From positions 1 to 64,000 of the forward strand of contig JAIBEY010000036.1 in NCBI GenBank assembly GCA_019459525.1: DNA of 64,000 bases, in the 5' to 3' direction. This document shows positions 1 through 64,000 of this stretch, in pieces. Below the pieces are notes generated by a model, which searched no databases, was not told where the DNA came from, and saw only the letters and a program-made list of their open reading frames with translations. The translations under genes were made by a program, and so were the position numbers. How positions within the stretch are numbered: position 1 is the first letter of the stretch; each line of letters opens with the position of its first letter. Origin of the DNA: Prolixibacteraceae bacterium. GTDB taxonomy: Bacteria > Bacteroidota > Bacteroidia > Bacteroidales > Prolixibacteraceae.

Positions 1-2
1 TA

Positions 3-1834
3 ATCGAGTAGACGGCTCCGCCAGTAGTAAGCTGACGGAGTGCGCCTCTCACACCACTGTACGTACGGTTCTCGTATACAGCGGTTCATTAAGATGTGGA
101 GCAACTTTCTCGTAATACGTTAGTAAAGCCTCATATCCCCTCTTTCGCAAGCGTTCCAAGGTAATGGTAGTGATCAGAATCGGACTTTGGGCAGTTGCCC
201 AGCCACCCATTCGGGTTCTGCTCCATTGATATGCATGTTCCGGATCAACGCCCAACTGAATCAGGTTTTTCCTTTTCCGTTCAGGTTTTTTCCAGTGATG
301 CCAGATGCAGTACCTCAGTCGGTTTCGCAGCCATCCGTCCAATTCCTTCAGTTTGCCATGAATACTTGCCATTCGAAAGTAATTGAGCCAGCCTTGTGAT
401 ACTTCCTTGAGTTTCTGGATACGTTCGTCAAACCTCATGGGTGTGGTTTTCCGTGTGATCGTTTTCAGCTTCTCTTTGAGCGATTTCCAACTCTTCTCGC
501 TTGCCACCAATTGATATTTGCCTTTCTCTCCCTTTTTGTAAGTGGGTACAAAACCGTATCCAAGTACTTTAAAATTCACAGGCTTTCGGATACCGCTTTT
601 CTCCCGATTGATGGGTAGTTTCAGTTTGTTTTTCAGAAACAAGAAGATACTATTTCCAATCTTTCGCGCTGCCGTGTTACTTTTCGTATAAATACTGAAG
701 TCGTCGGCATAACGAACATAGCGGAATCCTTGCTTTTCCAATTCTTTATCCAATTCATTCAACATGATATTTGACAGTAGCGGACTAAGTGGACTCCCCT
801 GTGGTACACCTTTTCTTCGTTTGACGAGTTTCCCGTTAATTTGAATCGGTGCTCTCATCCATTTACGAATCAGGCGTAGCGTGAGCGGGCATTTGACCTT
901 GCGGTACAGCAACTGCAACAGGATACAGTGATCTACCTCGTCGAAGAAACTTTTTAAATCAATGTCAACGATGTGGTGGTAGCCCGAATTGATGTATTCC
1001 AGTGCTTTGAGTACTGCTTGTTGGGCGTTGCGGTTCGGTCGAAAACCATAGCTGTAATCTTCAAACACCATCTCGAATTTGATGGCTAAAACCTGACCAA
1101 CGGCTTGTTGCAGCAATCGGTCGGTCACGGTGGGAACGCCTAACAGGCGGACTTTTCCGTTACTTTTGGGTATTTCTACCCCCCGAATGGCTTGTGGCTG
1201 GTATATTCCCGCACGAATATCAGATTCTATCTGCTCCCTGTTATTGGTCAGGTGGTCATACAGTTCTTTTACCGGCATACCATCAACGCCTGCCGAACCT
1301 TTGTTCGACACCACCTGACGGTAAGCCTGTATAATATTCCTTCGGTTCAGTACCTGTTCAATCATTCCGTTTTTTTCGTTTACTTCGTTTGCTCTGTTCT
1401 GCTTATAACAAGGCTACTGCCGAGTGGCCGATCCCTGTTTAATTTGGAACATCTTAATGTTCAGCCCTTCACTACCTCGGTGAGGCCTCCACGGTCTCTA
1501 TTCGTGGCTCGTTACCGATAGCTACTATGACCTCTGCTGACTCCTTGCCCTAACCACCCGTGGTTGACAAGATATCCCCTGGTAAAAGCTTTTCCCTTCC
1601 TCCAATTCCTGCGTGATCTACATAGCTACCCTGTTGGTATTCTTTGGGCGTTACAATGGTGTGCTTGCTTACCCGAATAACTTTGCCTCATATCACGTTT
1701 CTGTTCGTCAGTACCGGATTTTGCCGTTTGGCTTCCTTCAGTGCATGGGTCGCCCCAAACCACCTTGCCACTTGCTAATACTTCCGGGCGTTACCCCAGC
1801 GTATAAGGGATTTTCACCCTCTGGAAAAATACAC
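3..1834 (-). mobile_element. Group II intron, minus strand (boundaries approximate)
   Basis: A complete-looking group II intron whose RNA runs right to left. The 5' part (about 1834 down to 1366) has the typical short stem followed by GGGTGAAAATCCC. The 3' part (about 100 down to 3) holds a domain V-like hairpin pairing CACTGTA with TACAGCG, then a domain VI-like stem, and ends in CTACTCGAT. The 5' end is uncertain. GTGTATTTTT at 1834 sits at the usual distance before the first stem but deviates from GUGYG at base five, while GTGCGCCC at 1926 matches the consensus exactly. The 3' end at about 3 is inferred from the CTACTCGAT ending. The 3' exon lies outside the window, so the insertion site cannot be read. 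Confidence 0.75.
49..1365 (-). CDS. ltrA: Group II intron reverse transcriptase/maturase
   Basis: This 438-residue multifunctional protein helps the intron splice and copies it into new DNA targets. Reverse transcriptase blocks are clear: GVDG near residue 27, GFRPNRNAQQA near 107-117, QGSPLSPLLSN near 190, and the catalytic YADD at 219-222. A maturase/thumb region with WLNYFR near 330 follows. No HNH endonuclease domain is present after the maturase domain, so retrohoming would need a nick or replication fork. The last codons (EPLYTRTVRTVV) are themselves the domain V hairpin of the intron RNA, so coding and ribozyme sequence overlap at the 3' end. The reading frame is intact, so the element may be active. 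Confidence 0.95.
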   Translation of the reverse strand: MIEQVLNRRNIIQAYRQVVSNKGSAGVDGMPVKELYDHLTNNREQIESDIRAGIYQPQAIRGVEIPKSNGKVRLLGVPTVTDRLLQQAVGQVLAIKFEMVFEDYSYGFRPNRNAQQAVLKALEYINSGYHHIVDIDLKSFFDEVDHCILLQLLYRKVKCPLTLRLIRKWMRAPIQINGKLVKRRKGVPQGSPLSPLLSNIMLNELDKELEKQGFRYVRYADDFSIYTKSNTAARKIGNSIFLFLKNKLKLPINREKSGIRKPVNFKVLGYGFVPTYKKGEKGKYQLVASEKSWKSLKEKLKTITRKTTPMRFDERIQKLKEVSQGWLNYFRMASIHGKLKELDGWLRNRLRYCIWHHWKKPERKRKNLIQLGVDPEHAYQWSRTRMGGWATAQSPILITTITLERLRKRGYEALLTYYEKVAPHLNEPLYTRTVRTVV

Positions 1835-1902
1835 TTGTTGTTTTAGCACTATGTAAAGTTTATTTGTATTTTTAAACTTTTTCCAGAGCTTACAACAAGT
1901 GT
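1819..1902. repeat. Two crossing perfect 11-bp inverted repeats
   Basis: CTCTGGAAAAA (1819-1829) is the exact complement of TTTTTCCAGAG (1878-1888). ACACTTGTTGT (1831-1841) is the exact complement of ACAACAAGTGT (1892-1902). The arms are in the order A-B-A'-B', so both stems cannot form in a simple nested way. They lie at the 5' edge of the group II intron. Their role is unknown. Confidence 0.7.
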
Positions 1903-1928
1903 GCGCGCTGCTTATGCAGGGCGCACAC
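1899..1928. repeat. GTGTGCGC/GCGCACAC palindrome next to the intron
   Basis: GTGTGCGC (1899-1906) pairs perfectly with GCGCACAC (1921-1928) around a 14-base loop that itself contains CTGC/GCAG. It may be the folded target (terminator or recombination-site hairpin) beside which the intron inserted, or part of the intron 5' end. The sequence does not decide between these. Confidence 0.5.
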
Positions 1929-2045
1929 AGCAAAATACCCGCAAGTCGGGCAGCCAGCTTCGTTGACAGGAAATTGAAATTTTGAGATGCAAATCTTCGC
2001 AGGAAGTTCATCGGTTAAATCCCGCCCTGCGTGTATTTGCGAACG

Positions 2046-2800
2046 TTATACACAATTTTAGTTCGCTGCTTGACAGTTTAGTAAATAAACACAAATATTA
2101 GACATTGAAATTCTCGATAATTTATGGATAAAGTTGACATAGAAGGTTTTTTAAATAATTTGACACAGGATAAAAGAGATGTATTTGAAAAGTTTTTTGT
2201 TCCAGAATACAAATTTATTATGGAGACAAAAATTCTGAAAGGTAAAAAGTACGATAATGAGATACTTCCTGAGCGTAAGATTTTTAAAGCCAACATATAT
2301 AACCGTGTGTTATTGACCTGCTTTGGAGGAGGTATTTTTACTTTTATTGGGTTTGAGGTAATTAAAGAATCATCTGTTATTGTTGCTGTTATAATGTGGT
2401 TAATAGCTCTTTTTCTTGTAATTTACGTCTGGGTTGATAAATACAATAACACCCTTGAATTAAATAGTTTAGGAATAATTCACAATAAAGGACATCAAAT
2501 AGATTGGTCTAGAATTACTTCCACACACATACTGTATGTTGAAAGAGGACCCCAGAGAGATAATGACAGCTATTTGATGATCGGTTTTAAAGATGGCACA
2601 TTCTTGAAAAAGGAGTTAACTAAGATCAATTTTTCTGGCAATATTTTTCTTGATGCCTTTTCAAACGACGAAAAGGTTTTGGGACATTACATTGAGAGAT
2701 ATAAAGTAATGGACATAAAGGATAAATAAAAAACTGTGTATAACTTTTAGATCATAATTAAACCAGGAACGCAGTTTGATTATGAACAGAGTTGAACGTT
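2046..2800 (+). other. Cassette-like unit bounded by GTTATACAC/GTGTATAAC
   Basis: The gene at 2124-2729 is bracketed by GTTATACACA (from about 2046) and its complement TGTGTATAAC (from about 2735). The right-hand box is followed by an imperfect hairpin: GATCATAATTAAAC (about 2750) against GTTTGATTATGAAC (about 2775). A new GTTA follows near 2800. This is the layout expected for an integron gene cassette with an attC-like site: R' at the left edge, then the gene, R'', the hairpin, and the G/TT crossover. No integrase gene is visible and the boxes depart from strict RYYYAAC/GTTRRRY, so this is a hypothesis. Confidence 0.35.
2124..2729 (+). CDS. Hypothetical two-TM membrane protein
   Basis: A 201-residue protein of unknown function. 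The N-terminal about 60 residues are soluble and charged. Two hydrophobic segments follow (about residues 60-80, starting VLLTCFGGGIFTFIGF, and about 85-105, IVAVIMWLIALFLVIYVWV), then a soluble C-terminal domain of about 95 residues. The YcxB-like/PH-like layout (two TM helices plus a beta-rich tail) is only suggestive. The gene is much more AT-rich than its neighbours and stands alone between low-coding stretches, consistent with recent acquisition. The start ATG at 2124 has no strong Shine-Dalgarno sequence. Confidence 0.7.
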   Translation: MDKVDIEGFLNNLTQDKRDVFEKFFVPEYKFIMETKILKGKKYDNEILPERKIFKANIYNRVLLTCFGGGIFTFIGFEVIKESSVIVAVIMWLIALFLVIYVWVDKYNNTLELNSLGIIHNKGHQIDWSRITSTHILYVERGPQRDNDSYLMIGFKDGTFLKKELTKINFSGNIFLDAFSNDEKVLGHYIERYKVMDIKDK

Positions 2801-3270
2801 ACCTCCGGCAGCCGAGCCCTTATAGGAATTGAATGGAGGTTTTGTGTTTTGAAGAGTGGGGATTTAGTTTCCCCCGATGCGCCATTTTATTTCAGGATGG
2901 CTTTTTTTTATTTTCCGAACTTTATTTCAGCACGGTTTTTCCGGTTTACGGTGTAAAACCGGTCATTTTCGGTCGGTTTGGGCAATACGATTCCAGCCCC
3001 GGTTATTTGGGGCATACTTTAGTTTCGGCTATTTCATGCCTGCCGTTTGCCGAAGCCAGGATTTTCCGCCAATGCGGACAGGCGGTGTTGCTGACAGGTC
3101 CTGAAAGTTACGGGAGAAAGGCAGTACTTCGTAGAAAGTTCATAGGGAAACTCCCCGCCCTATTGATATCAAAATTCTGAAGGAAATGATAGAAGCTTCA
3201 TTAACCATAGAATTCTTTTCCAAATGAGATAATTCGTATTTAAGAATTGGCAGGCAAAATGACACGTGCC
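2800..3270. other. Apparently non-coding stretch
   Basis: Open frames here have unconvincing composition and no recognisable protein. The region includes a stretch (about 3129-3161, CTTCGTAGAAAGTTCATAGG and following) that resembles 1992-2023 (CTTCGCAGGAAGTTCATCGG and following). I see no gene in it. Confidence 0.5.
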
Positions 3271-3281
3271 ACAGGAAACAC

Positions 3282-3322
3282 ATTTGCACGTATCGTGTTT
3301 TTGTCTGTATATTTGCACGTAT
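3282..3322 (+). promoter_or_regulatory. Toxin-antitoxin promoter with repeated operator
   Basis: TATATTTG at 3308-3315 fits the Bacteroidota -7 element, with TTG at 3284-3286, a 21-bp spacer. The 12-bp word ATTTGCACGTAT occurs twice, at 3282-3293 over the -33 region and at 3311-3322 over and just after the -7 element. The period is 29 bp. A repeat covering both promoter elements suggests autorepression by the downstream antitoxin (inference). Confidence 0.6.
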
Positions 3323-3349
3323 AAATTTAATTGACAAAACCCTGGTATC

Positions 3350-3598
3350 ATGAATACAAAATTGACATTGACGATTGAGCAGACAATTATCGAAAAGGCA
3401 AAGAAATATGCCAATGGTAAAGGTCGTAGTTTATCCAACATTGTTGAGAACTACTTAAAAGCCATAACGAAAGAAGATGATATTGAAAGTATCGAACTGA
3501 CCCCGATTGTAAAATCATTAAAGGGTACGTTTAAGGCTCCCAAAAACATCGACTACAAAAAAGAACTTTCCAAAAGACTTACTGAAAAATATCTTTAG
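3350..3598 (+). CDS. DUF6364-type antitoxin
   Basis: An 82-residue protein that starts with a ribbon-helix-helix-like segment (TKLTLTIEQTIIEKAKKYA, residues 3-21), continues with SLSNIVENYLK, and ends in a charged tail. This is typical of DUF6364 antitoxins, which repress their own promoter through the N-terminus and neutralise a PIN-domain toxin through the C-terminus. Only 3 bases separate it from the PIN gene downstream, so the two are co-translated. The direct repeat upstream is a likely operator. The family assignment comes from sequence pattern and partner gene. Confidence 0.85.
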   Translation: MNTKLTLTIEQTIIEKAKKYANGKGRSLSNIVENYLKAITKEDDIESIELTPIVKSLKGTFKAPKNIDYKKELSKRLTEKYL

Positions 3599-3601
3599 CA
3601 A

Positions 3602-4027
3602 ATGAAGCGAGTTCTTATTGATACCGATGTAATTTTAGACTTCTTTTTTGACAGAGAGCCGTTTTCGGACGATGCTGCAAAAGTTTTGTCACTATGTGAA
3701 TCCAGAGAAATTAAAGGCTTCATCACATCAGTAATAATTAGTAATGTGTACTATCTGTTAAGGCAAAGTTCTACTCATGAGAAAGTTGTCGAAAAACTCA
3801 CGCAATTAATTACGATTACAGAAGTACTTACAACAGACAAAGATGTTATCCTGAAAGCTCTGAACTCGAATTTCAGGGATTTTGAAGACGCATTGCAAAA
3901 CTATTCGGCAGAATTAAATGGGCAAATTGATTTAATTATCACGAGAAACATCAAAGATTTTAAGAACAGTTCCCTGGGAATAATGACTCCGGGAAATTAT
4001 TTGAAGACAACAATTGCCAGCCGCTAA
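3602..4027 (+). CDS. PIN-domain toxin (VapC-like ribonuclease)
   Basis: A 141-residue PIN-domain protein. The N-terminus MKRVLIDTDVILDFF carries the first metal-binding acidic residues (D7, D9 region). FEDALQNYSA near residue 100 and DLIITRNIKDF near 115-125 provide the remaining acidic and Asn/Asp positions expected of a Mg2+-dependent RNase. PIN toxins cleave tRNA or other RNA when freed from antitoxin. It follows the DUF6364 antitoxin by 3 bases. The length matches the family and there is no sign of truncation. Confidence 0.9.
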   Translation: MKRVLIDTDVILDFFFDREPFSDDAAKVLSLCESREIKGFITSVIISNVYYLLRQSSTHEKVVEKLTQLITITEVLTTDKDVILKALNSNFRDFEDALQNYSAELNGQIDLIITRNIKDFKNSSLGIMTPGNYLKTTIASR

Positions 4028-4066
4028 CATTTTAAACATTTAGCCGAATAGCCGAAATCCCGCAAA

Positions 4067-4171
4067 ATGAAACTGGTCAACCGATCAAACGATTTTTGTG
4101 AATCATCGGACCAATTGACCAGTAATCCGGATAAAAAACTTCCGGAACAGATAGCAGCAGTTATAGCTTAA
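4067..4171 (+). CDS. Possible 34-residue ORF
   Basis: An ATG frame of 34 codons (start MKLVNRSNDF, end EQIAAVIA) lies between the toxin gene and the convergent gene. It contains an imperfect inverted repeat, CTGGTCAA...TTGACCAG (about 4073-4132). No homology is recognisable. It may be a gene remnant or simply the region separating two convergent genes. Confidence 0.2.
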   Translation: MKLVNRSNDFCESSDQLTSNPDKKLPEQIAAVIA

Positions 4172-4461
4172 ACGTCTTTATTTACCAGTTTTCCAAGTTT
4201 TCCGTAACCCTCCTCAACACCTGCGATCAAAGTTTTGGCGATGTTGTTGTAATGGGCTTTTTTTGTTTCCTTTTTGTCTCTTTGCTCCGGATGATTGGCC
4301 TGGTCGCGCAATTTATTTCTCAGTAACATGGTATCCTGAACAATCTGAAGTGCCTCTTCATCATTTGGCTTTTGGTACAGATTGGTGTAGGTGATACTGT
4401 CAAGAATCAGATCTGACACTACGTAATCAATCTCTTTTTTTAATCTCCGTCTTGTTGTCAT
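4168..4461 (-). CDS. Conserved hypothetical small protein
   Basis: A 97-residue, highly charged, probably all-helical cytoplasmic protein (MTTRRRLKKEIDYVVSD at the start, KLGKLVNKDV at the end). No signal peptide, TM segment or cysteine is present. It ends the minus-strand run that begins with the Ig-like lipoprotein gene, and only 4 bases separate it from the DUF3108 gene, so the three are probably one operon. Function unknown. Confidence 0.75.
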   Translation of the reverse strand: MTTRRRLKKEIDYVVSDLILDSITYTNLYQKPNDEEALQIVQDTMLLRNKLRDQANHPEQRDKKETKKAHYNNIAKTLIAGVEEGYGKLGKLVNKDV

Positions 4462-4465
4462 AGCT

Positions 4466-5332
4466 TTACTTTTTTAATGATGATAATGGATATTTCAGTG
4501 ATTTTGAATCGAGTAACAATGCTTTTACCGAACCAACCTGAATTTCAGATTCAACCTGAACAGGCAAATGGTTTTTATCGTCGGTAAACCAAACTTTCAT
4601 GTATTCCCCTTCCGGGAAAAAATCACCTTGCAGTAAATATACTGAAACTTTATGACACCGGTATTCTTTTCCGTTTCGGGTTTTCACATTCTCTTTTCCC
4701 AGGTACCTGAAATAAAGGTCGGCCACCTGCCGGTCAATCAACATCCGGTAGGGAACTTTTTGACCAACAAAGAGTTTGTCGAAATCGAATTTCCTGAAAT
4801 GGTAAGCCGTTGCAAGTAAATCGTAGGTATTTTCCTGAACAGGAATTCTGCCTGTATAAAGAGGCTTATCCTCCTGCCTGATGCGTGTTTCAATTTTTCC
4901 GGTTTCGTAATCGAACGAATACTGGTGAACGGAATTCGACTTTGCATGGTTTAATACCCTGCGCGAATACAATGGTTTGAACGTATCGTAATTACTGAAA
5001 ACTTCGAAAGTATCGCGCACGCTGTAAAGCAAATCGTATGTTTTGAAGGTTTTGCCAACTGCCTTTAAATGCCATGCTTTTTGCTTTTTGTACTGAATGG
5101 TATCAGCTTTGAATTCCACCTCGCCACTTTGCAACCAGATAAAATTCCAGTTGTAATAGGCTCCGTAACGGGCATATTCGCCACTTTTAAAAGGATATTC
5201 AATGCTTTGCCCTGTAGCCACTTCAGGAAATATAAAAGCAGAAAACAGCAGAAACGTGAGTAGTACCTTAATCAACTGGCTGCTCTCCTGTCTTTTTTTC
5301 AAGTTCTTTTTTGCGGGCTTTTTCTTTTTCAA
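4466..5332 (-). CDS. DUF3108 domain protein, secreted/periplasmic
   Basis: A 288-residue protein with an N-terminal export signal (IKVLLTFLLFSAFIFP near residues 22-37, followed by VATGQS) and a DUF3108 body that starts at FKSGEYARYGAYYNW. DUF3108 proteins are predicted periplasmic beta-barrel-like proteins of the cell envelope. The function is not established. The ATG start gives an unusually long lysine-rich leader overlapping the upstream gene by 65 bases. A TTG at about 5275, just after AGGAG and overlapping the upstream stop, would give a normal signal peptide starting LIKVLLTF and is a plausible true start. Confidence 0.85.
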   Translation of the reverse strand: MKKKKPAKKNLKKRQESSQLIKVLLTFLLFSAFIFPEVATGQSIEYPFKSGEYARYGAYYNWNFIWLQSGEVEFKADTIQYKKQKAWHLKAVGKTFKTYDLLYSVRDTFEVFSNYDTFKPLYSRRVLNHAKSNSVHQYSFDYETGKIETRIRQEDKPLYTGRIPVQENTYDLLATAYHFRKFDFDKLFVGQKVPYRMLIDRQVADLYFRYLGKENVKTRNGKEYRCHKVSVYLLQGDFFPEGEYMKVWFTDDKNHLPVQVESEIQVGSVKALLLDSKSLKYPLSSLKK

Positions 5333-7208
5333 GATCTTCGTCGATCAATTCTTTTACGATGGTCGGATCGTAATCAATTTCGAGGCTTTCCTTGTATTCG
5401 AAGTTCGACCGGACTTTGATGATTTTGGGAAAATAAATCACCCGCTCGGGTTGAACATTGTTGGCCAGAAAACCGGTATCCCACAGCCCGTTTGTATTTG
5501 AATCGAGAATGACCCTGATTTTATATTTTTCAGGTTTCAGGTAGGGAAATTCAATTTTTCCATCCTCCAGTATCTGAATTTTCTGCAAAACCCGTTCATC
5601 CTTGTCGTTCGCCAAAAGCTGTACAATTGCCGGTCCCGGAAGATTTGAGAGCGTCAGGATTATTTTTCCGTAGTAATCTTCCTTTTGTGTCCTGAATTTC
5701 TGTTTGACCGGACGGTTTGGATATCCGTAGATGTTACGTGCAGCAGCCGAATCAATTTGCAACGAATAATTCGAATTTTCCTCCCAGTCATATTCTATGT
5801 AATACTTCCTGATTGAATTGGTGTCTTTTACAACTGTTATCGGAATTTCTGTCTGTACCGTATCTATCATAGAATAAAGCCTCACCATGTTCGTTTCGAA
5901 CGAGACCAGTGGTTCGGGCGCTTCAATATTTATCCGCTGGTATAAATCGTGCGCCGAAGCGTTGATAGTGTTCGACAAAATAATGGTTGGAGCCTCCACA
6001 ACTTCATCCTTTTTTCTTCTTTGTTTGGCCACTTTCGGCGCGGTGTAAACCATCTCAATTGTGTCGAGCATGTTTACAAGCTGGTTCATCGAGTCGAGCA
6101 CTTCATATTTGAGTTCAAACAATACTGTGTCGCGGGTACTTATCAGCGTGTCGGTCAGCCAAACAGTAATCGAATCGCGTTTCAGGTTCGATTCAATAAA
6201 CTTCCATTCTTTGGTTGGAGCAGGTTTTAAAAGATTTATCCTGAATGAGTCGCTGAGCGATTCAGTGAAAAAGAATTCGCATTTATTGGCTTGGTTGCGT
6301 TTGTAAGAATCGAGGAACTGATCAAATTTTTCTTCTTCAAACATCATCAGGTACTGCGGTTCGGGGGAATAGTCAACGTGACCCGACACTACAATCGTAT
6401 CATTTCCTTCCACAATGGTGTCGTTTTCAGGATGGAAAATTGCTGAAGGAACGATTAAAGAATCGGCAAAAGCAATCAGTTCGGCATTCTGATTATAAGT
6501 CAGACTATTGTCGGCATCGGTCACTGCATACAGGCGGTAGTTGCCTGCCGCAACATTATCGATCATGAAAAAGCCTTCCTCATTTGTGGTTGCAATGTAA
6601 TCAGGAATGCTGTCGATGAAAAAGATATAATCCAATTGACGGTGCAACACAACCAACGCCTTATCAACCGGTTCCTGGTTCATCGCATTTTTTACGTATC
6701 CGGCAACACGCAAACTATCAAATGTTTCGCCGGTACTGAAAGAAAACCGCAAATCTTCAATCGGATTTTTTTCATTGTTATCAGCAACGGCATCCTTAAA
6801 ATCAAGCGAATAAGTTGTTTCCTTCTTCGGCTCCTCTGCAAATTCAATGATCAGTGTTTTGCCTTTCATTTTAATGATTGGCTTCTTTTTCATTGGGGGC
6901 GAAATCACCAGTTTTTCGCTTATCTCGTCCGGAATAATGTATTCATCGAAAGTAAAACGGAGGTCGGAGCCTGTAAAATTTGTACCGCGCAAGGTGGGAA
7001 CTGTTTTTACAATGTACGGCGGAATCGTATCTTTTTCGCCACCTGTTGGCATTCCCTGATTGGCACAGGAAGTGTAAAAGATCAGGTAAAAAAGTGAAAT
7101 ACCAAACAAAAGAGGTACAATACTTTTCAGCCTGAAAAAACTTACTAATAAATTGCCTGAAGAAATCCGCTGCGGATTTTCATTGTTGTCGAAACCAGAG
7201 TGCTCCAT
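5268..7208 (-). CDS. Ig-like (Big_5-type) domain lipoprotein
   Basis: A 646-residue envelope protein. The N-terminus contains a hydrophobic segment and a lipobox-like LIFYTSC at about residues 42-48, so Cys48 is probably lipidated. The PPYIVKTVPTLRGTNF and FTFDEYI motifs at about 63-90 mark an SbsA/Big_5 Ig-like domain. A carboxypeptidase-regulatory-like beta-sandwich around residues 165-225 (KALVVLHR, GNYRLYAVTDADN) follows, and a second such segment near the C-terminus has GKIEFPYLKPEKYKIRVILD. The C-terminal tail is Lys/Glu-rich. It is conserved in Bacteroidota beside DUF3108 genes and probably anchors in or interacts with the outer envelope. Confidence 0.85.
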   Translation of the reverse strand: MEHSGFDNNENPQRISSGNLLVSFFRLKSIVPLLFGISLFYLIFYTSCANQGMPTGGEKDTIPPYIVKTVPTLRGTNFTGSDLRFTFDEYIIPDEISEKLVISPPMKKKPIIKMKGKTLIIEFAEEPKKETTYSLDFKDAVADNNEKNPIEDLRFSFSTGETFDSLRVAGYVKNAMNQEPVDKALVVLHRQLDYIFFIDSIPDYIATTNEEGFFMIDNVAAGNYRLYAVTDADNSLTYNQNAELIAFADSLIVPSAIFHPENDTIVEGNDTIVVSGHVDYSPEPQYLMMFEEEKFDQFLDSYKRNQANKCEFFFTESLSDSFRINLLKPAPTKEWKFIESNLKRDSITVWLTDTLISTRDTVLFELKYEVLDSMNQLVNMLDTIEMVYTAPKVAKQRRKKDEVVEAPTIILSNTINASAHDLYQRINIEAPEPLVSFETNMVRLYSMIDTVQTEIPITVVKDTNSIRKYYIEYDWEENSNYSLQIDSAAARNIYGYPNRPVKQKFRTQKEDYYGKIILTLSNLPGPAIVQLLANDKDERVLQKIQILEDGKIEFPYLKPEKYKIRVILDSNTNGLWDTGFLANNVQPERVIYFPKIIKVRSNFEYKESLEIDYDPTIVKELIDEDLEKEKARKKELEKKTGEQPVD

Positions 7209-7275
7209 AGTTGTATAATCCGTGCAAACTTACAAATTCCTGAAAATATACTCTATAAAGCACTGTTAATTTATA

Positions 7276-7980
7276 CTAAAGCAGGTTGGCCACTTTGGTT
7301 AATCCCGGAACATTGATAAACTTTATTTTCCTGCCTTGCAGGTCAATCAGTTGATCCTGCTTGAATTCAGAAAGTAACCTGATCACACTTTCGGTAGCTG
7401 TACCCACCATGTTTGCAAGTTCTTCGCGGGTAAGCGAAATCTGCAGTGTATTTGAATTGTCAAGTTCAAAGTTTTCTTTCAGCAGTAGCAGCACTTCGGC
7501 AAGTCGTTCGCGAACCGATTTCTGAGCGATATCGGTGATGTAATCATTTGCCTCGCGCAACTCTTTGCAAACGATTTGCAGCATGTGGTGAGCAAATTGC
7601 CAGTTGTTCTGTATCAGGAATAAAAGCGTTTGGTACGGAACGTGGCTTAACACACTTTCCTCGATTACTTTTGCTGTGGTACACGCCAATTCCTGACTTA
7701 AAAGCGAACGGTAGGCAATAATATCGCCCTTTTTGGCAAAACGTATGATTTGCTCTTTCCCATCGATACCCGTTTTGAATATTTTAAGAATACCACGTGT
7801 GACACAGTAGAAACCTGTTAACCGACTTCCCTCCCTGTAAATAATACTTCCTTTTTTATACAACGAACAGGTTTTGTCGTAATTGAGCTGGGCAATTTCC
7901 TGTACGGTAAGTTTTTTAAACAATTGAAATCCTTCCAAATCGCATTCGTCATCGGTAGGTCGCTTAATTGAACTTCTCAT
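7276..7980 (-). CDS. Crp/Fnr family transcriptional regulator
   Basis: A 234-residue regulator with a cyclic-nucleotide-binding-like beta-barrel (KKGSIIYREGSRLTGFYCV, about residues 42-60; GKEQIIRFAKKGDIIAYRSL, about 73-92), a long dimerisation helix, and a CRP-type winged helix-turn-helix (SLTREELANMVGTATESVIR, about 182-201). No N-terminal Fe-S cysteine cluster of the true FNR type is seen, only scattered cysteines. It is divergently placed from the osmC gene (240-bp intergenic region), which it may control. The ligand is unknown. Confidence 0.9.
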   Translation of the reverse strand: MRSSIKRPTDDECDLEGFQLFKKLTVQEIAQLNYDKTCSLYKKGSIIYREGSRLTGFYCVTRGILKIFKTGIDGKEQIIRFAKKGDIIAYRSLLSQELACTTAKVIEESVLSHVPYQTLLFLIQNNWQFAHHMLQIVCKELREANDYITDIAQKSVRERLAEVLLLLKENFELDNSNTLQISLTREELANMVGTATESVIRLLSEFKQDQLIDLQGRKIKFINVPGLTKVANLL

Positions 7981-8131
7981 CGAGTTATTTTGTTAATAGA
8001 TTTTACAATGCTGAAGGTTCGATGTCACGTTGAAATACTTAATTCCTGTTTTTCAAAGTGATACTTTTCCTCAAATTTGAGACGTAAAATTAGCTTAATT
8101 ATTCAAATTGCAATACATATAAAAAGTTGAT

Positions 8132-8223
8132 ATGAAACGAGCATGTTCGTTAAACACATACAAGGATGGATATTTCACATGCGAGTTCCATCCGGCAATT
8201 AAAAAATAAATTATTTACGGATG
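8132..8223 (+). promoter_or_regulatory. Structured 5' leader of osmC (copy 1)
   Basis: The stretch TGAAACGAGCATG ... CATGCGAGTTCCATCCG ... AAATTATTTACGGATG recurs at 37031-37126. Two stems are conserved: GCATG (8141-8145) with CATGC (8178-8182), and CATCCG (8189-8194) with CGGATG (8218-8223). The second stem contains the osmC ATG, which suggests control of translation initiation. The spacer between the stems diverges while the paired segments do not. Confidence 0.6.
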
Positions 8224-8637
8224 AAACATGTAATTGACCTGGCCTGGAAACAAAATTTAGCTTTCGAATGTGATATGGACGGACATCATTTAGTGGTTGA
8301 CGCATCAAAAGAAGGTGGCGGCGATGATCTTGGGCCGCGACCAAAAAAACTGATGCTTACCGCATTGGCGGGTTGCACCGGCATTGATGTGATAATGATA
8401 CTGAAAAAGATGAAGGTTGAACCCGAGGCTTTTAATGTAATTGTTGAAGGCGATTTGACAGAAGAACATCCAATGCGTTACAATAAAATGAAAGTAATTT
8501 ACCAGTTTAAAGGCAAAGACCTGCCATTGGATAAGCTCGAAAAAGCAGTAAAACTTTCCGAAGAAAAATACTGCGGTGTTTCGGCTGCCTATCGTTTGGC
8601 AATGGATCTTTCAATTGAAATAAGGGTGGTGGAATAA
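8221..8637 (+). CDS. OsmC family peroxiredoxin-like protein
   Basis: A 138-residue OsmC/Ohr superfamily protein that reduces organic hydroperoxides or related electrophiles. The two redox cysteines occur in the expected contexts: GCTGIDVIMILKKM (first Cys near residue 57) and EEKYCGVSAAYR (second near 121). The length is typical. The start ATG lies inside the predicted CATCCG/CGGATG stem of the leader. It is separated by only 18 bases from the following AraC regulator gene, so the two may be co-transcribed. Confidence 0.9.
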   Translation: MKHVIDLAWKQNLAFECDMDGHHLVVDASKEGGGDDLGPRPKKLMLTALAGCTGIDVIMILKKMKVEPEAFNVIVEGDLTEEHPMRYNKMKVIYQFKGKDLPLDKLEKAVKLSEEKYCGVSAAYRLAMDLSIEIRVVE

Positions 8638-8655
8638 CCCAAATTCAAAAAAACC

Positions 8656-9531
8656 TTGAAATCCCATCCGGTAATCGACGAAGGAAGCGAAAAGATCTTC
8701 ACCATCAGAAAGATCAGTGATTTTGCTGAAGATGAAATTGAGCACAACCTCATGCCTCATCTTCACGATTTTTATTCCATTTTCTGGATCGACTCCGGCG
8801 AAGCCATCCATGCAACCGAATTTGTTGAATACAGCCTTAAAGCCGACACTGTACTTTTTGTTCCGCCGGGATTAAAGCACCGAATGTACATCGACCAGTC
8901 TGTAACGGGAATTTACATGCTTTTTAACGAGGAATTTATTCAGTACAATCAGAAAAACCATGTGCCTCTGAAGGAATACCGGCTTTTCAACAATCCTGAA
9001 TTTAAAAGTCTGATCAAAGTTGCTCCTGAAAAAAAGTATAAACTGAAAAACATTACCGGATTTATTTTTGATGAATTCCAGCATTCTGACGATTACAGCC
9101 AGGAAATTATCCTGAATTTACTTCACTTGTTTTTACTTGAGTCGCGTCGCATTTTCGATCAGCAGTATGAGGCGCCGAAGGAAGAAATGGATTCAACGCC
9201 CGATGTCACGATCATTAAATTTAAACAGCTGATCGAAAAAAATTACCAATTGCAAAAGAATGTATCGTCGTATGCCGAAATGCTGAATATGAACCCTTCG
9301 TGCCTGAATGAAGTTGCAAAAAAGACTACTGGAATTACTGCCGGTGAACTGATCAGGAACCGGGTTATTGAAGAAACCAAAAAATTACTTTACTCGAGTA
9401 GCCTCTCCGGAAAAGAGATTGCATTTCAGCTCGGATTCGACGATCCGGCCTATTTCAGCCGCTTTTTCAGGAAATACACGGGCACCACTTTAAAGGATTT
9501 TCGCGATCACAGCCGAAAAAAATACCATTAA
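8656..9531 (+). CDS. AraC family regulator with cupin sensor domain
   Basis: A 291-residue regulator. The N-terminal about 180 residues form a cupin-like ligand-binding domain (HLHDFYSIFWIDSGEAIHA at about 34-53, VLFVPPGLKHRM at about 72-84). The C-terminal about 100 residues are an HTH_18 domain (SSLSGKEIAFQLGFDDPAYF, about 247-266, then FSRFFRKYTGTT). The start is TTG at 8656, with no ATG nearby in frame. It lies between the osmC and yceI genes and is a candidate regulator of either. Confidence 0.88.
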   Translation: MKSHPVIDEGSEKIFTIRKISDFAEDEIEHNLMPHLHDFYSIFWIDSGEAIHATEFVEYSLKADTVLFVPPGLKHRMYIDQSVTGIYMLFNEEFIQYNQKNHVPLKEYRLFNNPEFKSLIKVAPEKKYKLKNITGFIFDEFQHSDDYSQEIILNLLHLFLLESRRIFDQQYEAPKEEMDSTPDVTIIKFKQLIEKNYQLQKNVSSYAEMLNMNPSCLNEVAKKTTGITAGELIRNRVIEETKKLLYSSSLSGKEIAFQLGFDDPAYFSRFFRKYTGTTLKDFRDHSRKKYH

Positions 9532-9570
9532 ATCCTTTTTTAGTCCATTTTCTACCCCTTTCTTTCACTG

Positions 9571-9578
9571 TATGTTTG
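9571..9578 (+). promoter_or_regulatory. -7 promoter element for yceI gene
   Basis: TATGTTTG matches TAnnTTTG and is 32 bases upstream of the ATG at 9611. An upstream ATG at 9572 lies inside this element, which argues against the longer frame as the real start. Confidence 0.55.
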
Positions 9579-9610
9579 TAGCTGTAAAAACAATTAAAAA
9601 TTTAACAGCT

Positions 9611-10201
9611 ATGAAAACAATTAATTTAAAATCATTGGGCGTATTTGTACTTGCCCTTTCGTTGACAACAAGTGTATTTGCGGGATCACAGAAAGTTGAT
9701 GCCTCAAAAAGTAGTGTAAAATGGCTTGGTAAAAAAGTTACAGGCGAACATTTCGGAGCCATCTCGGTAAAGGAAGGCAACCTGGAAGTGAGCAATGGTA
9801 AAGTTACCGGCGGAAAAGTCGTTATCGACATGCAATCACTGACCGTTGAAGATATCAAAGATGCAGGAACGAATGCAAAATTGGTTGGTCACCTGAAATC
9901 TGACGATTTCTTTTCAGTAGCAACCAATCCAACCTCCGAGCTGGTTGTGACCAAAGTTGAAAGCAATGGCAACAGCCATACCTTTACCGGTAATTTAACC
10001 ATTAAAGGAGTTACCAATCCTGCCAGTTTCACTGCAACTTCATCAAAAGACGGAAAAAGTACGGTTTATAAAGGAAAACTCACTATCGACCGCTCAAAAT
10101 ACAATGTTCGTTACGGATCAAATTCATTCTTCGACAATTTAGGCGACAAAGCCATCTACGATGAATTTACCCTTGACTTCAACCTGGTGGTAGCGGAGTA
10201 A
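9611..10201 (+). CDS. YceI family periplasmic protein
   Basis: A 196-residue exported lipocalin-like protein of the YceI family, which binds isoprenoid or amphiphilic ligands in the periplasm. The signal peptide is clear (LGVFVLALSLTTSVFAG, cleavage after VFA). The mature part begins with DASKSSVKWLGKKVTGEHFG and carries the family pattern GNLEVSNGKVTGG and SDDFFSVATNPTSEL, with IDRSKYNVRYGSNSF at the end. An upstream in-frame ATG at 9572 is rejected because it falls within the promoter. Confidence 0.92.
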   Translation: MKTINLKSLGVFVLALSLTTSVFAGSQKVDASKSSVKWLGKKVTGEHFGAISVKEGNLEVSNGKVTGGKVVIDMQSLTVEDIKDAGTNAKLVGHLKSDDFFSVATNPTSELVVTKVESNGNSHTFTGNLTIKGVTNPASFTATSSKDGKSTVYKGKLTIDRSKYNVRYGSNSFFDNLGDKAIYDEFTLDFNLVVAE

Positions 10202-10353
10202 TTTGAACCTAAAGTTTAATTATTTACTATTTATTCATTGACCATTTACTATTTTTTCTTGGATCATGATTCCGTAGTGTAAATAGTAAATCGTCCAATT
10301 GTAAATTTTTATTCGTTCAACTTTAGGCACTTCGAACTTTTAAAACAGAAATC

Positions 10354-11064
10354 ATGAAACTCACCGTTCACCGCTCAGGATGCAGAGGGCATTTCGATCA
10401 CGGCTGGCTTAAAACATGGCATACCTTTAGTTTTGCCAGCTATTACAACCCCGACCGGATGCATTTTGGTGCCCTGCGTGTGCTGAATGACGACATCGTT
10501 CAGGCAGGAATGGGTTTTGGTACCCATCCGCACGACAATATGGAAATCATTACCATTGTGCTTGATGGTGAACTCGAACACCGCGACAGCATGGGCAACG
10601 GGTCGGTAATAAGCTCAGGCGAAGTACAGGTAATGTCGGCAGGAACCGGTATCCAGCATTCTGAATTCAATCATTCTGAAACGTCAGATGTAAATTTACT
10701 TCAGATCTGGGTTTTTCCTGATAAGAAAAATGTTGAACCACGATACGGCCAGGCTAAATTTCAGGAAGACGAAATGAAAGAAAGCTGGCGGACTGTTGTA
10801 TCTCCCGATGGAAAGGACAATTCGCTGTGGATCAATCAGCAGGCATGGTTCTCGCTGGGAGTTTTTTCTCCTGAAACAACATTCAGTTATCAAATGAAAA
10901 AGCCCGGGAACCTTTTGTACCTGTTTGTAATTTCAGGCGAATTGAATGTTGGATCTGAAACCATCAACCAACGAGATGGTTTGTGCATCGGGGACATTGA
11001 AAACAATGTGCCCATAAAAACAATTAAACAATCCAAAATACTGGCAATGGAAATTCCGGTATAA
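10354..11064 (+). CDS. Pirin family protein (quercetinase-like bicupin)
   Basis: A 236-residue pirin-like metalloprotein. The N-terminal cupin has the pirin signature FGTHPHDNMEIITIVLDGELEHRDS with metal-binding His/Glu residues (about residues 55-80) and SAGTGIQHSEFN (about 92-104). The C-terminal cupin is shorter. Family members act as quercetin 2,3-dioxygenases or redox-responsive partners. Neither role is shown here. The 150-bp upstream gap holds AT-rich inverted words (TTTACTATTT / AAATAGTAAA). Confidence 0.9.
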   Translation: MKLTVHRSGCRGHFDHGWLKTWHTFSFASYYNPDRMHFGALRVLNDDIVQAGMGFGTHPHDNMEIITIVLDGELEHRDSMGNGSVISSGEVQVMSAGTGIQHSEFNHSETSDVNLLQIWVFPDKKNVEPRYGQAKFQEDEMKESWRTVVSPDGKDNSLWINQQAWFSLGVFSPETTFSYQMKKPGNLLYLFVISGELNVGSETINQRDGLCIGDIENNVPIKTIKQSKILAMEIPV

Positions 11065-11088
11065 ATGCAGAAAAATTTGATACAAATG

Positions 11089-11119
11089 AAGGGATTTGGG
11101 AAACCAGCTCCCTTTTTTT
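11089..11119 (+). terminator. Rho-independent terminator after pirin gene
   Basis: AAGGGA (11089-11094) pairs with TCCCTT (11109-11114), followed by a run of T to 11119. It overlaps the stop codon of the convergent gene. Confidence 0.6.
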
Positions 11120-12299
11120 ATGGCCAAATTTCAGCTATCGAATCAGTTATCGGATCAACCCTTAACAATTCAATCTGGAAGTCAGTTAATTCGCGCCCTT
11201 TTACCTGAAATACCGCCTTGAAATTTGAGCCGGTGACTTCCGCTTTTTTCATCAGCAACCCGGCATTCTTTTCGTCCATTAGAAATTTAATGGCAGCAAT
11301 ATTTCCGATGTCCGAATCAGAAAGCAGGAACAGAATTTTGCGTCCGTCAGCAGTTTTAAAATGAATGAGGCAGGCATGTTCGTTTTGGAGATAATTTTCC
11401 GAGCGGTTATTAAAATTCAGCAAACTATCGGCTGTTTGATAAATGAACGATGTATTTTCAAGATCGTATTTCAGCCCAAGTTTTTCGATGGTATTGTTCA
11501 GGAAACCGATGGTTTTAATGGAACCAATAAAAATAAGGTGTTTTTCCAGCAGATCTTCCCAGCTCAATTGCGACGAAAATTTCATTTCAGTTTCGGCCTG
11601 ATTTCCGCCAAACATTTGCATCATGCTGAAAAGGCCAACCGGAGCTTGTTTGTTGATGTAGGTCATTCTGTTTTTGGTGATTTTACCTATCAATTCCGGA
11701 TGTGCTTTCAGGTAATTGTCCAGCTCCTCGTCTGAGTTAATGCGCGTATCTCTTGAAATCCCAATCCTTCCGGTGGCAATTGAATCGTTGAAAAAATAAT
11801 GGTCGCCCAAAACAATCTGAATCGGGAAGTCAGGTTCGAAAAATTCTCTCCAAAGTGAATTTTCAGGCAGTAGTGATTTTGGGCGCTGTACAATGACAAT
11901 CAGCGCTATGATGACCAATACCACGCCTGCCGCAAACAGGTGAAAACCATACCTGCTCACCATACTTCTAATCGATTTTATCCGGTCGAACCTGAAATCA
12001 ACCTTGTATTTTCCTTTGGGAATCTGAATGATTACCGTATCATCTCTTCCTTCAGTTTGATAGTATTCCTTCAGTTTATTGCGCAGGTTGAATATATAAA
12101 CACGGATGTTAAAGTCCTTTTGCTGGTCGGCCTTTTTCCCGAACACATCATTGGCAATCTGATATTCCTTGGGATTTTCTCCTTTCAGCGTGCAGTTTAC
12201 CAAATAATTCAGCAGGTCTTTGTTAATTCCTGATTTCGAAAAAGTTTTGCTATTCAATAGCTTTTCAAGGGTTTGCGATATTTTCTGGTGATCGGTCAT
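11118..12299 (-). CDS. Membrane-anchored winged-helix regulator
   Basis: A 393-residue protein when started at the ATG at 12299 (MTDHQKISQTLEKLL). A longer frame to 12446 would run across the divergent promoter and is unlikely. The cytoplasmic N-terminus has an OmpR/ToxR-like DNA-binding domain (EYQIANDVFGKK, then FNIRVYIFNLRNKLKEYY and IIQIPKGKYKVDF). One TM segment follows (about residues 145-165, LFAAGVVLVIIALIVIV), then a periplasmic domain of about 220 residues of unknown ligand. This is a one-component transmembrane regulator layout. It diverges from the DUF6807/oxidoreductase operon and is its most likely regulator. Confidence 0.8.
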   Translation of the reverse strand: MTDHQKISQTLEKLLNSKTFSKSGINKDLLNYLVNCTLKGENPKEYQIANDVFGKKADQQKDFNIRVYIFNLRNKLKEYYQTEGRDDTVIIQIPKGKYKVDFRFDRIKSIRSMVSRYGFHLFAAGVVLVIIALIVIVQRPKSLLPENSLWREFFEPDFPIQIVLGDHYFFNDSIATGRIGISRDTRINSDEELDNYLKAHPELIGKITKNRMTYINKQAPVGLFSMMQMFGGNQAETEMKFSSQLSWEDLLEKHLIFIGSIKTIGFLNNTIEKLGLKYDLENTSFIYQTADSLLNFNNRSENYLQNEHACLIHFKTADGRKILFLLSDSDIGNIAAIKFLMDEKNAGLLMKKAEVTGSNFKAVFQVKGRELTDFQIELLRVDPITDSIAEIWP

Positions 12300-12436
12300 T
12301 AAAACATTCTGAATGAGTACCGTTAAATATATTTTTAACCTCAATATTACGCAATAAAGTTCATTTTTTTCCCGACATTTGATTTCCATGCCTATCTTGA
12401 GGGGGAATTTATTTAAACCATAAAAACAATCAACAA

Positions 12437-13456
12437 ATGAAGACATTTTGTATTACGGCTGTTGTCCTGCTTTTTGCCGCAAATATCGGTCTGGCGGCGA
12501 AGAAGGAAAAGGTTGAATTTAAGAACTTTAAAAGCGAAAAAAAGGTAGAGGTTTTTGTGGGCGGAAAACTTTTCACTGCTTTTATCTATCCCGACAACAT
12601 GGAGAAGCAATCGCTTTACCCAATCGCAAGTGCATCGGGAAAACTGATTACCCGCGGCTATCCGCTCGATCCAAGGCCTTTTGAACGTACAGACCATCCG
12701 CACCACGTTGGTTTGTGGCTGAATTTTGGCGATGTAAACGGCCTCGACTTCTGGAACAATTCTTTTGCCATTAAACCAGCAGACAAACCCAAATACGGTA
12801 CCGTAAAGTTCAAAAAGATTGTTTCGGAAAACCCTGCAAAAGGAACACTGATTACCGCTTCAGAGTGGGTCGACATAAACGATAAAGTTCTTTTAAATGA
12901 AGAAACCACTTTTGTTTTTGCAGGAACCGGAAATCTACGTACCATCGAACGGACTTCAAAACTTACAGCAACGCAGAAAGTTACTTTTACTGAAAATAAG
13001 GAAGGTTTAATCGGACTAAGGTTGGATCGTGCCTTTGAAGAACCGGCCACGAAACCTGATAAATTTCTGGATGCAAATGGTATTGTCACCGAAGTTCCAA
13101 TCATGAATAATGAAGGAGTGAATGGCGTTTACCGCAATGCTGAAGGGATTAAAGGCGGAGATGTGTGGAGCAAAAGAAGTCCCTGGGTGGCTTTACGAGC
13201 CAATAAAGAAGGTGAAATTCTTACCGTTGTTATAATCGACAATGCTAAAAATCCAAATTACCCGGCATGGTCGCATGCCCGCGGATATGGTCTTTTTGCT
13301 ACCAATAATCTTGGAGGCCGTGCCTTCGACAAAAATGCAACGGAGGTAAAAATCATTCTGAACCCGGGTGAAAGCATCGTTTTTAAACACAAAATTGTGA
13401 TTGGCGGCGATTTGAGCGACTCTGAGATTAACAAATTGTCGAAGAATTTTAAATAA
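12437..13456 (+). CDS. DUF6807 (PmoA-like) secreted protein
   Basis: A 339-residue exported protein with signal peptide MKTFCITAVVLLFAANIGLA. The body matches the DUF6807/PmoA-like family (ASASGKLITRGYPL near 62-76, RTDHPHHVGLWLNFGDVNG near 82-101, WVALRANKEGEI near 246-257). Members occur in polysaccharide- and plant-glycoside-degrading loci beside Gfo/Idh/MocA oxidoreductases, as here (21-base gap). The biochemical role is not settled. The upstream region has TATCTTGAG near 12393 as a possible -7 element. Confidence 0.85.
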   Translation: MKTFCITAVVLLFAANIGLAAKKEKVEFKNFKSEKKVEVFVGGKLFTAFIYPDNMEKQSLYPIASASGKLITRGYPLDPRPFERTDHPHHVGLWLNFGDVNGLDFWNNSFAIKPADKPKYGTVKFKKIVSENPAKGTLITASEWVDINDKVLLNEETTFVFAGTGNLRTIERTSKLTATQKVTFTENKEGLIGLRLDRAFEEPATKPDKFLDANGIVTEVPIMNNEGVNGVYRNAEGIKGGDVWSKRSPWVALRANKEGEILTVVIIDNAKNPNYPAWSHARGYGLFATNNLGGRAFDKNATEVKIILNPGESIVFKHKIVIGGDLSDSEINKLSKNFK

Positions 13457-13477
13457 CCAACATAAACTAAATATCCA

Positions 13478-14842
13478 ATGGAAAAGGAAGAAAAAAATTC
13501 AAGAAGAACATTTCTACGGACCGCAGCAACCGGAGCATTGATTGCAGCCGTTGCACCATCAGCAGTTACTGCTCAGGTGAAAAAACCTGAGATTATTCCC
13601 GCAAGTGTGAAGGGGGCCAACGATCGCATCCGAGTTGCGGTACTTGGTATCAACGGAAGGGGTAAAAACCATATCGAAGAAGTTATGGGACTTCAGGAAA
13701 AATCGAATGTGGAAGTGGCTGTTTTGTGTGATCCCGATATGAATTTATTGCAAACCAGGGCCAGCGAATTCGAGAAAAAGTATGGCAAAAAAGTGGCCAT
13801 TGAGCAGGATTTCCGCAGAACATACGATGATAAAACCATTGATGCAGTAACACTTGCAACCCCAAACCACTGGCACGCACTTCAATCAATATGGGCTTGT
13901 CAGGCCGGCAAAGACGTTTACATTGAAAAACCGGCGACACACAACATTTACGAAGGCCAGAAAATGATTGAAGCTGCCTATAAATACAACCGCATTGTGC
14001 AGCATGGCGTTCAGTTACGCAGCTCGGTAGCGATACGTGAAGCAGTCAAACACCTCGAAGATGGTTTGATCGGACGGGTTTACATGTCGCGCGGACTGGT
14101 TTACCGCTGGCGTCCGGATATTGGCGATCAGGGTATTTCCCAGATTCCTGCCGGCCTCGATTACGATTTGTGGTGCGGACCTGCCCCAATGCGCCCGTTC
14201 AGCAAAAACCTGGTTCATTACAACTGGCACTGGCACTGGAATTATGGCAACGGCGATGTTGGAAACCAGGGAATTCACGAAACCGACCTTTGCATGTGGG
14301 GTTTGGGCGTGAATAGTTTACCCGAAAGAATTACTTCCATGGGCGGAAAATTCCTGTGGGACGATTGCAAGGAAGTTCCTGAAATACAGACGTCGATTTA
14401 CCACTATCCGAAAGAGAAGAAAATAATTCAGTTTGAAGTGCGTAACTGGTGCACCAACCTTGAAGATGGCGCCGGAGTTGGCAACATTTTTTACGGCGAC
14501 AAAGGATATATGGTGATCAAAGGTTACGACACGTATGAAACTTACCTTGGCGAAAAACGCGAAAAAGGTCCAAGCCGATCAGAAAAAGGTGAATTGACTT
14601 TGCACTTTCAAAACTGGTTCGATGCCATCCGGGCACGCGATATGAGTATTCAGAACGGGCCGGTACAATCCGGACATTTGTCTTCATCGTTAGCTCACCT
14701 CGGCAATATTTCCTATCGTTTGGGCAAACAGCTTTCTTTTGATCCGATAGCAGAACGCTTTATTGGCAGTGATATTGATGATGCCAACAACATGCTTACG
14801 CGGGAATACCGTGCTCCATATCTTTTGCCTGAAGTTATCTAG
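13478..14842 (+). CDS. Gfo/Idh/MocA family oxidoreductase, Tat-exported
   Basis: A 454-residue NAD(P)-dependent oxidoreductase-like protein. A twin-arginine signal is visible (NSRRTFLRTAATGALIAAV, residues 7-25). The Rossmann domain begins RIRVAVLGINGRGKNHIEE (about 50-68), and the catalytic-site EKP motif is in DVYIEKPATHN (about 147-157). A Trp/His-rich segment (HYNWHWHWNYGNGDVGNQG) lies in the substrate domain. Tat export of a folded cofactor-bound sugar oxidoreductase is typical of Bacteroidota. It forms an operon with the DUF6807 gene and ends at a strong terminator. Confidence 0.92.
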   Translation: MEKEEKNSRRTFLRTAATGALIAAVAPSAVTAQVKKPEIIPASVKGANDRIRVAVLGINGRGKNHIEEVMGLQEKSNVEVAVLCDPDMNLLQTRASEFEKKYGKKVAIEQDFRRTYDDKTIDAVTLATPNHWHALQSIWACQAGKDVYIEKPATHNIYEGQKMIEAAYKYNRIVQHGVQLRSSVAIREAVKHLEDGLIGRVYMSRGLVYRWRPDIGDQGISQIPAGLDYDLWCGPAPMRPFSKNLVHYNWHWHWNYGNGDVGNQGIHETDLCMWGLGVNSLPERITSMGGKFLWDDCKEVPEIQTSIYHYPKEKKIIQFEVRNWCTNLEDGAGVGNIFYGDKGYMVIKGYDTYETYLGEKREKGPSRSEKGELTLHFQNWFDAIRARDMSIQNGPVQSGHLSSSLAHLGNISYRLGKQLSFDPIAERFIGSDIDDANNMLTREYRAPYLLPEVI

Positions 14843-14861
14843 CGCAAAATATTAAATTCCT

Positions 14862-14904
14862 AAAAAAGGGGAAACTTCAGAATGTCTGTTGTTTCCCCTT
14901 TTTT
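14862..14904 (+). terminator. Rho-independent terminator
   Basis: AAAAAAGGGGAAAC (14862-14875) pairs with GTTTCCCCTTTTTT (14891-14904). It is strong and could act in both directions. Confidence 0.85.
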
Positions 14905-14917
14905 CTCTTTTTTTATC

Positions 14918-15122
14918 CCAAACCAAGCGGGTGAACCCATCCGAGACATTTTATTATTCCAAACTGGCTGCGGGAACTCATCCGAGCCCTTTTTTTGCTC
15001 CAAGCTGGCTGCGGGAACTCATCCGAGGCATTTTTTTGTCCCAAACTGACTGCGCGGACTCGTCCGAGAGGTTTTCCGGGTTCAAAACGGCTGCGGGAAC
15101 TCATCCGGGGGAATTTCGGAAT
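14918..15122. repeat. Five tandem copies of a 41-bp repeat
   Basis: Units start at 14918, 14959, 15000, 15041 and 15082, exactly 41 bp apart. The core is CCAAACTGGCTGCGGGAACT followed by CATCCGAG and a T-rich tail. Copies 2 and 3 are nearly identical. Copies 1, 4 and 5 have diverged. No convincing reading frame crosses them. Confidence 0.9.
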
Positions 15123-15124
15123 TT

Positions 15125-15292
15125 ATCGGATATATGGTTGATTTGAATAGCAACGGCATTTATGCCGTTGAAAAATGAATAATCCTTATTTCGGCTTTAG
15201 CCTAAACATCTGATTATTTCGGCTAAAGCCGAGATTTGTCAATTTCTCATTTTCTCCAGACCTAAAGGTCTGGGCTATTCAGAATCAATAAA
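15125..15292. repeat. Dispersed multi-palindrome repeat, copy 1
   Basis: This copy contains three palindromes: CAACGGCATTTATGCCGTTG (15151-15170), paired GGCTTTAGCC/GGCTAAAGCC words, and CAGACCTAAAGGTCTG (15257-15272). It ends in GGGCTATTC and AATCAATAAA. The same element recurs at 54211-54347. It resembles the palindromic intergenic repeats scattered through Bacteroidota genomes. It directly follows the 41-bp tandem array. Confidence 0.8.
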
Positions 15293-15357
15293 CTTTAAAT
15301 AATTTTATTTCCTGAAATTTTGAGGGCGCATGGTAAAATCTGTGAGGTCGCGAAGAC

Positions 15358-17169
15358 TTATAATTCAGCACTGGCAATTGCATCAATGCACCTTTCGGCC
15401 ACTTTGCCGTCAATCCGGTAGGCGTATTTCTGAATAAACGAATCGTATTTTACGCGGTCAACCCTTAATGCTCCCCTGAAAATACCTGAGAGAATAGTGG
15501 CCAGGCTGTTGGCATCAGTGGCCTGAAAAGCAACACCTTCGGCAACATAACCCAAAATGTCCTGTTTCAGGTGGTCGAGAATTATCAGCGGCTTGTAAAA
15601 ATAAATGGTTTCGGTTCCAACCGTCGAAAAGCAGGTAATCAGCACATCGCACGAAGCAATCAGCTGGTATAAATCGGAGGTTTTATCAATTGTATAGTTT
15701 TTACAACCGGCTTCGGTGGCAATGGCCGAATAATATCCTGAATCGGCAAATTCACGCGGATGAAGTTTTACAATCAATTGTGTATTTGGTAATTTTCCGG
15801 CAGCCTTAAATACATCGAAAGCGGCCTGGTACCTCAACTCCGGATCGCGCTGCGGCTGCGAAGCAAAAAGGATTTGCTCGGTTGGATTTGCCTTTTTCCG
15901 GTTTTCAGCTTTCATCAAAACCGGAATTATATCGGTGCGGATTTGTCCAACTGAAATCACCGAATCTTTCGGATAATTTCCCTTTTCAATCAGAAAATCT
16001 TCCCAATATTTTCCCCAGGTAAGTGTCAGGTCGGGCATTACCCGATTACGGCTGTCATTCGGCGTGAAAAGATATGCCGGGTGCAAATCGTGCATGGTTC
16101 CATGCTGTAACCCGATCGTTTTTATCCCGCAGAATTTGGCCGCATCCAGAATCGACTTTGTGAGCGGACTATTTTCGTCACCTGCAATCACTGCTTTTAT
16201 TCCTGAGCCTGCAAAATACTTTCGGGCAGCAAAATACCTAAAAAGGAAGAATCCGGAAGATGAATCGAGCGACTGAAAAACTTCGAATGTAAGTCTTTGA
16301 ATCAACGAAAGATCGGATTTGGGAACTTTCGGATAAGCAGTCCTCAAGGTTATTCGTGCAGTACGGGTTGATTGCCGAACCTCTTTGTTAAACATTCCGG
16401 AAATCAGGAAACCTTCGAGAAATATTTTCGGGCAATGGTTCAGGGAGGTTTGATACTGTTTATTGGAGAATGAATAGTCTGATTTACCTTTCGGTTTTGG
16501 CATTAAAACCTCTGTTAAAAGTGCAAATCTGTCGTCAAGTTCCGAAATCAAATATTCAAGAATATGATGTCCTGACCTGGTTTTCAGGGTATTTTTATCC
16601 ATCACTGCAGAATACTTTTCGGTCATATAAAGAAGGCATTCCGGCTTCTTCTTTTTTGAGAACAAATTTTTCAGGAAACGAATTTTTATAAGAAAAACAT
16701 AACTGAAAAGGATTTTAAAATTGAATTCGCTTTTGGATTCCACCTCCGGAAACCTGAAATCGACCTCCGGAAATATCCTTCGCAAAATATATACACCGGG
16801 AGTCACAAACCAAATATGATCATTAAAAGTGCTGAACTGCTGTTTCACCGGCTTCAGAAAATACATCAGATTTCGCACGGCAAAATACACCCTGAATTTA
16901 TGGTAATGCCAGATACTCGCATTGTCAATCCTGAAAAGATCGGCCACTGTTTGATCTCCAACCGGCAAATCGCCAAACCGAAGCACTTCGTCCATCGTTT
17001 GATAATTCAGTTGCCGCTTTTCTTCAGAAGTCAAAATTATTGGTTGTGCAAAGTCCGGCGAATTACTTCCCGACAAAGCAAAAACTTTCGCTCCTTCTTC
17101 AATCAAGAGTTCGATTTCTTCAATTTCCGAATCGTCGAGAGGCCGGTTTATAATGATGGTTTTGCTCAT
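15358..17169 (-). CDS. Surface-carbohydrate GT-B-like transferase
   Basis: A 603-residue cytoplasmic protein. The C-terminal half has GT-B-type features of the CDP-glycerol glycerophosphotransferase/capsule synthesis group: TIGLQHGTMHD near residue 353, VGQIRTDII near 410, LIVKLHPREFADSG near 460, and SCDVLITCFSTVGTETIYFYKPLIILD near 500-525. The N-terminal half is unfamiliar. It probably transfers a sugar or phospho-polyol to a surface glycan. It follows a GT4 gene by 11 bases on the same strand. The exact substrate is not predictable. Confidence 0.7.
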   Translation of the reverse strand: MSKTIIINRPLDDSEIEEIELLIEEGAKVFALSGSNSPDFAQPIILTSEEKRQLNYQTMDEVLRFGDLPVGDQTVADLFRIDNASIWHYHKFRVYFAVRNLMYFLKPVKQQFSTFNDHIWFVTPGVYILRRIFPEVDFRFPEVESKSEFNFKILFSYVFLIKIRFLKNLFSKKKKPECLLYMTEKYSAVMDKNTLKTRSGHHILEYLISELDDRFALLTEVLMPKPKGKSDYSFSNKQYQTSLNHCPKIFLEGFLISGMFNKEVRQSTRTARITLRTAYPKVPKSDLSLIQRLTFEVFQSLDSSSGFFLFRYFAARKYFAGSGIKAVIAGDENSPLTKSILDAAKFCGIKTIGLQHGTMHDLHPAYLFTPNDSRNRVMPDLTLTWGKYWEDFLIEKGNYPKDSVISVGQIRTDIIPVLMKAENRKKANPTEQILFASQPQRDPELRYQAAFDVFKAAGKLPNTQLIVKLHPREFADSGYYSAIATEAGCKNYTIDKTSDLYQLIASCDVLITCFSTVGTETIYFYKPLIILDHLKQDILGYVAEGVAFQATDANSLATILSGIFRGALRVDRVKYDSFIQKYAYRIDGKVAERCIDAIASAEL

Positions 17170-17180
17170 ATTTCAGTATT

Positions 17181-18449
17181 TTAAGCCTTTAACAATGTGG
17201 CCAACTTTCCGGTTAACTTTTTTCTTGAATATTCAATTGCAATATCATTACCTGAAACCGGACGATTCAGACTTTCCGGAATAAAATGACGCATTCCTTC
17301 TGAATCGTCATAGTCAAACATTTGGCCGCATTTGGTTTCCTGAATGATTTTGGCCAGATCGCCGTCCGTCGGTCCAATGGCCAGAATCGGTTTTCGCGAA
17401 GCCAGGTATTCAAAAAATTTGCCCGTTAGAATTCCCTTGTTGTTTTTTACCTTCGGAATAACCAGCAAAAGTATATCGGAGCGAAACAAATATTCGATGG
17501 ATTTCGGATGATCAACATATCCAACCAATTCAATTTCAAGCCCGGTAGCCGTGAATTTCTGAGCCACTGATGGCGGTACTTTACCAACAAACCTGATTAG
17601 CAATTGTTGTTTCAATTCACTTTCAAGGCTTTGTAAAGCATCCAAAAAGCTGTCAACTTCATACGCTTCCGAAATGGTACCCGTGTAAGTGATCACCTTT
17701 TTAGTTTCTTTCGGTACTACTTTTATCCTGAAGTCATCCTCATCAAATCCGTTCGGAATCACAACGGTTTTTGCAGCAACGGGCAATTTCGACTTTTCCG
17801 CAAAAATGCGTTTCACATCTTCGCTGACTGTAATCAGCAGGTCTGCATTTTCAACCACGACTAGCTCATAAGCCTTATCAATTTTACGAGCCAGAGCGGT
17901 ATGATGAAATTGATTGTAGTAATAAATGTCGGTCCATGGGTCGCGCAGATCGGCAATCCAACGAATCTTAAACCGTAGTTTTAACATCATTCCTATCAGC
18001 TGAGTCGAATGTGGCGGACTGGTAGTTACCACGGTATCAATATTAAATTCCAGGATCAATTCGGCAGCTTTTTTTAGGGCATATTTGTTCCAGCCTTTGC
18101 GCGGATCGGGCAACAGAAAGTTTCCGCGCAGGAATTTCGAAGCTTTCTGGAACAAACCTTCCTTCGATTCGTTTGCAAAACCGCCGTAAGGAACTTCCTT
18201 TTTTCCGGAGATAAGTTTATAAAAATTATAAAGTTCGCGGCTTTTGGTGGTAAAAACCAGACATTCAGGGCTAACTTCAGAAAGCAGACTTTCGTCGCGT
18301 TGCGGATAGCTGGCATATTCGGGATCGACAGTGAGAATAACAGGTTGCCAGCCAAATTCAGGCAAATATTTGGCAAACTTAAGCCAGCGCTGTACACCTG
18401 CCCCACCCGATGGCGGCCAATAATAGGTAATGATTAAAACCTTCTTCAT
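17181..18449 (-). CDS. Glycosyltransferase family 4 protein
   Basis: A 422-residue GT-B glycosyltransferase. The N-terminal donor/acceptor signature PPSGGAGVQRWLKFAKYLPE lies at about residues 13-32. The C-terminal domain has VITYTGTISEAYEVDSFL (about 255-272), a YVDHPKSIEYLFRSDILLLV helix, and KFFEYLASRKPILAIGP (about 345-361) as the nucleotide-sugar site. It is first in a two-gene operon with the capsule-type transferase and divergent from the secreted oxidoreductase gene. It is probably involved in exopolysaccharide or LPS O-glycan assembly. Confidence 0.9.
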   Translation of the reverse strand: MKKVLIITYYWPPSGGAGVQRWLKFAKYLPEFGWQPVILTVDPEYASYPQRDESLLSEVSPECLVFTTKSRELYNFYKLISGKKEVPYGGFANESKEGLFQKASKFLRGNFLLPDPRKGWNKYALKKAAELILEFNIDTVVTTSPPHSTQLIGMMLKLRFKIRWIADLRDPWTDIYYYNQFHHTALARKIDKAYELVVVENADLLITVSEDVKRIFAEKSKLPVAAKTVVIPNGFDEDDFRIKVVPKETKKVITYTGTISEAYEVDSFLDALQSLESELKQQLLIRFVGKVPPSVAQKFTATGLEIELVGYVDHPKSIEYLFRSDILLLVIPKVKNNKGILTGKFFEYLASRKPILAIGPTDGDLAKIIQETKCGQMFDYDDSEGMRHFIPESLNRPVSGNDIAIEYSRKKLTGKLATLLKA

Positions 18450-18506
18450 GCAAAATCGAAATATAGAAACTCAGTCGGGTAAAGATAAGTTATTTAAGGA
18501 TAAAGC

Positions 18507-18514
18507 TATATTTG
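18507..18514 (+). promoter_or_regulatory. -7 promoter element for oxidoreductase gene
   Basis: TATATTTG lies 30 bases before the ATG at 18544. This supports the shorter start over a frame opening at 18430 inside the divergent gene. Confidence 0.5.
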
Positions 18515-18543
18515 TATTCTTACTGAACCAAAATTTGAAAATT

Positions 18544-19653
18544 ATGAAACGAACGATCCTACTTTATGCACTCATTATAACCACTTTGACAAATATAAAT
18601 GCACAAACTCCGGAAAAGAAACCAATCCGACTGGCAATTGCAGGAACGACCCATGGACATACATCGTTTATATTGGGACGAAAAGAAAAGACAGATTTTC
18701 AATTGGTTGGTGTTTTTGAAACGAATACCGAACTGGCGAAAAACCTTGCCAAAAAATTCGGTTTCGACACCAAGTTGATTCATAACAATCTGGAAAAGAT
18801 GCTGGACATTGTAAAGCCGGAAGCTGTTGTGGCATTCGGTTCTATTTTCGAGCACATGGCCGTGGTTGAAGCCTGTGCTCCCAGGGGAATACATGTAATG
18901 GTTGAAAAACCGCTGGCAACCAATGTGGAACATGCTCAAAGGATGGTGGAACTTGCAGAAAAATACCACATTCATTTACTTACCAATTACGAAACATCCT
19001 GGTATCCGACTACCGCAAAATCGTTTCAGTTGGTCAACGACAGTAATTTCATCGGCAACATCAAAAAAGCAGTTATTCACGATGGACATCAGGGACCAAA
19101 GGAGATTGGTTGCGACGAGTTTTTTTTGGATTGGCTGACCGACCCTGTTCAAAACGGCGGAGGCGCATTGGTTGATTTTGGATGTTACGGGGCGAATCTG
19201 ATGACCTACATTCAAAAAGGGCAGGAGCCAGTTTCAGTAACAGCTGTTACCCGGAATTTCAAACCTGAAATTTACCCCAAAGTAGATGATGAAGCAACCA
19301 TAATTGTCAACTATCCAGAATCTCAATGCATTATTCAGGCTTCGTGGAACTGGCCATTCGGTAGAAAAGACATGGAATTGTACGGCGATTCAGGATATAT
19401 TATTGCCGCTGACAGTAAAAATATGCGTTTGAGAAACAATACAATGAAGACGGAAAAGGCGATGCAGGTTACTTCAAAAGACATTGCGGTTTATGAAGAT
19501 CCGTTCTCCTATTTTTTTGGTGTAATTAGCGGCAAAGTAAAAATGACAAAATACAATCCCTATTCATTGGAAAACAATATTTTAGTCGTTAAGATTTTAG
19601 ATGCGGCAAGAGAGTCGGCCAGAACCGGAAAAACGGTCGGGTTTGATAAATAA
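18544..19653 (+). CDS. Gfo/Idh/MocA family oxidoreductase, secreted
   Basis: A 369-residue oxidoreductase-like protein with a Sec signal peptide (MKRTILLYALIITTLTNINA). The Rossmann fold begins KPIRLAIAGTTHGHTSFI; the usual GxGxxG is replaced by AGTTHGH, seen in a subset of this family. The EKP motif is intact (VMVEKPLATNVEHAQRMVEL, about residues 119-138). The substrate domain includes GGGALVDFGCYGANL. A longer frame from 18430 exists but lacks a signal and overlaps the divergent GT gene. It is the second exported Gfo/Idh/MocA protein in 6 kb, which points to extracytoplasmic sugar modification. Confidence 0.88.
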   Translation: MKRTILLYALIITTLTNINAQTPEKKPIRLAIAGTTHGHTSFILGRKEKTDFQLVGVFETNTELAKNLAKKFGFDTKLIHNNLEKMLDIVKPEAVVAFGSIFEHMAVVEACAPRGIHVMVEKPLATNVEHAQRMVELAEKYHIHLLTNYETSWYPTTAKSFQLVNDSNFIGNIKKAVIHDGHQGPKEIGCDEFFLDWLTDPVQNGGGALVDFGCYGANLMTYIQKGQEPVSVTAVTRNFKPEIYPKVDDEATIIVNYPESQCIIQASWNWPFGRKDMELYGDSGYIIAADSKNMRLRNNTMKTEKAMQVTSKDIAVYEDPFSYFFGVISGKVKMTKYNPYSLENNILVVKILDAARESARTGKTVGFDK

Positions 19654-19666
19654 ACTGTTGGTTATA

Positions 19667-19697
19667 AAAAAGCCGCTTCAATTGCTTGAAGCGGCTC
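19667..19697 (-). terminator. Terminator for the minus-strand gene
   Basis: AGCCGCTTCAATTGCTTGAAGCGGCT forms a near-perfect hairpin. Read on the minus strand it is followed by TTTTTT. It lies between two convergent genes. Confidence 0.8.
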
Positions 19698-19717
19698 ACC
19701 ATGCTGAGTTTATAAAA

Positions 19718-20191
19718 TCAATTCAGAATGCTGCTGTATTGTTCGTTGATTAAGTCGGGAAGATAGCTTGCAATCATCTCCAAAACCTTGTCGCTGCCAA
19801 TTGCTTCGCCGCTAATACATTTCTGGTTGTTTAAACTGTTCTGGTTCAAAACGGCAGCATTTAAGCTTTCGCTCACTGTGCTTTCCGAACCACTCACCAA
19901 TTTTACACCAAAACCTTTAGAGTCATTCATGTATTTTACTTCAAAGTACTTGGTACGAACCAGGTATTCCTGTCCTTTTTTTGTTTCTTTCATGAAAACA
20001 TGAACAGGAGTTTTTGATTCACCGTAAGCAATTTCCCAACTCTTTTGGAAGTCGGAATTCGGACTAAAATTCAGATCGGGGGAAATCTTATAGTTCGAAT
20101 TAAAAGATTCTTCGTTTCCGGCCCAAACATTGATAGAAATCGTCGTAAAAACTACCAACATTAAATAAACAAACAAATTTCTTTTTTTCAT
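19718..20191 (-). CDS. Secreted hypothetical protein
   Basis: A 157-residue exported protein when started at the ATG at 20191 (MKKRNLFVYLMLVVFTTISINVWAG is a clean signal peptide). An ATG further upstream would place the signal internally. The mature part has no domain I recognise. It contains an alternating beta-rich stretch around VHVFMKETKKGQEYLVRTKY and ends in a short helical region. It stands alone between a strong terminator and the PerR promoter region. Confidence 0.75.
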   Translation of the reverse strand: MKKRNLFVYLMLVVFTTISINVWAGNEESFNSNYKISPDLNFSPNSDFQKSWEIAYGESKTPVHVFMKETKKGQEYLVRTKYFEVKYMNDSKGFGVKLVSGSESTVSESLNAAVLNQNSLNNQKCISGEAIGSDKVLEMIASYLPDLINEQYSSILN

Positions 20192-20245
20192 TTTATTTCT
20201 TTTTAAATTGTTAAAATCTGATTTTCGTTTCATTGAACGATGCAA

Positions 20246-20600
20246 ATCTAGCTGGCTTTTCGTTCACAAAAACATAAATAAATATCAAGTTTCGGAGTGC
20301 AAAAAACCCCGAAATAAAATTCAGAAGATAAAACCTTGCTTTAAATCCGAAAATAAAATGAAACCACAGGGAACTTTCTTTTTACTATAAAAACAAGTCG
20401 GTTTGCTTACGAATTGAAAGTGGTATGTTTTGCAGCATTCGAGCTATTTATTTTGCTCTTTTTCTGATTGTTAAGAAATTGTAAACAAACACATCTTTTC
20501 ATAAAGTGCGCTAAACAATCGTATTAATCAGACAATAAGGAACTTCTACTTACAATTCATAACCATATCTCATGTACGTACTTCATAAAATAAAAAGTAA
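20246..20600. other. AT-rich intergenic region
   Basis: No credible gene was found. It holds the upstream region of the secreted protein gene and leads into the PerR promoter. Confidence 0.5.
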
Positions 20601-20607
20601 AAATCAT

Positions 20608-20663
20608 TTGGAAATAAAAAGCAATTGCCTTAAATTTACATACTCTTTTAAGAGAATCATTCT
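20608..20663 (+). promoter_or_regulatory. PerR-type promoter and operator
   Basis: TTG at 20608-20610 and TAAATTTA at 20631-20638 (20-bp spacer) form a Bacteroidota promoter. AGAATCATTCT at 20653-20663 is a perfect 5-1-5 palindrome of the Fur/PerR box type, placed at about the transcription start, where a repressor would block the operon. Confidence 0.65.
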
Positions 20664-20683
20664 TCTTTAATAATAATTCAATA

Positions 20684-21109
20684 ATGGAACTTTCAGAAGC
20701 CAGAAATAAACTGATAGAAAAGGGATTACGGATCACCCCGCAGCGACTCGCCATTTTTGAGGCTATTCTCAAACTCAACAACCATCCCACTGCTGACGAT
20801 ATCGCTGCATCTATAAAGCAAGACAATCCGAATATTGCGACCGGAACGGTGTATAAAGTATTGGAATCGCTGGTTGAAAACGGGTTGATAAAAAAGGTGA
20901 AGACTGAAAAAGATGTAATGCGGTACGACGCGATTCTTGAAAACCACCATCATCTGTATTGCGCTGAATCTGACAGGATTGCGGATTATTACAACGAAGA
21001 AATCAATAACTTACTTACAGATTACTTCAGGCAACACGCGATACCGGATTTTAAAATTGGAGATATCAAACTTCAAATCATCGGTCAGTTTTTAAATGAA
21101 ACTGACTAA
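20684..21109 (+). CDS. perR: Fur family peroxide regulator (PerR-like)
   Basis: A 141-residue Fur-family metalloregulator. It has a winged helix (GLRITPQRLAIFEAILKLNNHPTADDI, about residues 13-39; TGTVYKVLESLVENGLI, about 52-68) and the metal/sensor segment ENHHHLYC (about 89-96). The C-terminal double CxxC of zinc-structured Fur proteins is absent. Its position directly before katG, ferritin and peroxiredoxin genes and the palindromic box over its own promoter support a PerR-type, peroxide-sensing role over a ferric-uptake role. Confidence 0.88.
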   Translation: MELSEARNKLIEKGLRITPQRLAIFEAILKLNNHPTADDIAASIKQDNPNIATGTVYKVLESLVENGLIKKVKTEKDVMRYDAILENHHHLYCAESDRIADYYNEEINNLLTDYFRQHAIPDFKIGDIKLQIIGQFLNETD

Positions 21110-21138
21110 AACATACTTTTCTAACTATCAATTATTAA

Positions 21139-23430
<2,292 letters not shown>

Positions 23431-23478
23431 TTTTTTTTTTACAGAAGAGTTTAATTTTAATAAAAAACCAAAAATACA

Positions 23479-23976
23479 ATGAGAGAAAAAAGCATTGAAT
23501 TATTAAACAAGGCAATTGCCGACGAGTTAAGCGCTGTTCACCAATACATGTATTTTCACTTTCATTGCGATGATCAAGGGTACGATCTACTGTCGAACCT
23601 CTTTAAACGCACCGCCATTGAGGAAATGATGCATGTTGAAAAACTGGCCGACCGTATTTTATTCCTGAAAGGCGAAGTGGAAATAAAGGCTGATCATGAT
23701 GTGCAAAAGATTCACGATGTGAAACTTATGCTTGAGATGGCAGCCGGAATGGAAACCGGAAGCGTGAAGGATTACAACGAATGGGCTAATGAATGCTCCA
23801 GAAACAATGACTCGGCTTCGAAAAAGATTTTTGAAGCTTTGGTTGACGATGAAGAACGCCACTTTGGTCAGTACGACAAAGAAATGGAAAACCTGATCAA
23901 ATTTGGCGATAACTATCTTGCACTGCAATCTATTGAGCACAGCAAGAATGTGGCAGCAGGACACCCAACAACTTAA
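23479..23976 (+). CDS. Ferritin-like/bacterioferritin-type protein
   Basis: A 165-residue four-helix di-iron protein. Iron-site residues are visible as ELSAVHQYMYFHFHC (about 13-27), EEMMHVEKLADRI (about 43-55) and DDEERHFGQYDKEM (about 118-131), the ExxH pairs of bacterioferritins. It lies 48 bases after katG. It would oxidise and store Fe(II) and so limit Fenton chemistry during peroxide stress. The Met haem ligand of true bacterioferritins cannot be confirmed by eye. Confidence 0.88.
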   Translation: MREKSIELLNKAIADELSAVHQYMYFHFHCDDQGYDLLSNLFKRTAIEEMMHVEKLADRILFLKGEVEIKADHDVQKIHDVKLMLEMAAGMETGSVKDYNEWANECSRNNDSASKKIFEALVDDEERHFGQYDKEMENLIKFGDNYLALQSIEHSKNVAAGHPTT

Positions 23977-24002
23977 AAATTAAGAAATTAATAATCATTA
24001 AA

Positions 24003-24713
24003 ATGGAAGAAAATCAAGTAATGACATTACCTAGAATCGGCGAAGCCGCACCAGAGTTTAAAGCAGTAACCACTCAGGGACCTATCAATTTCCCATCTGA
24101 CTATTCTGGGAAATGGGTTATTCTGTTCAGTCACCCAGCCGATTTCACACCGGTTTGTACTTCAGAGTTCATGACTTTTGCTTCGATGGAAGCCGAATTT
24201 AAAGCGTTTAATTGCGAACTGGTTGGTCTATCGGTTGACGGATTGTACAGCCACATCGCCTGGTTGCGCACTATCAAGGAAAAAATTGAATACAAGGGAA
24301 TGAAGAATGTGGAAGTTAATTTCCCATTGATTGAGGATATTACGATGGAAGTTGCCAAAAAATATGGCATGATCCAACCCGGCGAAAGCAACACAAAAGC
24401 AGTTCGCGCTGTGTTCTTCATCGATCCCAAAGGAATCATCCGCGCCATGATTTATTATCCGCTTTCGCTTGGCCGTAACTTCGACGAACTGATGCGTGTT
24501 GTTATCGCTCTTCAGGCGGCTGATGCTTTCAGCGTTGCCATGCCTGCCGACTGGCGCCCGGGCGATGCTGTAATTATTCCAACAGCGGGATCGTGCGGGA
24601 CTGCCAAAGAACGTATGGAAACCAAAGAAGAAGGTAAAACTTGTTACGATTGGTTCTTCTGTACCAAAGAATTATCAGAGGAAAAAGTAATGAATGCGAT
24701 CAAAGCGAAATAG
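24003..24713 (+). CDS. Peroxiredoxin, AhpC/Prx6-type
   Basis: A 236-residue peroxiredoxin. The peroxidatic Cys52 sits in SHPADFTPVCTSEF. The extended C-terminal domain (about 165-236) with DWRPGDAVIIPTAG is typical of Prx6-like enzymes. Extra cysteines in GSCGTA and CYDWFFC may resolve the sulfenic acid. It reduces H2O2 and alkyl hydroperoxides in the cytoplasm. It is last gene of the peroxide operon, 26 bases after the ferritin gene, and is followed by a terminator. Confidence 0.95.
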   Translation: MEENQVMTLPRIGEAAPEFKAVTTQGPINFPSDYSGKWVILFSHPADFTPVCTSEFMTFASMEAEFKAFNCELVGLSVDGLYSHIAWLRTIKEKIEYKGMKNVEVNFPLIEDITMEVAKKYGMIQPGESNTKAVRAVFFIDPKGIIRAMIYYPLSLGRNFDELMRVVIALQAADAFSVAMPADWRPGDAVIIPTAGSCGTAKERMETKEEGKTCYDWFFCTKELSEEKVMNAIKAK

Positions 24714-24732
24714 CTGATCAACAGAACAAAGC

Positions 24733-24775
24733 AAAGCCGGTTATCTCATCAAATTCAGAGTTAACCGGCTTTTTT
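24733..24775 (+). terminator. Rho-independent terminator of the peroxide operon
   Basis: AAAGCCGGTTA (24733-24743) pairs with TTAACCGGCTTT (24761-24772), followed by T residues. Confidence 0.85.
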
Positions 24776-24804
24776 ATTGGTATTATTTCGCAAAATTTCA
24801 TTTG

Positions 24805-24894
24805 CTCTTTTAGGGTAACCCTTCAGAAATTTACTCTTTTAGGGTGAGCTTAAATGTGAAAACTTCAGCAGTTTACCGATTCTTTTTATATTTA
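24805..24894 (+). promoter_or_regulatory. Two-component promoter with direct repeats
   Basis: CTCTTTTAGGGT occurs at 24805-24816 and again at 24834-24845 (29-bp period), upstream of TATATTTA (24887-24894). The repeats are placed as an activator site would be and may be autoregulatory sites for the response regulator (inference). Confidence 0.5.
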
Positions 24895-24907
24895 ACGAAA
24901 ATTCTGC

Positions 24908-25585
24908 ATGAAACTCCTGATTATTGAAGATAATCTGAAATTGCTCGATGCAATTACAGAAACTCTGGTTGACGAAAAATTTCTGTGTGAGATTTCGGCC
25001 AACTATCCCGATGCTCATGAAAAAATCTTTCTGTATCGCTATGATATTATGGTTGTTGACATTAACTTGCCGGGAGGTTCGGGTCTCGATCTGATACGCG
25101 AGGTTAAGGCACAAAATCCGGAAACCGGTATCATCGTTATCTCAGCACGAAATTCACTCGACAACAAACTGGAAGGTTTCGATTTGGGTGCCGACGATTA
25201 TATTACCAAACCGTTTGACATGGCAGAACTTGTCGCCCGCATCAAATCGCTGATCCGCAGACGAAATTTTTCCGGAACCAGTCTTGTCAGTTTTGGTGAC
25301 ATTTCCATCGACACCACCAAAAGAGAAGTGACTGCAAACAACCAAAAGATTGAGCTGACCAAAAGCGAATTCGATATTCTTCTGTTTTTCTTTTCAAATC
25401 CGGGAAGGGTATTGACCCGCGAAAGTATCGCAGAACACATTTGGGGTGACAATATGGATTTGGCTGATTCATTTGATTTTATCTACTCGCACATCAAAAA
25501 CCTCAGGAAGAAAATAACATCGAATGGTAGCGTTGATTTAATCAAAGCTGTTTACGGAATTGGTTACAAATTAGACATTAACTAG
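24908..25585 (+). CDS. OmpR-family response regulator
   Basis: A 225-residue response regulator with receiver domain (LLIIEDNLKLLDAI; phosphoacceptor Asp near residue 51 in IMVVDINLPGGSG; conserved Lys in YITKPFDMAELVAR) and an OmpR-type winged helix (LTKSEFDILLFFFSNPGRVLTR, about 155-176). It pairs with the sensor kinase 25 bases downstream. With the OB-fold protein after that, the set recalls the QseBC-YgiW arrangement of enterobacteria. Confidence 0.93.
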   Translation: MKLLIIEDNLKLLDAITETLVDEKFLCEISANYPDAHEKIFLYRYDIMVVDINLPGGSGLDLIREVKAQNPETGIIVISARNSLDNKLEGFDLGADDYITKPFDMAELVARIKSLIRRRNFSGTSLVSFGDISIDTTKREVTANNQKIELTKSEFDILLFFFSNPGRVLTRESIAEHIWGDNMDLADSFDFIYSHIKNLRKKITSNGSVDLIKAVYGIGYKLDIN

Positions 25586-25610
25586 AATTTTCTGTTTGTA
25601 AATCCGGTAC

Positions 25611-26840
25611 ATGAAACTGATCAAACGCACTTATATTCTCACCGCAAAATGGTTCCTTCCGTTAATGATTGCAGGAAGTATTTTTTGCTTTTACATGATT
25701 GAATACATTTCGTATGAAGAAGCCGACGAGTTTCTCACTTATGAGATGCAACGGCTGGTCAACTACCACGAGGAGTTCAACGATTTACCCGAATTTCATC
25801 AGGTGACCAATATAATTCCGGATCTCAGACTTGACAAGCCTATGTTTAAAGATACCATGATCCTTGAGACAGGAGATAATGAGATGATGCCTTATCGCGA
25901 ACTTCATTTTTCAATCAATCACCACGGAACTTACCAGACACTTGTTCTCAGGCATTTGCTGCTCGGACGCGACGATATTGCCGAGGGTACAATTTTGATT
26001 ATCATCGGGTTAATGTTGTTAGTGGGCTTTTCTCTTTTTATTATTGTCAATTATATGGCAGGTAAAATCTGGAATCCATTTTACAAAACGCTGGACAAAC
26101 TGGTCAAATTTAAAATTAGCGGACCGGTGCCCGAATTTCCGGCAACCACCATCGACGAGTTTAAAACCTTAAATACAACTCTTGGTACATTACTGAAAAA
26201 AGTGAGTGACGATTACCGGCACAACAAAGAGTTCAGCGAAAACACTTCGCATGAATTGCAAACCCATTTGGCTGTCATCAGGGCCAGTACAGAGAAACTA
26301 CTCAACAAACCGGACGAAGTTCCTCAAATAGAAGAACTTCAGAAAATATACGTCGCTTCAACAAAACTTTCCCAGGTGCAAAAATCCTTTTTTCTGTTGA
26401 GCAAAATCAATAACCGCGAATACAGTAATCCGGTTGAAATCGATCTCCGGAAATTAATTGTTCAGGCACTCGGTTTTTTTGAAGAAGCAATTGCCATCCG
26501 CGGGATTAAAGTGGAAAGACGCTTCGAACCATGCTCTCTTTCAATGGATACAGGATTGGCTGAGATATTGGTTAATAATCTGATTAAAAATGCTGTCAAG
26601 CACAATATCCAAAACGGGGATATTTTAATTACCCTTTCAGCATCAGCGCTAATCATAGAAAACAGCGGGTTGCCCTTTGCCGGAAATGCGGAAACCCTGC
26701 TCGAAAGATTTGCAAAAGGAAAAAACGGGAACATCGGAATCGGGCTTGCCATTGTCAACCAAATTTGTGAATTGTACAGTTTCCGTATATCATACATCGT
26801 TTCGGAACAAGCCAGGCACCAAATAAGTATTTCCTTCTGA
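25611..26840 (+). CDS. Sensor histidine kinase
   Basis: A 409-residue membrane kinase. One TM segment near the N-terminus (about 14-30) and a second at about 126-147 (ILIIIGLMLLVGFSLFIIVN) enclose a periplasmic sensor loop of about 95 residues. HAMP-like and HisKA regions follow (FSENTSHELQTHLAVIRAS, His near residue 213), then the HATPase (NLIKNAVKHN, GIGLAIVNQI). The HATPase glycine box lacks the usual extended lid and the protein ends soon after it. It is cognate to the upstream response regulator. Confidence 0.9.
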   Translation: MKLIKRTYILTAKWFLPLMIAGSIFCFYMIEYISYEEADEFLTYEMQRLVNYHEEFNDLPEFHQVTNIIPDLRLDKPMFKDTMILETGDNEMMPYRELHFSINHHGTYQTLVLRHLLLGRDDIAEGTILIIIGLMLLVGFSLFIIVNYMAGKIWNPFYKTLDKLVKFKISGPVPEFPATTIDEFKTLNTTLGTLLKKVSDDYRHNKEFSENTSHELQTHLAVIRASTEKLLNKPDEVPQIEELQKIYVASTKLSQVQKSFFLLSKINNREYSNPVEIDLRKLIVQALGFFEEAIAIRGIKVERRFEPCSLSMDTGLAEILVNNLIKNAVKHNIQNGDILITLSASALIIENSGLPFAGNAETLLERFAKGKNGNIGIGLAIVNQICELYSFRISYIVSEQARHQISISF

Positions 26841-26878
26841 TCAAAATAGATATCCCGGATTTCTCCAAAATTGACTTC

Positions 26879-26886
26879 TATCTTTG
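26879..26886 (+). promoter_or_regulatory. -7 promoter element for OB-fold gene
   Basis: TATCTTTG fits the consensus and lies 26 bases before the ATG at 26913, giving the small gene its own promoter apart from the kinase operon. Confidence 0.5.
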
Positions 26887-26912
26887 CTACTGTAAACATT
26901 AAAACAAATAAT

Positions 26913-27290
26913 ATGAAACAGTTAAGCAAAATTTTTATGGTTGGTTTATTTATGTTGATTGCTGGTTATTCACAGGCACAATACAAAGGAGCGGGTTCTG
27001 CCAGCAAGTTATTTTCAGTAAAGCAAATTAAAGAACAGGCTTCAAAACTTGACAGAAGTGATGCCGTGGTAAAGATGCAGGGATTTATCATCGAAAAAAT
27101 CAGTGGTGATAAATACTGGTTTCAGGATGCTACCGGAAAGATTTGTATTGAGATTGATAAAAAAAGACTTCCTGCGGTTCCGTTCGATGAAAAGACAGAA
27201 CTGATTATTATCGGGGAGGTTGACAATGATTTTCTGGGTGGAATTGAGGTTGAAGCCAAACAGGTTGAAATTTTAACGCTTACAAAATAA
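26913..27290 (+). CDS. YgiW/YdeI-like OB-fold stress protein
   Basis: A 125-residue exported protein with signal peptide KIFMVGLFMLIAGYSQAQ and a BOF (bacterial OB-fold) domain: SVKQIKEQASKLDRSDAVV, then MQGFIIEKISGDKYWFQDAT and ICIEIDKKRLP. Family members are periplasmic stress-tolerance proteins (cations, H2O2). The start at 26913 is preferred because the frame upstream begins with TTG inside the promoter. It follows a two-component pair, as ygiW neighbours qseBC in E. coli. Confidence 0.85.
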   Translation: MKQLSKIFMVGLFMLIAGYSQAQYKGAGSASKLFSVKQIKEQASKLDRSDAVVKMQGFIIEKISGDKYWFQDATGKICIEIDKKRLPAVPFDEKTELIIIGEVDNDFLGGIEVEAKQVEILTLTK

Positions 27291-27365
27291 CCTTACTTCA
27301 ACTACCCGAATCATTCAATCCAATTCTTCAGAAGTAGAAGGAGGAAAAGCCTTCTTTAAATAACA

Positions 27366-27402
27366 AACTAAAACCCGGCTAATTTGTCGGGTTTTAGTTT
27401 TA
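27366..27402 (+). terminator. Rho-independent terminator
   Basis: AACTAAAACCCG (27366-27377) pairs with CGGGTTTTAGTT (27388-27399), with T residues after it. Confidence 0.85.
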
Positions 27403-27441
27403 ATGGGTTATTATCTGAAGATAAATCCCAATTAATGGGGA

Positions 27442-27472
27442 TTGTTCAGACTCATTCTAAATAATAGGTTTG
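27442..27472 (+). promoter_or_regulatory. Fur-like box and promoter of siderophore operon
   Basis: TTCAGACTCATTCTAAA (27445-27461) is an imperfect palindrome (6 of 8 pairs around C27453) of the Fur-box type. It fills the spacer between TTG (27442-27444) and TAGGTTTG (27465-27472). A bound Fur protein would occlude the promoter when iron is sufficient. Confidence 0.55.
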
Positions 27473-27506
27473 CACCGAATTCAAACTTGTTATTTATACC
27501 AAAAGG

Positions 27507-29894
27507 ATGATTATGAAACTTACATTTAGTTTTATCGTGCTTATTTTCCAAATAAGTATTGCAATAGCCCAACCCGGAACAATTTCCGGAACAATAAAAA
27601 CAGCAGACGGACAACCAGCAGAGTTTGTCAACGTAGGACTGAAAGGTACCAATTTGGGCTCAACCGCCAATAAAACCGGAAGCTACGAAATCAAAAGAGT
27701 GCCGCAGGGGAAATACCTGTTGCAAATCTCGTTTGTCGGGCTGGAGTCGAAAGAACTGGCCGTTGAAGTTAGTGCAGGGCAAGCAACCGTTGTTCCTGAA
27801 ATCGTTTTGAATGAAACCAGCCAGAAACTGGATGAAGTAATTATTTCCGCATCCAGAAGCTATAAAGACAATACGCTTTCTTCCTCCATGCGGTTGATGA
27901 GTCCGATACTGGAGACACCGCAGAATATCCAGATAGTAACCGGAAAAATTCTGGCAGACCAGCAAATAATCAGCATGAGCGATGGCGTTTTAAGGAACGT
28001 GAGCGGAGCAGCCCGCGTGGAACATTGGGGCGACATGTACACCAACATCACCATGCGCGGGTCGCAGATTCAGGCTTTTCGCAACGGATTTAACGTGGTT
28101 AATTCCTATTGGGGACCACTTACCGAAGACATGAGTTTTGTTGACCACATCGAATTTGTAAAAGGACCGGCTGGTTTTATGCTGGCCAACGGCGATCCCA
28201 GCGGCTTGTATAATGTGGTAACTAAAAAGCCAACAGGGATCACCAAAGGTGAATTTACGCTGACCACCGGAAGCTACGACCTGTACCGCGCCACCCTCGA
28301 CCTTGATGGAAAACTAAGCAGCGACGGGCGTTTGCTTTACCGCTTGAATGTAGCCGGACAGAATAAAAACTCGCACCGTGCCAACGAATACAACAACAGG
28401 TACAGCTTTGCCCCGGTAATCTCCTACCAGCTTGACGACCATACTAAGTTAACCATGGAATACACGCTGCAACATTCAAAAATGTCGGATGTCGGTTCGT
28501 TTTATGTATTCTCTACGGAAGGCTACGCAACTTTGCCTGTTGACTTTACTACCTTACCAACCGGACTGGCTCCAACGAATACGAACGACCACAGTTTATT
28601 CTTAAATTTTGAGCACGAAATCAACAAAAACTGGAAATTAAACGCACAAGCTTCCTATTTCAATTATTTGCAGGAGGGAAGTGATTTATGGCCTGCGGCA
28701 GTAAATGCCGACGGAACGATGATCCGTGCTGTTTCCTTCTGGGACGCAAAAAGCGAAATGACTTTGGGCCAGGTTTTCGTAAATGGAAAGATGGAAACGG
28801 GTTCGATAAGTCACCGTATTCTTGCCGGATTGGATCTTGGAACAAAAAATTACATGGCCGACTGGAGTCAGAATCACCGGTTGGATTCCGTCGGGGCTGA
28901 ATTTAATACAGCCTCTCCAAGCTATTCATCGCCTGTCAATGGCTATCCGATCCCCGACCGCACCCTAAATCTGGAGGCGCGAGCTGTTCTCAGTGGCGGA
29001 TTGATCGATCAAAGGTACACGGGGCTGTATCTTCAGGATGAACTGGGTTTTCTGGAAAACAAAATCAGACTGACACTTGCCGGAAGATATACGTTTGTAA
29101 GCCAATCGGCCTACGGAGGCTCGCCTCTTGAAGCTAAACACTTTTCTCCCCGCGTGGGATTAAGCGCTTCAATCGACAAACAAACTTCTGTTTATGCGCT
29201 TTACGATCAGGCTTTTACACCGCAATCAGGCATCTTAGCCAATGGCAATGATGTTCAGCCAATTACAGGAAACAACACCGAATTCGGGATCAAGAAAGAC
29301 TGGGATCAAGGTCGCTGGAATACTACGCTGGCCATTTACCGGATTGTGAAAAACAACGAGCTGACCGGCGATCCGAACAGCGACCCCAACTCGGGCCTGA
29401 GTATTGAACTGGGTGAGAAAGAAGCGAAAGGGGTTGAATTCGATTTGCGCGGAACGATCCTCCCGGGCCTTAACCTGGTTGCCAATTACGCCTATACCGA
29501 TTCGAAAGTAACCAAAGTAGCCGAGGGTGTAACATCCATTAGTGTGGGAGATGTGATTCCCGGATTTGCCAAACAAACGGCAAACAGTTGGCTTAGCTAC
29601 AAAGCGCAAAACGGCGCCCTGAAAGGCACAGGGGTTTCGCTTGGTTTTACTTACCTGGCTGACCGCGCTACAGCGACCTGGAGCAAAACCGAAAATACCA
29701 AAAACCTGCCCGATTACTTTAAGCTCGATGGTGGCGTTTTCTGGGAAAAGGATAAAATTAAGATCACTGCCAATGTGTTTAATATTCTGGACGAATACCT
29801 GTACAGCGGCGGATATTACGATTACCTGCCCGCTTATTACTGGCAGACCGAAGCTCCGCGAAACTTCAGGTTAAGCCTCGCCTACCGCTTTTAA
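27507..29894 (+). CDS. TonB-dependent siderophore receptor
   Basis: A 795-residue outer-membrane receptor. After the signal peptide comes a carboxypeptidase-regulatory-like domain (GTISGTIKTADGQPAEFVNV, about residues 26-45), then a plug domain (ETPQNIQIVTGKILADQQII near 134; VEFVKGPAGFMLANGDPSGL near 215) and a 22-strand-type barrel ending in FRLSLAYRF with the terminal aromatic. The plug signature matches FhuA/FoxA-like ferric-siderophore receptors. The downstream PepSY and diflavin reductase genes support iron-siderophore uptake. Either ATG at 27507 or 27513 could start it. Confidence 0.93.
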   Translation: MIMKLTFSFIVLIFQISIAIAQPGTISGTIKTADGQPAEFVNVGLKGTNLGSTANKTGSYEIKRVPQGKYLLQISFVGLESKELAVEVSAGQATVVPEIVLNETSQKLDEVIISASRSYKDNTLSSSMRLMSPILETPQNIQIVTGKILADQQIISMSDGVLRNVSGAARVEHWGDMYTNITMRGSQIQAFRNGFNVVNSYWGPLTEDMSFVDHIEFVKGPAGFMLANGDPSGLYNVVTKKPTGITKGEFTLTTGSYDLYRATLDLDGKLSSDGRLLYRLNVAGQNKNSHRANEYNNRYSFAPVISYQLDDHTKLTMEYTLQHSKMSDVGSFYVFSTEGYATLPVDFTTLPTGLAPTNTNDHSLFLNFEHEINKNWKLNAQASYFNYLQEGSDLWPAAVNADGTMIRAVSFWDAKSEMTLGQVFVNGKMETGSISHRILAGLDLGTKNYMADWSQNHRLDSVGAEFNTASPSYSSPVNGYPIPDRTLNLEARAVLSGGLIDQRYTGLYLQDELGFLENKIRLTLAGRYTFVSQSAYGGSPLEAKHFSPRVGLSASIDKQTSVYALYDQAFTPQSGILANGNDVQPITGNNTEFGIKKDWDQGRWNTTLAIYRIVKNNELTGDPNSDPNSGLSIELGEKEAKGVEFDLRGTILPGLNLVANYAYTDSKVTKVAEGVTSISVGDVIPGFAKQTANSWLSYKAQNGALKGTGVSLGFTYLADRATATWSKTENTKNLPDYFKLDGGVFWEKDKIKITANVFNILDEYLYSGGYYDYLPAYYWQTEAPRNFRLSLAYRF

Positions 29895-29918
29895 CCGGAT
29901 TTCCGGGTTGATCGCTTC

Positions 29919-29957
29919 ATTGAAATTCCGTCCAACTTGCAGGGATGGAATTTCAAT
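29919..29957 (+). terminator. Intercistronic hairpin
   Basis: ATTGAAATTCC (29919-29929) pairs perfectly with GGAATTTCAAT (29947-29957). A T-run is lacking, so it may be an attenuator or an mRNA-stability hairpin that lowers expression of the downstream genes relative to the receptor. Confidence 0.55.
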
Positions 29958-30002
29958 TTATCAGTTAAAAACACAAGCCTTCATTGTAAAAATTGACAAC
30001 AC

Positions 30003-31121
30003 ATGACTTTTAAACAGCTAATAAGAAAACTTCATCTCTGGCTGGGGTTCGTCTCCGGAATTATTGTTGCTTTTCTGGGTATAACCGGTTGTATGCTGGC
30101 TTTTCAGCACGAGATTGAACAGATAACCAATCCGTATCAGTTTGTCGAAATTCAGGAAAAACCGGTACTACCACCATCCAAACTTCAGGAAATAGCGGTG
30201 CAGGCTCTGCCCGAAAAACACATCCACGGTATTGCCTACCGGGAACCGGGCAAAGCGATTGTCGCCACTTTTTACAGCGAGGAGTATTATTATTTGGTTT
30301 ATTTAAACCCTTATTCGGGCGAAGTGCTGAAAGTAAAAGACATGAGCAGGGATTTCTTCCGGATCATTGTCAACGGGCATTTTTACCTGTGGCTCCCGCC
30401 TGCCATCGGACAACCCATTGTAGCCACAGCAACCCTGATTTTTGTAATCCTGCTTATCACCGGGATCATTTTGTGGTGGCCCCGAAAAGGTAGGTTCACC
30501 AAACAAACCTTCTCGATTAAATGGGCCAATCCTGAACGATCGAATCTTGATTTGCATCGGGTGCTAGGATTTTATGCCTCGTGGATTCTAATTTTCATCA
30601 CTTTCACAGGATTGGTCTGGGGATTTCAGTGGTTTGCACGGTCAACCTACTGGTTAGCTTCAGGCGGCAAACAATTGACTGAATTTTATATGCCGACAGT
30701 GGATTCCATTCCGGCACAAAAATCGGAAACTCCGGCTGTTGACGTTTTGTGGGAGCTCATGTCCAGAGAATATCCATCCGTAAAAATGCTCGAAGTTCAC
30801 ATTCCTGAAAACGACAGTTCGGCCATTGAAGTGGCCGCCAATCCCGACGATCAAACTTATTGGAAAGCCGATTACCGTTATTTCGATCAATATACGCTGG
30901 AGGAAATTGAGGTGACCCACCTCTATGGCAAATTAAGTAACACAACGGTTGCCGACAAAATTGCCCGCATGAATTACGACATCCATGTGGGGGCGATTGC
31001 CGGGCTGGCCGGTAAAATACTGGCATTCTGCGCCAGTTTAATTGCAGCTTCCCTGCCGGTAACCGGGTTCCTGATTTGGCGAAGCCGACGAAAGAAGCAG
31101 CAAAAACCTCTCTTTCTGTAA
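30003..31121 (+). CDS. PepSY-associated TM protein (siderophore reductase type)
   Basis: A 372-residue inner-membrane protein with four predicted TM segments: about 15-37, 137-160 (TATLIFVILLITGIILWWP), 190-208 and 335-358. PepSY-type periplasmic regions lie between them. HLWLGFVSGIIVAFLGITG at the N-terminus and HRVLGFYASWILIFITFTG carry candidate haem-binding histidines. Such proteins (FoxB/FegB type) reduce ferric siderophores at the inner membrane. It lies between the receptor and a cytosolic diflavin reductase that could supply electrons. Confidence 0.87.
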   Translation: MTFKQLIRKLHLWLGFVSGIIVAFLGITGCMLAFQHEIEQITNPYQFVEIQEKPVLPPSKLQEIAVQALPEKHIHGIAYREPGKAIVATFYSEEYYYLVYLNPYSGEVLKVKDMSRDFFRIIVNGHFYLWLPPAIGQPIVATATLIFVILLITGIILWWPRKGRFTKQTFSIKWANPERSNLDLHRVLGFYASWILIFITFTGLVWGFQWFARSTYWLASGGKQLTEFYMPTVDSIPAQKSETPAVDVLWELMSREYPSVKMLEVHIPENDSSAIEVAANPDDQTYWKADYRYFDQYTLEEIEVTHLYGKLSNTTVADKIARMNYDIHVGAIAGLAGKILAFCASLIAASLPVTGFLIWRSRRKKQQKPLFL

Positions 31122-31140
31122 CCGGAATTTTATACATCTA

Positions 31141-32781
31141 TTGAAATACAAAACCATGTTCGAAACTGCAATCCAGAAAATATTCAGAAAACCAACCGAT
31201 CGGCCAACCGACGAAATGGTCGTTTTATATGGAAGCCATTCCGGCAATTCGGAGTTTATTGCAAAAGAAGCGCAGAAGTACCTGAAAAAGAACGGGCTTT
31301 CGGCAACTGCCTGCGATATGGCAAAATATGAGTTCCGAAAATTGACGAATGAAAAGTCAGTCTTAATCGTCGTCAGCACACAAGGCGAAGGCGATCCACC
31401 CGATTCGGCTCAAAAGTTCTGTAAAAACCTGTTTGCCGAAAATGCGCCGTTGCTGACCAACCTGCAATTTGCCGTTTGCGCGCTGGGCGACAGCAGTTAC
31501 GAGCATTTTTGCCAAACCGGTAAAGACATCGACCGGCGGTTGGGTGAACTGGGCGCCATTCGCTTCCATCAACGGGTGGATTGCGATGTGGAATTTCACC
31601 AGGCTGCTTCGGGTTGGGTGTCTGAGGTGCTCGGGAAATATTCAGGAAAAACCGAATCTGCTCCTGTTCAAATCAACACCGAAAACCTGCACCGCCTCTA
31701 CCCCGCTGTCGTTAAAGAAAAGTTCCGGATTAACGAAGGTTCACAGTCGGAAACTTATCACATTGTGTTGGCCGTTGATGAGCCGAGTTTCCGTTATCAG
31801 CCGGGAGATACCGTTGGTATTTTTCCTGAAAATCAGGCCGAATTAGCAGATCAAATCCTGAAGCAGTTAAACGTATCGCCTGAAAAGGCTGTTTTGTTTG
31901 AAAATAAGCTAGTTCCGCTCAGGAAATTGCTGACAGCACAGCTTGAACTGACCGCCATCAGTAAAAATTTACTGGAAAACTATCAGAAACTGACACAAAA
32001 TCCGGAACTGGAAAAACTGTTGACCGACGGGAAAAAGTTGCAGGATTATATCCGGCATCACGATGTACTGGATGTATTGGTTGAATTCCCGTTTTCTGGC
32101 AATCCGGAAGAGCTGGTTGCTGTTCTTCGGAAGCTTCAGCCCAGGTATTATTCCATTGCTTCCAGTCAGCGGAAACATCCGGGCGAAGTTCACCTCATCG
32201 TCAAACTGGTTCAATCAGAGCAAAACGGACGAATCCGTTCCGGAGCCTGTTCGTCGTACCTGAATCACTGGATTGAAGTGGGTCAGAAAATAAATGTACA
32301 ACTGATTCCCAACGAGCAGTTCCGGATGCAAACCGGGGAAACTCCAATGATTGCGATTGCTGCCGGAACCGGAATTGCACCCTTTCGGGCCTTTCTGGAA
32401 GAACGGGGAAATGGAAATCTTCAGGGCGAAAGCTGGTTGATTTTTGGTGAGAAACATCGGGATTTCGATTTTTTCTACCAAAAAGAGTGGGAATACTGGT
32501 TAGAAAACAATCTGTTAGACCGCCTTGATGTGGCGTTCTCGCGCGATCAGGCTGAAAAAATTTATGTGCAGCACAAAATTGAGGAACAGGCCGATGAATT
32601 TTACCAATGGCTGAATCGCGGGGCACATGTGTATGTTTGCGGATCGGTGGCCATGGGGAACGATGTAAGGCAAGCCATTTGCCGGGTGATACAAACGGCG
32701 GGCGGAAAAACTGAAAAAGAAGCCACCGCACATTGGGAAAACCTGTTGAACGAAAACCGCATCCACCAGGATTTGTATTGA
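31141..32781 (+). CDS. Diflavin reductase (CysJ-like)
   Basis: A 546-residue FMN/FAD/NADPH reductase. The flavodoxin domain comes first (VLYGSHSGNSEFIAKEA at about 28-44; STQGEGDPPDSAQKFC; CALGDSSYEHFC), then an FAD-binding linker domain (YYSIASSQ near 338; GACSSYLNHW) and an NADPH domain (AIAAGTGIAPFRAFLEERG, about 400-418). The layout equals the sulfite reductase alpha subunit but no hemoprotein subunit is adjacent. In this operon an iron-siderophore reducing role is more likely. The start is TTG at 31141 or ATG at 31156. Confidence 0.9.
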   Translation: MKYKTMFETAIQKIFRKPTDRPTDEMVVLYGSHSGNSEFIAKEAQKYLKKNGLSATACDMAKYEFRKLTNEKSVLIVVSTQGEGDPPDSAQKFCKNLFAENAPLLTNLQFAVCALGDSSYEHFCQTGKDIDRRLGELGAIRFHQRVDCDVEFHQAASGWVSEVLGKYSGKTESAPVQINTENLHRLYPAVVKEKFRINEGSQSETYHIVLAVDEPSFRYQPGDTVGIFPENQAELADQILKQLNVSPEKAVLFENKLVPLRKLLTAQLELTAISKNLLENYQKLTQNPELEKLLTDGKKLQDYIRHHDVLDVLVEFPFSGNPEELVAVLRKLQPRYYSIASSQRKHPGEVHLIVKLVQSEQNGRIRSGACSSYLNHWIEVGQKINVQLIPNEQFRMQTGETPMIAIAAGTGIAPFRAFLEERGNGNLQGESWLIFGEKHRDFDFFYQKEWEYWLENNLLDRLDVAFSRDQAEKIYVQHKIEEQADEFYQWLNRGAHVYVCGSVAMGNDVRQAICRVIQTAGGKTEKEATAHWENLLNENRIHQDLY

Positions 32782-32832
32782 CACCTAATATTTTCCGAAG
32801 AATTCCATAATTTACCTAAAGAGTTATATCCT

Positions 32833-32867
32833 AAAAGCGCTGCAATCGAAATGATTGTGGCGCTTTT
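32833..32867 (+). terminator. Rho-independent terminator of siderophore operon
   Basis: AAAAGCGC (32833-32840) plus CAATC pair with GATTG plus GCGCTTTT (to 32867) around a short loop. It insulates the next promoter from the iron operon. Confidence 0.85.
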
Positions 32868-32936
32868 GAGTTATAAAGTTACTCCTCATTTTCCTGTTTT
32901 TCTACTCCTGGATCGAAAATCTGACACCCTTTAAAA

Positions 32937-33001
32937 GTGAGAATTGTGTAACTTTTTCACAGAGTTGTGTAACAATCCGGATAAAAATAAGTGCACCTTT
33001 G
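32937..33001 (+). promoter_or_regulatory. 21-bp direct-repeat promoter P1
   Basis: GTGAGAAT at 32937, TGTAA at 32947-32951 and again at 32968-32972 (21-bp period), then CACCTTTG at 32994-33001 as the -7 element. It drives the AraC1-hybrid kinase-response regulator operon. Confidence 0.8.
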
Positions 33002-33030
33002 ACCGCATTGGTATTTAAACAATAAAACAA

Positions 33031-33639
33031 TTGAAAATCTACATCAAATACATGGTGAGTAACCGTTGTAAGATAGCGGTAAAACAAGAGTTAAAAAAAC
33101 TGGGTTTGCACTTTATTGTGGTTGATCTGGGTGAAGTGGAAATCATGGAGAATCTTTCTCCCGATAAACGCGAGCTGGTAAGAACAGCCTTATCCGATGT
33201 GGGATTTGAATTAATAGACGACAAGCGGGCAGTTTTAATCGAACGAATAAAGAATACCGTTATTGAAATGGTTCATCACTCGAACGAATTGATAAAAACA
33301 AACTTTTCGGTATTTCTGAGTGAAAAACTGAATCACGATTATACCTATCTGGCCAACTTATTCTCCGAAGTACAGGGCACAACCATCGAACAGTTTATTA
33401 TCTCTCATAAAATTGAACGGATAAAAGAATTGATCATTTATGGCGAAGAAAACATTACGGAAATCGCGTGGCGGATGAATTACAGCAGTGTTGCCCATCT
33501 ATCCAATCAGTTTAAAAAAGCCACAGGGCTTTCGCCTTCGCATTTCAAGCAACTGAAAGACAAAAGGCGAAGTCCGATTGAAGATATAGGAAGCATAGTC
33601 GAAGAAAATAACAATGGCGTAAAAAAAATAACGACATGA
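33031..33639 (+). CDS. AraC family regulator with HMA-like N-terminus (paralog 1)
   Basis: A 202-residue regulator. The first about 65 residues resemble the beta-alpha-beta-beta-alpha-beta heavy-metal-associated fold (MKIYIKYMVSNRCKIAVKQE), but the metal-binding CxxC is reduced to SxxC. The C-terminus (about 95-190) is an HTH_18 domain with NITEIAWRMNYSSVAHLSNQ and FKKATGLSPSHFK. Two paralogs lie in this window (52623 and 58854). The start is TTG at 33031. Its stop overlaps the kinase start (ATGA), so the regulator and kinase are translationally coupled. It is a candidate activator of the 21-bp repeat promoters. Confidence 0.85.
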   Translation: MKIYIKYMVSNRCKIAVKQELKKLGLHFIVVDLGEVEIMENLSPDKRELVRTALSDVGFELIDDKRAVLIERIKNTVIEMVHHSNELIKTNFSVFLSEKLNHDYTYLANLFSEVQGTTIEQFIISHKIERIKELIIYGEENITEIAWRMNYSSVAHLSNQFKKATGLSPSHFKQLKDKRRSPIEDIGSIVEENNNGVKKITT

Positions 33640-36470
33640 AAAAAATAAAGTCGATCAATCATCAATACGCCAACTGTTTAATGGAAGCCAGTCTGGATCC
33701 CTTGATTACGATCAGTGTCAATGGTAAAATAACAGATATGAATCAGGCCAAGGTGAATGTTACCGGAATAGAGCGCGATAAACTTATTGGCACTAATTTC
33801 TACGATTATTTTACCGAACCACAGAAGGCGCGCGAAGTTTATCTCGAAGTATTTGCCAACGGATCGGTAACCAATTGTCCGCTTACCTTTTGCCATAAAG
33901 ATGGAAAGTTAACCGATGTGTTATTCAGCGGATCGGTGTATAAAGACACCGATGAAAAAGTACTTGGTGCCCTAGTTGTTGCCCGGGATATTGCCTACCA
34001 GAAACGAGCTATGGACTTGCAGATGGCCAATAAAGAACTTGCTTTTCAGAATGATGAAAAGGAAAAACGGGCTAAAGAGTTGATTCTTGCCAATAAAGAA
34101 CTGCTGTTTCAGAATAAAGAGAAAGAAAAACGTGCTGCAGAGTTGATCATTGCCAATAAAGAGTTACTCTTTCAGAATGAAGAGAAAGAGAAGCGTGCTG
34201 CAGAACTCATTATTGCCAATAAAGAACTTGCTTTTCAGAATAAAGAGAAAGAAAAACGCGCTGCAGAGTTGATCATTGCCAATAAAGAATTTCTCTTTCA
34301 GAATACAGAGAAAGAGATGCGTGCTGCGGAACTTATTATTGCCAATAAAGAACTTGCTTTTCAGAATAAAGAAAAGAAAAAACGTGCTGCAGAATTGATT
34401 ATTGCCGATAAAGAGCTCGACTATCAGAATGAAGAAAAAGAGAAGCAGGAAATTGCAAAAAGAGAATTAGAGGAATTTACGTATTCCTTAAAGTTAGCAT
34501 CACAGTATTCACTCAGCCTGATTGAGGCCAGCCGCGATCCGTTGGTTGTTATTAGCCCTGAAGGAAAAATTACCGACATGAACGAAGCGTTGGTAAAAAT
34601 AACCGGAATAGCCCGTAATGAACTGAAAGGCACCGATTTTCTGGATTATTTTACCGAACCGCAAAGTGCACGTGCCGTTTATAAGGAAGTATTTGCCAAA
34701 GGGTCGGTTGCCGATTCGCCGCTTACACTGCGTCGTACCGACGGGAAGCTGACTGCGGTATTGTTTAACGGATCGGTTTATAAAGACGACCGTGGAAACG
34801 TGTTAGGCGTAGTGATTGTTGCCCGCGATGTAACCGACCAAAAACGTGTGGCAACAGAGTTAACCGAAGCCATTGTGTTTGCCGAACTGGCTGTTGGAAT
34901 TGCCGAAGATGCCAAAGTAAAGGCCGAAAGTGCGACCTTGACTGCCGAAAATGCGGTAAAAGCCAAACAGCAGTTTCTGTCGAACATGAGCCATGAGATC
35001 CGCACACCAATGAACGCGATCATCGGGTTCACCAAAGTACTGCTGAAAACTGAACTGACTGTCAAACAAAAGGAATATTTACAGGCCATAAAAGTGAGCG
35101 GCGATGCTTTAATTGTGCTGATTAACGACATCCTGGACCTGGCAAAAGTAGATTCCGGAAAAATGACTTTCGAGCAAACCCCCTTTAAAATGGCCTTGTC
35201 CATTTCGGCTATGCTTCATCTGTTCGAAACAAAAATTCAGGAAAAAAACCTGAAGCTGGTCAAAGAGTACGACAAGAACATCCCTGAAGTGCTGGTTGGT
35301 GACCCGGTGCGCCTCCACCAGATCATTTTAAACCTGGTAAGCAACGCAGTGAAATTTACAGCTAAAGGAAAAATTACTGTCAGCGTTACTTTGCTGAACG
35401 AAGATGAAAAACAGGCAACCATACGGTTTTCGGTTGCTGATACCGGAATCGGGATAGACGAAAATAAAATCATAAAAATATTTGAGAACTTCCAGCAGGC
35501 ATCAAGCGGCACTTCACGCTTATATGGAGGAACAGGTTTAGGATTGGCCATTGTTAAACAATTGGTTGAATCTCAGGGAGGAACCATTCATGTGGAGAGC
35601 AAAATCAATCAAGGTTCAACATTCAGCTTTGAACTGAGTTTTTTGAAAACGTTTGAAGATGCCGAATCGGAACCGGAAATGGTTGAATTGGACACGGATA
35701 ATAAAAGCATAAAAGTTTTGGTTGTTGAAGATATCATCCTCAACCAATTGCTGATGAAAACTTTGCTCGATGATTTCGGGTTTGAACGAGACATTGCCGA
35801 TAATGGCAGAATTGCCATTGAAAAAATGCGGCTAAAAACTTACGATGTTATTTTGATGGACTTGCAGATGCCCGAGATGAATGGTTTCGAGGCAACCGAT
35901 TATATCCGGAACATCATGAATTCGAAAATCCCGATCATCGCTTTAACTGCCGATGTTACCACTGTTGACCTGGCTAAATGCAAGGCCATTGGCATGAACG
36001 ATTATATTGCCAAACCGGTTGACGAGCGCATATTATACAGTAAAATAATTGGCCTGATAAAGCGAACCAACGGGCAGGAACCCGAAGTGAAAGAAGAGAT
36101 TGTTAAGAATAAATGCGTTGATCTGGAATATTTAAACCAACGCACCAAATCGCACCCTAAGCTAATGATGGAAATGATCTCGGCTTATCTGGAACAAACG
36201 CCCCCCCTGGTTTTATCCATGAAAAAAAGCCTGATTGACAAAGATTGGGATTTGTTGTATGCTTCAGTACATAAAATGATTCCTTCCTTTTCAATCATGG
36301 GCATCAGTATCGATTTCGAGAACATGGCTAAAAGAGTTCAGGAATATGCGATCACCCAAAAAAGGTCGGGAGAAACTGACGACCTTGTCAATCAGCTTGA
36401 TAAGGTTTGTTCTCAGGCATGCAAAGAATTAGAAGTAGAATTTAACCGGATAAAAAGCATGAACCAATGA
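33636..36470 (+). CDS. Hybrid histidine kinase, PAS-repeat helix-PAS-HisKA-REC-Hpt
   Basis: A 944-residue cytoplasmic hybrid kinase with no TM segment. Order: PAS1 (about 14-125); seven 21-residue repeats of the type ANKELAFQNKEKEKRAAELII (about 131-277), forming a long coiled signalling helix; PAS2 (about 290-400), clearly duplicated from PAS1 (shared DYFTEPQ and VLFxGSVYKD); HisKA with phospho-His near 451 in NMSHEIRTPMNAI; HATPase (NLVSNAVKFT, GGTGLGLAIVKQL); REC with Asp near 741 in ILMDLQMPEMNG; and a C-terminal Hpt (SVHKMIPSF). It overlaps its neighbours by 4 bases on each side. Confidence 0.92.
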   Translation: MKKIKSINHQYANCLMEASLDPLITISVNGKITDMNQAKVNVTGIERDKLIGTNFYDYFTEPQKAREVYLEVFANGSVTNCPLTFCHKDGKLTDVLFSGSVYKDTDEKVLGALVVARDIAYQKRAMDLQMANKELAFQNDEKEKRAKELILANKELLFQNKEKEKRAAELIIANKELLFQNEEKEKRAAELIIANKELAFQNKEKEKRAAELIIANKEFLFQNTEKEMRAAELIIANKELAFQNKEKKKRAAELIIADKELDYQNEEKEKQEIAKRELEEFTYSLKLASQYSLSLIEASRDPLVVISPEGKITDMNEALVKITGIARNELKGTDFLDYFTEPQSARAVYKEVFAKGSVADSPLTLRRTDGKLTAVLFNGSVYKDDRGNVLGVVIVARDVTDQKRVATELTEAIVFAELAVGIAEDAKVKAESATLTAENAVKAKQQFLSNMSHEIRTPMNAIIGFTKVLLKTELTVKQKEYLQAIKVSGDALIVLINDILDLAKVDSGKMTFEQTPFKMALSISAMLHLFETKIQEKNLKLVKEYDKNIPEVLVGDPVRLHQIILNLVSNAVKFTAKGKITVSVTLLNEDEKQATIRFSVADTGIGIDENKIIKIFENFQQASSGTSRLYGGTGLGLAIVKQLVESQGGTIHVESKINQGSTFSFELSFLKTFEDAESEPEMVELDTDNKSIKVLVVEDIILNQLLMKTLLDDFGFERDIADNGRIAIEKMRLKTYDVILMDLQMPEMNGFEATDYIRNIMNSKIPIIALTADVTTVDLAKCKAIGMNDYIAKPVDERILYSKIIGLIKRTNGQEPEVKEEIVKNKCVDLEYLNQRTKSHPKLMMEMISAYLEQTPPLVLSMKKSLIDKDWDLLYASVHKMIPSFSIMGISIDFENMAKRVQEYAITQKRSGETDDLVNQLDKVCSQACKELEVEFNRIKSMNQ
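34026..34466 (+). repeat. 63-bp tandem repeats inside the kinase gene
   Basis: Seven in-frame 63-bp units, each encoding 21 residues (exactly three heptads). The nucleotide identity between units is high, so the number may vary by slippage or recombination. Confidence 0.85.
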
Positions 36471-36898
36471 ACGACGAAAAAATTAAAATATTCCTGGTTG
36501 ACGACGATAGCGTTTATTTAAAATTGCTTGAGATAGAATTACTATCGCAGGGCGATTTTGATATAGAAACTTATGCCACGGGTGAACTCTGTATAGAAAA
36601 ATTATCTCATTCGCCCGATGTAATTGTGTTGGATTATTACCTCGACGGCATTCAGAAAAATGCAATGACTGGCATCGAAACCCTCGATAAAATAAAGGCT
36701 GTCAATCCTGAAATTGCTGTAATCGTTTTATCGGGCCAGGATAGTATTGATATTGCGGTAAGCTGTATGCACCACAAAGCATTTGATTATGTAGTTAAAA
36801 GTGAAACCGCTTTTCTTCGGTTGAAAAAAATTATTCCGGCCATATTTCAATACAAAAAAATGGAAAAGCAATTGAAATGGTATATGGAACGGATGTAG
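36467..36898 (+). CDS. Single-domain response regulator
   Basis: A 143-residue receiver-only protein (KIFLVDDDSVYLKLLEIEL at the start; phosphoacceptor in PDVIVLDYYLDG near residue 50; conserved Ser/Thr in VIVLSGQDS; Lys in DYVVKSETAF). No output domain follows, so it would act by protein-protein contact or as phosphate sink or relay for the hybrid kinase, whose stop codon it overlaps. It is third gene of the P1 operon. Confidence 0.9.
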   Translation: MNDEKIKIFLVDDDSVYLKLLEIELLSQGDFDIETYATGELCIEKLSHSPDVIVLDYYLDGIQKNAMTGIETLDKIKAVNPEIAVIVLSGQDSIDIAVSCMHHKAFDYVVKSETAFLRLKKIIPAIFQYKKMEKQLKWYMERM

Positions 36899-36926
36899 CC
36901 ATGCAAACCATCCAGGTTTGAAGAAT

Positions 36927-36992
36927 GTGGGAATAATGTAACTCTTATCCGGAATTCTGTAACGCTTTGAAGGTGGAGGTTGATGATCTTTG
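36927..36992 (+). promoter_or_regulatory. 21-bp direct-repeat promoter P2
   Basis: GTGGGAAT at 36927, TGTAA at 36937-36941 and 36958-36962, and GATCTTTG at 36985-36992. It drives the small membrane-protein genes from 37124. Confidence 0.8.
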
Positions 36993-37030
36993 GTTGGTGA
37001 AAATAATTTCACAAACCAAATTTTAACCAA

Positions 37031-37126
37031 ATGAAACGAGCATGTTTTTACAAAAGCACTAACAAGCATGAAAATAATTACATGCGAGTTCCATCCGACA
37101 ACATAAAACCAAATTATTTACGGATG
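37031..37126 (+). promoter_or_regulatory. Structured 5' leader (copy 2)
   Basis: It matches the osmC leader: ATGAAACGAGCATG, then CATGCGAGTTCCATCCG, then AAATTATTTACGGATGA. GCATG (37040-37044) pairs with CATGC (37081-37085), and CATCCG (37092-37097) pairs with CGGATG (37121-37126), which contains the start codon. A frame through the leader is open here but closed in the osmC copy, so it is not a conserved leader peptide. Confidence 0.6.
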
Positions 37127-37465
37127 AGAAAACTACTACTTGGATTAATCGCAGGATTCATGTTGTTAATGGGCAGTCCCACCCTATTAAAAGCCGACAC
37201 CGAACCTACCGCGATTTCTGTTCCGGCAACCACCACTGTTAACTCGCCGGAAGTTGCTGCCATGGAACTAAGGTTAAATGAAATTAAAGCCATGGATACG
37301 AAAGCGCTAAGTTCTGCGGAAAAGAAGGAATTAAGGAAGGAAGTCCGTGGAATTAAAAGTGAGCTTAAAGCAAACAGCGAAAGTGCGTCAGTCAACAATG
37401 GCGGGGTTTACGTTTCTGTTGGTGCAGCCATCGTGATTGTTCTTTTGTTAATCCTTTTACTCTAA
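37124..37465 (+). CDS. Small exported protein with C-terminal TM anchor (paralog A)
   Basis: A 113-residue protein: signal-like N-terminus (MRKLLLGLIAGFMLLMGS), a Thr/Pro-rich linker, a charged helix (MELRLNEIKAMDTKALSSAE then KKELRKEVRG), and a C-terminal TM helix (VYVSVGAAIVIVLLLILLL). The same helix and terminal anchor occur in the 105-residue protein at 63429. The start at 37124 is chosen because the signal peptide begins there; an upstream ATG at 37031 belongs to the RNA leader. Function unknown. It lies in the 21-bp repeat regulon. Confidence 0.8.
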   Translation: MRKLLLGLIAGFMLLMGSPTLLKADTEPTAISVPATTTVNSPEVAAMELRLNEIKAMDTKALSSAEKKELRKEVRGIKSELKANSESASVNNGGVYVSVGAAIVIVLLLILLL

Positions 37466-37476
37466 TCAATAGAAAA

Positions 37477-37686
37477 ATGAAAACATTTGGATTTTTCCTT
37501 ATCGGCTTGGGTATCATCATGATGATTTATACCGGATTTAACTATGTAAGCACCGAAAAGGTGGTTGATCTGGGCCCGATTGAAATAAACGCTGAAAAGA
37601 ACCACCCGGTAAAATGGTCACCCATTGTGGGTATCGTGCTTATTGTTGGAGGTATTGTTGTTTTTGCCATCGATAAAAAAAAATAA
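37477..37686 (+). CDS. Small two-TM membrane protein
   Basis: A 69-residue protein with two TM helices (residues 3-22 FGFFLIGLGIIMMIYTGFNY and about 47-64 IVGIVLIVGGIVVFAID) joined by a short polar segment. Such tiny proteins are common in Bacteroidota stress loci. Function unknown. It follows the preceding gene by 11 bases in the P2 unit. Confidence 0.75.
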   Translation: MKTFGFFLIGLGIIMMIYTGFNYVSTEKVVDLGPIEINAEKNHPVKWSPIVGIVLIVGGIVVFAIDKKK

Positions 37687-37715
37687 CAGGTCATTAACTT
37701 TTAAACTAATTTATT

Positions 37716-37901
37716 ATGCCACTACTAACTATTTTACTTGTAATCATTGTTGTTGGTGTTATACTCTGGCTGATCAATTCATTCATCCCGATGGATCGTA
37801 ACATCAAAACAATTTTAAATGTTGTTGTTGTAATTGTTCTTATCATATGGTTGCTCAAAGTGTTTGGAATTTTAAGCGGACTGATGGATATACGAATATA
37901 A
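37716..37901 (+). CDS. Thivi_2564-like small membrane protein
   Basis: A 61-residue, almost entirely hydrophobic protein with two TM helices and the IPMDRNIKTILNVVVVIVLI hinge typical of the Thivi_2564 family. It occurs widely beside CsbD, YtxH and other stress genes. Function unknown. It is last gene of the P2 unit, before an inverted-repeat element. Confidence 0.8.
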   Translation: MPLLTILLVIIVVGVILWLINSFIPMDRNIKTILNVVVVIVLIIWLLKVFGILSGLMDIRI

Positions 37902-37930
37902 AAAGTGCAATAGCTAATTGAAATATACTG

Positions 37931-38065
37931 ACTAGTGTTGTGTTAAGACTCCTATTTTTGGTTGAGACTGCTTCATCCTCGTTCCTCGTCTTCGCAGTGA
38001 CGTCACTCCGAGGAGGTACGACGAAGGAGTCTAAAACGTCATTCCATTGTTAACACAATACTAGC
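37931..38065. mobile_element. MITE-like element with 16-bp terminal inverted repeats
   Basis: ACTAGTGTTGTGTTAA (37931-37946) is matched in inverted form by TTAACACAATACTAG (ending about 38065). The 135-bp interior has a further palindromic part (GTCTTCGCAGTGACGTCACT region and GACTGCTTC...GAAGGAGTC). No coding capacity. It is consistent with a non-autonomous transposable element. Confidence 0.6.
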
Positions 38066-38100
38066 ATGTTGAATTGAAAATACGGTACTTGTTCGAGTGC

Positions 38101-38131
38101 AAAAGTCTGCTTCGGTTTGGAGTAGGCTTTT
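38101..38131 (+). terminator. Rho-independent terminator
   Basis: AAAAGTCTGCT (38101-38111) pairs with AGTAGGCTTTT (38121-38131) with G-U wobbles. It ends the P2 unit beyond the MITE-like insertion. Confidence 0.6.
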
Positions 38132-38262
38132 GTATGTTAAAGTGTTTGCCCGGGATTGCAACAATCATTTTTAATAACTGACTAAAAGACCTGATTGCAA
38201 CTTCGGAAAGACTACCTTCGGAAAAATAGTATCAACGAATTATTCATTTAAAACAAAAATCC

Positions 38263-39858
38263 ATGCAAGTTACTGTCACCCGAAAAAAGTTCATGTTTTC
38301 TCCGGATCCATCGCGGATAATTGCCCGGTTTTTATATTTAAATGACGACCGGTCAGCGGATATTATCCGGAAGGTGCTGGCCATGCCCGAAAATGAAGTA
38401 AACATTGCTATGAGTCAGTTGCTGAGGGGATACTCGCGGCGGCACAGGAACATTTCCCGAATTTTTGAGAAAAACTTTGACAAACTCGCCCCAATATTCG
38501 ATAAAATTGAGGTGAACGAAGAGGATCTGACCGTACCTCAGAAAGCGCTGATTGGATCCTATTTTACCATGGAATATTCCATCGAGTCGGCAGCTTTTTT
38601 TAATCCCTCGGTTGTTGAAGACCCCGACCAGTCGGAAATAAGACCAGACGAAAAAAGGGTCATTTTTAGTTTCCGGGCTACCGGGGAAGGACACATCTCG
38701 TCCATTGTGTTTCGTACCGGAATTCTCGACCGGAACAATAACCTGAGTATTGAGCCAGTGGGTAAAATGCTGGCCGAAGCCGATGTGATCAAACGGAATT
38801 TTTACGACAAAAAGGCTTTTCAGAAAAAAATACATGAAATGAATGAAACCGGAAATAGTATTTCTCCGGCAATACTTGACGCCCACGATGAAATATCCGA
38901 TCAGAGAAGTGCCATTCCTCCTGTTATCGTGGCCAAACCTGATGAAATTCAGACGCATAGCAACACTGTTTCTCCAGACTTTATTCTGGATAAGCTTGGC
39001 GATAACTTCACGTACGGCGAGTTAATGCGGAACATCGAAATAGTGAGAAAAAGTTCTGACCTTACTCCGGACCACATCGGTATAATTAATCAAATGTTGT
39101 GGCTGGCTTCGTCTCATTATGAAATTAATTTCTCGATTGATTCGGCCATTTCCGAACGGGTTATTTTTCCGGTATCGGCAACCGAACAGAAAGGTATTGA
39201 AGATGCCCGTTTCGTTAAATTCACCGATGACAATGGTGAGGTGACCTATTACGCTACTTACACCGCTTACGATGGAGTTGCGATCCTGCCGAAGTTGATT
39301 AAAACCACCGATTTTTATAATTTCAAGATTCTGCCAATCAATGGCGAAATTGCCCAGAACAAAGGGATGGCCCTTTTTCCCCGAAAAATTAAGGGTAAAT
39401 ATGCCATGCTCTGCCGTATTGATGGGGTAAACAATTATATCGCTTATTCCGATAGCATCAACCTTTGGCACGAAGCCAAAATTATACAGCAACCCGCTTA
39501 TCCGTGGGAACTGGTTCAAATTGGCAATGCCGGTTCGCCCATTGAAACCGAAGATGGATGGCTGGTTATTACACATGCTGTTGGCCCAATGCGGGAATAT
39601 ACCCTGGGGGCATCGCTGTATGAACTGGAAAATCCGGAGAAAGAAATAGGCCGGCTTAGCAGCCCGTTAATGATGCCCGATGAAACAGAGCGTGAAGGTT
39701 ATGTGCCGAATGTGATTTATTCCTGTGGCTCAATTATTCACAACAACGATTTGATTATTCCGTATGCGATGTCCGATCATTCCTCCACATACGCCACAGT
39801 AAATCTTCGCGAACTGCTGGATGTACTTAAAGGTTCTGCCGATAACAGCAAGAAATAA
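38263..39858 (+). CDS. GH130-type glycoside phosphorylase/hydrolase
   Basis: A 531-residue enzyme with a five-bladed propeller signature of GH130 (AAFFNPSVVEDPDQ near 122-135; RFVKFTDDNGEVTYYATYTAY near 320-340; WLVITHAVGPMREYTLGASL; VPNVIYSCGSI near 475). GH130 enzymes phosphorolyse or hydrolyse beta-mannosides. An N-terminal extension of about 110 residues (MQVTVTRKKFMFSPDPSRII) is characteristic of the longer subfamily. No repeat promoter is seen immediately upstream. It is probably linked to the GT4 genes downstream. Confidence 0.85.
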   Translation: MQVTVTRKKFMFSPDPSRIIARFLYLNDDRSADIIRKVLAMPENEVNIAMSQLLRGYSRRHRNISRIFEKNFDKLAPIFDKIEVNEEDLTVPQKALIGSYFTMEYSIESAAFFNPSVVEDPDQSEIRPDEKRVIFSFRATGEGHISSIVFRTGILDRNNNLSIEPVGKMLAEADVIKRNFYDKKAFQKKIHEMNETGNSISPAILDAHDEISDQRSAIPPVIVAKPDEIQTHSNTVSPDFILDKLGDNFTYGELMRNIEIVRKSSDLTPDHIGIINQMLWLASSHYEINFSIDSAISERVIFPVSATEQKGIEDARFVKFTDDNGEVTYYATYTAYDGVAILPKLIKTTDFYNFKILPINGEIAQNKGMALFPRKIKGKYAMLCRIDGVNNYIAYSDSINLWHEAKIIQQPAYPWELVQIGNAGSPIETEDGWLVITHAVGPMREYTLGASLYELENPEKEIGRLSSPLMMPDETEREGYVPNVIYSCGSIIHNNDLIIPYAMSDHSSTYATVNLRELLDVLKGSADNSKK

Positions 39859-40004
39859 CAACCAGTACTTCAACCGAAAGATAAGCCATAAAAAAATAAC
39901 CTCCCAGTTCTTTTGTGGGGTTCAACCAGGCACAACGGGCCTCGGAATGCCACATCCATCACTCAAACCAATGAAGTTTAAAACCTCGTTACACCGCTAT
40001 TAAT

Positions 40005-40070
40005 GTGTGAATAATGTAATACTTAACCGGAATTGTGTAATGCTTTCGTGCCAAATATGGGGCAACTTTG
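40005..40070 (+). promoter_or_regulatory. 21-bp direct-repeat promoter P3
   Basis: GTGTGAAT at 40005, TGTAA at 40015-40019 and 40036-40040, and CAACTTTG at 40063-40070. It drives the CsbD/lmo0937/YtxH unit. Confidence 0.8.
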
Positions 40071-40101
40071 AGTAGTGATAATTTATTCGCTGACAGTTTA
40101 A

Positions 40102-40175
40102 AAAATGAAAGCATGAAATAGCCATAAGAGTAAAAGCCCATGCAAATCAAAAATGTATAAATGGCTATTCCATAC
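40102..40175 (+). promoter_or_regulatory. Leader hairpin upstream of csbD-like gene
   Basis: AATAGCCAT (about 40116) is complementary to ATGGCTATT (about 40162), and GCATG/CATGC words are nested inside and near it (ATGAAAGCATG ... CCCATGC). The start resembles the ATGAAACGAGCATG leaders but the rest differs. Confidence 0.4.
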
Positions 40176-40244
40176 GTTGGATATTTTGAAAAACAGGCAG
40201 TGTTAATACACAAATTTTAAGGCGTTAAGTAAAAATTTATACAG

Positions 40245-40430
40245 ATGAATACAACAGAAGTATCAGGAAGCTGGAACGCAACTAAAGGAAAGCTTAAACA
40301 GAAATTTGCGATGCTGACAGATAATGATCTGATGTTTGCCGATGGAAAGAAAGATGAACTGATCGGACGGCTTCAGGTAAGGCTGGGCAAGACAAAAGAA
40401 GAAATGCTAGAAATCATCGCCCGACTTTAA
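40245..40430 (+). CDS. CsbD-like stress protein 1
   Basis: A 61-residue acidic/basic helical protein with the CsbD pattern SGSWNATKGKLKQKFAMLTD, DGKKDELIGRLQVRLGKTKEE. CsbD is a general-stress (sigma-B regulon) protein in Bacillus. The Bacteroidota members are unstudied. A second member occurs at 50848. It is first gene of the P3 unit. Confidence 0.85.
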   Translation: MNTTEVSGSWNATKGKLKQKFAMLTDNDLMFADGKKDELIGRLQVRLGKTKEEMLEIIARL

Positions 40431-40476
40431 TTAAATCTGATTCTCAAGTTAACTTAAACACTTTAATACAAATATT

Positions 40477-40632
40477 ATGAGCAACCTACTTTATGTAATC
40501 GCGGTTATTCTGATTCTGGGCTGGGCCATTGGATTTATTGGCTACAATGTTGGAGGAATCATACACATTTTGCTCGTTATTGCAATTGTTGCAATAATAC
40601 TTCGGGTTATACAAGGAAGAAACATTCTTTAA
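40477..40632 (+). CDS. lmo0937-like small membrane protein
   Basis: A 51-residue protein (MSNLLYVIAVILILGWAIGF ... IHILLVIAIVAIILRVIQ) with two TM helices and the glycine-containing turn of the lmo0937 family. It lies between the CsbD and YtxH genes with spacing typical of an operon (46 and 22 bases). Function unknown; membrane stress is suggested by context. Confidence 0.85.
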   Translation: MSNLLYVIAVILILGWAIGFIGYNVGGIIHILLVIAIVAIILRVIQGRNIL

Positions 40633-40654
40633 ACAATCATTAAAACAGAAAATT

Positions 40655-40927
40655 ATGAGTACAGGAAAAGTAGTATTAGGTGTATTGGCTGGCGCAGCCG
40701 CCGGTGCATTGCTGGGAGTTTTATTTGCCCCGCATAAGGGTGCAGTAACCCGCAAAAAAATAGTTCGGACAACTGGCAGTTATGCCAACGGTGTAAAAGG
40801 AAAAGTCAAGGATTTACTTGACGATATTACCGAGAAATTCGAACAGGTAAAGGAAGACATTTCTGAATTTGCTGAGCAAAAAATGCAAAAAAATGGAGAA
40901 CCCAAAAAGGAAGTTAAAACGACCTAA
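40655..40927 (+). CDS. YtxH-domain protein
   Basis: A 90-residue protein with an N-terminal glycine/alanine-rich TM helix (VVLGVLAGAAAGALLGVLFA, residues 6-25), the YtxH signature APHKGAVTRKKI, and an amphipathic coiled tail (VKDLLDDITEKFEQVKED). YtxH belongs to the Bacillus general-stress regulon. It ends the P3 unit before a hairpin terminator. Confidence 0.85.
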   Translation: MSTGKVVLGVLAGAAAGALLGVLFAPHKGAVTRKKIVRTTGSYANGVKGKVKDLLDDITEKFEQVKEDISEFAEQKMQKNGEPKKEVKTT

Positions 40928-40961
40928 TATCGTGTTGTTCCCCATTGTTACAATCCTTTTG

Positions 40962-41032
40962 AGCCTGCTTCGGAAAAGTTCTTGTTACGGATATCTTTCC
41001 TATCATTGATTCCGGAGTGGGCTTAATTTTTT
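40962..41032 (+). terminator. Hairpin terminator of the P3 unit
   Basis: AGCCTGCTTCGGAA (40962-40975) pairs, with wobbles, with TTCCGGAGTGGGCT (41010-41023), followed by T-rich sequence. Confidence 0.6.
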
Positions 41033-41053
41033 AAACCGTATAAAAACTGGAGT

Positions 41054-41515
41054 ATGAAATACAAAATATTAACATCGATATTCCCCTATCAGGAGAATAT
41101 CGAACAGGGTTGCACTCCATTTTCTATCAGCAGTTTACCTGCATTAATTGACACCCTGAAAAAAAAGTGTCAACTAAAAAAGGAACATGGATCAATTATC
41201 TTTCACAGGAGTAAGGAGAAGAAGATTTTACTTACTGCATTTCGTGAAGGAATAAAACTGGATTCTTTCCAGTCAAACGATTCCATGACTTTTCAGATTC
41301 TTGAAGGGAAAATAATGTTTCATATGCCCAAACAATCCTTAAGCCTCGAAAAGGGGCAATTCCTGAAACTTATACAAAATGTACCATATAGTTTTAGTAC
41401 CTGCGAGGATACCCTTCTGCTTTTAACAATTACAATCAGAAAAAACACAAATTCTTCGGCGAATCTACCCTCATTTCAAGACCAAAATTATGGAAAACAA
41501 TACGAATTTAATTGA
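41054..41515 (+). CDS. Cupin-fold protein
   Basis: A 153-residue single-domain cupin. The core MTFQILEGKIMFHMPKQSLS then LEKGQFLKLIQNVPYSFSTC gives the double cupin motif, though metal-binding histidines are mostly absent, so it may be non-enzymatic. The N-terminus (TSIFPYQENIEQGCTPFSIS) is unfamiliar. Its 3' end overlaps the next gene by 26 bases. Confidence 0.65.
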   Translation: MKYKILTSIFPYQENIEQGCTPFSISSLPALIDTLKKKCQLKKEHGSIIFHRSKEKKILLTAFREGIKLDSFQSNDSMTFQILEGKIMFHMPKQSLSLEKGQFLKLIQNVPYSFSTCEDTLLLLTITIRKNTNSSANLPSFQDQNYGKQYEFN

Positions 41516-41831
41516 AGCACTGCTTGAAAAGACGGTTGATTATGGCAAAGTGAGCCTTGAGTTGGCAAGACTTAAAGCACTGGATAAAACAACAGATGTA
41601 GCTTCCTCATTGGTAACACAAATGGTTGTTGTTACTGTGCTGCTTTCGTTTCTGTTTTTCCTCAATTTTGGGTTGGCCGTTTGGTTGGGCAAACTGCTCG
41701 GCGAAATTTATTTCGGATTCTTTGTGGTCGCCGGTTTTTATGCCTTGACAACCATTTTCATTCATCTCTTTCTGCGTAAATGGATAAAAAGAATTGCTGC
41801 AAATACAATCATAAAACAGATACTAAAATAA
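41490..41831 (+). CDS. Phage-holin-superfamily/DUF1469-like membrane protein
   Basis: A 113-residue membrane protein: amphipathic N-terminal helix (LLEKTVDYGKVSLELARLKA), then two TM helices (about 40-62 and 72-95) in the Phage_holin_3_6/DUF1469 arrangement. In non-phage genomes this family accompanies YtxH-type envelope-stress genes, as here. There is no sign of lysis genes or prophage nearby. It overlaps the cupin gene. Confidence 0.75.
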   Translation: MENNTNLIEALLEKTVDYGKVSLELARLKALDKTTDVASSLVTQMVVVTVLLSFLFFLNFGLAVWLGKLLGEIYFGFFVVAGFYALTTIFIHLFLRKWIKRIAANTIIKQILK

Positions 41832-41834
41832 GGT

Positions 41835-41952
41835 GAAATGAGCATGATTCGTGGAAGCACCAATCAGAATGAATATTTTCAAATTATGCGAATTGAACGA
41901 AGTGAAATCCATAAAATGAATTCCATTCGGCAATTAAAAATTATATAAGATG
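41835..41952 (+). promoter_or_regulatory. Diverged 5' leader (copy 3)
   Basis: TGAAATGAGCATGATTCGT and, about 80 bases later, GAATTCCATTCGGCAATTAAAAA echo the osmC leader (TGAAACGAGCATGTTCGT; GAGTTCCATCCGGCAATTAAAAA). The closing CGGATG is missing here (TAAGATG), so the second stem is lost or altered. Confidence 0.5.
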
Positions 41953-42291
41953 AAAACAATAACTACTGTTGAAGAGCTTAAAGATGCCATTCAACTCCTG
42001 GAGTTTGATCGCGCAATAAAGGAGCAGGTGCTGAAAGAACAAATTGCTTTCGCCTTTGAAAGCTTAAAACCCGCCAACCTGATCAGGAGTACCATGCACG
42101 AAATAACCTCGTCGCCCTATTTGCTCGAAAACATTTTAGGTACAGCAGTTGGTTTAGTTTCTGGTTTTATTTCGAAAAAAATAGCAACAGGCAGATCCGG
42201 AAATTTGATTCGGAACATTTTGGGCACCATCCTGCAGTTTGGAGTTACCAATACGGTAGCCCGGCATTTCCTGAAAAATAAAGTGTCGTGA
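41950..42291 (+). CDS. Conserved hypothetical membrane-associated protein
   Basis: A 113-residue protein. The N-terminal half is helical and charged (ITTVEELKDAIQLLEFDRAI). The C-terminal half has one or two weakly hydrophobic glycine-rich segments (NILGTAVGLVSGFISKKI; NILGTILQFGVTNTVA), suggesting membrane interaction. It probably acts with the holin-like and YtxH proteins. Function unknown. Confidence 0.7.
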   Translation: MKTITTVEELKDAIQLLEFDRAIKEQVLKEQIAFAFESLKPANLIRSTMHEITSSPYLLENILGTAVGLVSGFISKKIATGRSGNLIRNILGTILQFGVTNTVARHFLKNKVS

Positions 42292-42319
42292 CAGAAACAA
42301 TAACTTAATACTTCATCCC

Positions 42320-44788
42320 ATGAAAAACAGAACTATTTCTCATCCGTCTGACGATGCCAACCAGCATCATTTCACATATTCCGATCACGGAAACACCATT
42401 GGTTCAACCAGTAAAAACAAAGAGCATAAAATCAAGCCGGATAGTTTAAAGGAACTCCCCGAAATCCTGGTAATAACCTCTTACCCGCCCCGGGAATGTG
42501 GTATTGCAACTTATTCTCAGGACCTGATTAAGTCGTTGAATAATAAATTCAGCAATTCAATATCCATCAAGGTTTGTGCGCTGGAATCAGGCGACACCAA
42601 CTATTCCTATCCGGAAGAAGTAAAATATATACTGAAAACATCTGTTGCCCGCGAGTACGAAAAGCTGGCCTTCCATATCAATAACGATGCTCGCGTCAAA
42701 ATAGTCCTGATTCAGCACGAATTCGGGTTTTACCACGAACAGGAACAGGCATTCGAACAATTCCTTTCTGTGCTTTCCAAACCGGTTATTGTGGTATTTC
42801 ACACGGTTTTGCCACAGCCCAGCGATAAACTAAAAACAAAAGTTCAGCGAATCGCTTCGGCGTGCAGCTCCATTATAGTAATGACCCATACGTCAGCCAA
42901 TATTTTAACAGCCGACTATAACGTAGTTCAATCAAAAATATCGATAATAGCCCATGGTACTCACTTGGTTACCCATTTAAGCGAAAAATTTCTGAAGGAA
43001 AAATACGGGTTGAAAAACCGGAAAGTACTTACCACTTTTGGCTTACTCAGTTCCGGAAAAAGTATCGAAACCACGATTGACGCATTGCCAGCCATTGTTA
43101 AGCAATGTCCGGATGTGGTATTTCTGGTCATGGGAAAAACCCATCCGGAAGTAGTGAAACAGGAAGGCGAAAAGTACAGGCAAATGCTCGAAAAAAAGGT
43201 AGAGCAGCTTGCCCTTCAGGATCATGTCAGGTTTATAAATAAATACCTGGCTTTGCCCGAATTGCTCGAATATTTGCAGTTGACTGATATATACCTGTTT
43301 ACCACCAACGACCCGCACCAGGCGGTATCGGGTACTTTTGCCTATGCCATGAGTTGTTCCTGCCCTATCATTTCAACCCCTATTCCACATGCAAAAGAAA
43401 TACTAACTAAAGATACCGGGATCATTTTCGATTTTCGCAATTCGCAACAACTGGCCGATGCTGTTATCCGCCTGTTTAGCGATGACGAGTTGCGCCGGAA
43501 TATGAGTATCAATACGCTCCAGAAAATCGTATCTACAGCCTGGGAAAACTCGGCCGTTGCCCATGCTAACCTTTTTGAAGAAATTGCCGGGGGAATGATT
43601 GAATTGAAATATAACCTTCCGGAAATTAAACTCGACCACCTGAAACAAATGACGACCAATACGGGCATTATTCAGTTTTCGAGAATTAATCAACCCGATA
43701 TTGATTCGGGTTACACCCTGGACGATAATGCACGCGCTCTGATTGCCACTTGTATGTATTATGAATCGACCGGCGATAAAACTATCCTGCCCGAAATACA
43801 GAAATACCTCAGTTTTATCAAGCGCTGTCAGTTGCCCGAAGGTAATTTCACCAATTACATTGATAAGAATCTGCATTTTACCGACCAAAATAACGATGTT
43901 AACCTGGACGATTCCAATGGACGGGCGATTTGGGCCCTGGGATATTTAATATCCATGCTTGGTCAGTTGCCTTCTGATATGATTTTAATGGCCGACCAAG
44001 TTATTGAAAAATCATTGCTTCATTTTAATGCCATCCACTCTACCCGGGCTATGGCTTTCGCTATAAAAGGAATTTACTTTTATAATAACACCATAAGTTC
44101 GCCCATGAATCTGGCGTTGATAAAAACATTGGCTAACCGTATGGTACAAATGTTTAAGCACGAATCAGACGGCAAATGGATTTGGTTCGAAGGTTATTTG
44201 ACTTATGCCAACAGCATTTTGCCCGAAGCATTACTTTACGCTTGGCTGCTTACGGGAGAGCCCATCTATAAGAACACAGCCGTAGCATCGTTTAATTTTT
44301 TGCTGTCGCATATTTTCAACGAAAATGGCATCGAAGTCATTTCAAACAAAGACTGGTTTAAAAAAGGCACGGACGCGCCCCAATTTGGGGAACAGCCCAT
44401 TGATGTTGCGTACACCATCATGACCTTAAGCAAATTCTATACTGTTTTTGGCAATGAAGATTATCATCAAAAAATGATTGTTGCATTCAATTGGTTTTTG
44501 GGAAATAACCGGTTACACCAGGTTATTTACAACCCCTGCACAGGTGGCTGTTACGATGGGTTGGAAGAATGGAATGTAAACCTGAACCAGGGAGCCGAAT
44601 CAACGGTTAGTTACCTGATGGCCAGACTAACTGTAGAAAAATATGTAGGTTCGGATAATCCCGCCAAAATACAGTTCCACAATCAAAACAGCCTGTATTC
44701 CAGACCAAAGCAGCGTATTAATTCCGACATTTTTGAAAATCAATACGACAATTACACCTACATTTTATTTCCGGATCATTTGGAATAA
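42320..44788 (+). CDS. GT4 glycosyltransferase fused to a six-hairpin-like domain
   Basis: An 822-residue two-part protein. Residues about 45-430 are a GT-B family 4 transferase (SYPPRECGIATYSQDLIKSL; LTTFGLLSSGKSIETTIDAL; YLQLTDIYLFTTNDPHQAVS; the donor-site EX7E region is partly replaced). Residues about 440-800 form an all-helical domain with repeated aromatic-rich hairpins (SGYTLDDNARALIATCMYYE; WFEGYLTYANSILPEALLYA; GCYDGLEEWNVNLNQGAEST) as in six-hairpin glycosidases or mannosylglycerate-type enzymes. The fusion implies synthesis and trimming of a glycan in one chain. Confidence 0.82.
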   Translation: MKNRTISHPSDDANQHHFTYSDHGNTIGSTSKNKEHKIKPDSLKELPEILVITSYPPRECGIATYSQDLIKSLNNKFSNSISIKVCALESGDTNYSYPEEVKYILKTSVAREYEKLAFHINNDARVKIVLIQHEFGFYHEQEQAFEQFLSVLSKPVIVVFHTVLPQPSDKLKTKVQRIASACSSIIVMTHTSANILTADYNVVQSKISIIAHGTHLVTHLSEKFLKEKYGLKNRKVLTTFGLLSSGKSIETTIDALPAIVKQCPDVVFLVMGKTHPEVVKQEGEKYRQMLEKKVEQLALQDHVRFINKYLALPELLEYLQLTDIYLFTTNDPHQAVSGTFAYAMSCSCPIISTPIPHAKEILTKDTGIIFDFRNSQQLADAVIRLFSDDELRRNMSINTLQKIVSTAWENSAVAHANLFEEIAGGMIELKYNLPEIKLDHLKQMTTNTGIIQFSRINQPDIDSGYTLDDNARALIATCMYYESTGDKTILPEIQKYLSFIKRCQLPEGNFTNYIDKNLHFTDQNNDVNLDDSNGRAIWALGYLISMLGQLPSDMILMADQVIEKSLLHFNAIHSTRAMAFAIKGIYFYNNTISSPMNLALIKTLANRMVQMFKHESDGKWIWFEGYLTYANSILPEALLYAWLLTGEPIYKNTAVASFNFLLSHIFNENGIEVISNKDWFKKGTDAPQFGEQPIDVAYTIMTLSKFYTVFGNEDYHQKMIVAFNWFLGNNRLHQVIYNPCTGGCYDGLEEWNVNLNQGAESTVSYLMARLTVEKYVGSDNPAKIQFHNQNSLYSRPKQRINSDIFENQYDNYTYILFPDHLE

Positions 44789-44814
44789 CACATTTCATGG
44801 AAATTACTCAGAAT

Positions 44815-44880
44815 GTGAGAATTATATAATTTCTTTAAAAAATTATGTAATACTTTTTTGTTCGACACGCTATATCTTTT
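44815..44880 (+). promoter_or_regulatory. 21-bp direct-repeat promoter P4
   Basis: GTGAGAAT at 44815, TATAA at 44825-44829, TGTAA at 44846-44850 and TATCTTTT at 44873-44880. It drives the radical SAM gene. Confidence 0.75.
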
Positions 44881-44898
44881 CAGCAAGATTAACTTCTT

Positions 44899-44916
44899 AA
44901 TCCCCATATGGGGATT
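44899..44916 (+). terminator. Perfect palindrome in the 5' UTR (possible attenuator)
   Basis: AATCCCCATATGGGGATT is a perfect 18-bp palindrome followed by TTCTTC, about 20 bp after the P4 -7 element. It may attenuate transcription into the radical SAM gene. Confidence 0.45.
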
Positions 44917-45040
44917 TTCTTCATTTACAGGCGCTTATCATGTTTGCAGTACAAGCCCCCTTCTGAAAGTTGGAGGTTAAGCTATACGAATGAAGGGCTT
45001 GATTGGTAAGAAATGTTAGTAGCAACTAAAAACACTGAAT

Positions 45041-46531
45041 ATGAATATAGTATTAGTGTACCCGCAATACCCCGATTCATTCTGGAGTTTCAAACATGTC
45101 ATGAAATTTATATCCAAGAAAGCAACGGTTCCACCCCTCGGATTAATAACTGTTTCGGCAATGCTCCCCAAAACATGGAAGAAAAAGCTGGTGGACATGA
45201 ATGTTTCTGTACTTCAACCGGATGATTTACTGTGGGCTGATTATGTTTTTATCAGCGCCATGCACATCCAACAGCAATCGGTTGACCAGATTATTGACCT
45301 TTGCCTGAAATATGAAACGAAAATTATTGCAGGCGGGCCTCTTTTTACCCAGGAGTACGAAAACTATCCACAAATTGATCATTTTATATTAAACGAGGCA
45401 GAAATAACATTGCCCTTGTTTCTGAACGATCTGGATGCCAACAAACAACCCGACAGGGTATATAAAACTAGTGAACATGCCGATATTACCTTGACTCCCC
45501 CACCCGATTTCCATCTATTATCGGCAAAGGATTATGTGACTATGAATATTCAGTTTTCGCGCGGATGCCCTTTCTCCTGCGACTTTTGCGAAATCACTTC
45601 GCTCCTGGGTCACAAAGTGCGAATGAAAAATACCAGTCAGATTATTAACGAACTTGACTTGCTTTACAACCTGAACTGGCGTGGCCCTATTCTTATCGTT
45701 GACGATAATTTTATCGGGAATAAAAACAAGGTCAAAAACAACTTGCTCCCGGCCATGAAAAAATGGATGCAGGCTCATAAACATCCGTTTACGTTTAACA
45801 TCCAATCCTCTATCAACCTGGCGGATGACGAAGACTTAATGTCGCTGATGACTGCAACCGGATTTACATCAACATTTGTAGGAATTGAAACCCCGGATGA
45901 AAAATCACTTCAGGAATGCAATAAAGGACAGAACAAAAACCGTGATTTACTGAATAGTGTGCAAAAAATACAAAATGCCGGATTGCAGGTTTCCGGCGGG
46001 TTTATAGTAGGTTTTGATGCCGATACTTCGTCTGTTTTCCAGAATCAAATCGATTTTATCCAGCAGAGCGGAATTGTTTCGGCCATGGTTGGTTTGCTAA
46101 ATGCCCCCAAAAACACAACACTTTACAAGCGGCTAAAAGCTGAAAACCGGTTGACAACTGAATCTTCGGGAAACAACACCGATTCATCAATGAACTTTAT
46201 TCCCGTCATGAACCGCCAGGAACTGCTGGATGGTTATCAGCAAATCATTCAGAATATTTATGCCATAAAGCCTTATTATAAACGAATCCGCAAATTCCTG
46301 CTAAACTACCGGCAAATTCATACAGGACAAAAGAGAATGGAATTTTCGTACATCGCTAGTTTCTTCAAATCGGTTTTTGTGATCGGAATAATGAACAAAG
46401 GCAGGCGTGAGTATTGGAAATTACTGGCCTGGACACTTTTCAGACGACCGGCTTTATTAAAAGATGCCTTAACGTTTACGGTATATGGCTATCACTTCAG
46501 GACGGTATATGGACTGAGAAATTCAAATTAA
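45041..46531 (+). CDS. B12-binding-type radical SAM protein (DUF4070-like)
   Basis: A 496-residue radical SAM enzyme. An N-terminal cobalamin-binding-like Rossmann domain (MNIVLVYPQYPDSFW, PPLGLITVSAMLP, ITLPLFLNDL) precedes the SAM barrel with the CxxxCxxC cluster motif RGCPFSCDFCEIT (about residues 175-187). A DUF4070-like tail follows. The DxHxxG cobalamin-ligand motif is not evident. Related enzymes methylate hopanoids or modify lipids and secondary metabolites. Its repeat promoter places it in the stress regulon, so a membrane-lipid modification role is attractive but unproven. Confidence 0.85.
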   Translation: MNIVLVYPQYPDSFWSFKHVMKFISKKATVPPLGLITVSAMLPKTWKKKLVDMNVSVLQPDDLLWADYVFISAMHIQQQSVDQIIDLCLKYETKIIAGGPLFTQEYENYPQIDHFILNEAEITLPLFLNDLDANKQPDRVYKTSEHADITLTPPPDFHLLSAKDYVTMNIQFSRGCPFSCDFCEITSLLGHKVRMKNTSQIINELDLLYNLNWRGPILIVDDNFIGNKNKVKNNLLPAMKKWMQAHKHPFTFNIQSSINLADDEDLMSLMTATGFTSTFVGIETPDEKSLQECNKGQNKNRDLLNSVQKIQNAGLQVSGGFIVGFDADTSSVFQNQIDFIQQSGIVSAMVGLLNAPKNTTLYKRLKAENRLTTESSGNNTDSSMNFIPVMNRQELLDGYQQIIQNIYAIKPYYKRIRKFLLNYRQIHTGQKRMEFSYIASFFKSVFVIGIMNKGRREYWKLLAWTLFRRPALLKDALTFTVYGYHFRTVYGLRNSN

Positions 46532-46562
46532 GTTCTTTTAAGTATTTATTGTCGTATTTTTT

Positions 46563-46592
46563 CAGCTAAACCCCAGAAAGGGGCTTTGGCTG
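46563..46592 (+). terminator. Hairpin after radical SAM gene
   Basis: CAGCTAAACCCC (46563-46574) pairs imperfectly with GGGGCTTTGGCTG (ending 46592). There is no T-run. Confidence 0.35.
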
Positions 46593-46622
46593 TGAACATC
46601 GCCAACCGATTAGCAATGAGCC

Positions 46623-46648
46623 AAGTCCCCTTTAGGGGATTTAGGGGT
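46623..46648 (-). repeat. Palindromic intergenic repeat, left copy
   Basis: AAGTCCCCTTTAGGGGATTT and GGGGT. The inverse of this word occurs at 50197-50222. It is a common Bacteroidota intergenic repeat (CCCTAAAGGGG core). Confidence 0.7.
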
Positions 46649-46706
46649 TGACAAAGAATGGACTGCGGTATTATTTCATAAAATCATTACAATAAAAGCA
46701 AACACC

Positions 46707-47111
46707 ATGAAATCAGCAAAACGCATAGGCATTTGGATGGATCATTCCGTTGCCCATTTAGTGGAATACATCGACGATCAAACCAGTACAAAAACAATTT
46801 ATGCCCAGGTGGGGGAACAGGACGAACCTCTAAACCCAAGCGATGAAACGATGATACAAAACAAAGAGCAAAATCAACTCTCGAATTATTATAAGCGATT
46901 AAGCGAGGCGCTCATCAATTATGAGGATGTGGTTCTTTTTGGGCCAACCAGCGCCAAGGAGGAATTAATAAACCTGATAAAGGCTGATCATCATTTCGAC
47001 AAAATAAGATTCGCCATAAAAACAACGGATAGTATGACTGAAAACCAACGTTTTGCTTTTGTTAATGCACACTTTAGTCCTTCTAAAAACAGGCCGGGAG
47101 AAGACAATTAA
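46707..47111 (+). CDS. Conserved hypothetical, eRF1-domain-3-like
   Basis: A 134-residue protein starting KRIGIWMDHSVAHLVEYI, with VVLFGPTSAKEELINLIKAD near residues 70-90 and MTENQRFAFVNAHF near the C-terminus. This pattern resembles the third domain of eRF1/Pelota-like and host-attachment proteins. The window also encodes a full baeRF-type protein at 59531. The assignment is tentative. It overlaps no gene; the PIG-L start is 2 bases after its stop. Confidence 0.6.
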   Translation: MKSAKRIGIWMDHSVAHLVEYIDDQTSTKTIYAQVGEQDEPLNPSDETMIQNKEQNQLSNYYKRLSEALINYEDVVLFGPTSAKEELINLIKADHHFDKIRFAIKTTDSMTENQRFAFVNAHFSPSKNRPGEDN

Positions 47112-47112
47112 A

Positions 47113-47736
47113 ATGGGCATAAAAAAAACAAAGACTGTGGCGATTATTGTTGCCCACCCTGATGACGAAACTTTATGGGCAGGAGGAACGCTATTGAGTC
47201 ACCCGAAATGGAACTGTTTTATTGTCTGCCTGAGCCGGAGAACCGATACAGAACGGGCTCAAAAGTTTTATGCTGCATTAAAAATACTAAAGGCTGAAGG
47301 CATCATGGGCGATATGGACGACGGTCCCGATCAGAAAGCATTGGAGGATGATGCTGTTGAAAACACAATCCTGAACCTTTTGCCAAAAAGGCATTACGAC
47401 TTGATTATCACTCATCATCCGAAGGGGGAATATACCCGGCATCTGCGCCATGAAGAAACCGGCAAGGCTGTTTTATCGCTCTGGAATTCCGGTAAAATCT
47501 CAACCAAAGAAATGTGGGCATTTGCCTACGAGGATGGAAATAAAAAATACCTTCCCAGGCCCGCAAATGGAGCCCCTGTTTACCTGATCCTCACCAAACC
47601 TATTTGGCTAACGAAATACAGCCTGATTACCAAAACGTATGGTTTTGAAAAGGATAGCTGGGAAGCCCAAACAACGCCCCGTGCAGAAGCCTTCTGGGAA
47701 TTCGCTGATTCATCTGAAATAAAAAAAACAATTTGA
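47113..47736 (+). CDS. PIG-L family deacetylase
   Basis: A 207-residue zinc-dependent N-acetyl-sugar deacetylase. The metal-binding AHPDDETLWAGG lies at about residues 14-25, and HHPKGEYTRHLRHEE (about 100-114) carries the second histidine. The ATG at 47113 is chosen because upstream in-frame codons lie in the preceding gene. The gene sits before a GT4 gene, recalling MshA/MshB and BshA/BshB pairs of low-molecular-weight thiol synthesis and GPI-type de-N-acetylation. The substrate is unknown. Confidence 0.9.
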   Translation: MGIKKTKTVAIIVAHPDDETLWAGGTLLSHPKWNCFIVCLSRRTDTERAQKFYAALKILKAEGIMGDMDDGPDQKALEDDAVENTILNLLPKRHYDLIITHHPKGEYTRHLRHEETGKAVLSLWNSGKISTKEMWAFAYEDGNKKYLPRPANGAPVYLILTKPIWLTKYSLITKTYGFEKDSWEAQTTPRAEAFWEFADSSEIKKTI

Positions 47737-47749
47737 AAATTATTGTATC

Positions 47750-48892
47750 ATGAAAGTACTTGTATTATACGACTATCCACCGTCTCCTGGCGGACTTGCA
47801 ACTCAGGGCGATTTGCTCTACCGCGGACTTACAGAAATGGGTGTTGATGCCCATCCTGTTCATTTCGAGTCGGCACAGGAAAAAGAATGGTATTACCGCT
47901 GGTTCGAGCCGGATGTGGTGGTCGGGGTTGGTTATTGGGGACACACACCTCAATTGGTTCTCCATCCGCAACGATATGGTATTCAGCCTGTGCCCTGGTT
48001 AGTTGCAGATGGCTACATTGCCAATTATCAGGAAGTCCTGAATGCTCTTCCATTAATTTTGGTAACCTCCAATTGGGTGAAGGAAATGTATGTTCGCGAT
48101 GGAATTAATGCAGATAAAATTGAAGTTTTGCCGGTTGGATGCGATACCGATTCGTTTATTCCTTTCGACAAAAATGATCCGAAAATTCTGGCTGTACGTG
48201 AGGCGCTGGGTATTTCACCCGATCAGTTGATGATTCTCACCGTTGGTGGCGATGCTGCATCGAAAGGCGCACAGGAGGTTATGCAGGCGCTGGCCATCAT
48301 CGATACCAAAGCCCCCGACTGGAAATACGTTTGCAAAGTTTGGCCGCAACCGCGCACCAAAAAGCAAAACCTGGCCGATCTACAAATGGCTTCAAATCTC
48401 GGAATTGATAAAAATGTGATGTACGAAACCAATACCATTTCCAGGACATTTATGCCTTATCTGGTGGGTGCCTGCGATATTTACGCAGCCCCTTCGCGGC
48501 TCGAAGGATTCGGAATGCCCCAGGTGGAAGCCGGAGCCTGCGGAAAACCTGTGGTGAGTATAAAAGCTATGGGAATGCTGGATACGCTCATTCATGGCGA
48601 AACAGCTTTTCTGGCCGAAGTCGCAAAAAAGATTGTGGTAAACGAAGTGATACTTGGAGGCGAATCGGGTTTTGAAGATCAGCACCGGGTTCAGTTTAAA
48701 GTGCCGCGCACGGTTGATTACCGCGCAAATGTTCAGGATATTGCCCAATACCTGTTGACTTTGATGAACGATCAGCAGTTGCGCGATAAAATGGGAGAAG
48801 CAGGCCGCGAGCGCGTTGTAGCCAATTTTGACTACCGTATTGTTGCCCAAAAGTTTGTACAGATTATAAACGATAAATTGGGTATAAAATAA
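47750..48892 (+). CDS. Glycosyltransferase family 4 protein
   Basis: A 380-residue GT-B enzyme. N-terminus VLYDYPPSPGGLATQGDLLY (residues 4-23); C-terminal donor domain with LTVGGDAASKGAQEVMQAL (about 162-180) and APSRLEGFGMPQVEAGACGKP (split motif E-x7-E, about 245-265). It is 13 bases after the PIG-L gene and 18 before the six-hairpin gene, so the three make one unit. It probably uses a nucleotide sugar to glycosylate a small acceptor or glycan. Confidence 0.9.
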   Translation: MKVLVLYDYPPSPGGLATQGDLLYRGLTEMGVDAHPVHFESAQEKEWYYRWFEPDVVVGVGYWGHTPQLVLHPQRYGIQPVPWLVADGYIANYQEVLNALPLILVTSNWVKEMYVRDGINADKIEVLPVGCDTDSFIPFDKNDPKILAVREALGISPDQLMILTVGGDAASKGAQEVMQALAIIDTKAPDWKYVCKVWPQPRTKKQNLADLQMASNLGIDKNVMYETNTISRTFMPYLVGACDIYAAPSRLEGFGMPQVEAGACGKPVVSIKAMGMLDTLIHGETAFLAEVAKKIVVNEVILGGESGFEDQHRVQFKVPRTVDYRANVQDIAQYLLTLMNDQQLRDKMGEAGRERVVANFDYRIVAQKFVQIINDKLGIK

Positions 48893-48910
48893 TTTGAAGA
48901 TTCTGAAACC

Positions 48911-50110
48911 ATGAATAGTCAAGAGATTGAAAAGGCAAAAGCTGCCGCCATCGAAGTATTGCTTCACAATGCCCACGGTCCGTTCCACGGCCTGCCACGT
49001 ACTGCCGGCTGGGGTTACCCGGAGCCATACACCCGTGATCTGATGTTTTCCATTCTGGGTATTGCCGTATCCGGAAATCAGAAACTAATGGAAAGTATTC
49101 GCAAAGTACTGCGAACCCTGGCCGAAAATCAGACCAAACATGGGCATATCCCCTCGCTGGTGCACGATAAAGACGATCGTGGAGCCAGTGATACCACTCC
49201 CCTTTTTTTGCTGGGCGTTGGTATCTTCCGAAAAGTAACCGGGGAAACCGATTTTTTGCACGAAGCCGTTGAAAAAGCGCTGGTTTGGATGGAATATCAA
49301 AGCCCGTCGGACCGATACCTGGTGGCGCAACAACCCACCAGCGACTGGCGCGACGAGCAATGGATGACCGGATATGGCTTGTTTGTTAACACACTGGTGT
49401 ATGCATATCTACGGATGCTTGGACATCATGATCGTGCCGATATCGTACGCCATGAAATGTCACGGTTCACCATTTCAAGTGACGCCAATCGCCATCACCA
49501 GCACGAAGGCCTGGTGGTAAAACACAAACCTTATTTCGCATTCTGGTCATACAAAATCTATAGCAGCGAACGTTTCGACCTGCTCGGGAATAGTTTGGCC
49601 ATACTCTCCGGATTAGCCTCGTCCTCGCGCGCAGATGATATGGTTACCTGGATTGAGGAAGAGTGTGCCGAAATGAGGGAAAAAGGTGAACTGGCCCTGA
49701 ATTTGCCTCCCAATTTCTTCCCGTATATAAAAACGCACGATACCGACTGGCTTCCGCGTTATTCCCAGTTTAATAATCCGGGCGAATACCACAATGGTGG
49801 TATATGGCCATTCATATGCGGATTTTATGTGGCAGCGCTGGTGGCCGCCAAACGGTATAAACTTGCTGAAGAAAAACTTATGGCGCTTACGCTATGCATC
49901 AAATCGTCGAGCACCGGAACTGTAGCTTTTGGATTTAACGAATGGATAAAAGCCCAGGATGGTAAGCCAATGGGACAGGATTGGCAAACCTGGAGTGCCG
50001 CACTTTACCTTTACGCCGCAAAATGTGTGGAAGAAAAAAGCACTCCCTTTTTTGACGAAATGCGCTGGTCGGCTATGAAGACTGACAGATCCGGAATTCA
50101 ATACTTTTAA
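48911..50110 (+). CDS. Six-hairpin glycosidase-like protein (GH100/debranching type)
   Basis: A 399-residue cytoplasmic (alpha/alpha)6-barrel protein. GWGYPEPYTRDLMFSILGIA (about residues 33-52), SDWRDEQWMTGYGLFVNTLV (about 136-155) and FNNPGEYHNGGIWPFICGFY (about 288-307) match the GH100/amylo-1,6-glucosidase-like pattern with candidate acid residues D44 and E-containing loops. It may hydrolyse or phosphorolyse alpha-glucosides or mannosides. It follows the GT4 gene closely. Confidence 0.8.
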   Translation: MNSQEIEKAKAAAIEVLLHNAHGPFHGLPRTAGWGYPEPYTRDLMFSILGIAVSGNQKLMESIRKVLRTLAENQTKHGHIPSLVHDKDDRGASDTTPLFLLGVGIFRKVTGETDFLHEAVEKALVWMEYQSPSDRYLVAQQPTSDWRDEQWMTGYGLFVNTLVYAYLRMLGHHDRADIVRHEMSRFTISSDANRHHQHEGLVVKHKPYFAFWSYKIYSSERFDLLGNSLAILSGLASSSRADDMVTWIEEECAEMREKGELALNLPPNFFPYIKTHDTDWLPRYSQFNNPGEYHNGGIWPFICGFYVAALVAAKRYKLAEEKLMALTLCIKSSSTGTVAFGFNEWIKAQDGKPMGQDWQTWSAALYLYAAKCVEEKSTPFFDEMRWSAMKTDRSGIQYF

Positions 50111-50196
50111 TCTCATCTTCTGGTGAGAATGACCCAATCTATTCGTAAAATACGGTGAAACGTATTGTTCCAAAAGGATTAAGATTTACCATTTTT

Positions 50197-50222
50197 ACCC
50201 CTAAATCCCCTAAAGGGGACTT
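50197..50222 (+). repeat. Palindromic intergenic repeat, right copy
   Basis: ACCCCTAAATCCCCTAAAGG and GGACTT. It is the inverse of 46623-46648, so the two copies bracket 3.6 kb in opposite orientation. Confidence 0.7.
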
Positions 50223-50302
50223 TTGCCATCTACATGCATTTCCGATGCTCGCAGGGTAAAAAATGTAGGTTAACCGATCACTCACAATTTAAACGGATAA
50301 AA

Positions 50303-50542
50303 ATGCATGAAAATCAGAAAGACGAACGTAACCAACTAGTTGGTAGCAAGTCAAATCAGGCCTTAACAGGAGAAAAAGAAGACAATCCATCCAAAAGGCC
50401 AAGGATTCCGGTTCCCGACAAACCGATTCGACCAATAAAGCCAGAGAAAGCACCGGAACCGATTCCACATGAACCGGGGGTAAATGAACCAGAAAAAAGC
50501 GATCCTACCCGCATTGATGAACCACCAACAATTATCTCATAA
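50303..50542 (+). CDS. Proline-rich hypothetical protein
   Basis: A 79-residue, low-complexity, charged protein with Pro-Ile/Lys repeats (RPRIPVPDKPIRPIKPEKAP, EPIPHEPGVNEPEKSD). It is probably disordered and cytoplasmic. The start at 50303 (ATGCATG) follows an AAACGG region; an in-frame ATG at 50234 lies in sequence without coding character. Function unknown. Confidence 0.6.
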   Translation: MHENQKDERNQLVGSKSNQALTGEKEDNPSKRPRIPVPDKPIRPIKPEKAPEPIPHEPGVNEPEKSDPTRIDEPPTIIS

Positions 50543-50548
50543 AAACGA

Positions 50549-50737
50549 ATGATGGCAAAATATTCAAAAAAAGCTCAGGAAAAAATTGAGGAGGTTATGC
50601 ATGAATTTAAGCATGGCGAATTAAAATCAGGGAAAGGCGGCAAAGGCGGAATCGTAAAAAGCAGGGATCAGGCCATTGCCATTGGAATAAGTGAAGCCCG
50701 GCAAGCCAGATTAAAGGTTCCTAAAGAAAAAAGCTAA
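50549..50737 (+). CDS. DUF6496-like small protein
   Basis: A 62-residue basic protein with MAKYSKKAQEKIEEVMHEFK, a glycine-lysine loop (SGKGGKGG) and DQAIAIGISEARQARLK, as in DUF6496/KGG-like stress proteins. Start ATG at 50549 or 50552. It precedes promoter P5. Confidence 0.8.
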   Translation: MMAKYSKKAQEKIEEVMHEFKHGELKSGKGGKGGIVKSRDQAIAIGISEARQARLKVPKEKS

Positions 50738-50759
50738 TTCGTTAGTGAACGCTATCCAT

Positions 50760-50825
50760 GTGAGAATTTTACAAATTTATTGTAAAATTTTGTAATCCTT
50801 TCCAACGTTAGATTCTTTAAATTTC
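50760..50825 (+). promoter_or_regulatory. 21-bp direct-repeat promoter P5
   Basis: GTGAGAAT at 50760, TACAA at 50770-50774, TGTAA at 50791-50795 and TAAATTTC at 50818-50825. It drives the second CsbD-like gene and a PAS kinase. Confidence 0.75.
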
Positions 50826-50847
50826 ACAAAACTAAATGATTAGCACA

Positions 50848-51030
50848 ATGAAAACAATTGTATTGGGATACTGGGATACAAAGAAAGAAAAGATCAAACA
50901 GAAATATCCGGGTATTACCGATCAGGATTTGATTCTATATGAAGGCAAGGAAAAAGAAATGATTGAGAATCTGGAGTATAAACTTGGAATCACAAAACTG
51001 GAATTGGCAAAAATTATAGAAGCGCTGTAA
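50848..51030 (+). CDS. CsbD-like stress protein 2
   Basis: A 60-residue protein (VLGYWDTKKEKIKQKYPGIT, YEGKEKEMIENLEYKLGITK) that is clearly paralogous to the protein at 40245 (shared W-x-x-x-K-x-K-x-K-Q-K-x-x-x-x-T-D-x-D-L). It is placed 10 bases before the PAS kinase. The start is ATG at 50848 in preference to 50836. Confidence 0.85.
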   Translation: MKTIVLGYWDTKKEKIKQKYPGITDQDLILYEGKEKEMIENLEYKLGITKLELAKIIEAL

Positions 51031-51040
51031 TTGAATTAAC

Positions 51041-52384
51041 ATGCATGGTATGAAAGACAAACTTTCCGAAGAGGGAAAACAGGCCAAAAAATTTCCGCTG
51101 GGCTCAAAACCAGCAAACTTCTCCAACGAAACCGAAAATCATCAATTCGATGAAAAGTTTAAAGAATCGGAGATGCGTTACCGCCGATTATTTGAAACGG
51201 CCCAGGATGGTATCCTGATACTCGATTTCGAAACCGGAAATATAGTCGATGCCAATCCATTTATAATGAAGATCCTGGATTTTCCGTTATCCGGAATTAT
51301 GGGCAAAAAATTATGGGAAATCGGTCTTTTTAGCAATAAGGAAGAATCGGAAGTTGCTTTTATCGAGCTCAAAACCAATGGCTACGTTCGTTTTGAGGAC
51401 ATGCCAATACAACGGAAAAACGGAAAAATTGCAGAAGTCGAATTCATTTGCAACGTCTATTTGGTAAACGACACGAAAGTCATTCAATGCAATATCCGCG
51501 ATATTACCGACCGGAAAAGGGCCGAGAATGCATTGGTGGTCAGCGAACAAAACCTAAAGGAGCAAAACTCCAATTTCCGCGACCTGAATAAAGAATATGC
51601 GAATTTGAATGAAGAATTAACCGAGAGCATTGGCCAGATTCAGCACATGAACAATAACCTGATTATCGCCAAATTAAAGGCTGAAGAATCAGATCACCTT
51701 AAATCGGCTTTCCTGGCCAACATGAGCCACGAGATTCGTACGCCCATGAATGCCATAATGGGTTTTTCTGAATTAATCCTCGGCCTCGAATTAGCTAACG
51801 AAAACCTGAACAAGTATGCCCGCATAATCAATACCAGTACCCAACAGCTTTTAACCATTATCAGCGACATTATTGATATTTCGAAAATTGAAGCCGGACA
51901 ATTTACTGTTGATTCGGAATTAGTTAACGTAAGCGCATTACTTGCCGATATATTTGACACCTACAAAAGAGTATTCGACAGTAAAAAAATAAAATTGCAT
52001 TTATCAACCGAACGCCCTGCAGATTCGGTACAGATACAAAGTGACGGGAACCGGATAAAACAGGTATTTTGTAACCTGCTGAACAATGCCATAAAATTCA
52101 CCCGCGAAGGTGAAATCGATTTTGGATACAAGATGAAAGATAACTTCATCGAGTTTTATGTGAAAGACAACGGCATTGGCATTACTCCTGAAGACCAGTC
52201 GCTTATTTTTGAACGTTTTATGCAGGTTAACGCAACCAATAAACAACTGAATAGCGGCAATGGCCTGGGATTGTCCATTTCAAAAGCGCTCGTCGAAAAA
52301 CTTGGCGGTACCCTCAGTGTTTATTCCGAACCGGGTGTTGGTTCAACCTTTGCATTCACCATTCCCTACCCCAATGAAATCTGA
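51041..52384 (+). CDS. PAS-containing histidine kinase
   Basis: A 447-residue cytoplasmic kinase: PAS (about 48-165, TAQDGILILDFETGNIVDAN), coiled linker (about 165-220), HisKA with phospho-His in NMSHEIRTPMNAIMGFSELI (about 228-247) and a complete HATPase (NLLNNAIKFT; GNGLGLSISKALVEKLGGTL). No TM segment is present, so it senses a cytoplasmic cue. It is co-transcribed with the CsbD-like gene from P5. No response regulator is adjacent. Confidence 0.93.
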   Translation: MHGMKDKLSEEGKQAKKFPLGSKPANFSNETENHQFDEKFKESEMRYRRLFETAQDGILILDFETGNIVDANPFIMKILDFPLSGIMGKKLWEIGLFSNKEESEVAFIELKTNGYVRFEDMPIQRKNGKIAEVEFICNVYLVNDTKVIQCNIRDITDRKRAENALVVSEQNLKEQNSNFRDLNKEYANLNEELTESIGQIQHMNNNLIIAKLKAEESDHLKSAFLANMSHEIRTPMNAIMGFSELILGLELANENLNKYARIINTSTQQLLTIISDIIDISKIEAGQFTVDSELVNVSALLADIFDTYKRVFDSKKIKLHLSTERPADSVQIQSDGNRIKQVFCNLLNNAIKFTREGEIDFGYKMKDNFIEFYVKDNGIGITPEDQSLIFERFMQVNATNKQLNSGNGLGLSISKALVEKLGGTLSVYSEPGVGSTFAFTIPYPNEI

Positions 52385-52464
52385 TTCCTATTCCGGCGCA
52401 GGCCTCCTGTTTTATTTTCCTGAACAACAAAAATGTATCAGTCACTATCCAAATACCATTGAAT

Positions 52465-52530
52465 GTGAGAATGATACAAATCTTTACCAAAATTATATAA
52501 GCCTCCTTCCCTATTAAGTACACAACTTTG
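52465..52530 (+). promoter_or_regulatory. 21-bp direct-repeat promoter P6
   Basis: GTGAGAAT at 52465, TACAA at 52475-52479, TATAA at 52496-52500 and CAACTTTG at 52523-52530. It drives AraC2 and its kinase. Confidence 0.75.
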
Positions 52531-52622
52531 AACATGGAGATAACTCATTTACAATCAGAAAATAAACTAAACCAGGGATTGCTGTAAGGATCACTCCATC
52601 AGTATTAAAAAAACGCAAAACT

Positions 52623-53183
52623 ATGAAGCTCTACATCAAAAATATGGTTTGCAATCGATGCAAAACAACTGTACGAACAGAACTGGATAAAATCGGGATC
52701 GCATATAATACGATAAAGATAGGCGAAGTGAGTACCGAAGAAAAAGTTTCTCCGGAAAAGTTGGAACAGTTTGCGGAAGCGTTGCAGAAAAGCGGATTTG
52801 AACTGATAGACACTAAGAATAACATGCTCATCGAAAAGCTAAAAAAGTCGGTTATCGATCTGGAACATTATTCTGATGAAGATTTAAAAACAAGTTTTTC
52901 CGATTATATCCGTTTAATTGTTGACGATAACTTCATTTCGCTAAACAAGCTGTTTGAAGAAATCGAAGGCATCACGATCGAAAAATACATCAATAAACGA
53001 AAAATTGAACGCATAAAAGAAATATTGGTTTACGAAGACCTTGGACTCGCTGAAATTGCAAAGAAAATGCACTATACCAGCGTAATTGCTTTGTCGGCAC
53101 AGTTTAAACGAATGACAGGATTAACACCTGCTTATTTCAGACAACTAAGGCAAAACAGAACATTAAATTCTACAATCAGTTGA
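52623..53183 (+). CDS. AraC family regulator with HMA-like N-terminus (paralog 2)
   Basis: A 186-residue regulator. The N-terminus MKLYIKNMVCNRCKTTVRTE retains the full CxxC of heavy-metal-associated domains. The HTH_18 part contains GLAEIAKKMHYTSVIALSAQ and FKRMTGLTPAYFRQL. It is paralogous to 33031 and 58854. Its stop overlaps the kinase start (TTGA), so both are coupled. It alone of the three could bind a metal or form a disulfide. Confidence 0.88.
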   Translation: MKLYIKNMVCNRCKTTVRTELDKIGIAYNTIKIGEVSTEEKVSPEKLEQFAEALQKSGFELIDTKNNMLIEKLKKSVIDLEHYSDEDLKTSFSDYIRLIVDDNFISLNKLFEEIEGITIEKYINKRKIERIKEILVYEDLGLAEIAKKMHYTSVIALSAQFKRMTGLTPAYFRQLRQNRTLNSTIS

Positions 53184-54109
53184 TTACCAAACAAAATACG
53201 ATTAGCATGAACAATAAAAAATCCATAAGGAATAATTTTGATCCTGAAGAAAAAACAACATCCGGAGATATAGGCAACTTGTTACATGTGAGTCATTACG
53301 ATCCTTCGGAAGAAAAAAAATTACCAGAGGATCTGTTGCTGATGCGGTTGCAGAAAATGGAGGATCGGAATTCCCGGTTGGAAAATCAGATAGAACAGGA
53401 CACGATAAAACTAAGCGACGTTGTAAATACCAATAACAAGTTCCTTTCGCTTTTGGCGCATGATTTACGAAGTCCGTTTAACGAGATTATTGGCGTACTG
53501 GACATGCTAAACGAGAGTTTCGACAGTTTGGACAAAACAGAAATTACGAAGTTCATCCACATTGCCCTAAATTCATCAACCAAAACATTAACCCTGCTCG
53601 ACAACCTTTTAGCCTGGACCATCACCCAGAACAAAGAGAAAAATTTCAATCCGGTTAAGGTTAATGTTTTTACCGTTGCTTCCGACGAACTGGAGAATTT
53701 CAATACGCTGGCAATCCAAAAAGGAATAACACTTCATCAATGCGTTTTACCCCATACCTATGTAACTGCTGATATACAGATGGTAAAAGCCATATTCCGA
53801 AACCTGATCAGCAATGCCATCAAATATTCAAAGCCTGGCGGAAAAATAATTATAAGCGCAACCGAGGTCGGGCAATTTATTGAAATTGAAGTGGCCGACA
53901 CTGGAATTGGAATTTCGCAAAAGATGCAGAAAAGCCTCTTTAAAATTGATGAATTTCATTCGACCGACGGAACGGAACATGAACAGGGTACCGGGTTGGG
54001 CTTGCTGTTTTGTAAGGAATTTATTGAAATGCACGGTGGAAATATCAGTATTGAGAGCGAACCCAACAAGGGCTGTAAAGTAAAATTTGAACTTCCACAT
54101 TATATTTAA
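53180..54109 (+). CDS. Histidine kinase coupled to AraC2
   Basis: A 309-residue cytoplasmic kinase. A helical N-terminal region (no PAS recognised) leads to HisKA with LSLLAHDLRSPFNEIIGVLD (His near residue 95) and a HATPase (NLISNAIKYSKPGG; GTGLGLLFCKEFIEMHGGN). Start TTG at 53180 overlaps the AraC stop; ATG at 53207 is an alternative. No receiver domain or response regulator follows, so its partner may be elsewhere or the AraC protein itself. Confidence 0.88.
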   Translation: MITKQNTISMNNKKSIRNNFDPEEKTTSGDIGNLLHVSHYDPSEEKKLPEDLLLMRLQKMEDRNSRLENQIEQDTIKLSDVVNTNNKFLSLLAHDLRSPFNEIIGVLDMLNESFDSLDKTEITKFIHIALNSSTKTLTLLDNLLAWTITQNKEKNFNPVKVNVFTVASDELENFNTLAIQKGITLHQCVLPHTYVTADIQMVKAIFRNLISNAIKYSKPGGKIIISATEVGQFIEIEVADTGIGISQKMQKSLFKIDEFHSTDGTEHEQGTGLGLLFCKEFIEMHGGNISIESEPNKGCKVKFELPHYI

Positions 54110-54210
54110 ATAACCCAGTTCAACAGATGAATCCCACACCCGGAATTCGGCATGAAGTTGCGATAAGAGTTGGTTGACACTACGCTGGTATTCATTAATT
54201 TTTTTGAATT

Positions 54211-54347
54211 ATCAGATATATGGTTGATTTAAATTAGCAACGGCATTTATCGTTGAAAGATGAATAATCCTTTTTCGGCTAAAGCCGAAATTTTTCTGTT
54301 TCTCATTTCCCCGCAGACCTAAAGGTCTGGGCTATTCAATCAATAAA
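54211..54347. repeat. Dispersed multi-palindrome repeat, copy 2
   Basis: It matches 15125-15292 (ATATATGGTTGATTT, GCAACGGCATTTAT, GGCTAAAGCCGAAATTT, CAGACCTAAAGGTCTGGGCT) with an internal deletion of about 31 bp that removes one half of a palindrome. It lies between the AraC2 kinase and dps. Confidence 0.8.
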
Positions 54348-54386
54348 TCGATAATTCCGATTTTTCTTAATGCGAACTTCCTAAAT

Positions 54387-54452
54387 GTGAGAATTGTGTA
54401 AATTTTCCTGAAAGTTATGTAACTCCTTTGTCCATGCAGGATTGTATATTTA
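54387..54452 (+). promoter_or_regulatory. 21-bp direct-repeat promoter P7
   Basis: GTGAGAAT at 54387, TGTAA at 54397-54401 and 54418-54422, and TATATTTA at 54445-54452. It drives the Dps gene; the -7 element overlaps a spurious upstream start. Confidence 0.8.
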
Positions 54453-54495
54453 TACAATTAATCGCTTGTACCACTTGCATATAATCCGGAATCGC

Positions 54496-55035
54496 ATGAA
54501 ACAATCTGCCAAAATTCATAAATTAAACGACGAGGTTATTGTTACATTTCTTAATCTGTTGTTGGCCGATGAATATATCCTTTATACCAAAACCCGGACA
54601 GCCCACTGGAATGTTGATGGGGCAAACCAATTCGAGAGGCATGTATTCCTGGAAAACCAGTACAACGGGTTGGATGAAATAATTGATGAAATAGCCGAAA
54701 AAATCCGCTCATTCGGACATTTTGCATTGGGCTCTTTAAAAGATTTCCTCAGTATTGCCCAAATGAGCGACGATTATCCACATTTTAAAAATCCTGAAAC
54801 CATTTTTGCCGCGCTTCTCAACGACCATCAGGCCATTTCCCGGATTATTCAGCACGAAACAGATTCGGTATCGCATCACTTAACCGACACACCGACAGCA
54901 GATTTTTTGAACGAAATATTGACCCGGCATCAAAAAATGGCATGGATGTTAAAGTCGTTCCTGTCGGGCTCTCATTTCAGGGCCACAGTTCCTGCTCCTG
55001 TAAATACCAACCAACTTGCCGATTGGCAGGATTAA
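54496..55035 (+). CDS. dps: Dps-like DNA-binding/ferritin protein
   Basis: A 179-residue Dps family protein. TRTAHWNVDGANQFERHVFL (about residues 36-55) holds the conserved ferroxidase histidine and tryptophan; NGLDEIIDEIAEKIRSFG (about 59-76) holds the Asp/Glu pair. The C-terminal tail is Ser/Pro-rich. It oxidises iron with H2O2 and condenses DNA in stationary phase. It is placed under promoter P7, the clearest link of the regulon to stress. Confidence 0.92.
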   Translation: MKQSAKIHKLNDEVIVTFLNLLLADEYILYTKTRTAHWNVDGANQFERHVFLENQYNGLDEIIDEIAEKIRSFGHFALGSLKDFLSIAQMSDDYPHFKNPETIFAALLNDHQAISRIIQHETDSVSHHLTDTPTADFLNEILTRHQKMAWMLKSFLSGSHFRATVPAPVNTNQLADWQD

Positions 55036-55048
55036 AAACGAAAACAAA

Positions 55049-55273
55049 ATGGCAATCACTACATTACTAAAAGAAAACTGGAAAGAAGATAAAGCCAAGC
55101 TCCAGACCTCAATAACCGCGTTAAAGAAGGAAGTTGCCGATTATAAAGAGGAAAGAAAATCAAATTGGAGAACTTTTAAAGATAAATTTCATAGCGATCT
55201 GGATCAACTGGAGAAATCGTTAAAGGAACTGAAAGCTGCGCGTAAAATTCAAAAACGTGAATTACCGGAGTAA
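55049..55273 (+). CDS. Small coiled-coil hypothetical protein
   Basis: A 74-residue, highly charged helical protein (LLKENWKEDKAKLQTSITAL, ADYKEERKSNWRTFKDKFHS, LDQLEKSLKELKAARKIQKR). No TM or signal. It is 13 bases after dps and thus in the P7 unit. Function unknown. Confidence 0.75.
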   Translation: MAITTLLKENWKEDKAKLQTSITALKKEVADYKEERKSNWRTFKDKFHSDLDQLEKSLKELKAARKIQKRELPE

Positions 55274-55382
55274 TTTCCGCACTATTGGCGAGGTTTGATC
55301 AGAATATGATATTATTTGAGTTAATTTGTATAGGACACGGCTGTAAGGATATTAAAAACAGCCTTTCTGCCTAACAAAAGCC

Positions 55383-58298
55383 ATGGCGAAACCTGAAAAA
55401 TTAAAAGCAACAAGCTCTTCAAAAGAAAAATCAGCAGATACTGATGCCGGTTCATTCCCAATTGTGGCAATTGGCGCATCGGCCGGAGGGCTCGAAGCCC
55501 TGGAACAATTTCTGGTTAATGTGCCCGAAAACAGCGGAATGGCGTACATCGTTATCCAACACCTCGATCCTACATATGTAGGCATGTTGCCCGAGTTGCT
55601 TCAACGGGTCTCAAAAATTAAAGTCTTTCAGGCAAAAGATAACACGGCTGTAAAGCCCAATTGTGTATATGTTATTCCGCCCAACAAAAGCATGTCGATA
55701 TTAAAACGAACACTTTACCTGTTCGACCCCATGGAGATCAGGGGGCTTCGGTTGCCTATCGATTTCTTTTTGCGCTCGCTTGCCATCGACCAAAAAGAAC
55801 AGAGTATCGGCGTTATCCTGTCAGGTATGGGTTCTGATGGAAGCATTGGGTTACATGCCATCAAAGAAAACAACGGCATCGTGATGGTGCAGGACCCAAC
55901 CACGGCCAAATTCGACAGCATGCCACGCAGCGCTATCGATTCGGTACTTGTTGATATTGTTGCACCGGCAAACGAATTGGCAGCCCGGCTCATGGAGCTG
56001 GTTAAACAGATCCCCACCCTAAAATCGAATATGGAGATCGAAATAAAAGATAAAGGTTCGCTCGAAAAAATTATTATCCTGTTGCGGACCCAAACCGGCA
56101 ACGATTTTTCGCTGTATAAAAAAAACACCTTGTACCGCCGCATCGAAAGGCGAATGGGCATTCATAAAATCGACAAAATCATTTCATACGTTCATTTTTT
56201 ACAGGAAAATCAGGCTGAAGTCGAAATCCTTTTCAAAGAATTGCTGATTGGTGTAACCAACTTTTTTCGCGATAGCAGCACCTGGGAAAAGCTGAAAAAT
56301 GCGGTACTGCCCGACCTATTGATTAATGCCAAAGACGGGGCAGTTTTAAGGGCGTGGGTTCCGGGTTGTTCTACCGGCGAAGAGGCCTATTCGCTGGCTA
56401 TTTTATTGAAGGAAACACTCGAAAAGGTTAATCCGCATGGAAACATTTCGTTTCAGATATTTGCTACCGATCTTGATAACGAAGCAATAGAAACCGCCCG
56501 AAAAGGACAATTCTCCTTAAATATTGCAACCGATGTTTCGCAAACCCGGCTTAACCGTTTCTTTATTAAAACCGAAGACGGTTACCGCATCAATACCGAA
56601 ATACGCGAAACGATTGTGTTTGCGCAGCACAACATTATTATGCACCCGCCTTTTACCAAAATCGATTTTCTGACCTGCCGCAACCTGCTCATTTACATGG
56701 ACAGTGAGTTACAACGGAAACTGATTGGCTTGTTCTACTACAGCCTGAATCCTGACGGAATTATGCTGCTCGGAAGCTCTGAATCACTCGGAACACAGAG
56801 CCCGCTATTTATAAGTATCGATTCGAAACTAAGAATATACAAACGTTCCAATACCATCCAAATACCCGAACTATTTGATTTTCCTTCATCTTTTTCAAGA
56901 GCAAAAATGAGTACTACCGAAAACCAGACCCCAGATAAACTACCATCGAACATTCAATCACCTGCGGAACAACTGTTGTTGCAGCATTTTTCGCCCCCTG
57001 CGGTTTTGGTAACCGAAACGGGTGACATTATTTATATTAGCGGACGAACCGGGAAATACCTTGAACCGGCTGTGGGTAAAGCAAACCTCAATATTTTCGC
57101 CATGTTGCGCGATGGGTTACGCAACGAATTTCCAACTGCATTTCGCAAAGTATTGCTAACAAAGGGCAAAGAAGTATTGCACCACATTAAAATTGGCACC
57201 AACGGCAGCACGCAAACACTGGATGTCAGCATTCAATGGATCGACAAGCCCGAGAGCTTAAGGGGTATGATTATGATTGTGTTTGCCGATGTTCACGAAA
57301 TTTACAGCAGTAAAACCAAGGCAAGCCGTAAAACAATGAGCAGCATCAAGCAGTCGGAACTGGAAAAAGAGCTGCAACATGCGCGCGATGAAATGCAAAG
57401 CACGCTGGAAGAAATGCAGACTTCGCAGGAAGAACTGAAGTCAACCAACGAAGAGCTGCAATCGACCAACGAAGAACTGCAATCGACCAACGAAGAATTG
57501 ACCACTTCGAAAGAAGAAATGCAAAGCCTGAACGAGGAACTTCAAACCGTGAATGCTGAATTGCAGTCGAAAGTTGACGATTTTTCGAGGGTGAACAACG
57601 ACATGAAAAACCTGCTCAACAGCACCGATATAGCTACTTTGTTTCTCGATAAAGAATTGAATATCCGCCGGTTCACGAACCAAACAACCAAAATTTTCAA
57701 ACTCATCAAAAGCGACATCGGCCGGCCGTTTACCGATCAGGTTTCGGATCTGGATTACCCCGAGTTGGCCGACGATGCCCTGGAGGTTTTGCGTACCCTG
57801 GTTTTTATACAAAAACAAATTGTAACCAAAGACGGTCGATGGTTTTCCATCCGCATTATGCCCTACCGCACGTTCGACGACCGTATTGACGGACTGGTAA
57901 TTACCTTCATTAACATTTCCGACCTCAAACAAATGGAAGTAAAATTGCTGGAAGCTGAGCAGACGAACCGAATGCTCCTGGATTCATCGGCAGATGTAAT
58001 CATCAAACTTTCAGTCAACCTGGAAATTATGGAGTTTAACTCCAAAGCCGAAGCCTTTTTCGGAAAAAAAAGGATGGATGTGGCCGATCATCATTTTATA
58101 CATCGCCTGATTCCGGAATCCGTGCAGAAGAAGACAGAAAAAGAATTAAACAAACTCCTGGCCGAAAAGCGTGACTGTAGATTTAAAATGCAGATAATAA
58201 AAGCTGATGGAACACAACCAATTGTGGAGTGGAACGTAAACATTTTGCGCAACAAGTTGAACGTACCTTCAGGAATGATTTTAACTACTAAAAATTAA
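55383..58298 (+). CDS. CheB-CheR-PAS fusion protein
   Basis: A 971-residue chemotaxis-type protein. An N-terminal CheB methylesterase (IGASAGGLEALEQFLVNVPE with Ser near residue 36; VIQHLDPTYVGML; SGMGSDGSIGL) is followed by CheR methyltransferase (LLIGVTNFFRDSSTWEKL; VPGCSTGEEAYSLAILLKE; TCRNLLIYMD). Then come a long coiled coil with EELQSTNEELQSTNEE repeats (about 655-740) and two PAS domains (about 745-850 and 860-970). No histidine kinase domain is present. It probably modifies or regulates a non-chemotactic signalling partner. Confidence 0.93.
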   Translation: MAKPEKLKATSSSKEKSADTDAGSFPIVAIGASAGGLEALEQFLVNVPENSGMAYIVIQHLDPTYVGMLPELLQRVSKIKVFQAKDNTAVKPNCVYVIPPNKSMSILKRTLYLFDPMEIRGLRLPIDFFLRSLAIDQKEQSIGVILSGMGSDGSIGLHAIKENNGIVMVQDPTTAKFDSMPRSAIDSVLVDIVAPANELAARLMELVKQIPTLKSNMEIEIKDKGSLEKIIILLRTQTGNDFSLYKKNTLYRRIERRMGIHKIDKIISYVHFLQENQAEVEILFKELLIGVTNFFRDSSTWEKLKNAVLPDLLINAKDGAVLRAWVPGCSTGEEAYSLAILLKETLEKVNPHGNISFQIFATDLDNEAIETARKGQFSLNIATDVSQTRLNRFFIKTEDGYRINTEIRETIVFAQHNIIMHPPFTKIDFLTCRNLLIYMDSELQRKLIGLFYYSLNPDGIMLLGSSESLGTQSPLFISIDSKLRIYKRSNTIQIPELFDFPSSFSRAKMSTTENQTPDKLPSNIQSPAEQLLLQHFSPPAVLVTETGDIIYISGRTGKYLEPAVGKANLNIFAMLRDGLRNEFPTAFRKVLLTKGKEVLHHIKIGTNGSTQTLDVSIQWIDKPESLRGMIMIVFADVHEIYSSKTKASRKTMSSIKQSELEKELQHARDEMQSTLEEMQTSQEELKSTNEELQSTNEELQSTNEELTTSKEEMQSLNEELQTVNAELQSKVDDFSRVNNDMKNLLNSTDIATLFLDKELNIRRFTNQTTKIFKLIKSDIGRPFTDQVSDLDYPELADDALEVLRTLVFIQKQIVTKDGRWFSIRIMPYRTFDDRIDGLVITFINISDLKQMEVKLLEAEQTNRMLLDSSADVIIKLSVNLEIMEFNSKAEAFFGKKRMDVADHHFIHRLIPESVQKKTEKELNKLLAEKRDCRFKMQIIKADGTQPIVEWNVNILRNKLNVPSGMILTTKN

Positions 58299-58302
58299 AG
58301 CG

Positions 58303-58857
58303 ATGGACACTGAAGAACTGGATTTAACTGATGCCCGGGCACTTCGCCAAAAAGCCGAAGAACAACTGAAGACGAAACAACAAGCTACTGAGCTACAGGT
58401 TTCAGGTGATGATGTAACCCGCTTATTGCACGAACTCCAGGTACACCAGATTGAGCTGGAAATGCAGAACGAAGAGTTGCGGCAGGCCTATGAAACCACG
58501 GAAGCGGCTTTGAAAAAATTTACCATGCTCTACGATTTGGCTCCAATGGGTTATTTTACACTAGATCGGGATGGCTCCATCATTGAGTTAAATTTTACCG
58601 GCGCCGATATGCTTGGCGATAAACGGTTTAGTTTGGTAAACAGCAACTTTAAACTTTACATTTCCGAAGATTCACGACCGGTATTCAATAATTTTTTCAG
58701 AAAAATTTACGCCGGAAGTGCCAAAGAGTCGTGTGAGGTTACGCTAGGCTACAATACAAAAATTTTATGCCACGTGTATATGGAAGGCGTTATTGCCGAC
58801 GATAACCAAAAGTGCCTGCTATCGGTAATTGATCTTTCGGGCATGAAAAAAATATGA
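58303..58857 (+). CDS. Stand-alone PAS domain protein
   Basis: A 184-residue protein: coiled N-terminus with HELQVHQIELEMQNEELRQA (about 46-65, a sensor-kinase-type linker) and a PAS domain (LAPMGYFTLDRDGSIIELNF, about 79-98). No kinase domain follows. It is encoded 4 bases after the CheB-CheR gene and overlaps AraC3 by 4 bases (ATGA). It probably passes its signal to one of those two neighbours. Confidence 0.88.
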   Translation: MDTEELDLTDARALRQKAEEQLKTKQQATELQVSGDDVTRLLHELQVHQIELEMQNEELRQAYETTEAALKKFTMLYDLAPMGYFTLDRDGSIIELNFTGADMLGDKRFSLVNSNFKLYISEDSRPVFNNFFRKIYAGSAKESCEVTLGYNTKILCHVYMEGVIADDNQKCLLSVIDLSGMKKI

Positions 58858-59414
58858 AGCTCCACATTAAAAATATGGTTAGCAACCGCTGCAAGATGAT
58901 TGTGAAATCTGAACTGGAAAAGCTCGGACTTCATTTCATGGTGTTAGGTCTTGGCGAGGTGGAAATAATGGAAACCCTGTCGGATGAAAGGCAAACCTTA
59001 TTAAACGACCGACTGAACGAATGGGGGCTGTCGTTGATCAACGACAAAAAAAGTGTAATGATTGAAAAAATAAAAAACACCATTATTGAGCTGATCCATT
59101 ATACCGATGAGCAAATAAAAATAAACTTCTCCGATTATTTGAGCCAGAAACTTAATTACGATTACACCTATTTATCCAACATTTTTAAAGAAAACCAGGG
59201 CACTACCATCGAACATTTTTTGCTCACACACCGGATTGAGAAGGCAAAAGAATTGTTGGTTTACGACGAGCTTAATGTTACCGAAATAGCAGATAAACTG
59301 CATTTTAGCAATGTGGCCCACCTCTCGAACCAATTTAAAAAGATGACCGGATTAACACCATCCTATTACAAGCACCTGAAGCTTAAACGGCGTAACCCGC
59401 TCGAAAATGTGTGA
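58854..59414 (+). CDS. AraC family regulator with HMA-like N-terminus (paralog 3)
   Basis: A 186-residue regulator close to the protein at 33031: MKLHIKNMVSNRCKMIVKSE (SxxC in place of CxxC) and an HTH_18 with NVTEIADKLHFSNVAHLSNQ, FKKMTGLTPSYYKHL. Overlaps the PAS gene by 4 bases. It has no repeat promoter of its own; it is in the CheB-CheR unit. Confidence 0.88.
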   Translation: MKLHIKNMVSNRCKMIVKSELEKLGLHFMVLGLGEVEIMETLSDERQTLLNDRLNEWGLSLINDKKSVMIEKIKNTIIELIHYTDEQIKINFSDYLSQKLNYDYTYLSNIFKENQGTTIEHFLLTHRIEKAKELLVYDELNVTEIADKLHFSNVAHLSNQFKKMTGLTPSYYKHLKLKRRNPLENV

Positions 59415-59474
59415 ATGATGTAACTCTTTCCGAAAGTTTTGTAACTGCATCCGAAACCGTGAATTTATCTTTAA
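59410..59474 (+). promoter_or_regulatory. 21-bp direct-repeat promoter P8
   Basis: GTGTGAAT at 59410, TGTAA at 59420-59424 and 59441-59445, and TATCTTTA at 59467-59474. The site overlaps the AraC3 stop and drives the baeRF-like gene, whose ATG is at 59531. Confidence 0.8.
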
Positions 59475-59530
59475 CTGTTGCTAAAAACTGGCCACCCGAC
59501 CCGACGGATGCGGGAATCAAAAAAGACACC

Positions 59531-60574
59531 ATGCAAAAAAATAAGCTTGAAAAACTCGCTACAGAGCGCAGTTATCCGTGTGTAACTATTTCTATGAACA
59601 CCAACCGTACCTATCCTAAGAATCAGGAAGATATCAATCAACTGGAAAAACTCATGGAAGAAGCTCACGACCATGTAGTGAATGAATTTGGCCAGCACGA
59701 GGTAAAACTTTTGCTCGAAAAAATTGATACACTCGACGAGCAGATAGACGTTAACTATAACCTGGACAGTCTTCATATTTTCCTTTCCAATACAACAACC
59801 GAAATCGTAAAATCACTGTGGCCAACATTAAAAGATACCGTTTCGGTAGCCGAAAATTTTGTTGTAAAACCTTTGATTAAAGACTTTAACCGGATGGAAG
59901 AATACCTTATTCTGGTGTTGTCCCAGTCGGATGTCAGGCTCCTGAAAGCGATTAACGACAGTATTTCCGGAGAAATTAAAGACGATGATTTTCCATTTAA
60001 ATCGGGCGATGGAAAACAATCCGACAGCCAGGTTGGCGAATTCTTCAACCAAATCGACAAAGCGCTGGTGAGGTTATACAACAAAACCGACATGAATGTA
60101 GTGGTTGTTTGCACCGAAAAGAATTGGAGCCGGTTGATGCAGGTGGCCGACAAACCTTCTATTTACTATGGTACGATCAGCATCAACCAAAACGGCACAC
60201 CCAATACTACACTGGCTTCAGAAGCATGGAAAATAGTAGAAGCCATTCAGGAAGAAAGCAGAACTCAGGCTATTCGCGAAATGCTGGATGCCAAAGGAGA
60301 AGGTAAAGTCCTTACCGATTTACTCGAAATTTATGTGGCAGTTAGCGCTGGTCGTGGCGATTTATTAATTACACACGATGATTACCACCAGGCAGTGAAA
60401 ATGAACGGACAATATTCCTTTTATTCGGTTGATGATCTTACCCAACCCGGTGTTATTGACGACATTACCAGCGACTTGGCCTGGGATGTGATTTCGAAAA
60501 AAGGCCGTGCCATATTTACCCATTCCGAAGAATTTAAACCGTTGGGGAATATCGCGCTGAAGCTGAGGTACTAA
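59531..60574 (+). CDS. baeRF-type (eRF1-like) protein, probably family 3
   Basis: A 347-residue protein of the bacterial archaeo-eukaryotic release factor family. The N-terminus has SYPCVTISMNTNRTYPKNQE, typical of baeRF3/7-like proteins. The central domain is helical. The C-terminal part includes VSAGRGDLLITHDDYHQAVK and DITSDLAWDVISKKGRAIFT, resembling eRF1 domain 3. No GGQ motif is visible, so it would bind ribosomes without peptide release, or act in rescue or dormancy. A longer frame from 59411 reads through promoter P8 and is rejected. Confidence 0.75.
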   Translation: MQKNKLEKLATERSYPCVTISMNTNRTYPKNQEDINQLEKLMEEAHDHVVNEFGQHEVKLLLEKIDTLDEQIDVNYNLDSLHIFLSNTTTEIVKSLWPTLKDTVSVAENFVVKPLIKDFNRMEEYLILVLSQSDVRLLKAINDSISGEIKDDDFPFKSGDGKQSDSQVGEFFNQIDKALVRLYNKTDMNVVVVCTEKNWSRLMQVADKPSIYYGTISINQNGTPNTTLASEAWKIVEAIQEESRTQAIREMLDAKGEGKVLTDLLEIYVAVSAGRGDLLITHDDYHQAVKMNGQYSFYSVDDLTQPGVIDDITSDLAWDVISKKGRAIFTHSEEFKPLGNIALKLRY

Positions 60575-60579
60575 AAAGC

Positions 60580-60618
60580 CGGAAGACCGAAGCTGGAAGT
60601 TACGGTTTCGGTCTTCCG
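60580..60618 (+). terminator. Hairpin after baeRF gene
   Basis: CGGAAGACCGAA (60580-60591) pairs with TTTCGGTCTTCCG (60606-60618). There is no clear T-run directly after it, so it may be a processing or stability hairpin between this gene and the ATPase. Confidence 0.5.
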
Positions 60619-60658
60619 ACTTCCGACTCCTTTTCAACTTAATCCAAGCACAGAAAAC

Positions 60659-63322
60659 ATGTGGTTCACCAAATCAAACGAAGAAGTTCTTAAAGAACTT
60701 GATGTAGTTGTATCGCAGGGACTTTCTGCTGAAGAAGCAAAAGTCAGGTTGGAAAAATACGGCCCCAATCAACTACTTGCCAAAAAGAAGAAAAGCATTT
60801 TCCGCTTATTTATTGCCCAACTTCAGGAATGGCTTATTTATGTGCTGTTTGCTGCTGTTGTTATCACCGTGTTCATGGGCGAATATGTTGATGCGGCAAT
60901 CATTCTGCTCGTCATTACAATTAATGCCGTGCTTGGTGTTGTTCAGGAAGTTAAAGCCGGAAAGGCGATTGAATCATTGCAGAAAATGACACATCCCAAG
61001 GCGCTCGTCCGCCGAAATGGTGAGGTTGTGGAGATTCATTCCGATCAACTGGTGCCTGGCGATATTCTTATACTCGATACCGGGCGATACATTTCAGCCG
61101 ATATTCGGTTGATTGAATCGGCCAATCTTCAGATTGAAGAATCGGCTTTAACCGGAGAATCTGTTCCTTCCGAAAAAGACGCTTCACTGCTGCACCCCGA
61201 TCCGAAAACACCGCTTGGCGATCGCGCGAATACGGCATTTATGTCAACGCTGGTTACCAATGGCCGGGGTATTGGCGTGGTGGTTGAAACCGGTATGAAC
61301 ACCGAAGTTGGCAAAATCGCGAACATCATCAATACCGAACAGAAATCGAAAACGCCACTGGAAATCCGGCTTGACCAACTGGGGAAAACACTTGGCAAAA
61401 TGGCCATCGGCATCTGCATTATTATCTTCCTGATTGCACTGATTCAGGGGCGCGAACTGGTAGAAATGTTCCTGATGTCGGTTTCGCTGGCCGTGGCAGC
61501 TATTCCTGAAGGGCTTGCAGCCATCGTGGCCGTGGTTCTTTCAATTGGCGTAACCAGCATGTCGAAGAAAAACGCCATCATCAAAAAATTACCGGCTGTT
61601 GAAACGCTCGGATCGGTCAACATGATCTGTTCCGACAAAACAGGAACGCTGACCCAAAATAAGATGACTGTAAAAAGCTATTTCAATCTGGAAGGCGAAA
61701 CAACTGTTGAAAGGGGCAAAAGCAATACGGCCTCCGATGATGCAAAATTGCTGGCCAAAGCAATGGTTCTTTGCTCCGATGCCACTTACACGAACGGACA
61801 CGGAACAGGCGACCCGACCGAAATCGCCTTACTCATCTTTGCCGACGATCTGGGAATTGACCGCAAAAAATTAATCACCGAAAACAGACGTGCCGGTGAA
61901 TATTCGTTCGATTCGGACCGTAAATTAATGTCAACACTCAACGAAGAAAAAGGAACGTTTACGGTTTATACGAAAGGCGCCATTGGCAATCTGATCAAAA
62001 TTTGTACACATGTTTTGGAGAAAGGAAAAGTTATTCCAATTACCGAAGCTCATCGGCAACAGTACCATAATGCAACAGATGGCATGTCGAACAACGCGCT
62101 TCGTACGCTGGGTGCAGCATACAAACAGGTAGGTTCAGTCATCGAAGCTGCTGAAATGGAAAAAGACCTGATACTTGTCGGGCTTGTTGGCATGATCGAC
62201 CCTCCCCGACCGGAGGTAAAAGAATCGATACTGAAAGCAAAACAGGCCGGAATTACCACTATCATGATTACCGGCGACCATAAAAACACTGCTTTTGCCA
62301 TTGCCAGCGAACTGGGAATTGCTGAAAACATAGATCAGGCGATTACCGGACAGGATATGGAAGATTTTTCGGAAGCCGAATTTGCCGAAAAAGCAGTTAA
62401 TTATCGTGTATTTGCACGGGTATCGCCCGAGCATAAAGTACAGATTGTTCATGCCCTGAAATCGCACGGGAACATTGTTTCCATGACCGGAGACGGGGTG
62501 AACGATGCTCCTTCGCTAAATGCCGCCGATATTGGCGTTGCCATGGGAATTACAGGCACCGACGTAGCCAAAGGCGCGGCTGACATGGTTCTGACGGATG
62601 ATAATTTTGCAACCATTGTTTCGGCTATCGAACATGGCCGAAACATTTACAACAACATAAAAAAATCGGTTATCTTTCTGCTAACCTGTAACCTGGGCGA
62701 AGTGGTCACCATGTTCGTGGCCATTCTGATAGGTTGGGAAGCTCCGTTAATTGCCACCCAACTGCTTTGGATTAACCTGATCACCGATTCGTTTCCGGCA
62801 GTTGCCCTGGGCATGGATCCCGGTAATCCGGATGTGATGAAAGAAAAGCCGCGCGATGCAAAAGAAAGTTTCTTTGCCGGTGGCGCCGGACTGCATGTCA
62901 TTCTTGGAGGTTTTTTAATTGGAGTACTAACCATTGGCGCTTTCTGGTTCGGATATTACGAACACGGATACAGCCCGTTTGATCCTTCCGTTCCGGTTGA
63001 AACCGTAGAATATGCACGAACAATGGCTTTTATGGTGTTGGTGATGAGTCAGTTGTTCTATTCGTTAGCTGTTCGGCATGGTTCAAAGTCAATTTTCCGG
63101 ATTGGCGTTTTCTCCAATAAATACCTCATTGGCGCTATTTTGCTGGGCATATTCCTTCAATTATTCGTCATCGAAATTCCGGTCATGCAACGCGCTTTCC
63201 ATTTGCAAATGCTCGATCTGGGCGGTTGGGTAATGGCCATTTCATTGGGATTGGTTCCACTGCTGTTCAACGAAATTTTCAAACTATTTATCCGCTCGGG
63301 CAAAAGGAGAAAGGGCTTATAA
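60659..63322 (+). CDS. P-type Ca2+/cation-transporting ATPase
   Basis: An 887-residue P2-type ATPase. An N-terminal cation-ATPase domain (GLSAEEAKVRLEKYGPNQLL) and the phosphorylation motif SDKTGTLTQ with Asp326 are intact, along with KGAIGNL (nucleotide site) and MTGDGVNDAPSLNAADIG. PEGLAAIVAVVLSIG in TM4 is the PEGL-type motif of calcium/PMCA-like pumps. Ten TM helices are predicted with a full C-terminal bundle. It exports Ca2+ or another divalent cation. It may read through from the baeRF unit. Confidence 0.92.
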   Translation: MWFTKSNEEVLKELDVVVSQGLSAEEAKVRLEKYGPNQLLAKKKKSIFRLFIAQLQEWLIYVLFAAVVITVFMGEYVDAAIILLVITINAVLGVVQEVKAGKAIESLQKMTHPKALVRRNGEVVEIHSDQLVPGDILILDTGRYISADIRLIESANLQIEESALTGESVPSEKDASLLHPDPKTPLGDRANTAFMSTLVTNGRGIGVVVETGMNTEVGKIANIINTEQKSKTPLEIRLDQLGKTLGKMAIGICIIIFLIALIQGRELVEMFLMSVSLAVAAIPEGLAAIVAVVLSIGVTSMSKKNAIIKKLPAVETLGSVNMICSDKTGTLTQNKMTVKSYFNLEGETTVERGKSNTASDDAKLLAKAMVLCSDATYTNGHGTGDPTEIALLIFADDLGIDRKKLITENRRAGEYSFDSDRKLMSTLNEEKGTFTVYTKGAIGNLIKICTHVLEKGKVIPITEAHRQQYHNATDGMSNNALRTLGAAYKQVGSVIEAAEMEKDLILVGLVGMIDPPRPEVKESILKAKQAGITTIMITGDHKNTAFAIASELGIAENIDQAITGQDMEDFSEAEFAEKAVNYRVFARVSPEHKVQIVHALKSHGNIVSMTGDGVNDAPSLNAADIGVAMGITGTDVAKGAADMVLTDDNFATIVSAIEHGRNIYNNIKKSVIFLLTCNLGEVVTMFVAILIGWEAPLIATQLLWINLITDSFPAVALGMDPGNPDVMKEKPRDAKESFFAGGAGLHVILGGFLIGVLTIGAFWFGYYEHGYSPFDPSVPVETVEYARTMAFMVLVMSQLFYSLAVRHGSKSIFRIGVFSNKYLIGAILLGIFLQLFVIEIPVMQRAFHLQMLDLGGWVMAISLGLVPLLFNEIFKLFIRSGKRRKGL

Positions 63323-63334
63323 CTCCTGCTAAAT

Positions 63335-63399
63335 CTGTGAATAATGTAACTTATTCTCAGAATAGTATAACAAGTTAAAGGGCCGTATCCCTACCTTTA
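63335..63399 (+). promoter_or_regulatory. 21-bp direct-repeat promoter P9
   Basis: CTGTGAAT at 63335, TGTAA at 63345-63349, TATAA at 63366-63370 and TACCTTTA at 63392-63399. It drives the small exported protein gene. Confidence 0.75.
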
Positions 63400-63428
63400 A
63401 GTACATCTAATAATTAAAAAAACATAAC

Positions 63429-63746
63429 ATGAAAAAGACTATTTATTTTGCTATCCTAATGATTTTCACGTTGAGTGCAACGACTGCATTTGCAGGTAAA
63501 AACGACCTAAAAGCGACAACTCCCGCAGCCACAGAGAATAAATTAACTACAGAAGAAGTGAACAGATTAAAAACGCGTGTTGAAGAAATCCGTAGCATGG
63601 ATAAATCGGAAATGACTTTGACAGAAAAGCGCGAACTGAGAAAAGAATTAAGGAGCACGAAAGAAAACGTACGCAAAAGTGGTGAAGTCATTTACATTAG
63701 TGGTGGAACCATTTTACTCATCGTTCTTATCCTCCTTTTGGTTTGA
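63429..63746 (+). CDS. Small exported protein with C-terminal TM anchor (paralog B)
   Basis: A 105-residue paralog of the protein at 37124. It has a signal peptide (IYFAILMIFTLSATTAFAG), a Thr/Ala-rich linker, a charged helix (RLKTRVEEIRSMDKSEMTLT then EKRELRKELRS) and a terminal TM helix (VIYISGGTILLIVLILLLV). Both copies stand behind a 21-bp repeat promoter at opposite ends of the regulon region. Function unknown. Confidence 0.85.
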   Translation: MKKTIYFAILMIFTLSATTAFAGKNDLKATTPAATENKLTTEEVNRLKTRVEEIRSMDKSEMTLTEKRELRKELRSTKENVRKSGEVIYISGGTILLIVLILLLV

Positions 63747-63834
63747 TCCAAGTCAAATTATTCAATAGCCTTTAAATTGCAAACGCAATAGAAAAATAGT
63801 TGTACAGGCTAAAATAATTTAAAAGTCAAATCCG

Positions 63835-64000
63835 ATGAATATATTCCAAGCGAAAACGGGACTAAGACTCCATAAACAAGTAAAAAAATATATGGTCCTA
63901 CAACTGTTTATCAATTCGATGCGTACCAGATCGGTAAGAAAACGCTTTTTGAATTTTTACAGCCCTGTTCCTTTGCAAAATGAAGACAAGCAAAATGAAA
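63835..64000 (+). CDS. Partial ORF running off the window
   Basis: An open frame of 55 codons from ATG 63835 to the window end (begins MNIFQAKTGLRLHKQVKKYM). Basic and helical; too short to assign. Confidence 0.4.
   Translation, partial: MNIFQAKTGLRLHKQVKKYMVLQLFINSMRTRSVRKRFLNFYSPVPLQNEDKQNE

Follow-up and report, generated by a model that had tools for sequence, protein, structure and literature searches.

Nine copies of a direct-repeat motif in a 64,000-nucleotide stretch of a Prolixibacteraceae genome (contig JAIBEY010000036.1, positions 1 to 64,000; hereafter the window) probably control a stress regulon as promoters of the class II, activator-dependent type, served by short AraC activators that receive their signal from PAS hybrid kinases. 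The motif stands at a fixed distance from a promoter element, keeps company with a gene for a short AraC protein in related genomes, and precedes recurring families of stress-type genes.

Repeat geometry and promoter position

The sequence-only reading of the window had placed nine promoter regions, P1 to P9, and all of them were found (Table 1), with the start of P8 corrected from 59410 to 59409. Thirteen sites from elsewhere in this genome, outside the window and themselves retrieved by a pattern based on the nine, served to train a 44-bp matrix. It returned exactly these nine sites from the window at scores of 23.9–50.1, with a runner-up at 4.3 and a highest score of 12.9 in 60 shuffles; positions 1–32000 held no score of 10 or more, in agreement with the earlier remark that the first 32 kb carry no copy. 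The exact pattern TGTAA-N16-TGTAA occurred five times in the window against 0.18 expected from dinucleotide shuffles, and the period of 21 bp proved exact in 80 related loci, with 136 left and right half pairs in register versus at most one at the other spacings tested. The upstream word proposed for the sites, GTGAGAAT, was present in five of the nine and differed in the remaining four; column counts in the related loci gave the wider consensus GTGTGAAT, with information spanning about 44 bp. These counts describe a direct repeat lacking a TCACA arm, and a CRP/FNR site, which is an inverted repeat (TGTGA-N6-TCACA), was rejected as a reading.

The spacing to the -7 element was equally regular. 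A TTT lies 30–31 nt past the start of the second TGTAA at all nine sites, as had been described, and about 31 nt downstream of it in the related loci, where TTTR fell at offsets 29–32 for 196 of 212 sites; control windows of equal width gave a mean of 16.6 and a maximum of 39. The proposed form of the element, TAnnTTTR, was partly borne out: TAnnTTT is present at five sites, the other four having CA or GA in place of TA, and a purine follows the TTT at seven sites and is missing from two. TTG, reported as absent from the -33 region, was depleted there in the 80 loci, where it occurred at 2 of 196 sites and 14.7 would be expected. Nor is the motif placed at random relative to gene starts, the result that would have counted against a promoter role: an ORF start lay within about 500 nt downstream of 206 of 214 sites, versus 109 of 214 in the opposite direction. 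The TTTR offset, the TTG depletion and the AraC linkage described below support the earlier view that activation is needed here, and the nine sites have the look of promoters that depend on an activator and whose distal half-site substitutes for the -33 element.

Table 1. Promoter sites and neighboring genes in the window (coordinates from position 1 of the window)
Feature	Position	Strand	Remarks
P1 site and -7 element, CACCTTTG	32937..33001	+	TTT at 32998; upstream of AraC gene at 33031, 94 nt before its start
AraC-1 (P0002)	33031..33639	+	SxxC copper-chaperone-like N-domain (predicted) and AraC DNA-binding domain
PAS hybrid histidine kinase with receiver	33636..36470	+	start overlaps AraC-1 stop
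Single-domain response regulator	36467..36898	+	
P2 site and -7 element, GATCTTTG	36927..36992	+	upstream of 37031-37465 (144 aa, no assigned function)
P3 site and -7 element, CAACTTTG	40005..40070	+	upstream of CsbD operon
CsbD-like stress protein	40245..40430	+	
lmo0937/DUF5670 small membrane protein	40477..40632	+	
YtxH-like protein	40655..40927	+	
Glycosyltransferase (group 1 domain), 822 aa	42320..44788	+	downstream of P3, same strand
P4 site and -7 element, TATCTTTT	44815..44880	+	upstream of radical SAM/DUF4070 gene 45041-46531
P5 site and -7 element, TAAATTTC	50760..50825	+	upstream of 64-aa ORF 50836-51030 (no Pfam match; CsbD resemblance by eye only) and PAS kinase 51041-52384
P6 site and -7 element, CAACTTTG	52465..52530	+	upstream of AraC-2
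AraC-2 (P0003)	52623..53183	+	CxxC kept; followed by kinase 53180-54109
P7 site and -7 element, TATATTTA	54387..54452	+	upstream of Dps/ferritin-like ORF 54442-55035, true start probably past 54452
CheB-CheR-PAS fusion	55383..58298	+	followed by PAS protein 58303-58857, upstream of AraC-3
AraC-3 (P0001)	58854..59414	+	SxxC; AlphaFold mean pLDDT 91.7
P8 site and -7 element, TATCTTTA	59409..59473	+	begins within last codons of AraC-3 (GTG TGA = Val, stop); upstream of baeRF family 3 ORF 59411-60574, true start probably past 59473
P9 site and -7 element, TACCTTTA	63335..63399	+	upstream of small exported-looking ORF 63429-63746

A short AraC family that accompanies the motif

Among 61 relatives the motif was present in 27, and at least two copies were present in 25 of 25 genomes with a close AraC match versus 0 of 36 others, close being defined by a 250-bit cut-off chosen after the gap had been seen; two genomes (G040 and G058) carry one site each, yet have no AraC match at E ≤ 1e-20. 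When 80 Bacteroidota-type loci were fetched by their short AraC gene, 71 contained a site and nine did not, and the loci together yielded 214 sites at scores of at least 18 versus one with the reversed matrix. Two of these loci belong to cultured bacteria: L116 of Sunxiuqinia indica, whose sites score 53, 56 and 40, and L087 of Flavobacterium fluvii, with 46 and 50. No site stood directly upstream or downstream of 47 of 115 AraC genes; for some of them the reason is that the ORF as called begins ahead of the site. In a phylum-wide sample, in which a strict pattern was used, the 250-bit cut-off was left unchanged and our own genome was among the 25 above it, the motif was found in 21 of 296 genomes (reversed control pattern: 2 of 296). 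At least one site occurred in 10 of 25 genomes above the cut-off versus 11 of 271 below it (p = 5e-7), and at least two sites in 4 of 25 versus 3 of 271 (p = 0.001). The phylum-wide link is thus weaker than the family-level one, an association with no one-to-one match, perhaps because the pattern was derived from one family. On the strength of the 71 site-bearing loci and of the co-occurrence among the relatives, an AraC protein stands out as the likeliest activator, as had been suggested; the notion of a single dedicated activator found no support, since the island that includes the nine sites encodes four paralogous AraC genes.

The genes that follow the AraC genes were surveyed in 34 cases, defined as AraC matches outside our own contig that scored at least 250, had a site upstream and were followed by an ORF. 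The following gene, or in one case the AraC ORF itself, matched PAS in 32 cases, and HisKA and a receiver domain in 29 each.

The short AraC proteins, of about 190 aa, end in a double helix-turn-helix (HTH_18/HTH_AraC) that Pfam and the fold match both assign to AraC/XylS. The N-domain is predicted to have a beta-alpha-beta-beta-alpha-beta order, that of the HMA fold, and Foldseek matched it to copper and gold chaperones (2xmv Atx1, 4y2i GolB, 2qif and 1fee HAH1) with probabilities of 0.98–1.00, TMt of 0.59–0.68 and E of about 0.1; just above them ranked 9dia_C, a designed protein of equal size that binds integrin. A sequence-only search of the PDB with the N-domain returned nothing useful, and the Pfam HMA model gave a below-cut-off match in one of four distant members. 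The CxxC metal pair was found only in AraC-2, with SxxC in AraC-1 and AraC-3 and NxxC in AraC-4; across the 115 family members, SxxC was counted in 78 and CxxC in 30, seven not being classed by the script. By its modeled structure, the N-domain is a copper-chaperone fold in which one cysteine of the metal pair has mostly been lost.

Stress-type genes downstream and alternative readings

The genes downstream of the sites include CsbD, YtxH, Dps-like, BON, YceI and ice-binding proteins and resemble a general-stress set, and a fructose-bisphosphate aldolase in the island indicates that some island genes are not stress genes as such. CsbD was present in 21 of 25 motif genomes versus 2 of 36 others. 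Starting from the gene, a same-strand site was found within 405 nt upstream in 27 of 30 CsbD loci examined (out of 54 matches; two of the 27 are training sites), and one more had a site at 739 nt; the two loci without a site come from genomes without a close AraC (G028 and G051). The ice-binding family was present in 16 of 25 motif genomes versus 1 of 36 others, and the lone genome among the 36 has its single site before that very gene. Its loci gave 15 of 21 with a site as printed, from 30 matches examined of which nine lacked the 5' end of the gene, a count in which L209 and L222 are one gene and L202 and L220 are mis-centered. For a comparison of Pfam families, the 214 sites were reduced by eight without an ORF, 40 with an AraC-like first gene, three proteins above 900 aa and duplicates, leaving 157 first downstream genes; the scan took the first 150 of these and compared them with 150 ORFs drawn at random from the 878 others of the same loci. 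OmpA appeared in 8 versus 2 (p = 0.10, not significant alone). Each scan listed its 25 commonest families, which puts Ice_binding at two or fewer of the 150 controls. HisKA kinases (5 versus 4 of 150) and receivers or response regulators (7 versus 11 of 150) were not enriched as first targets.

It seems unlikely to us that the motif instead serves copper or other metal homeostasis, with the AraC proteins as metal sensors and a metal-stress response as their regulon. The chaperone-like N-domain invites this interpretation, as do AraC-2 and the other members that retain CxxC. Among 15 distant AraC loci (L142 and L144–L157; 12 listed by gene, with Pfam run only on pump-looking proteins), six proved to adjoin genes for Cu-type ATPases or RND pumps, and in four a weak relative of the site, scoring 22–31, lies on the AraC stop or right behind it. 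However, proximity to a metal pump was not confirmed for the other nine, the large motif-linked clade is SxxC in 73 of its 76 rows (support 99/96, in a tree of 116 matches minus one too short, with unsettled bootstrap values and several uncertain long branches), and the genes downstream are of the CsbD, YtxH, BON, ice-binding and OmpA types, with CopC in just 3 of 150.

Considerably less probable is an alternative sigma factor that reads the block with no activator and takes nACCTTTG as its -10. In the 80 loci the -7 element does depart from TAnnTTTG at its first base, which is C in 115 of 196 and only 33 times T, but its TTTG core is as usual, a direct repeat of exactly 21 bp that carries information over some 44 bp far exceeds sigma elements in length, and the motif tracks an AraC gene. 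Neither the SigB/F/G model (TIGR02980) nor the proteobacterial RpoS model (TIGR02394) scored above its cut-off in any of 61 genomes; each gave below-cut-off matches in 60 of the 61, as sigma-70 relatives would give, and the number of sigma-70-like matches per genome bore no visible relation to the motif (judged by eye only, 61 genomes).

That the sites are repeats which multiplied inside a single genomic island and mean nothing for regulation is hardly credible: at two mismatches or fewer, 22 of the 23 sites of our own genome do lie in one island, which extends past the window, but the same block and promoter offset stand before the same gene types in other Bacteroidota families, and the columns between site and -7 element hold almost no information, which disfavors a dispersed repeat. 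The earlier idea of a local regulon fits the concentration of sites in this island but is too narrow, as the motif recurs in other Bacteroidota and the sites of some relatives are scattered over many contigs.

A candidate stress switch and its known counterparts

Under the preferred reading of AraC-activated stress promoters, two AraC-type DNA-binding domains, probably of one dimer, would sit two helical turns (21 bp) apart on the same face of the DNA. The AraC domain at the proximal half-site, which would make up for the lack of a -33 element next to the degenerate -7 element (nAnCTTTG), would recruit the primary sigma holoenzyme. The activating signal, presumably a stress, would probably reach the AraC protein from hybrid kinases of the PAS type and from response regulators whose genes lie directly behind or next to its own, and AraC genes with an upstream site, AraC-1 among them, are probably self-activating.

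In the SigB regulon of Bacillus and Listeria, many small stress genes, including CsbD, YtxH, Dps-like and lmo0937-like genes, stand under one switch. The same four types are found here, whereas the switch appears to be an AraC activator and not a sigma factor. Bacteroides HTCS couple kinase and receiver modules to AraC-type DNA-binding domains and have polysaccharide loci as targets. The system described here would tie the same modules together in Bacteroidota, but in the window two separate, overlapping genes and not a single one encode AraC and kinase, the sole fusion into one ORF among the 34 cases (L065) has the AraC part N-terminal and not C-terminal, and the targets are of stress type. 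SoxS, MarA and Rob, AraC/XylS activators that act on class II promoters, share the DNA-binding domain and, as we infer, activation next to the -35/-33 position, and they differ from the present proteins in the metallochaperone-like N-domain, the 21-bp direct repeat and the Bacteroidota -7 element found here. One study links promoter motif 2 of Bacteroides thetaiotaomicron to oxidative stress genes (PMC7366714). Like our motif, it is a second, stress-gene-enriched promoter class in Bacteroidota; it differs in that its elements are centered at -10 and -30 and that a passage of the discussion speaks of an alternative sigma factor.

No description of the motif or of the short AraC family was found in the titles and abstract openings of the literature searched, and we know of no account of how a general stress response is coordinated in Bacteroidota with no sigma factor of the SigB or RpoS type. 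A shared promoter design beside a regulator resembling a retired copper sensor, in scattered lineages, may underlie such a response without the usual sigma factors. We see about an even chance that these lineages run a one-motif general stress response in which a domesticated copper sensor, its metal site lost, works under a PAS hybrid kinase in the role of SigB, RpoS or EcfG. The 44-bp promoter code can be scanned for in any genome, yields candidate regulon members and names a candidate activator, and the motif and the AraC family together suggest how a metal sensor can turn into a stress switch.

The repeat and its promoter context

All nine direct repeats named in the sequence-only reading (P1 to P9) were present and stood well above chance by matrix score and shuffles, with five exact copies of TGTAA-N16-TGTAA in the window compared to 0.18 in shuffled sequence. 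A matrix trained on 13 sites from elsewhere in the same genome recovered these nine window sites and no others (scores 23.9–50.1; runner-up window position, 4.3; top score over 60 shuffled windows, 12.9), which indicates consistency more than complete independence since the training sites had been picked up with a pattern taken from the nine. The absence of the motif from the first 32 kb was borne out (0 sites scoring ≥ 10 in window 1–32000), and two details were amended: P8 exists and starts at 59409 rather than 59410, and the site has the consensus AATGTGTGAATnATGTAAC...AAnTTnTGTAACAC, with GTGAGAAT being just the majority form locally.

Across 80 loci fetched by their AraC genes, 214 sites scored ≥ 18 versus one by the reversed matrix, and at least one site was found in 71 of the loci. 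The 21-bp period was exact, with 136 half-site pairs in register and at most one at every other spacing tried. A TTTR element was situated 29–32 bp from the second TGTAA in 196 of the 212 sites with sufficient flank (equal-width control windows: mean 16.6, maximum 39), and the columns between the site and this −7 element were nearly without information; a Bacteroidota promoter consensus of TAnnTTTG, or TTTG, is cited in PMC7366714. The −33 TTG, noted as missing from the nine, occurred at the correct spacing in 2 of the 196 sites, where 14.7 were expected. Placement relative to starts was non-random, as an ORF of at least 60 aa began within ~ 500 nt downstream of 206 of the 214 sites (109 in the reverse direction), at a median gap of 72 nt.

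The island and its candidate activator

At up to two mismatches, the 5.54-Mb genome (116 contigs) contained 23 sites: 18 on C113, the 104,665-base contig whose first 64 kb form the window, four in the first 8 kb of contig C105, and one on contig C66. Allowing three mismatches raised the count to 25, versus one with the reversed control pattern. Because nine of ten tested proteins from the end of C113 and the start of C105 have counterparts in G012, a single-contig relative (5.71 Mb), with their order kept and extra genes between the two groups, C113 and C105 probably constitute one island of ~ 80 kb or more. All 11 sites of G012 (≤ 1 mismatch) fell inside 36 kb. The suggestion of a local regulon fits the present genome; in some relatives, such as G006, sites are scattered across many contigs.

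The island encodes four short AraC paralogues, AraC-1 to AraC-4, which speaks against a single dedicated activator, although an association between AraC and the motif was upheld across genomes. When 61 relatives were split at an AraC score of 250 bits, a cut-off picked post hoc from a gap between 240.6 and 265.3, two or more sites were found in 25/25 genomes above and 0/36 below (17/17 and 0/6 within the genus); G040 and G058, both below, had one site each. With the cut-off unaltered in a phylum sample of 296 genomes, at least one site was present in 10/25 genomes above versus 11/271 below (p = 5e-7); for two or more sites the counts were 4/25 and 3/271. The reversed control pattern matched 2/296. 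The phylum-wide link, searched for with a pattern built from one family, is thus genuine but looser than among the 61 relatives, and, given that 21/296 genomes have a site, the system is patchy rather than universal in Bacteroidota.

Among 115 AraC genes, 36 (34 SxxC) had a site within 400 nt upstream, typically at ~ 90 nt, 32 (18 CxxC, 14 SxxC) had one at or immediately past the stop as in P8, and 47 had neither arrangement. Where a putative activator site overlaps the AraC stop, the last codons would therefore be set by the site; the stop-overlapping offset also appears in Emticicia, Arcicella, and Galbibacter loci. On two contigs, assigned to Ignavibacteria and to Candidatus Theseobacter (Auribacterota), a close relative of these AraC proteins occurs in a locus holding a single motif copy, reflecting either transfer or mis-binning.

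Coordinates of individual features in the window, the remaining genome, and a related locus
Location	Coordinates	Feature	Remarks
Window	38263–50110	GH130 phosphorylase, two group 1 glycosyltransferases, PIG-L deacetylase, invertase-like protein	P2 to P5
Window	59409–59414	Site overlapping AraC-3 stop (GTG TGA)	Also in 20 related AraC genes
C113	78876–81704	AraC-4, then response regulator, then CHASE3 kinase	Cysteine pair lost in AraC-4
C66 (L030)	99886–99921	Site upstream of patatin-like phospholipase gene	Sole own-genome site (≤ 2 mismatches) off the island
L065	757–3372	Single ORF: AraC (N-terminus), PAS, histidine kinase, receiver	One MAG; next gene 144 aa

Fold, possible origin, and possible signal input of the AraC proteins

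An AlphaFold2 model of AraC-3 (mean pLDDT 91.7) predicts a beta-alpha-beta-beta-alpha-beta domain (residues 2–62) that a linker helix joins to an AraC DNA-binding domain. In Foldseek, the DNA-binding part matched AraC-type domains, and the N-domain matched copper chaperones (TMt 0.59–0.68, probability 0.98–1.00, E about 0.1), just above which ranked a designed integrin binder of equal size. The main SxxC clade of a 115-row tree (76 rows, 73 of them SxxC; support 99/96) was nested in a family whose other branches are mostly CxxC, and the AraC-3 clade (6 rows, 100/96) showed a second change to SxxC, the bootstrap of the tree being unsettled. Six of 15 loci of distant AraC members were confirmed to adjoin Cu-type ATPases or RND pumps, and four carried a weak related site at or right past the AraC stop. 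As the root of the AraC tree is unestablished, we can only infer that evolution proceeded from copper sensor to stress regulator.

The genes following 34 AraC genes with an upstream site (one of them the fused ORF of L065) matched PAS in 32 cases, HisKA in 29, and a receiver domain in 29, which suggests that a PAS hybrid kinase may control AraC. The domain order of the L065 fusion, with AraC N-terminal, is the reverse of that in HTCS. By eye, an AraC gene in the relative G041, which has no strict motif copies, is followed by genes similar to those after AraC-4 and in the same order.

Genes downstream of the sites

P3 precedes an operon of CsbD, lmo0937/DUF5670, YtxH, and further genes, P7 lies upstream of a Dps-like gene, and other island sites precede or adjoin MlaE, OmpA, L,D-transpeptidase, and ice-binding genes. 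The phosphorylase, glycosyltransferase, deacetylase, and invertase-like genes tabulated between P2 and P5 possibly produce a storage or protective glycan under stress. In a Pfam comparison, Ice_binding was found in 20 of 150 first genes downstream of sites versus at most 2 of 150 controls drawn from these loci (p = 7e-5 taking 2) and OmpA in 8 versus 2, alone non-significant; CsbD (4), YtxH (3), BON (2), and YceI (2) were also among the first genes, and kinases and response regulators were not enriched. Starting from the genes, CsbD was present in 21/25 motif genomes versus 2/36 others (p = 2e-10), and ice-binding genes in 16/25 versus 1/36 (p = 1e-7). Thirty CsbD loci were fetched of 54 matches; in 27 a site on the strand of the gene lay no more than 405 nt upstream, and in one it lay at 739 nt, whereas the two without a site both came from genomes lacking a close AraC. 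The lone motif copy of G040 (contig C72; score 43), 111 nt upstream of an ice-binding gene frame in a genome with no AraC match at E ≤ 1e-20, could be explained by an orphaned member of the regulon, by gene transfer, or by an overlooked regulator.

None of the 61 genomes matched SigB/F/G or RpoS models above cut-off, and 60 matched below it. Among the titles and abstract openings listed in our literature search, which mostly did not extend to subscription papers, none described the motif or this AraC family. We propose an AraC-type regulon standing in for a sigma-type stress response.
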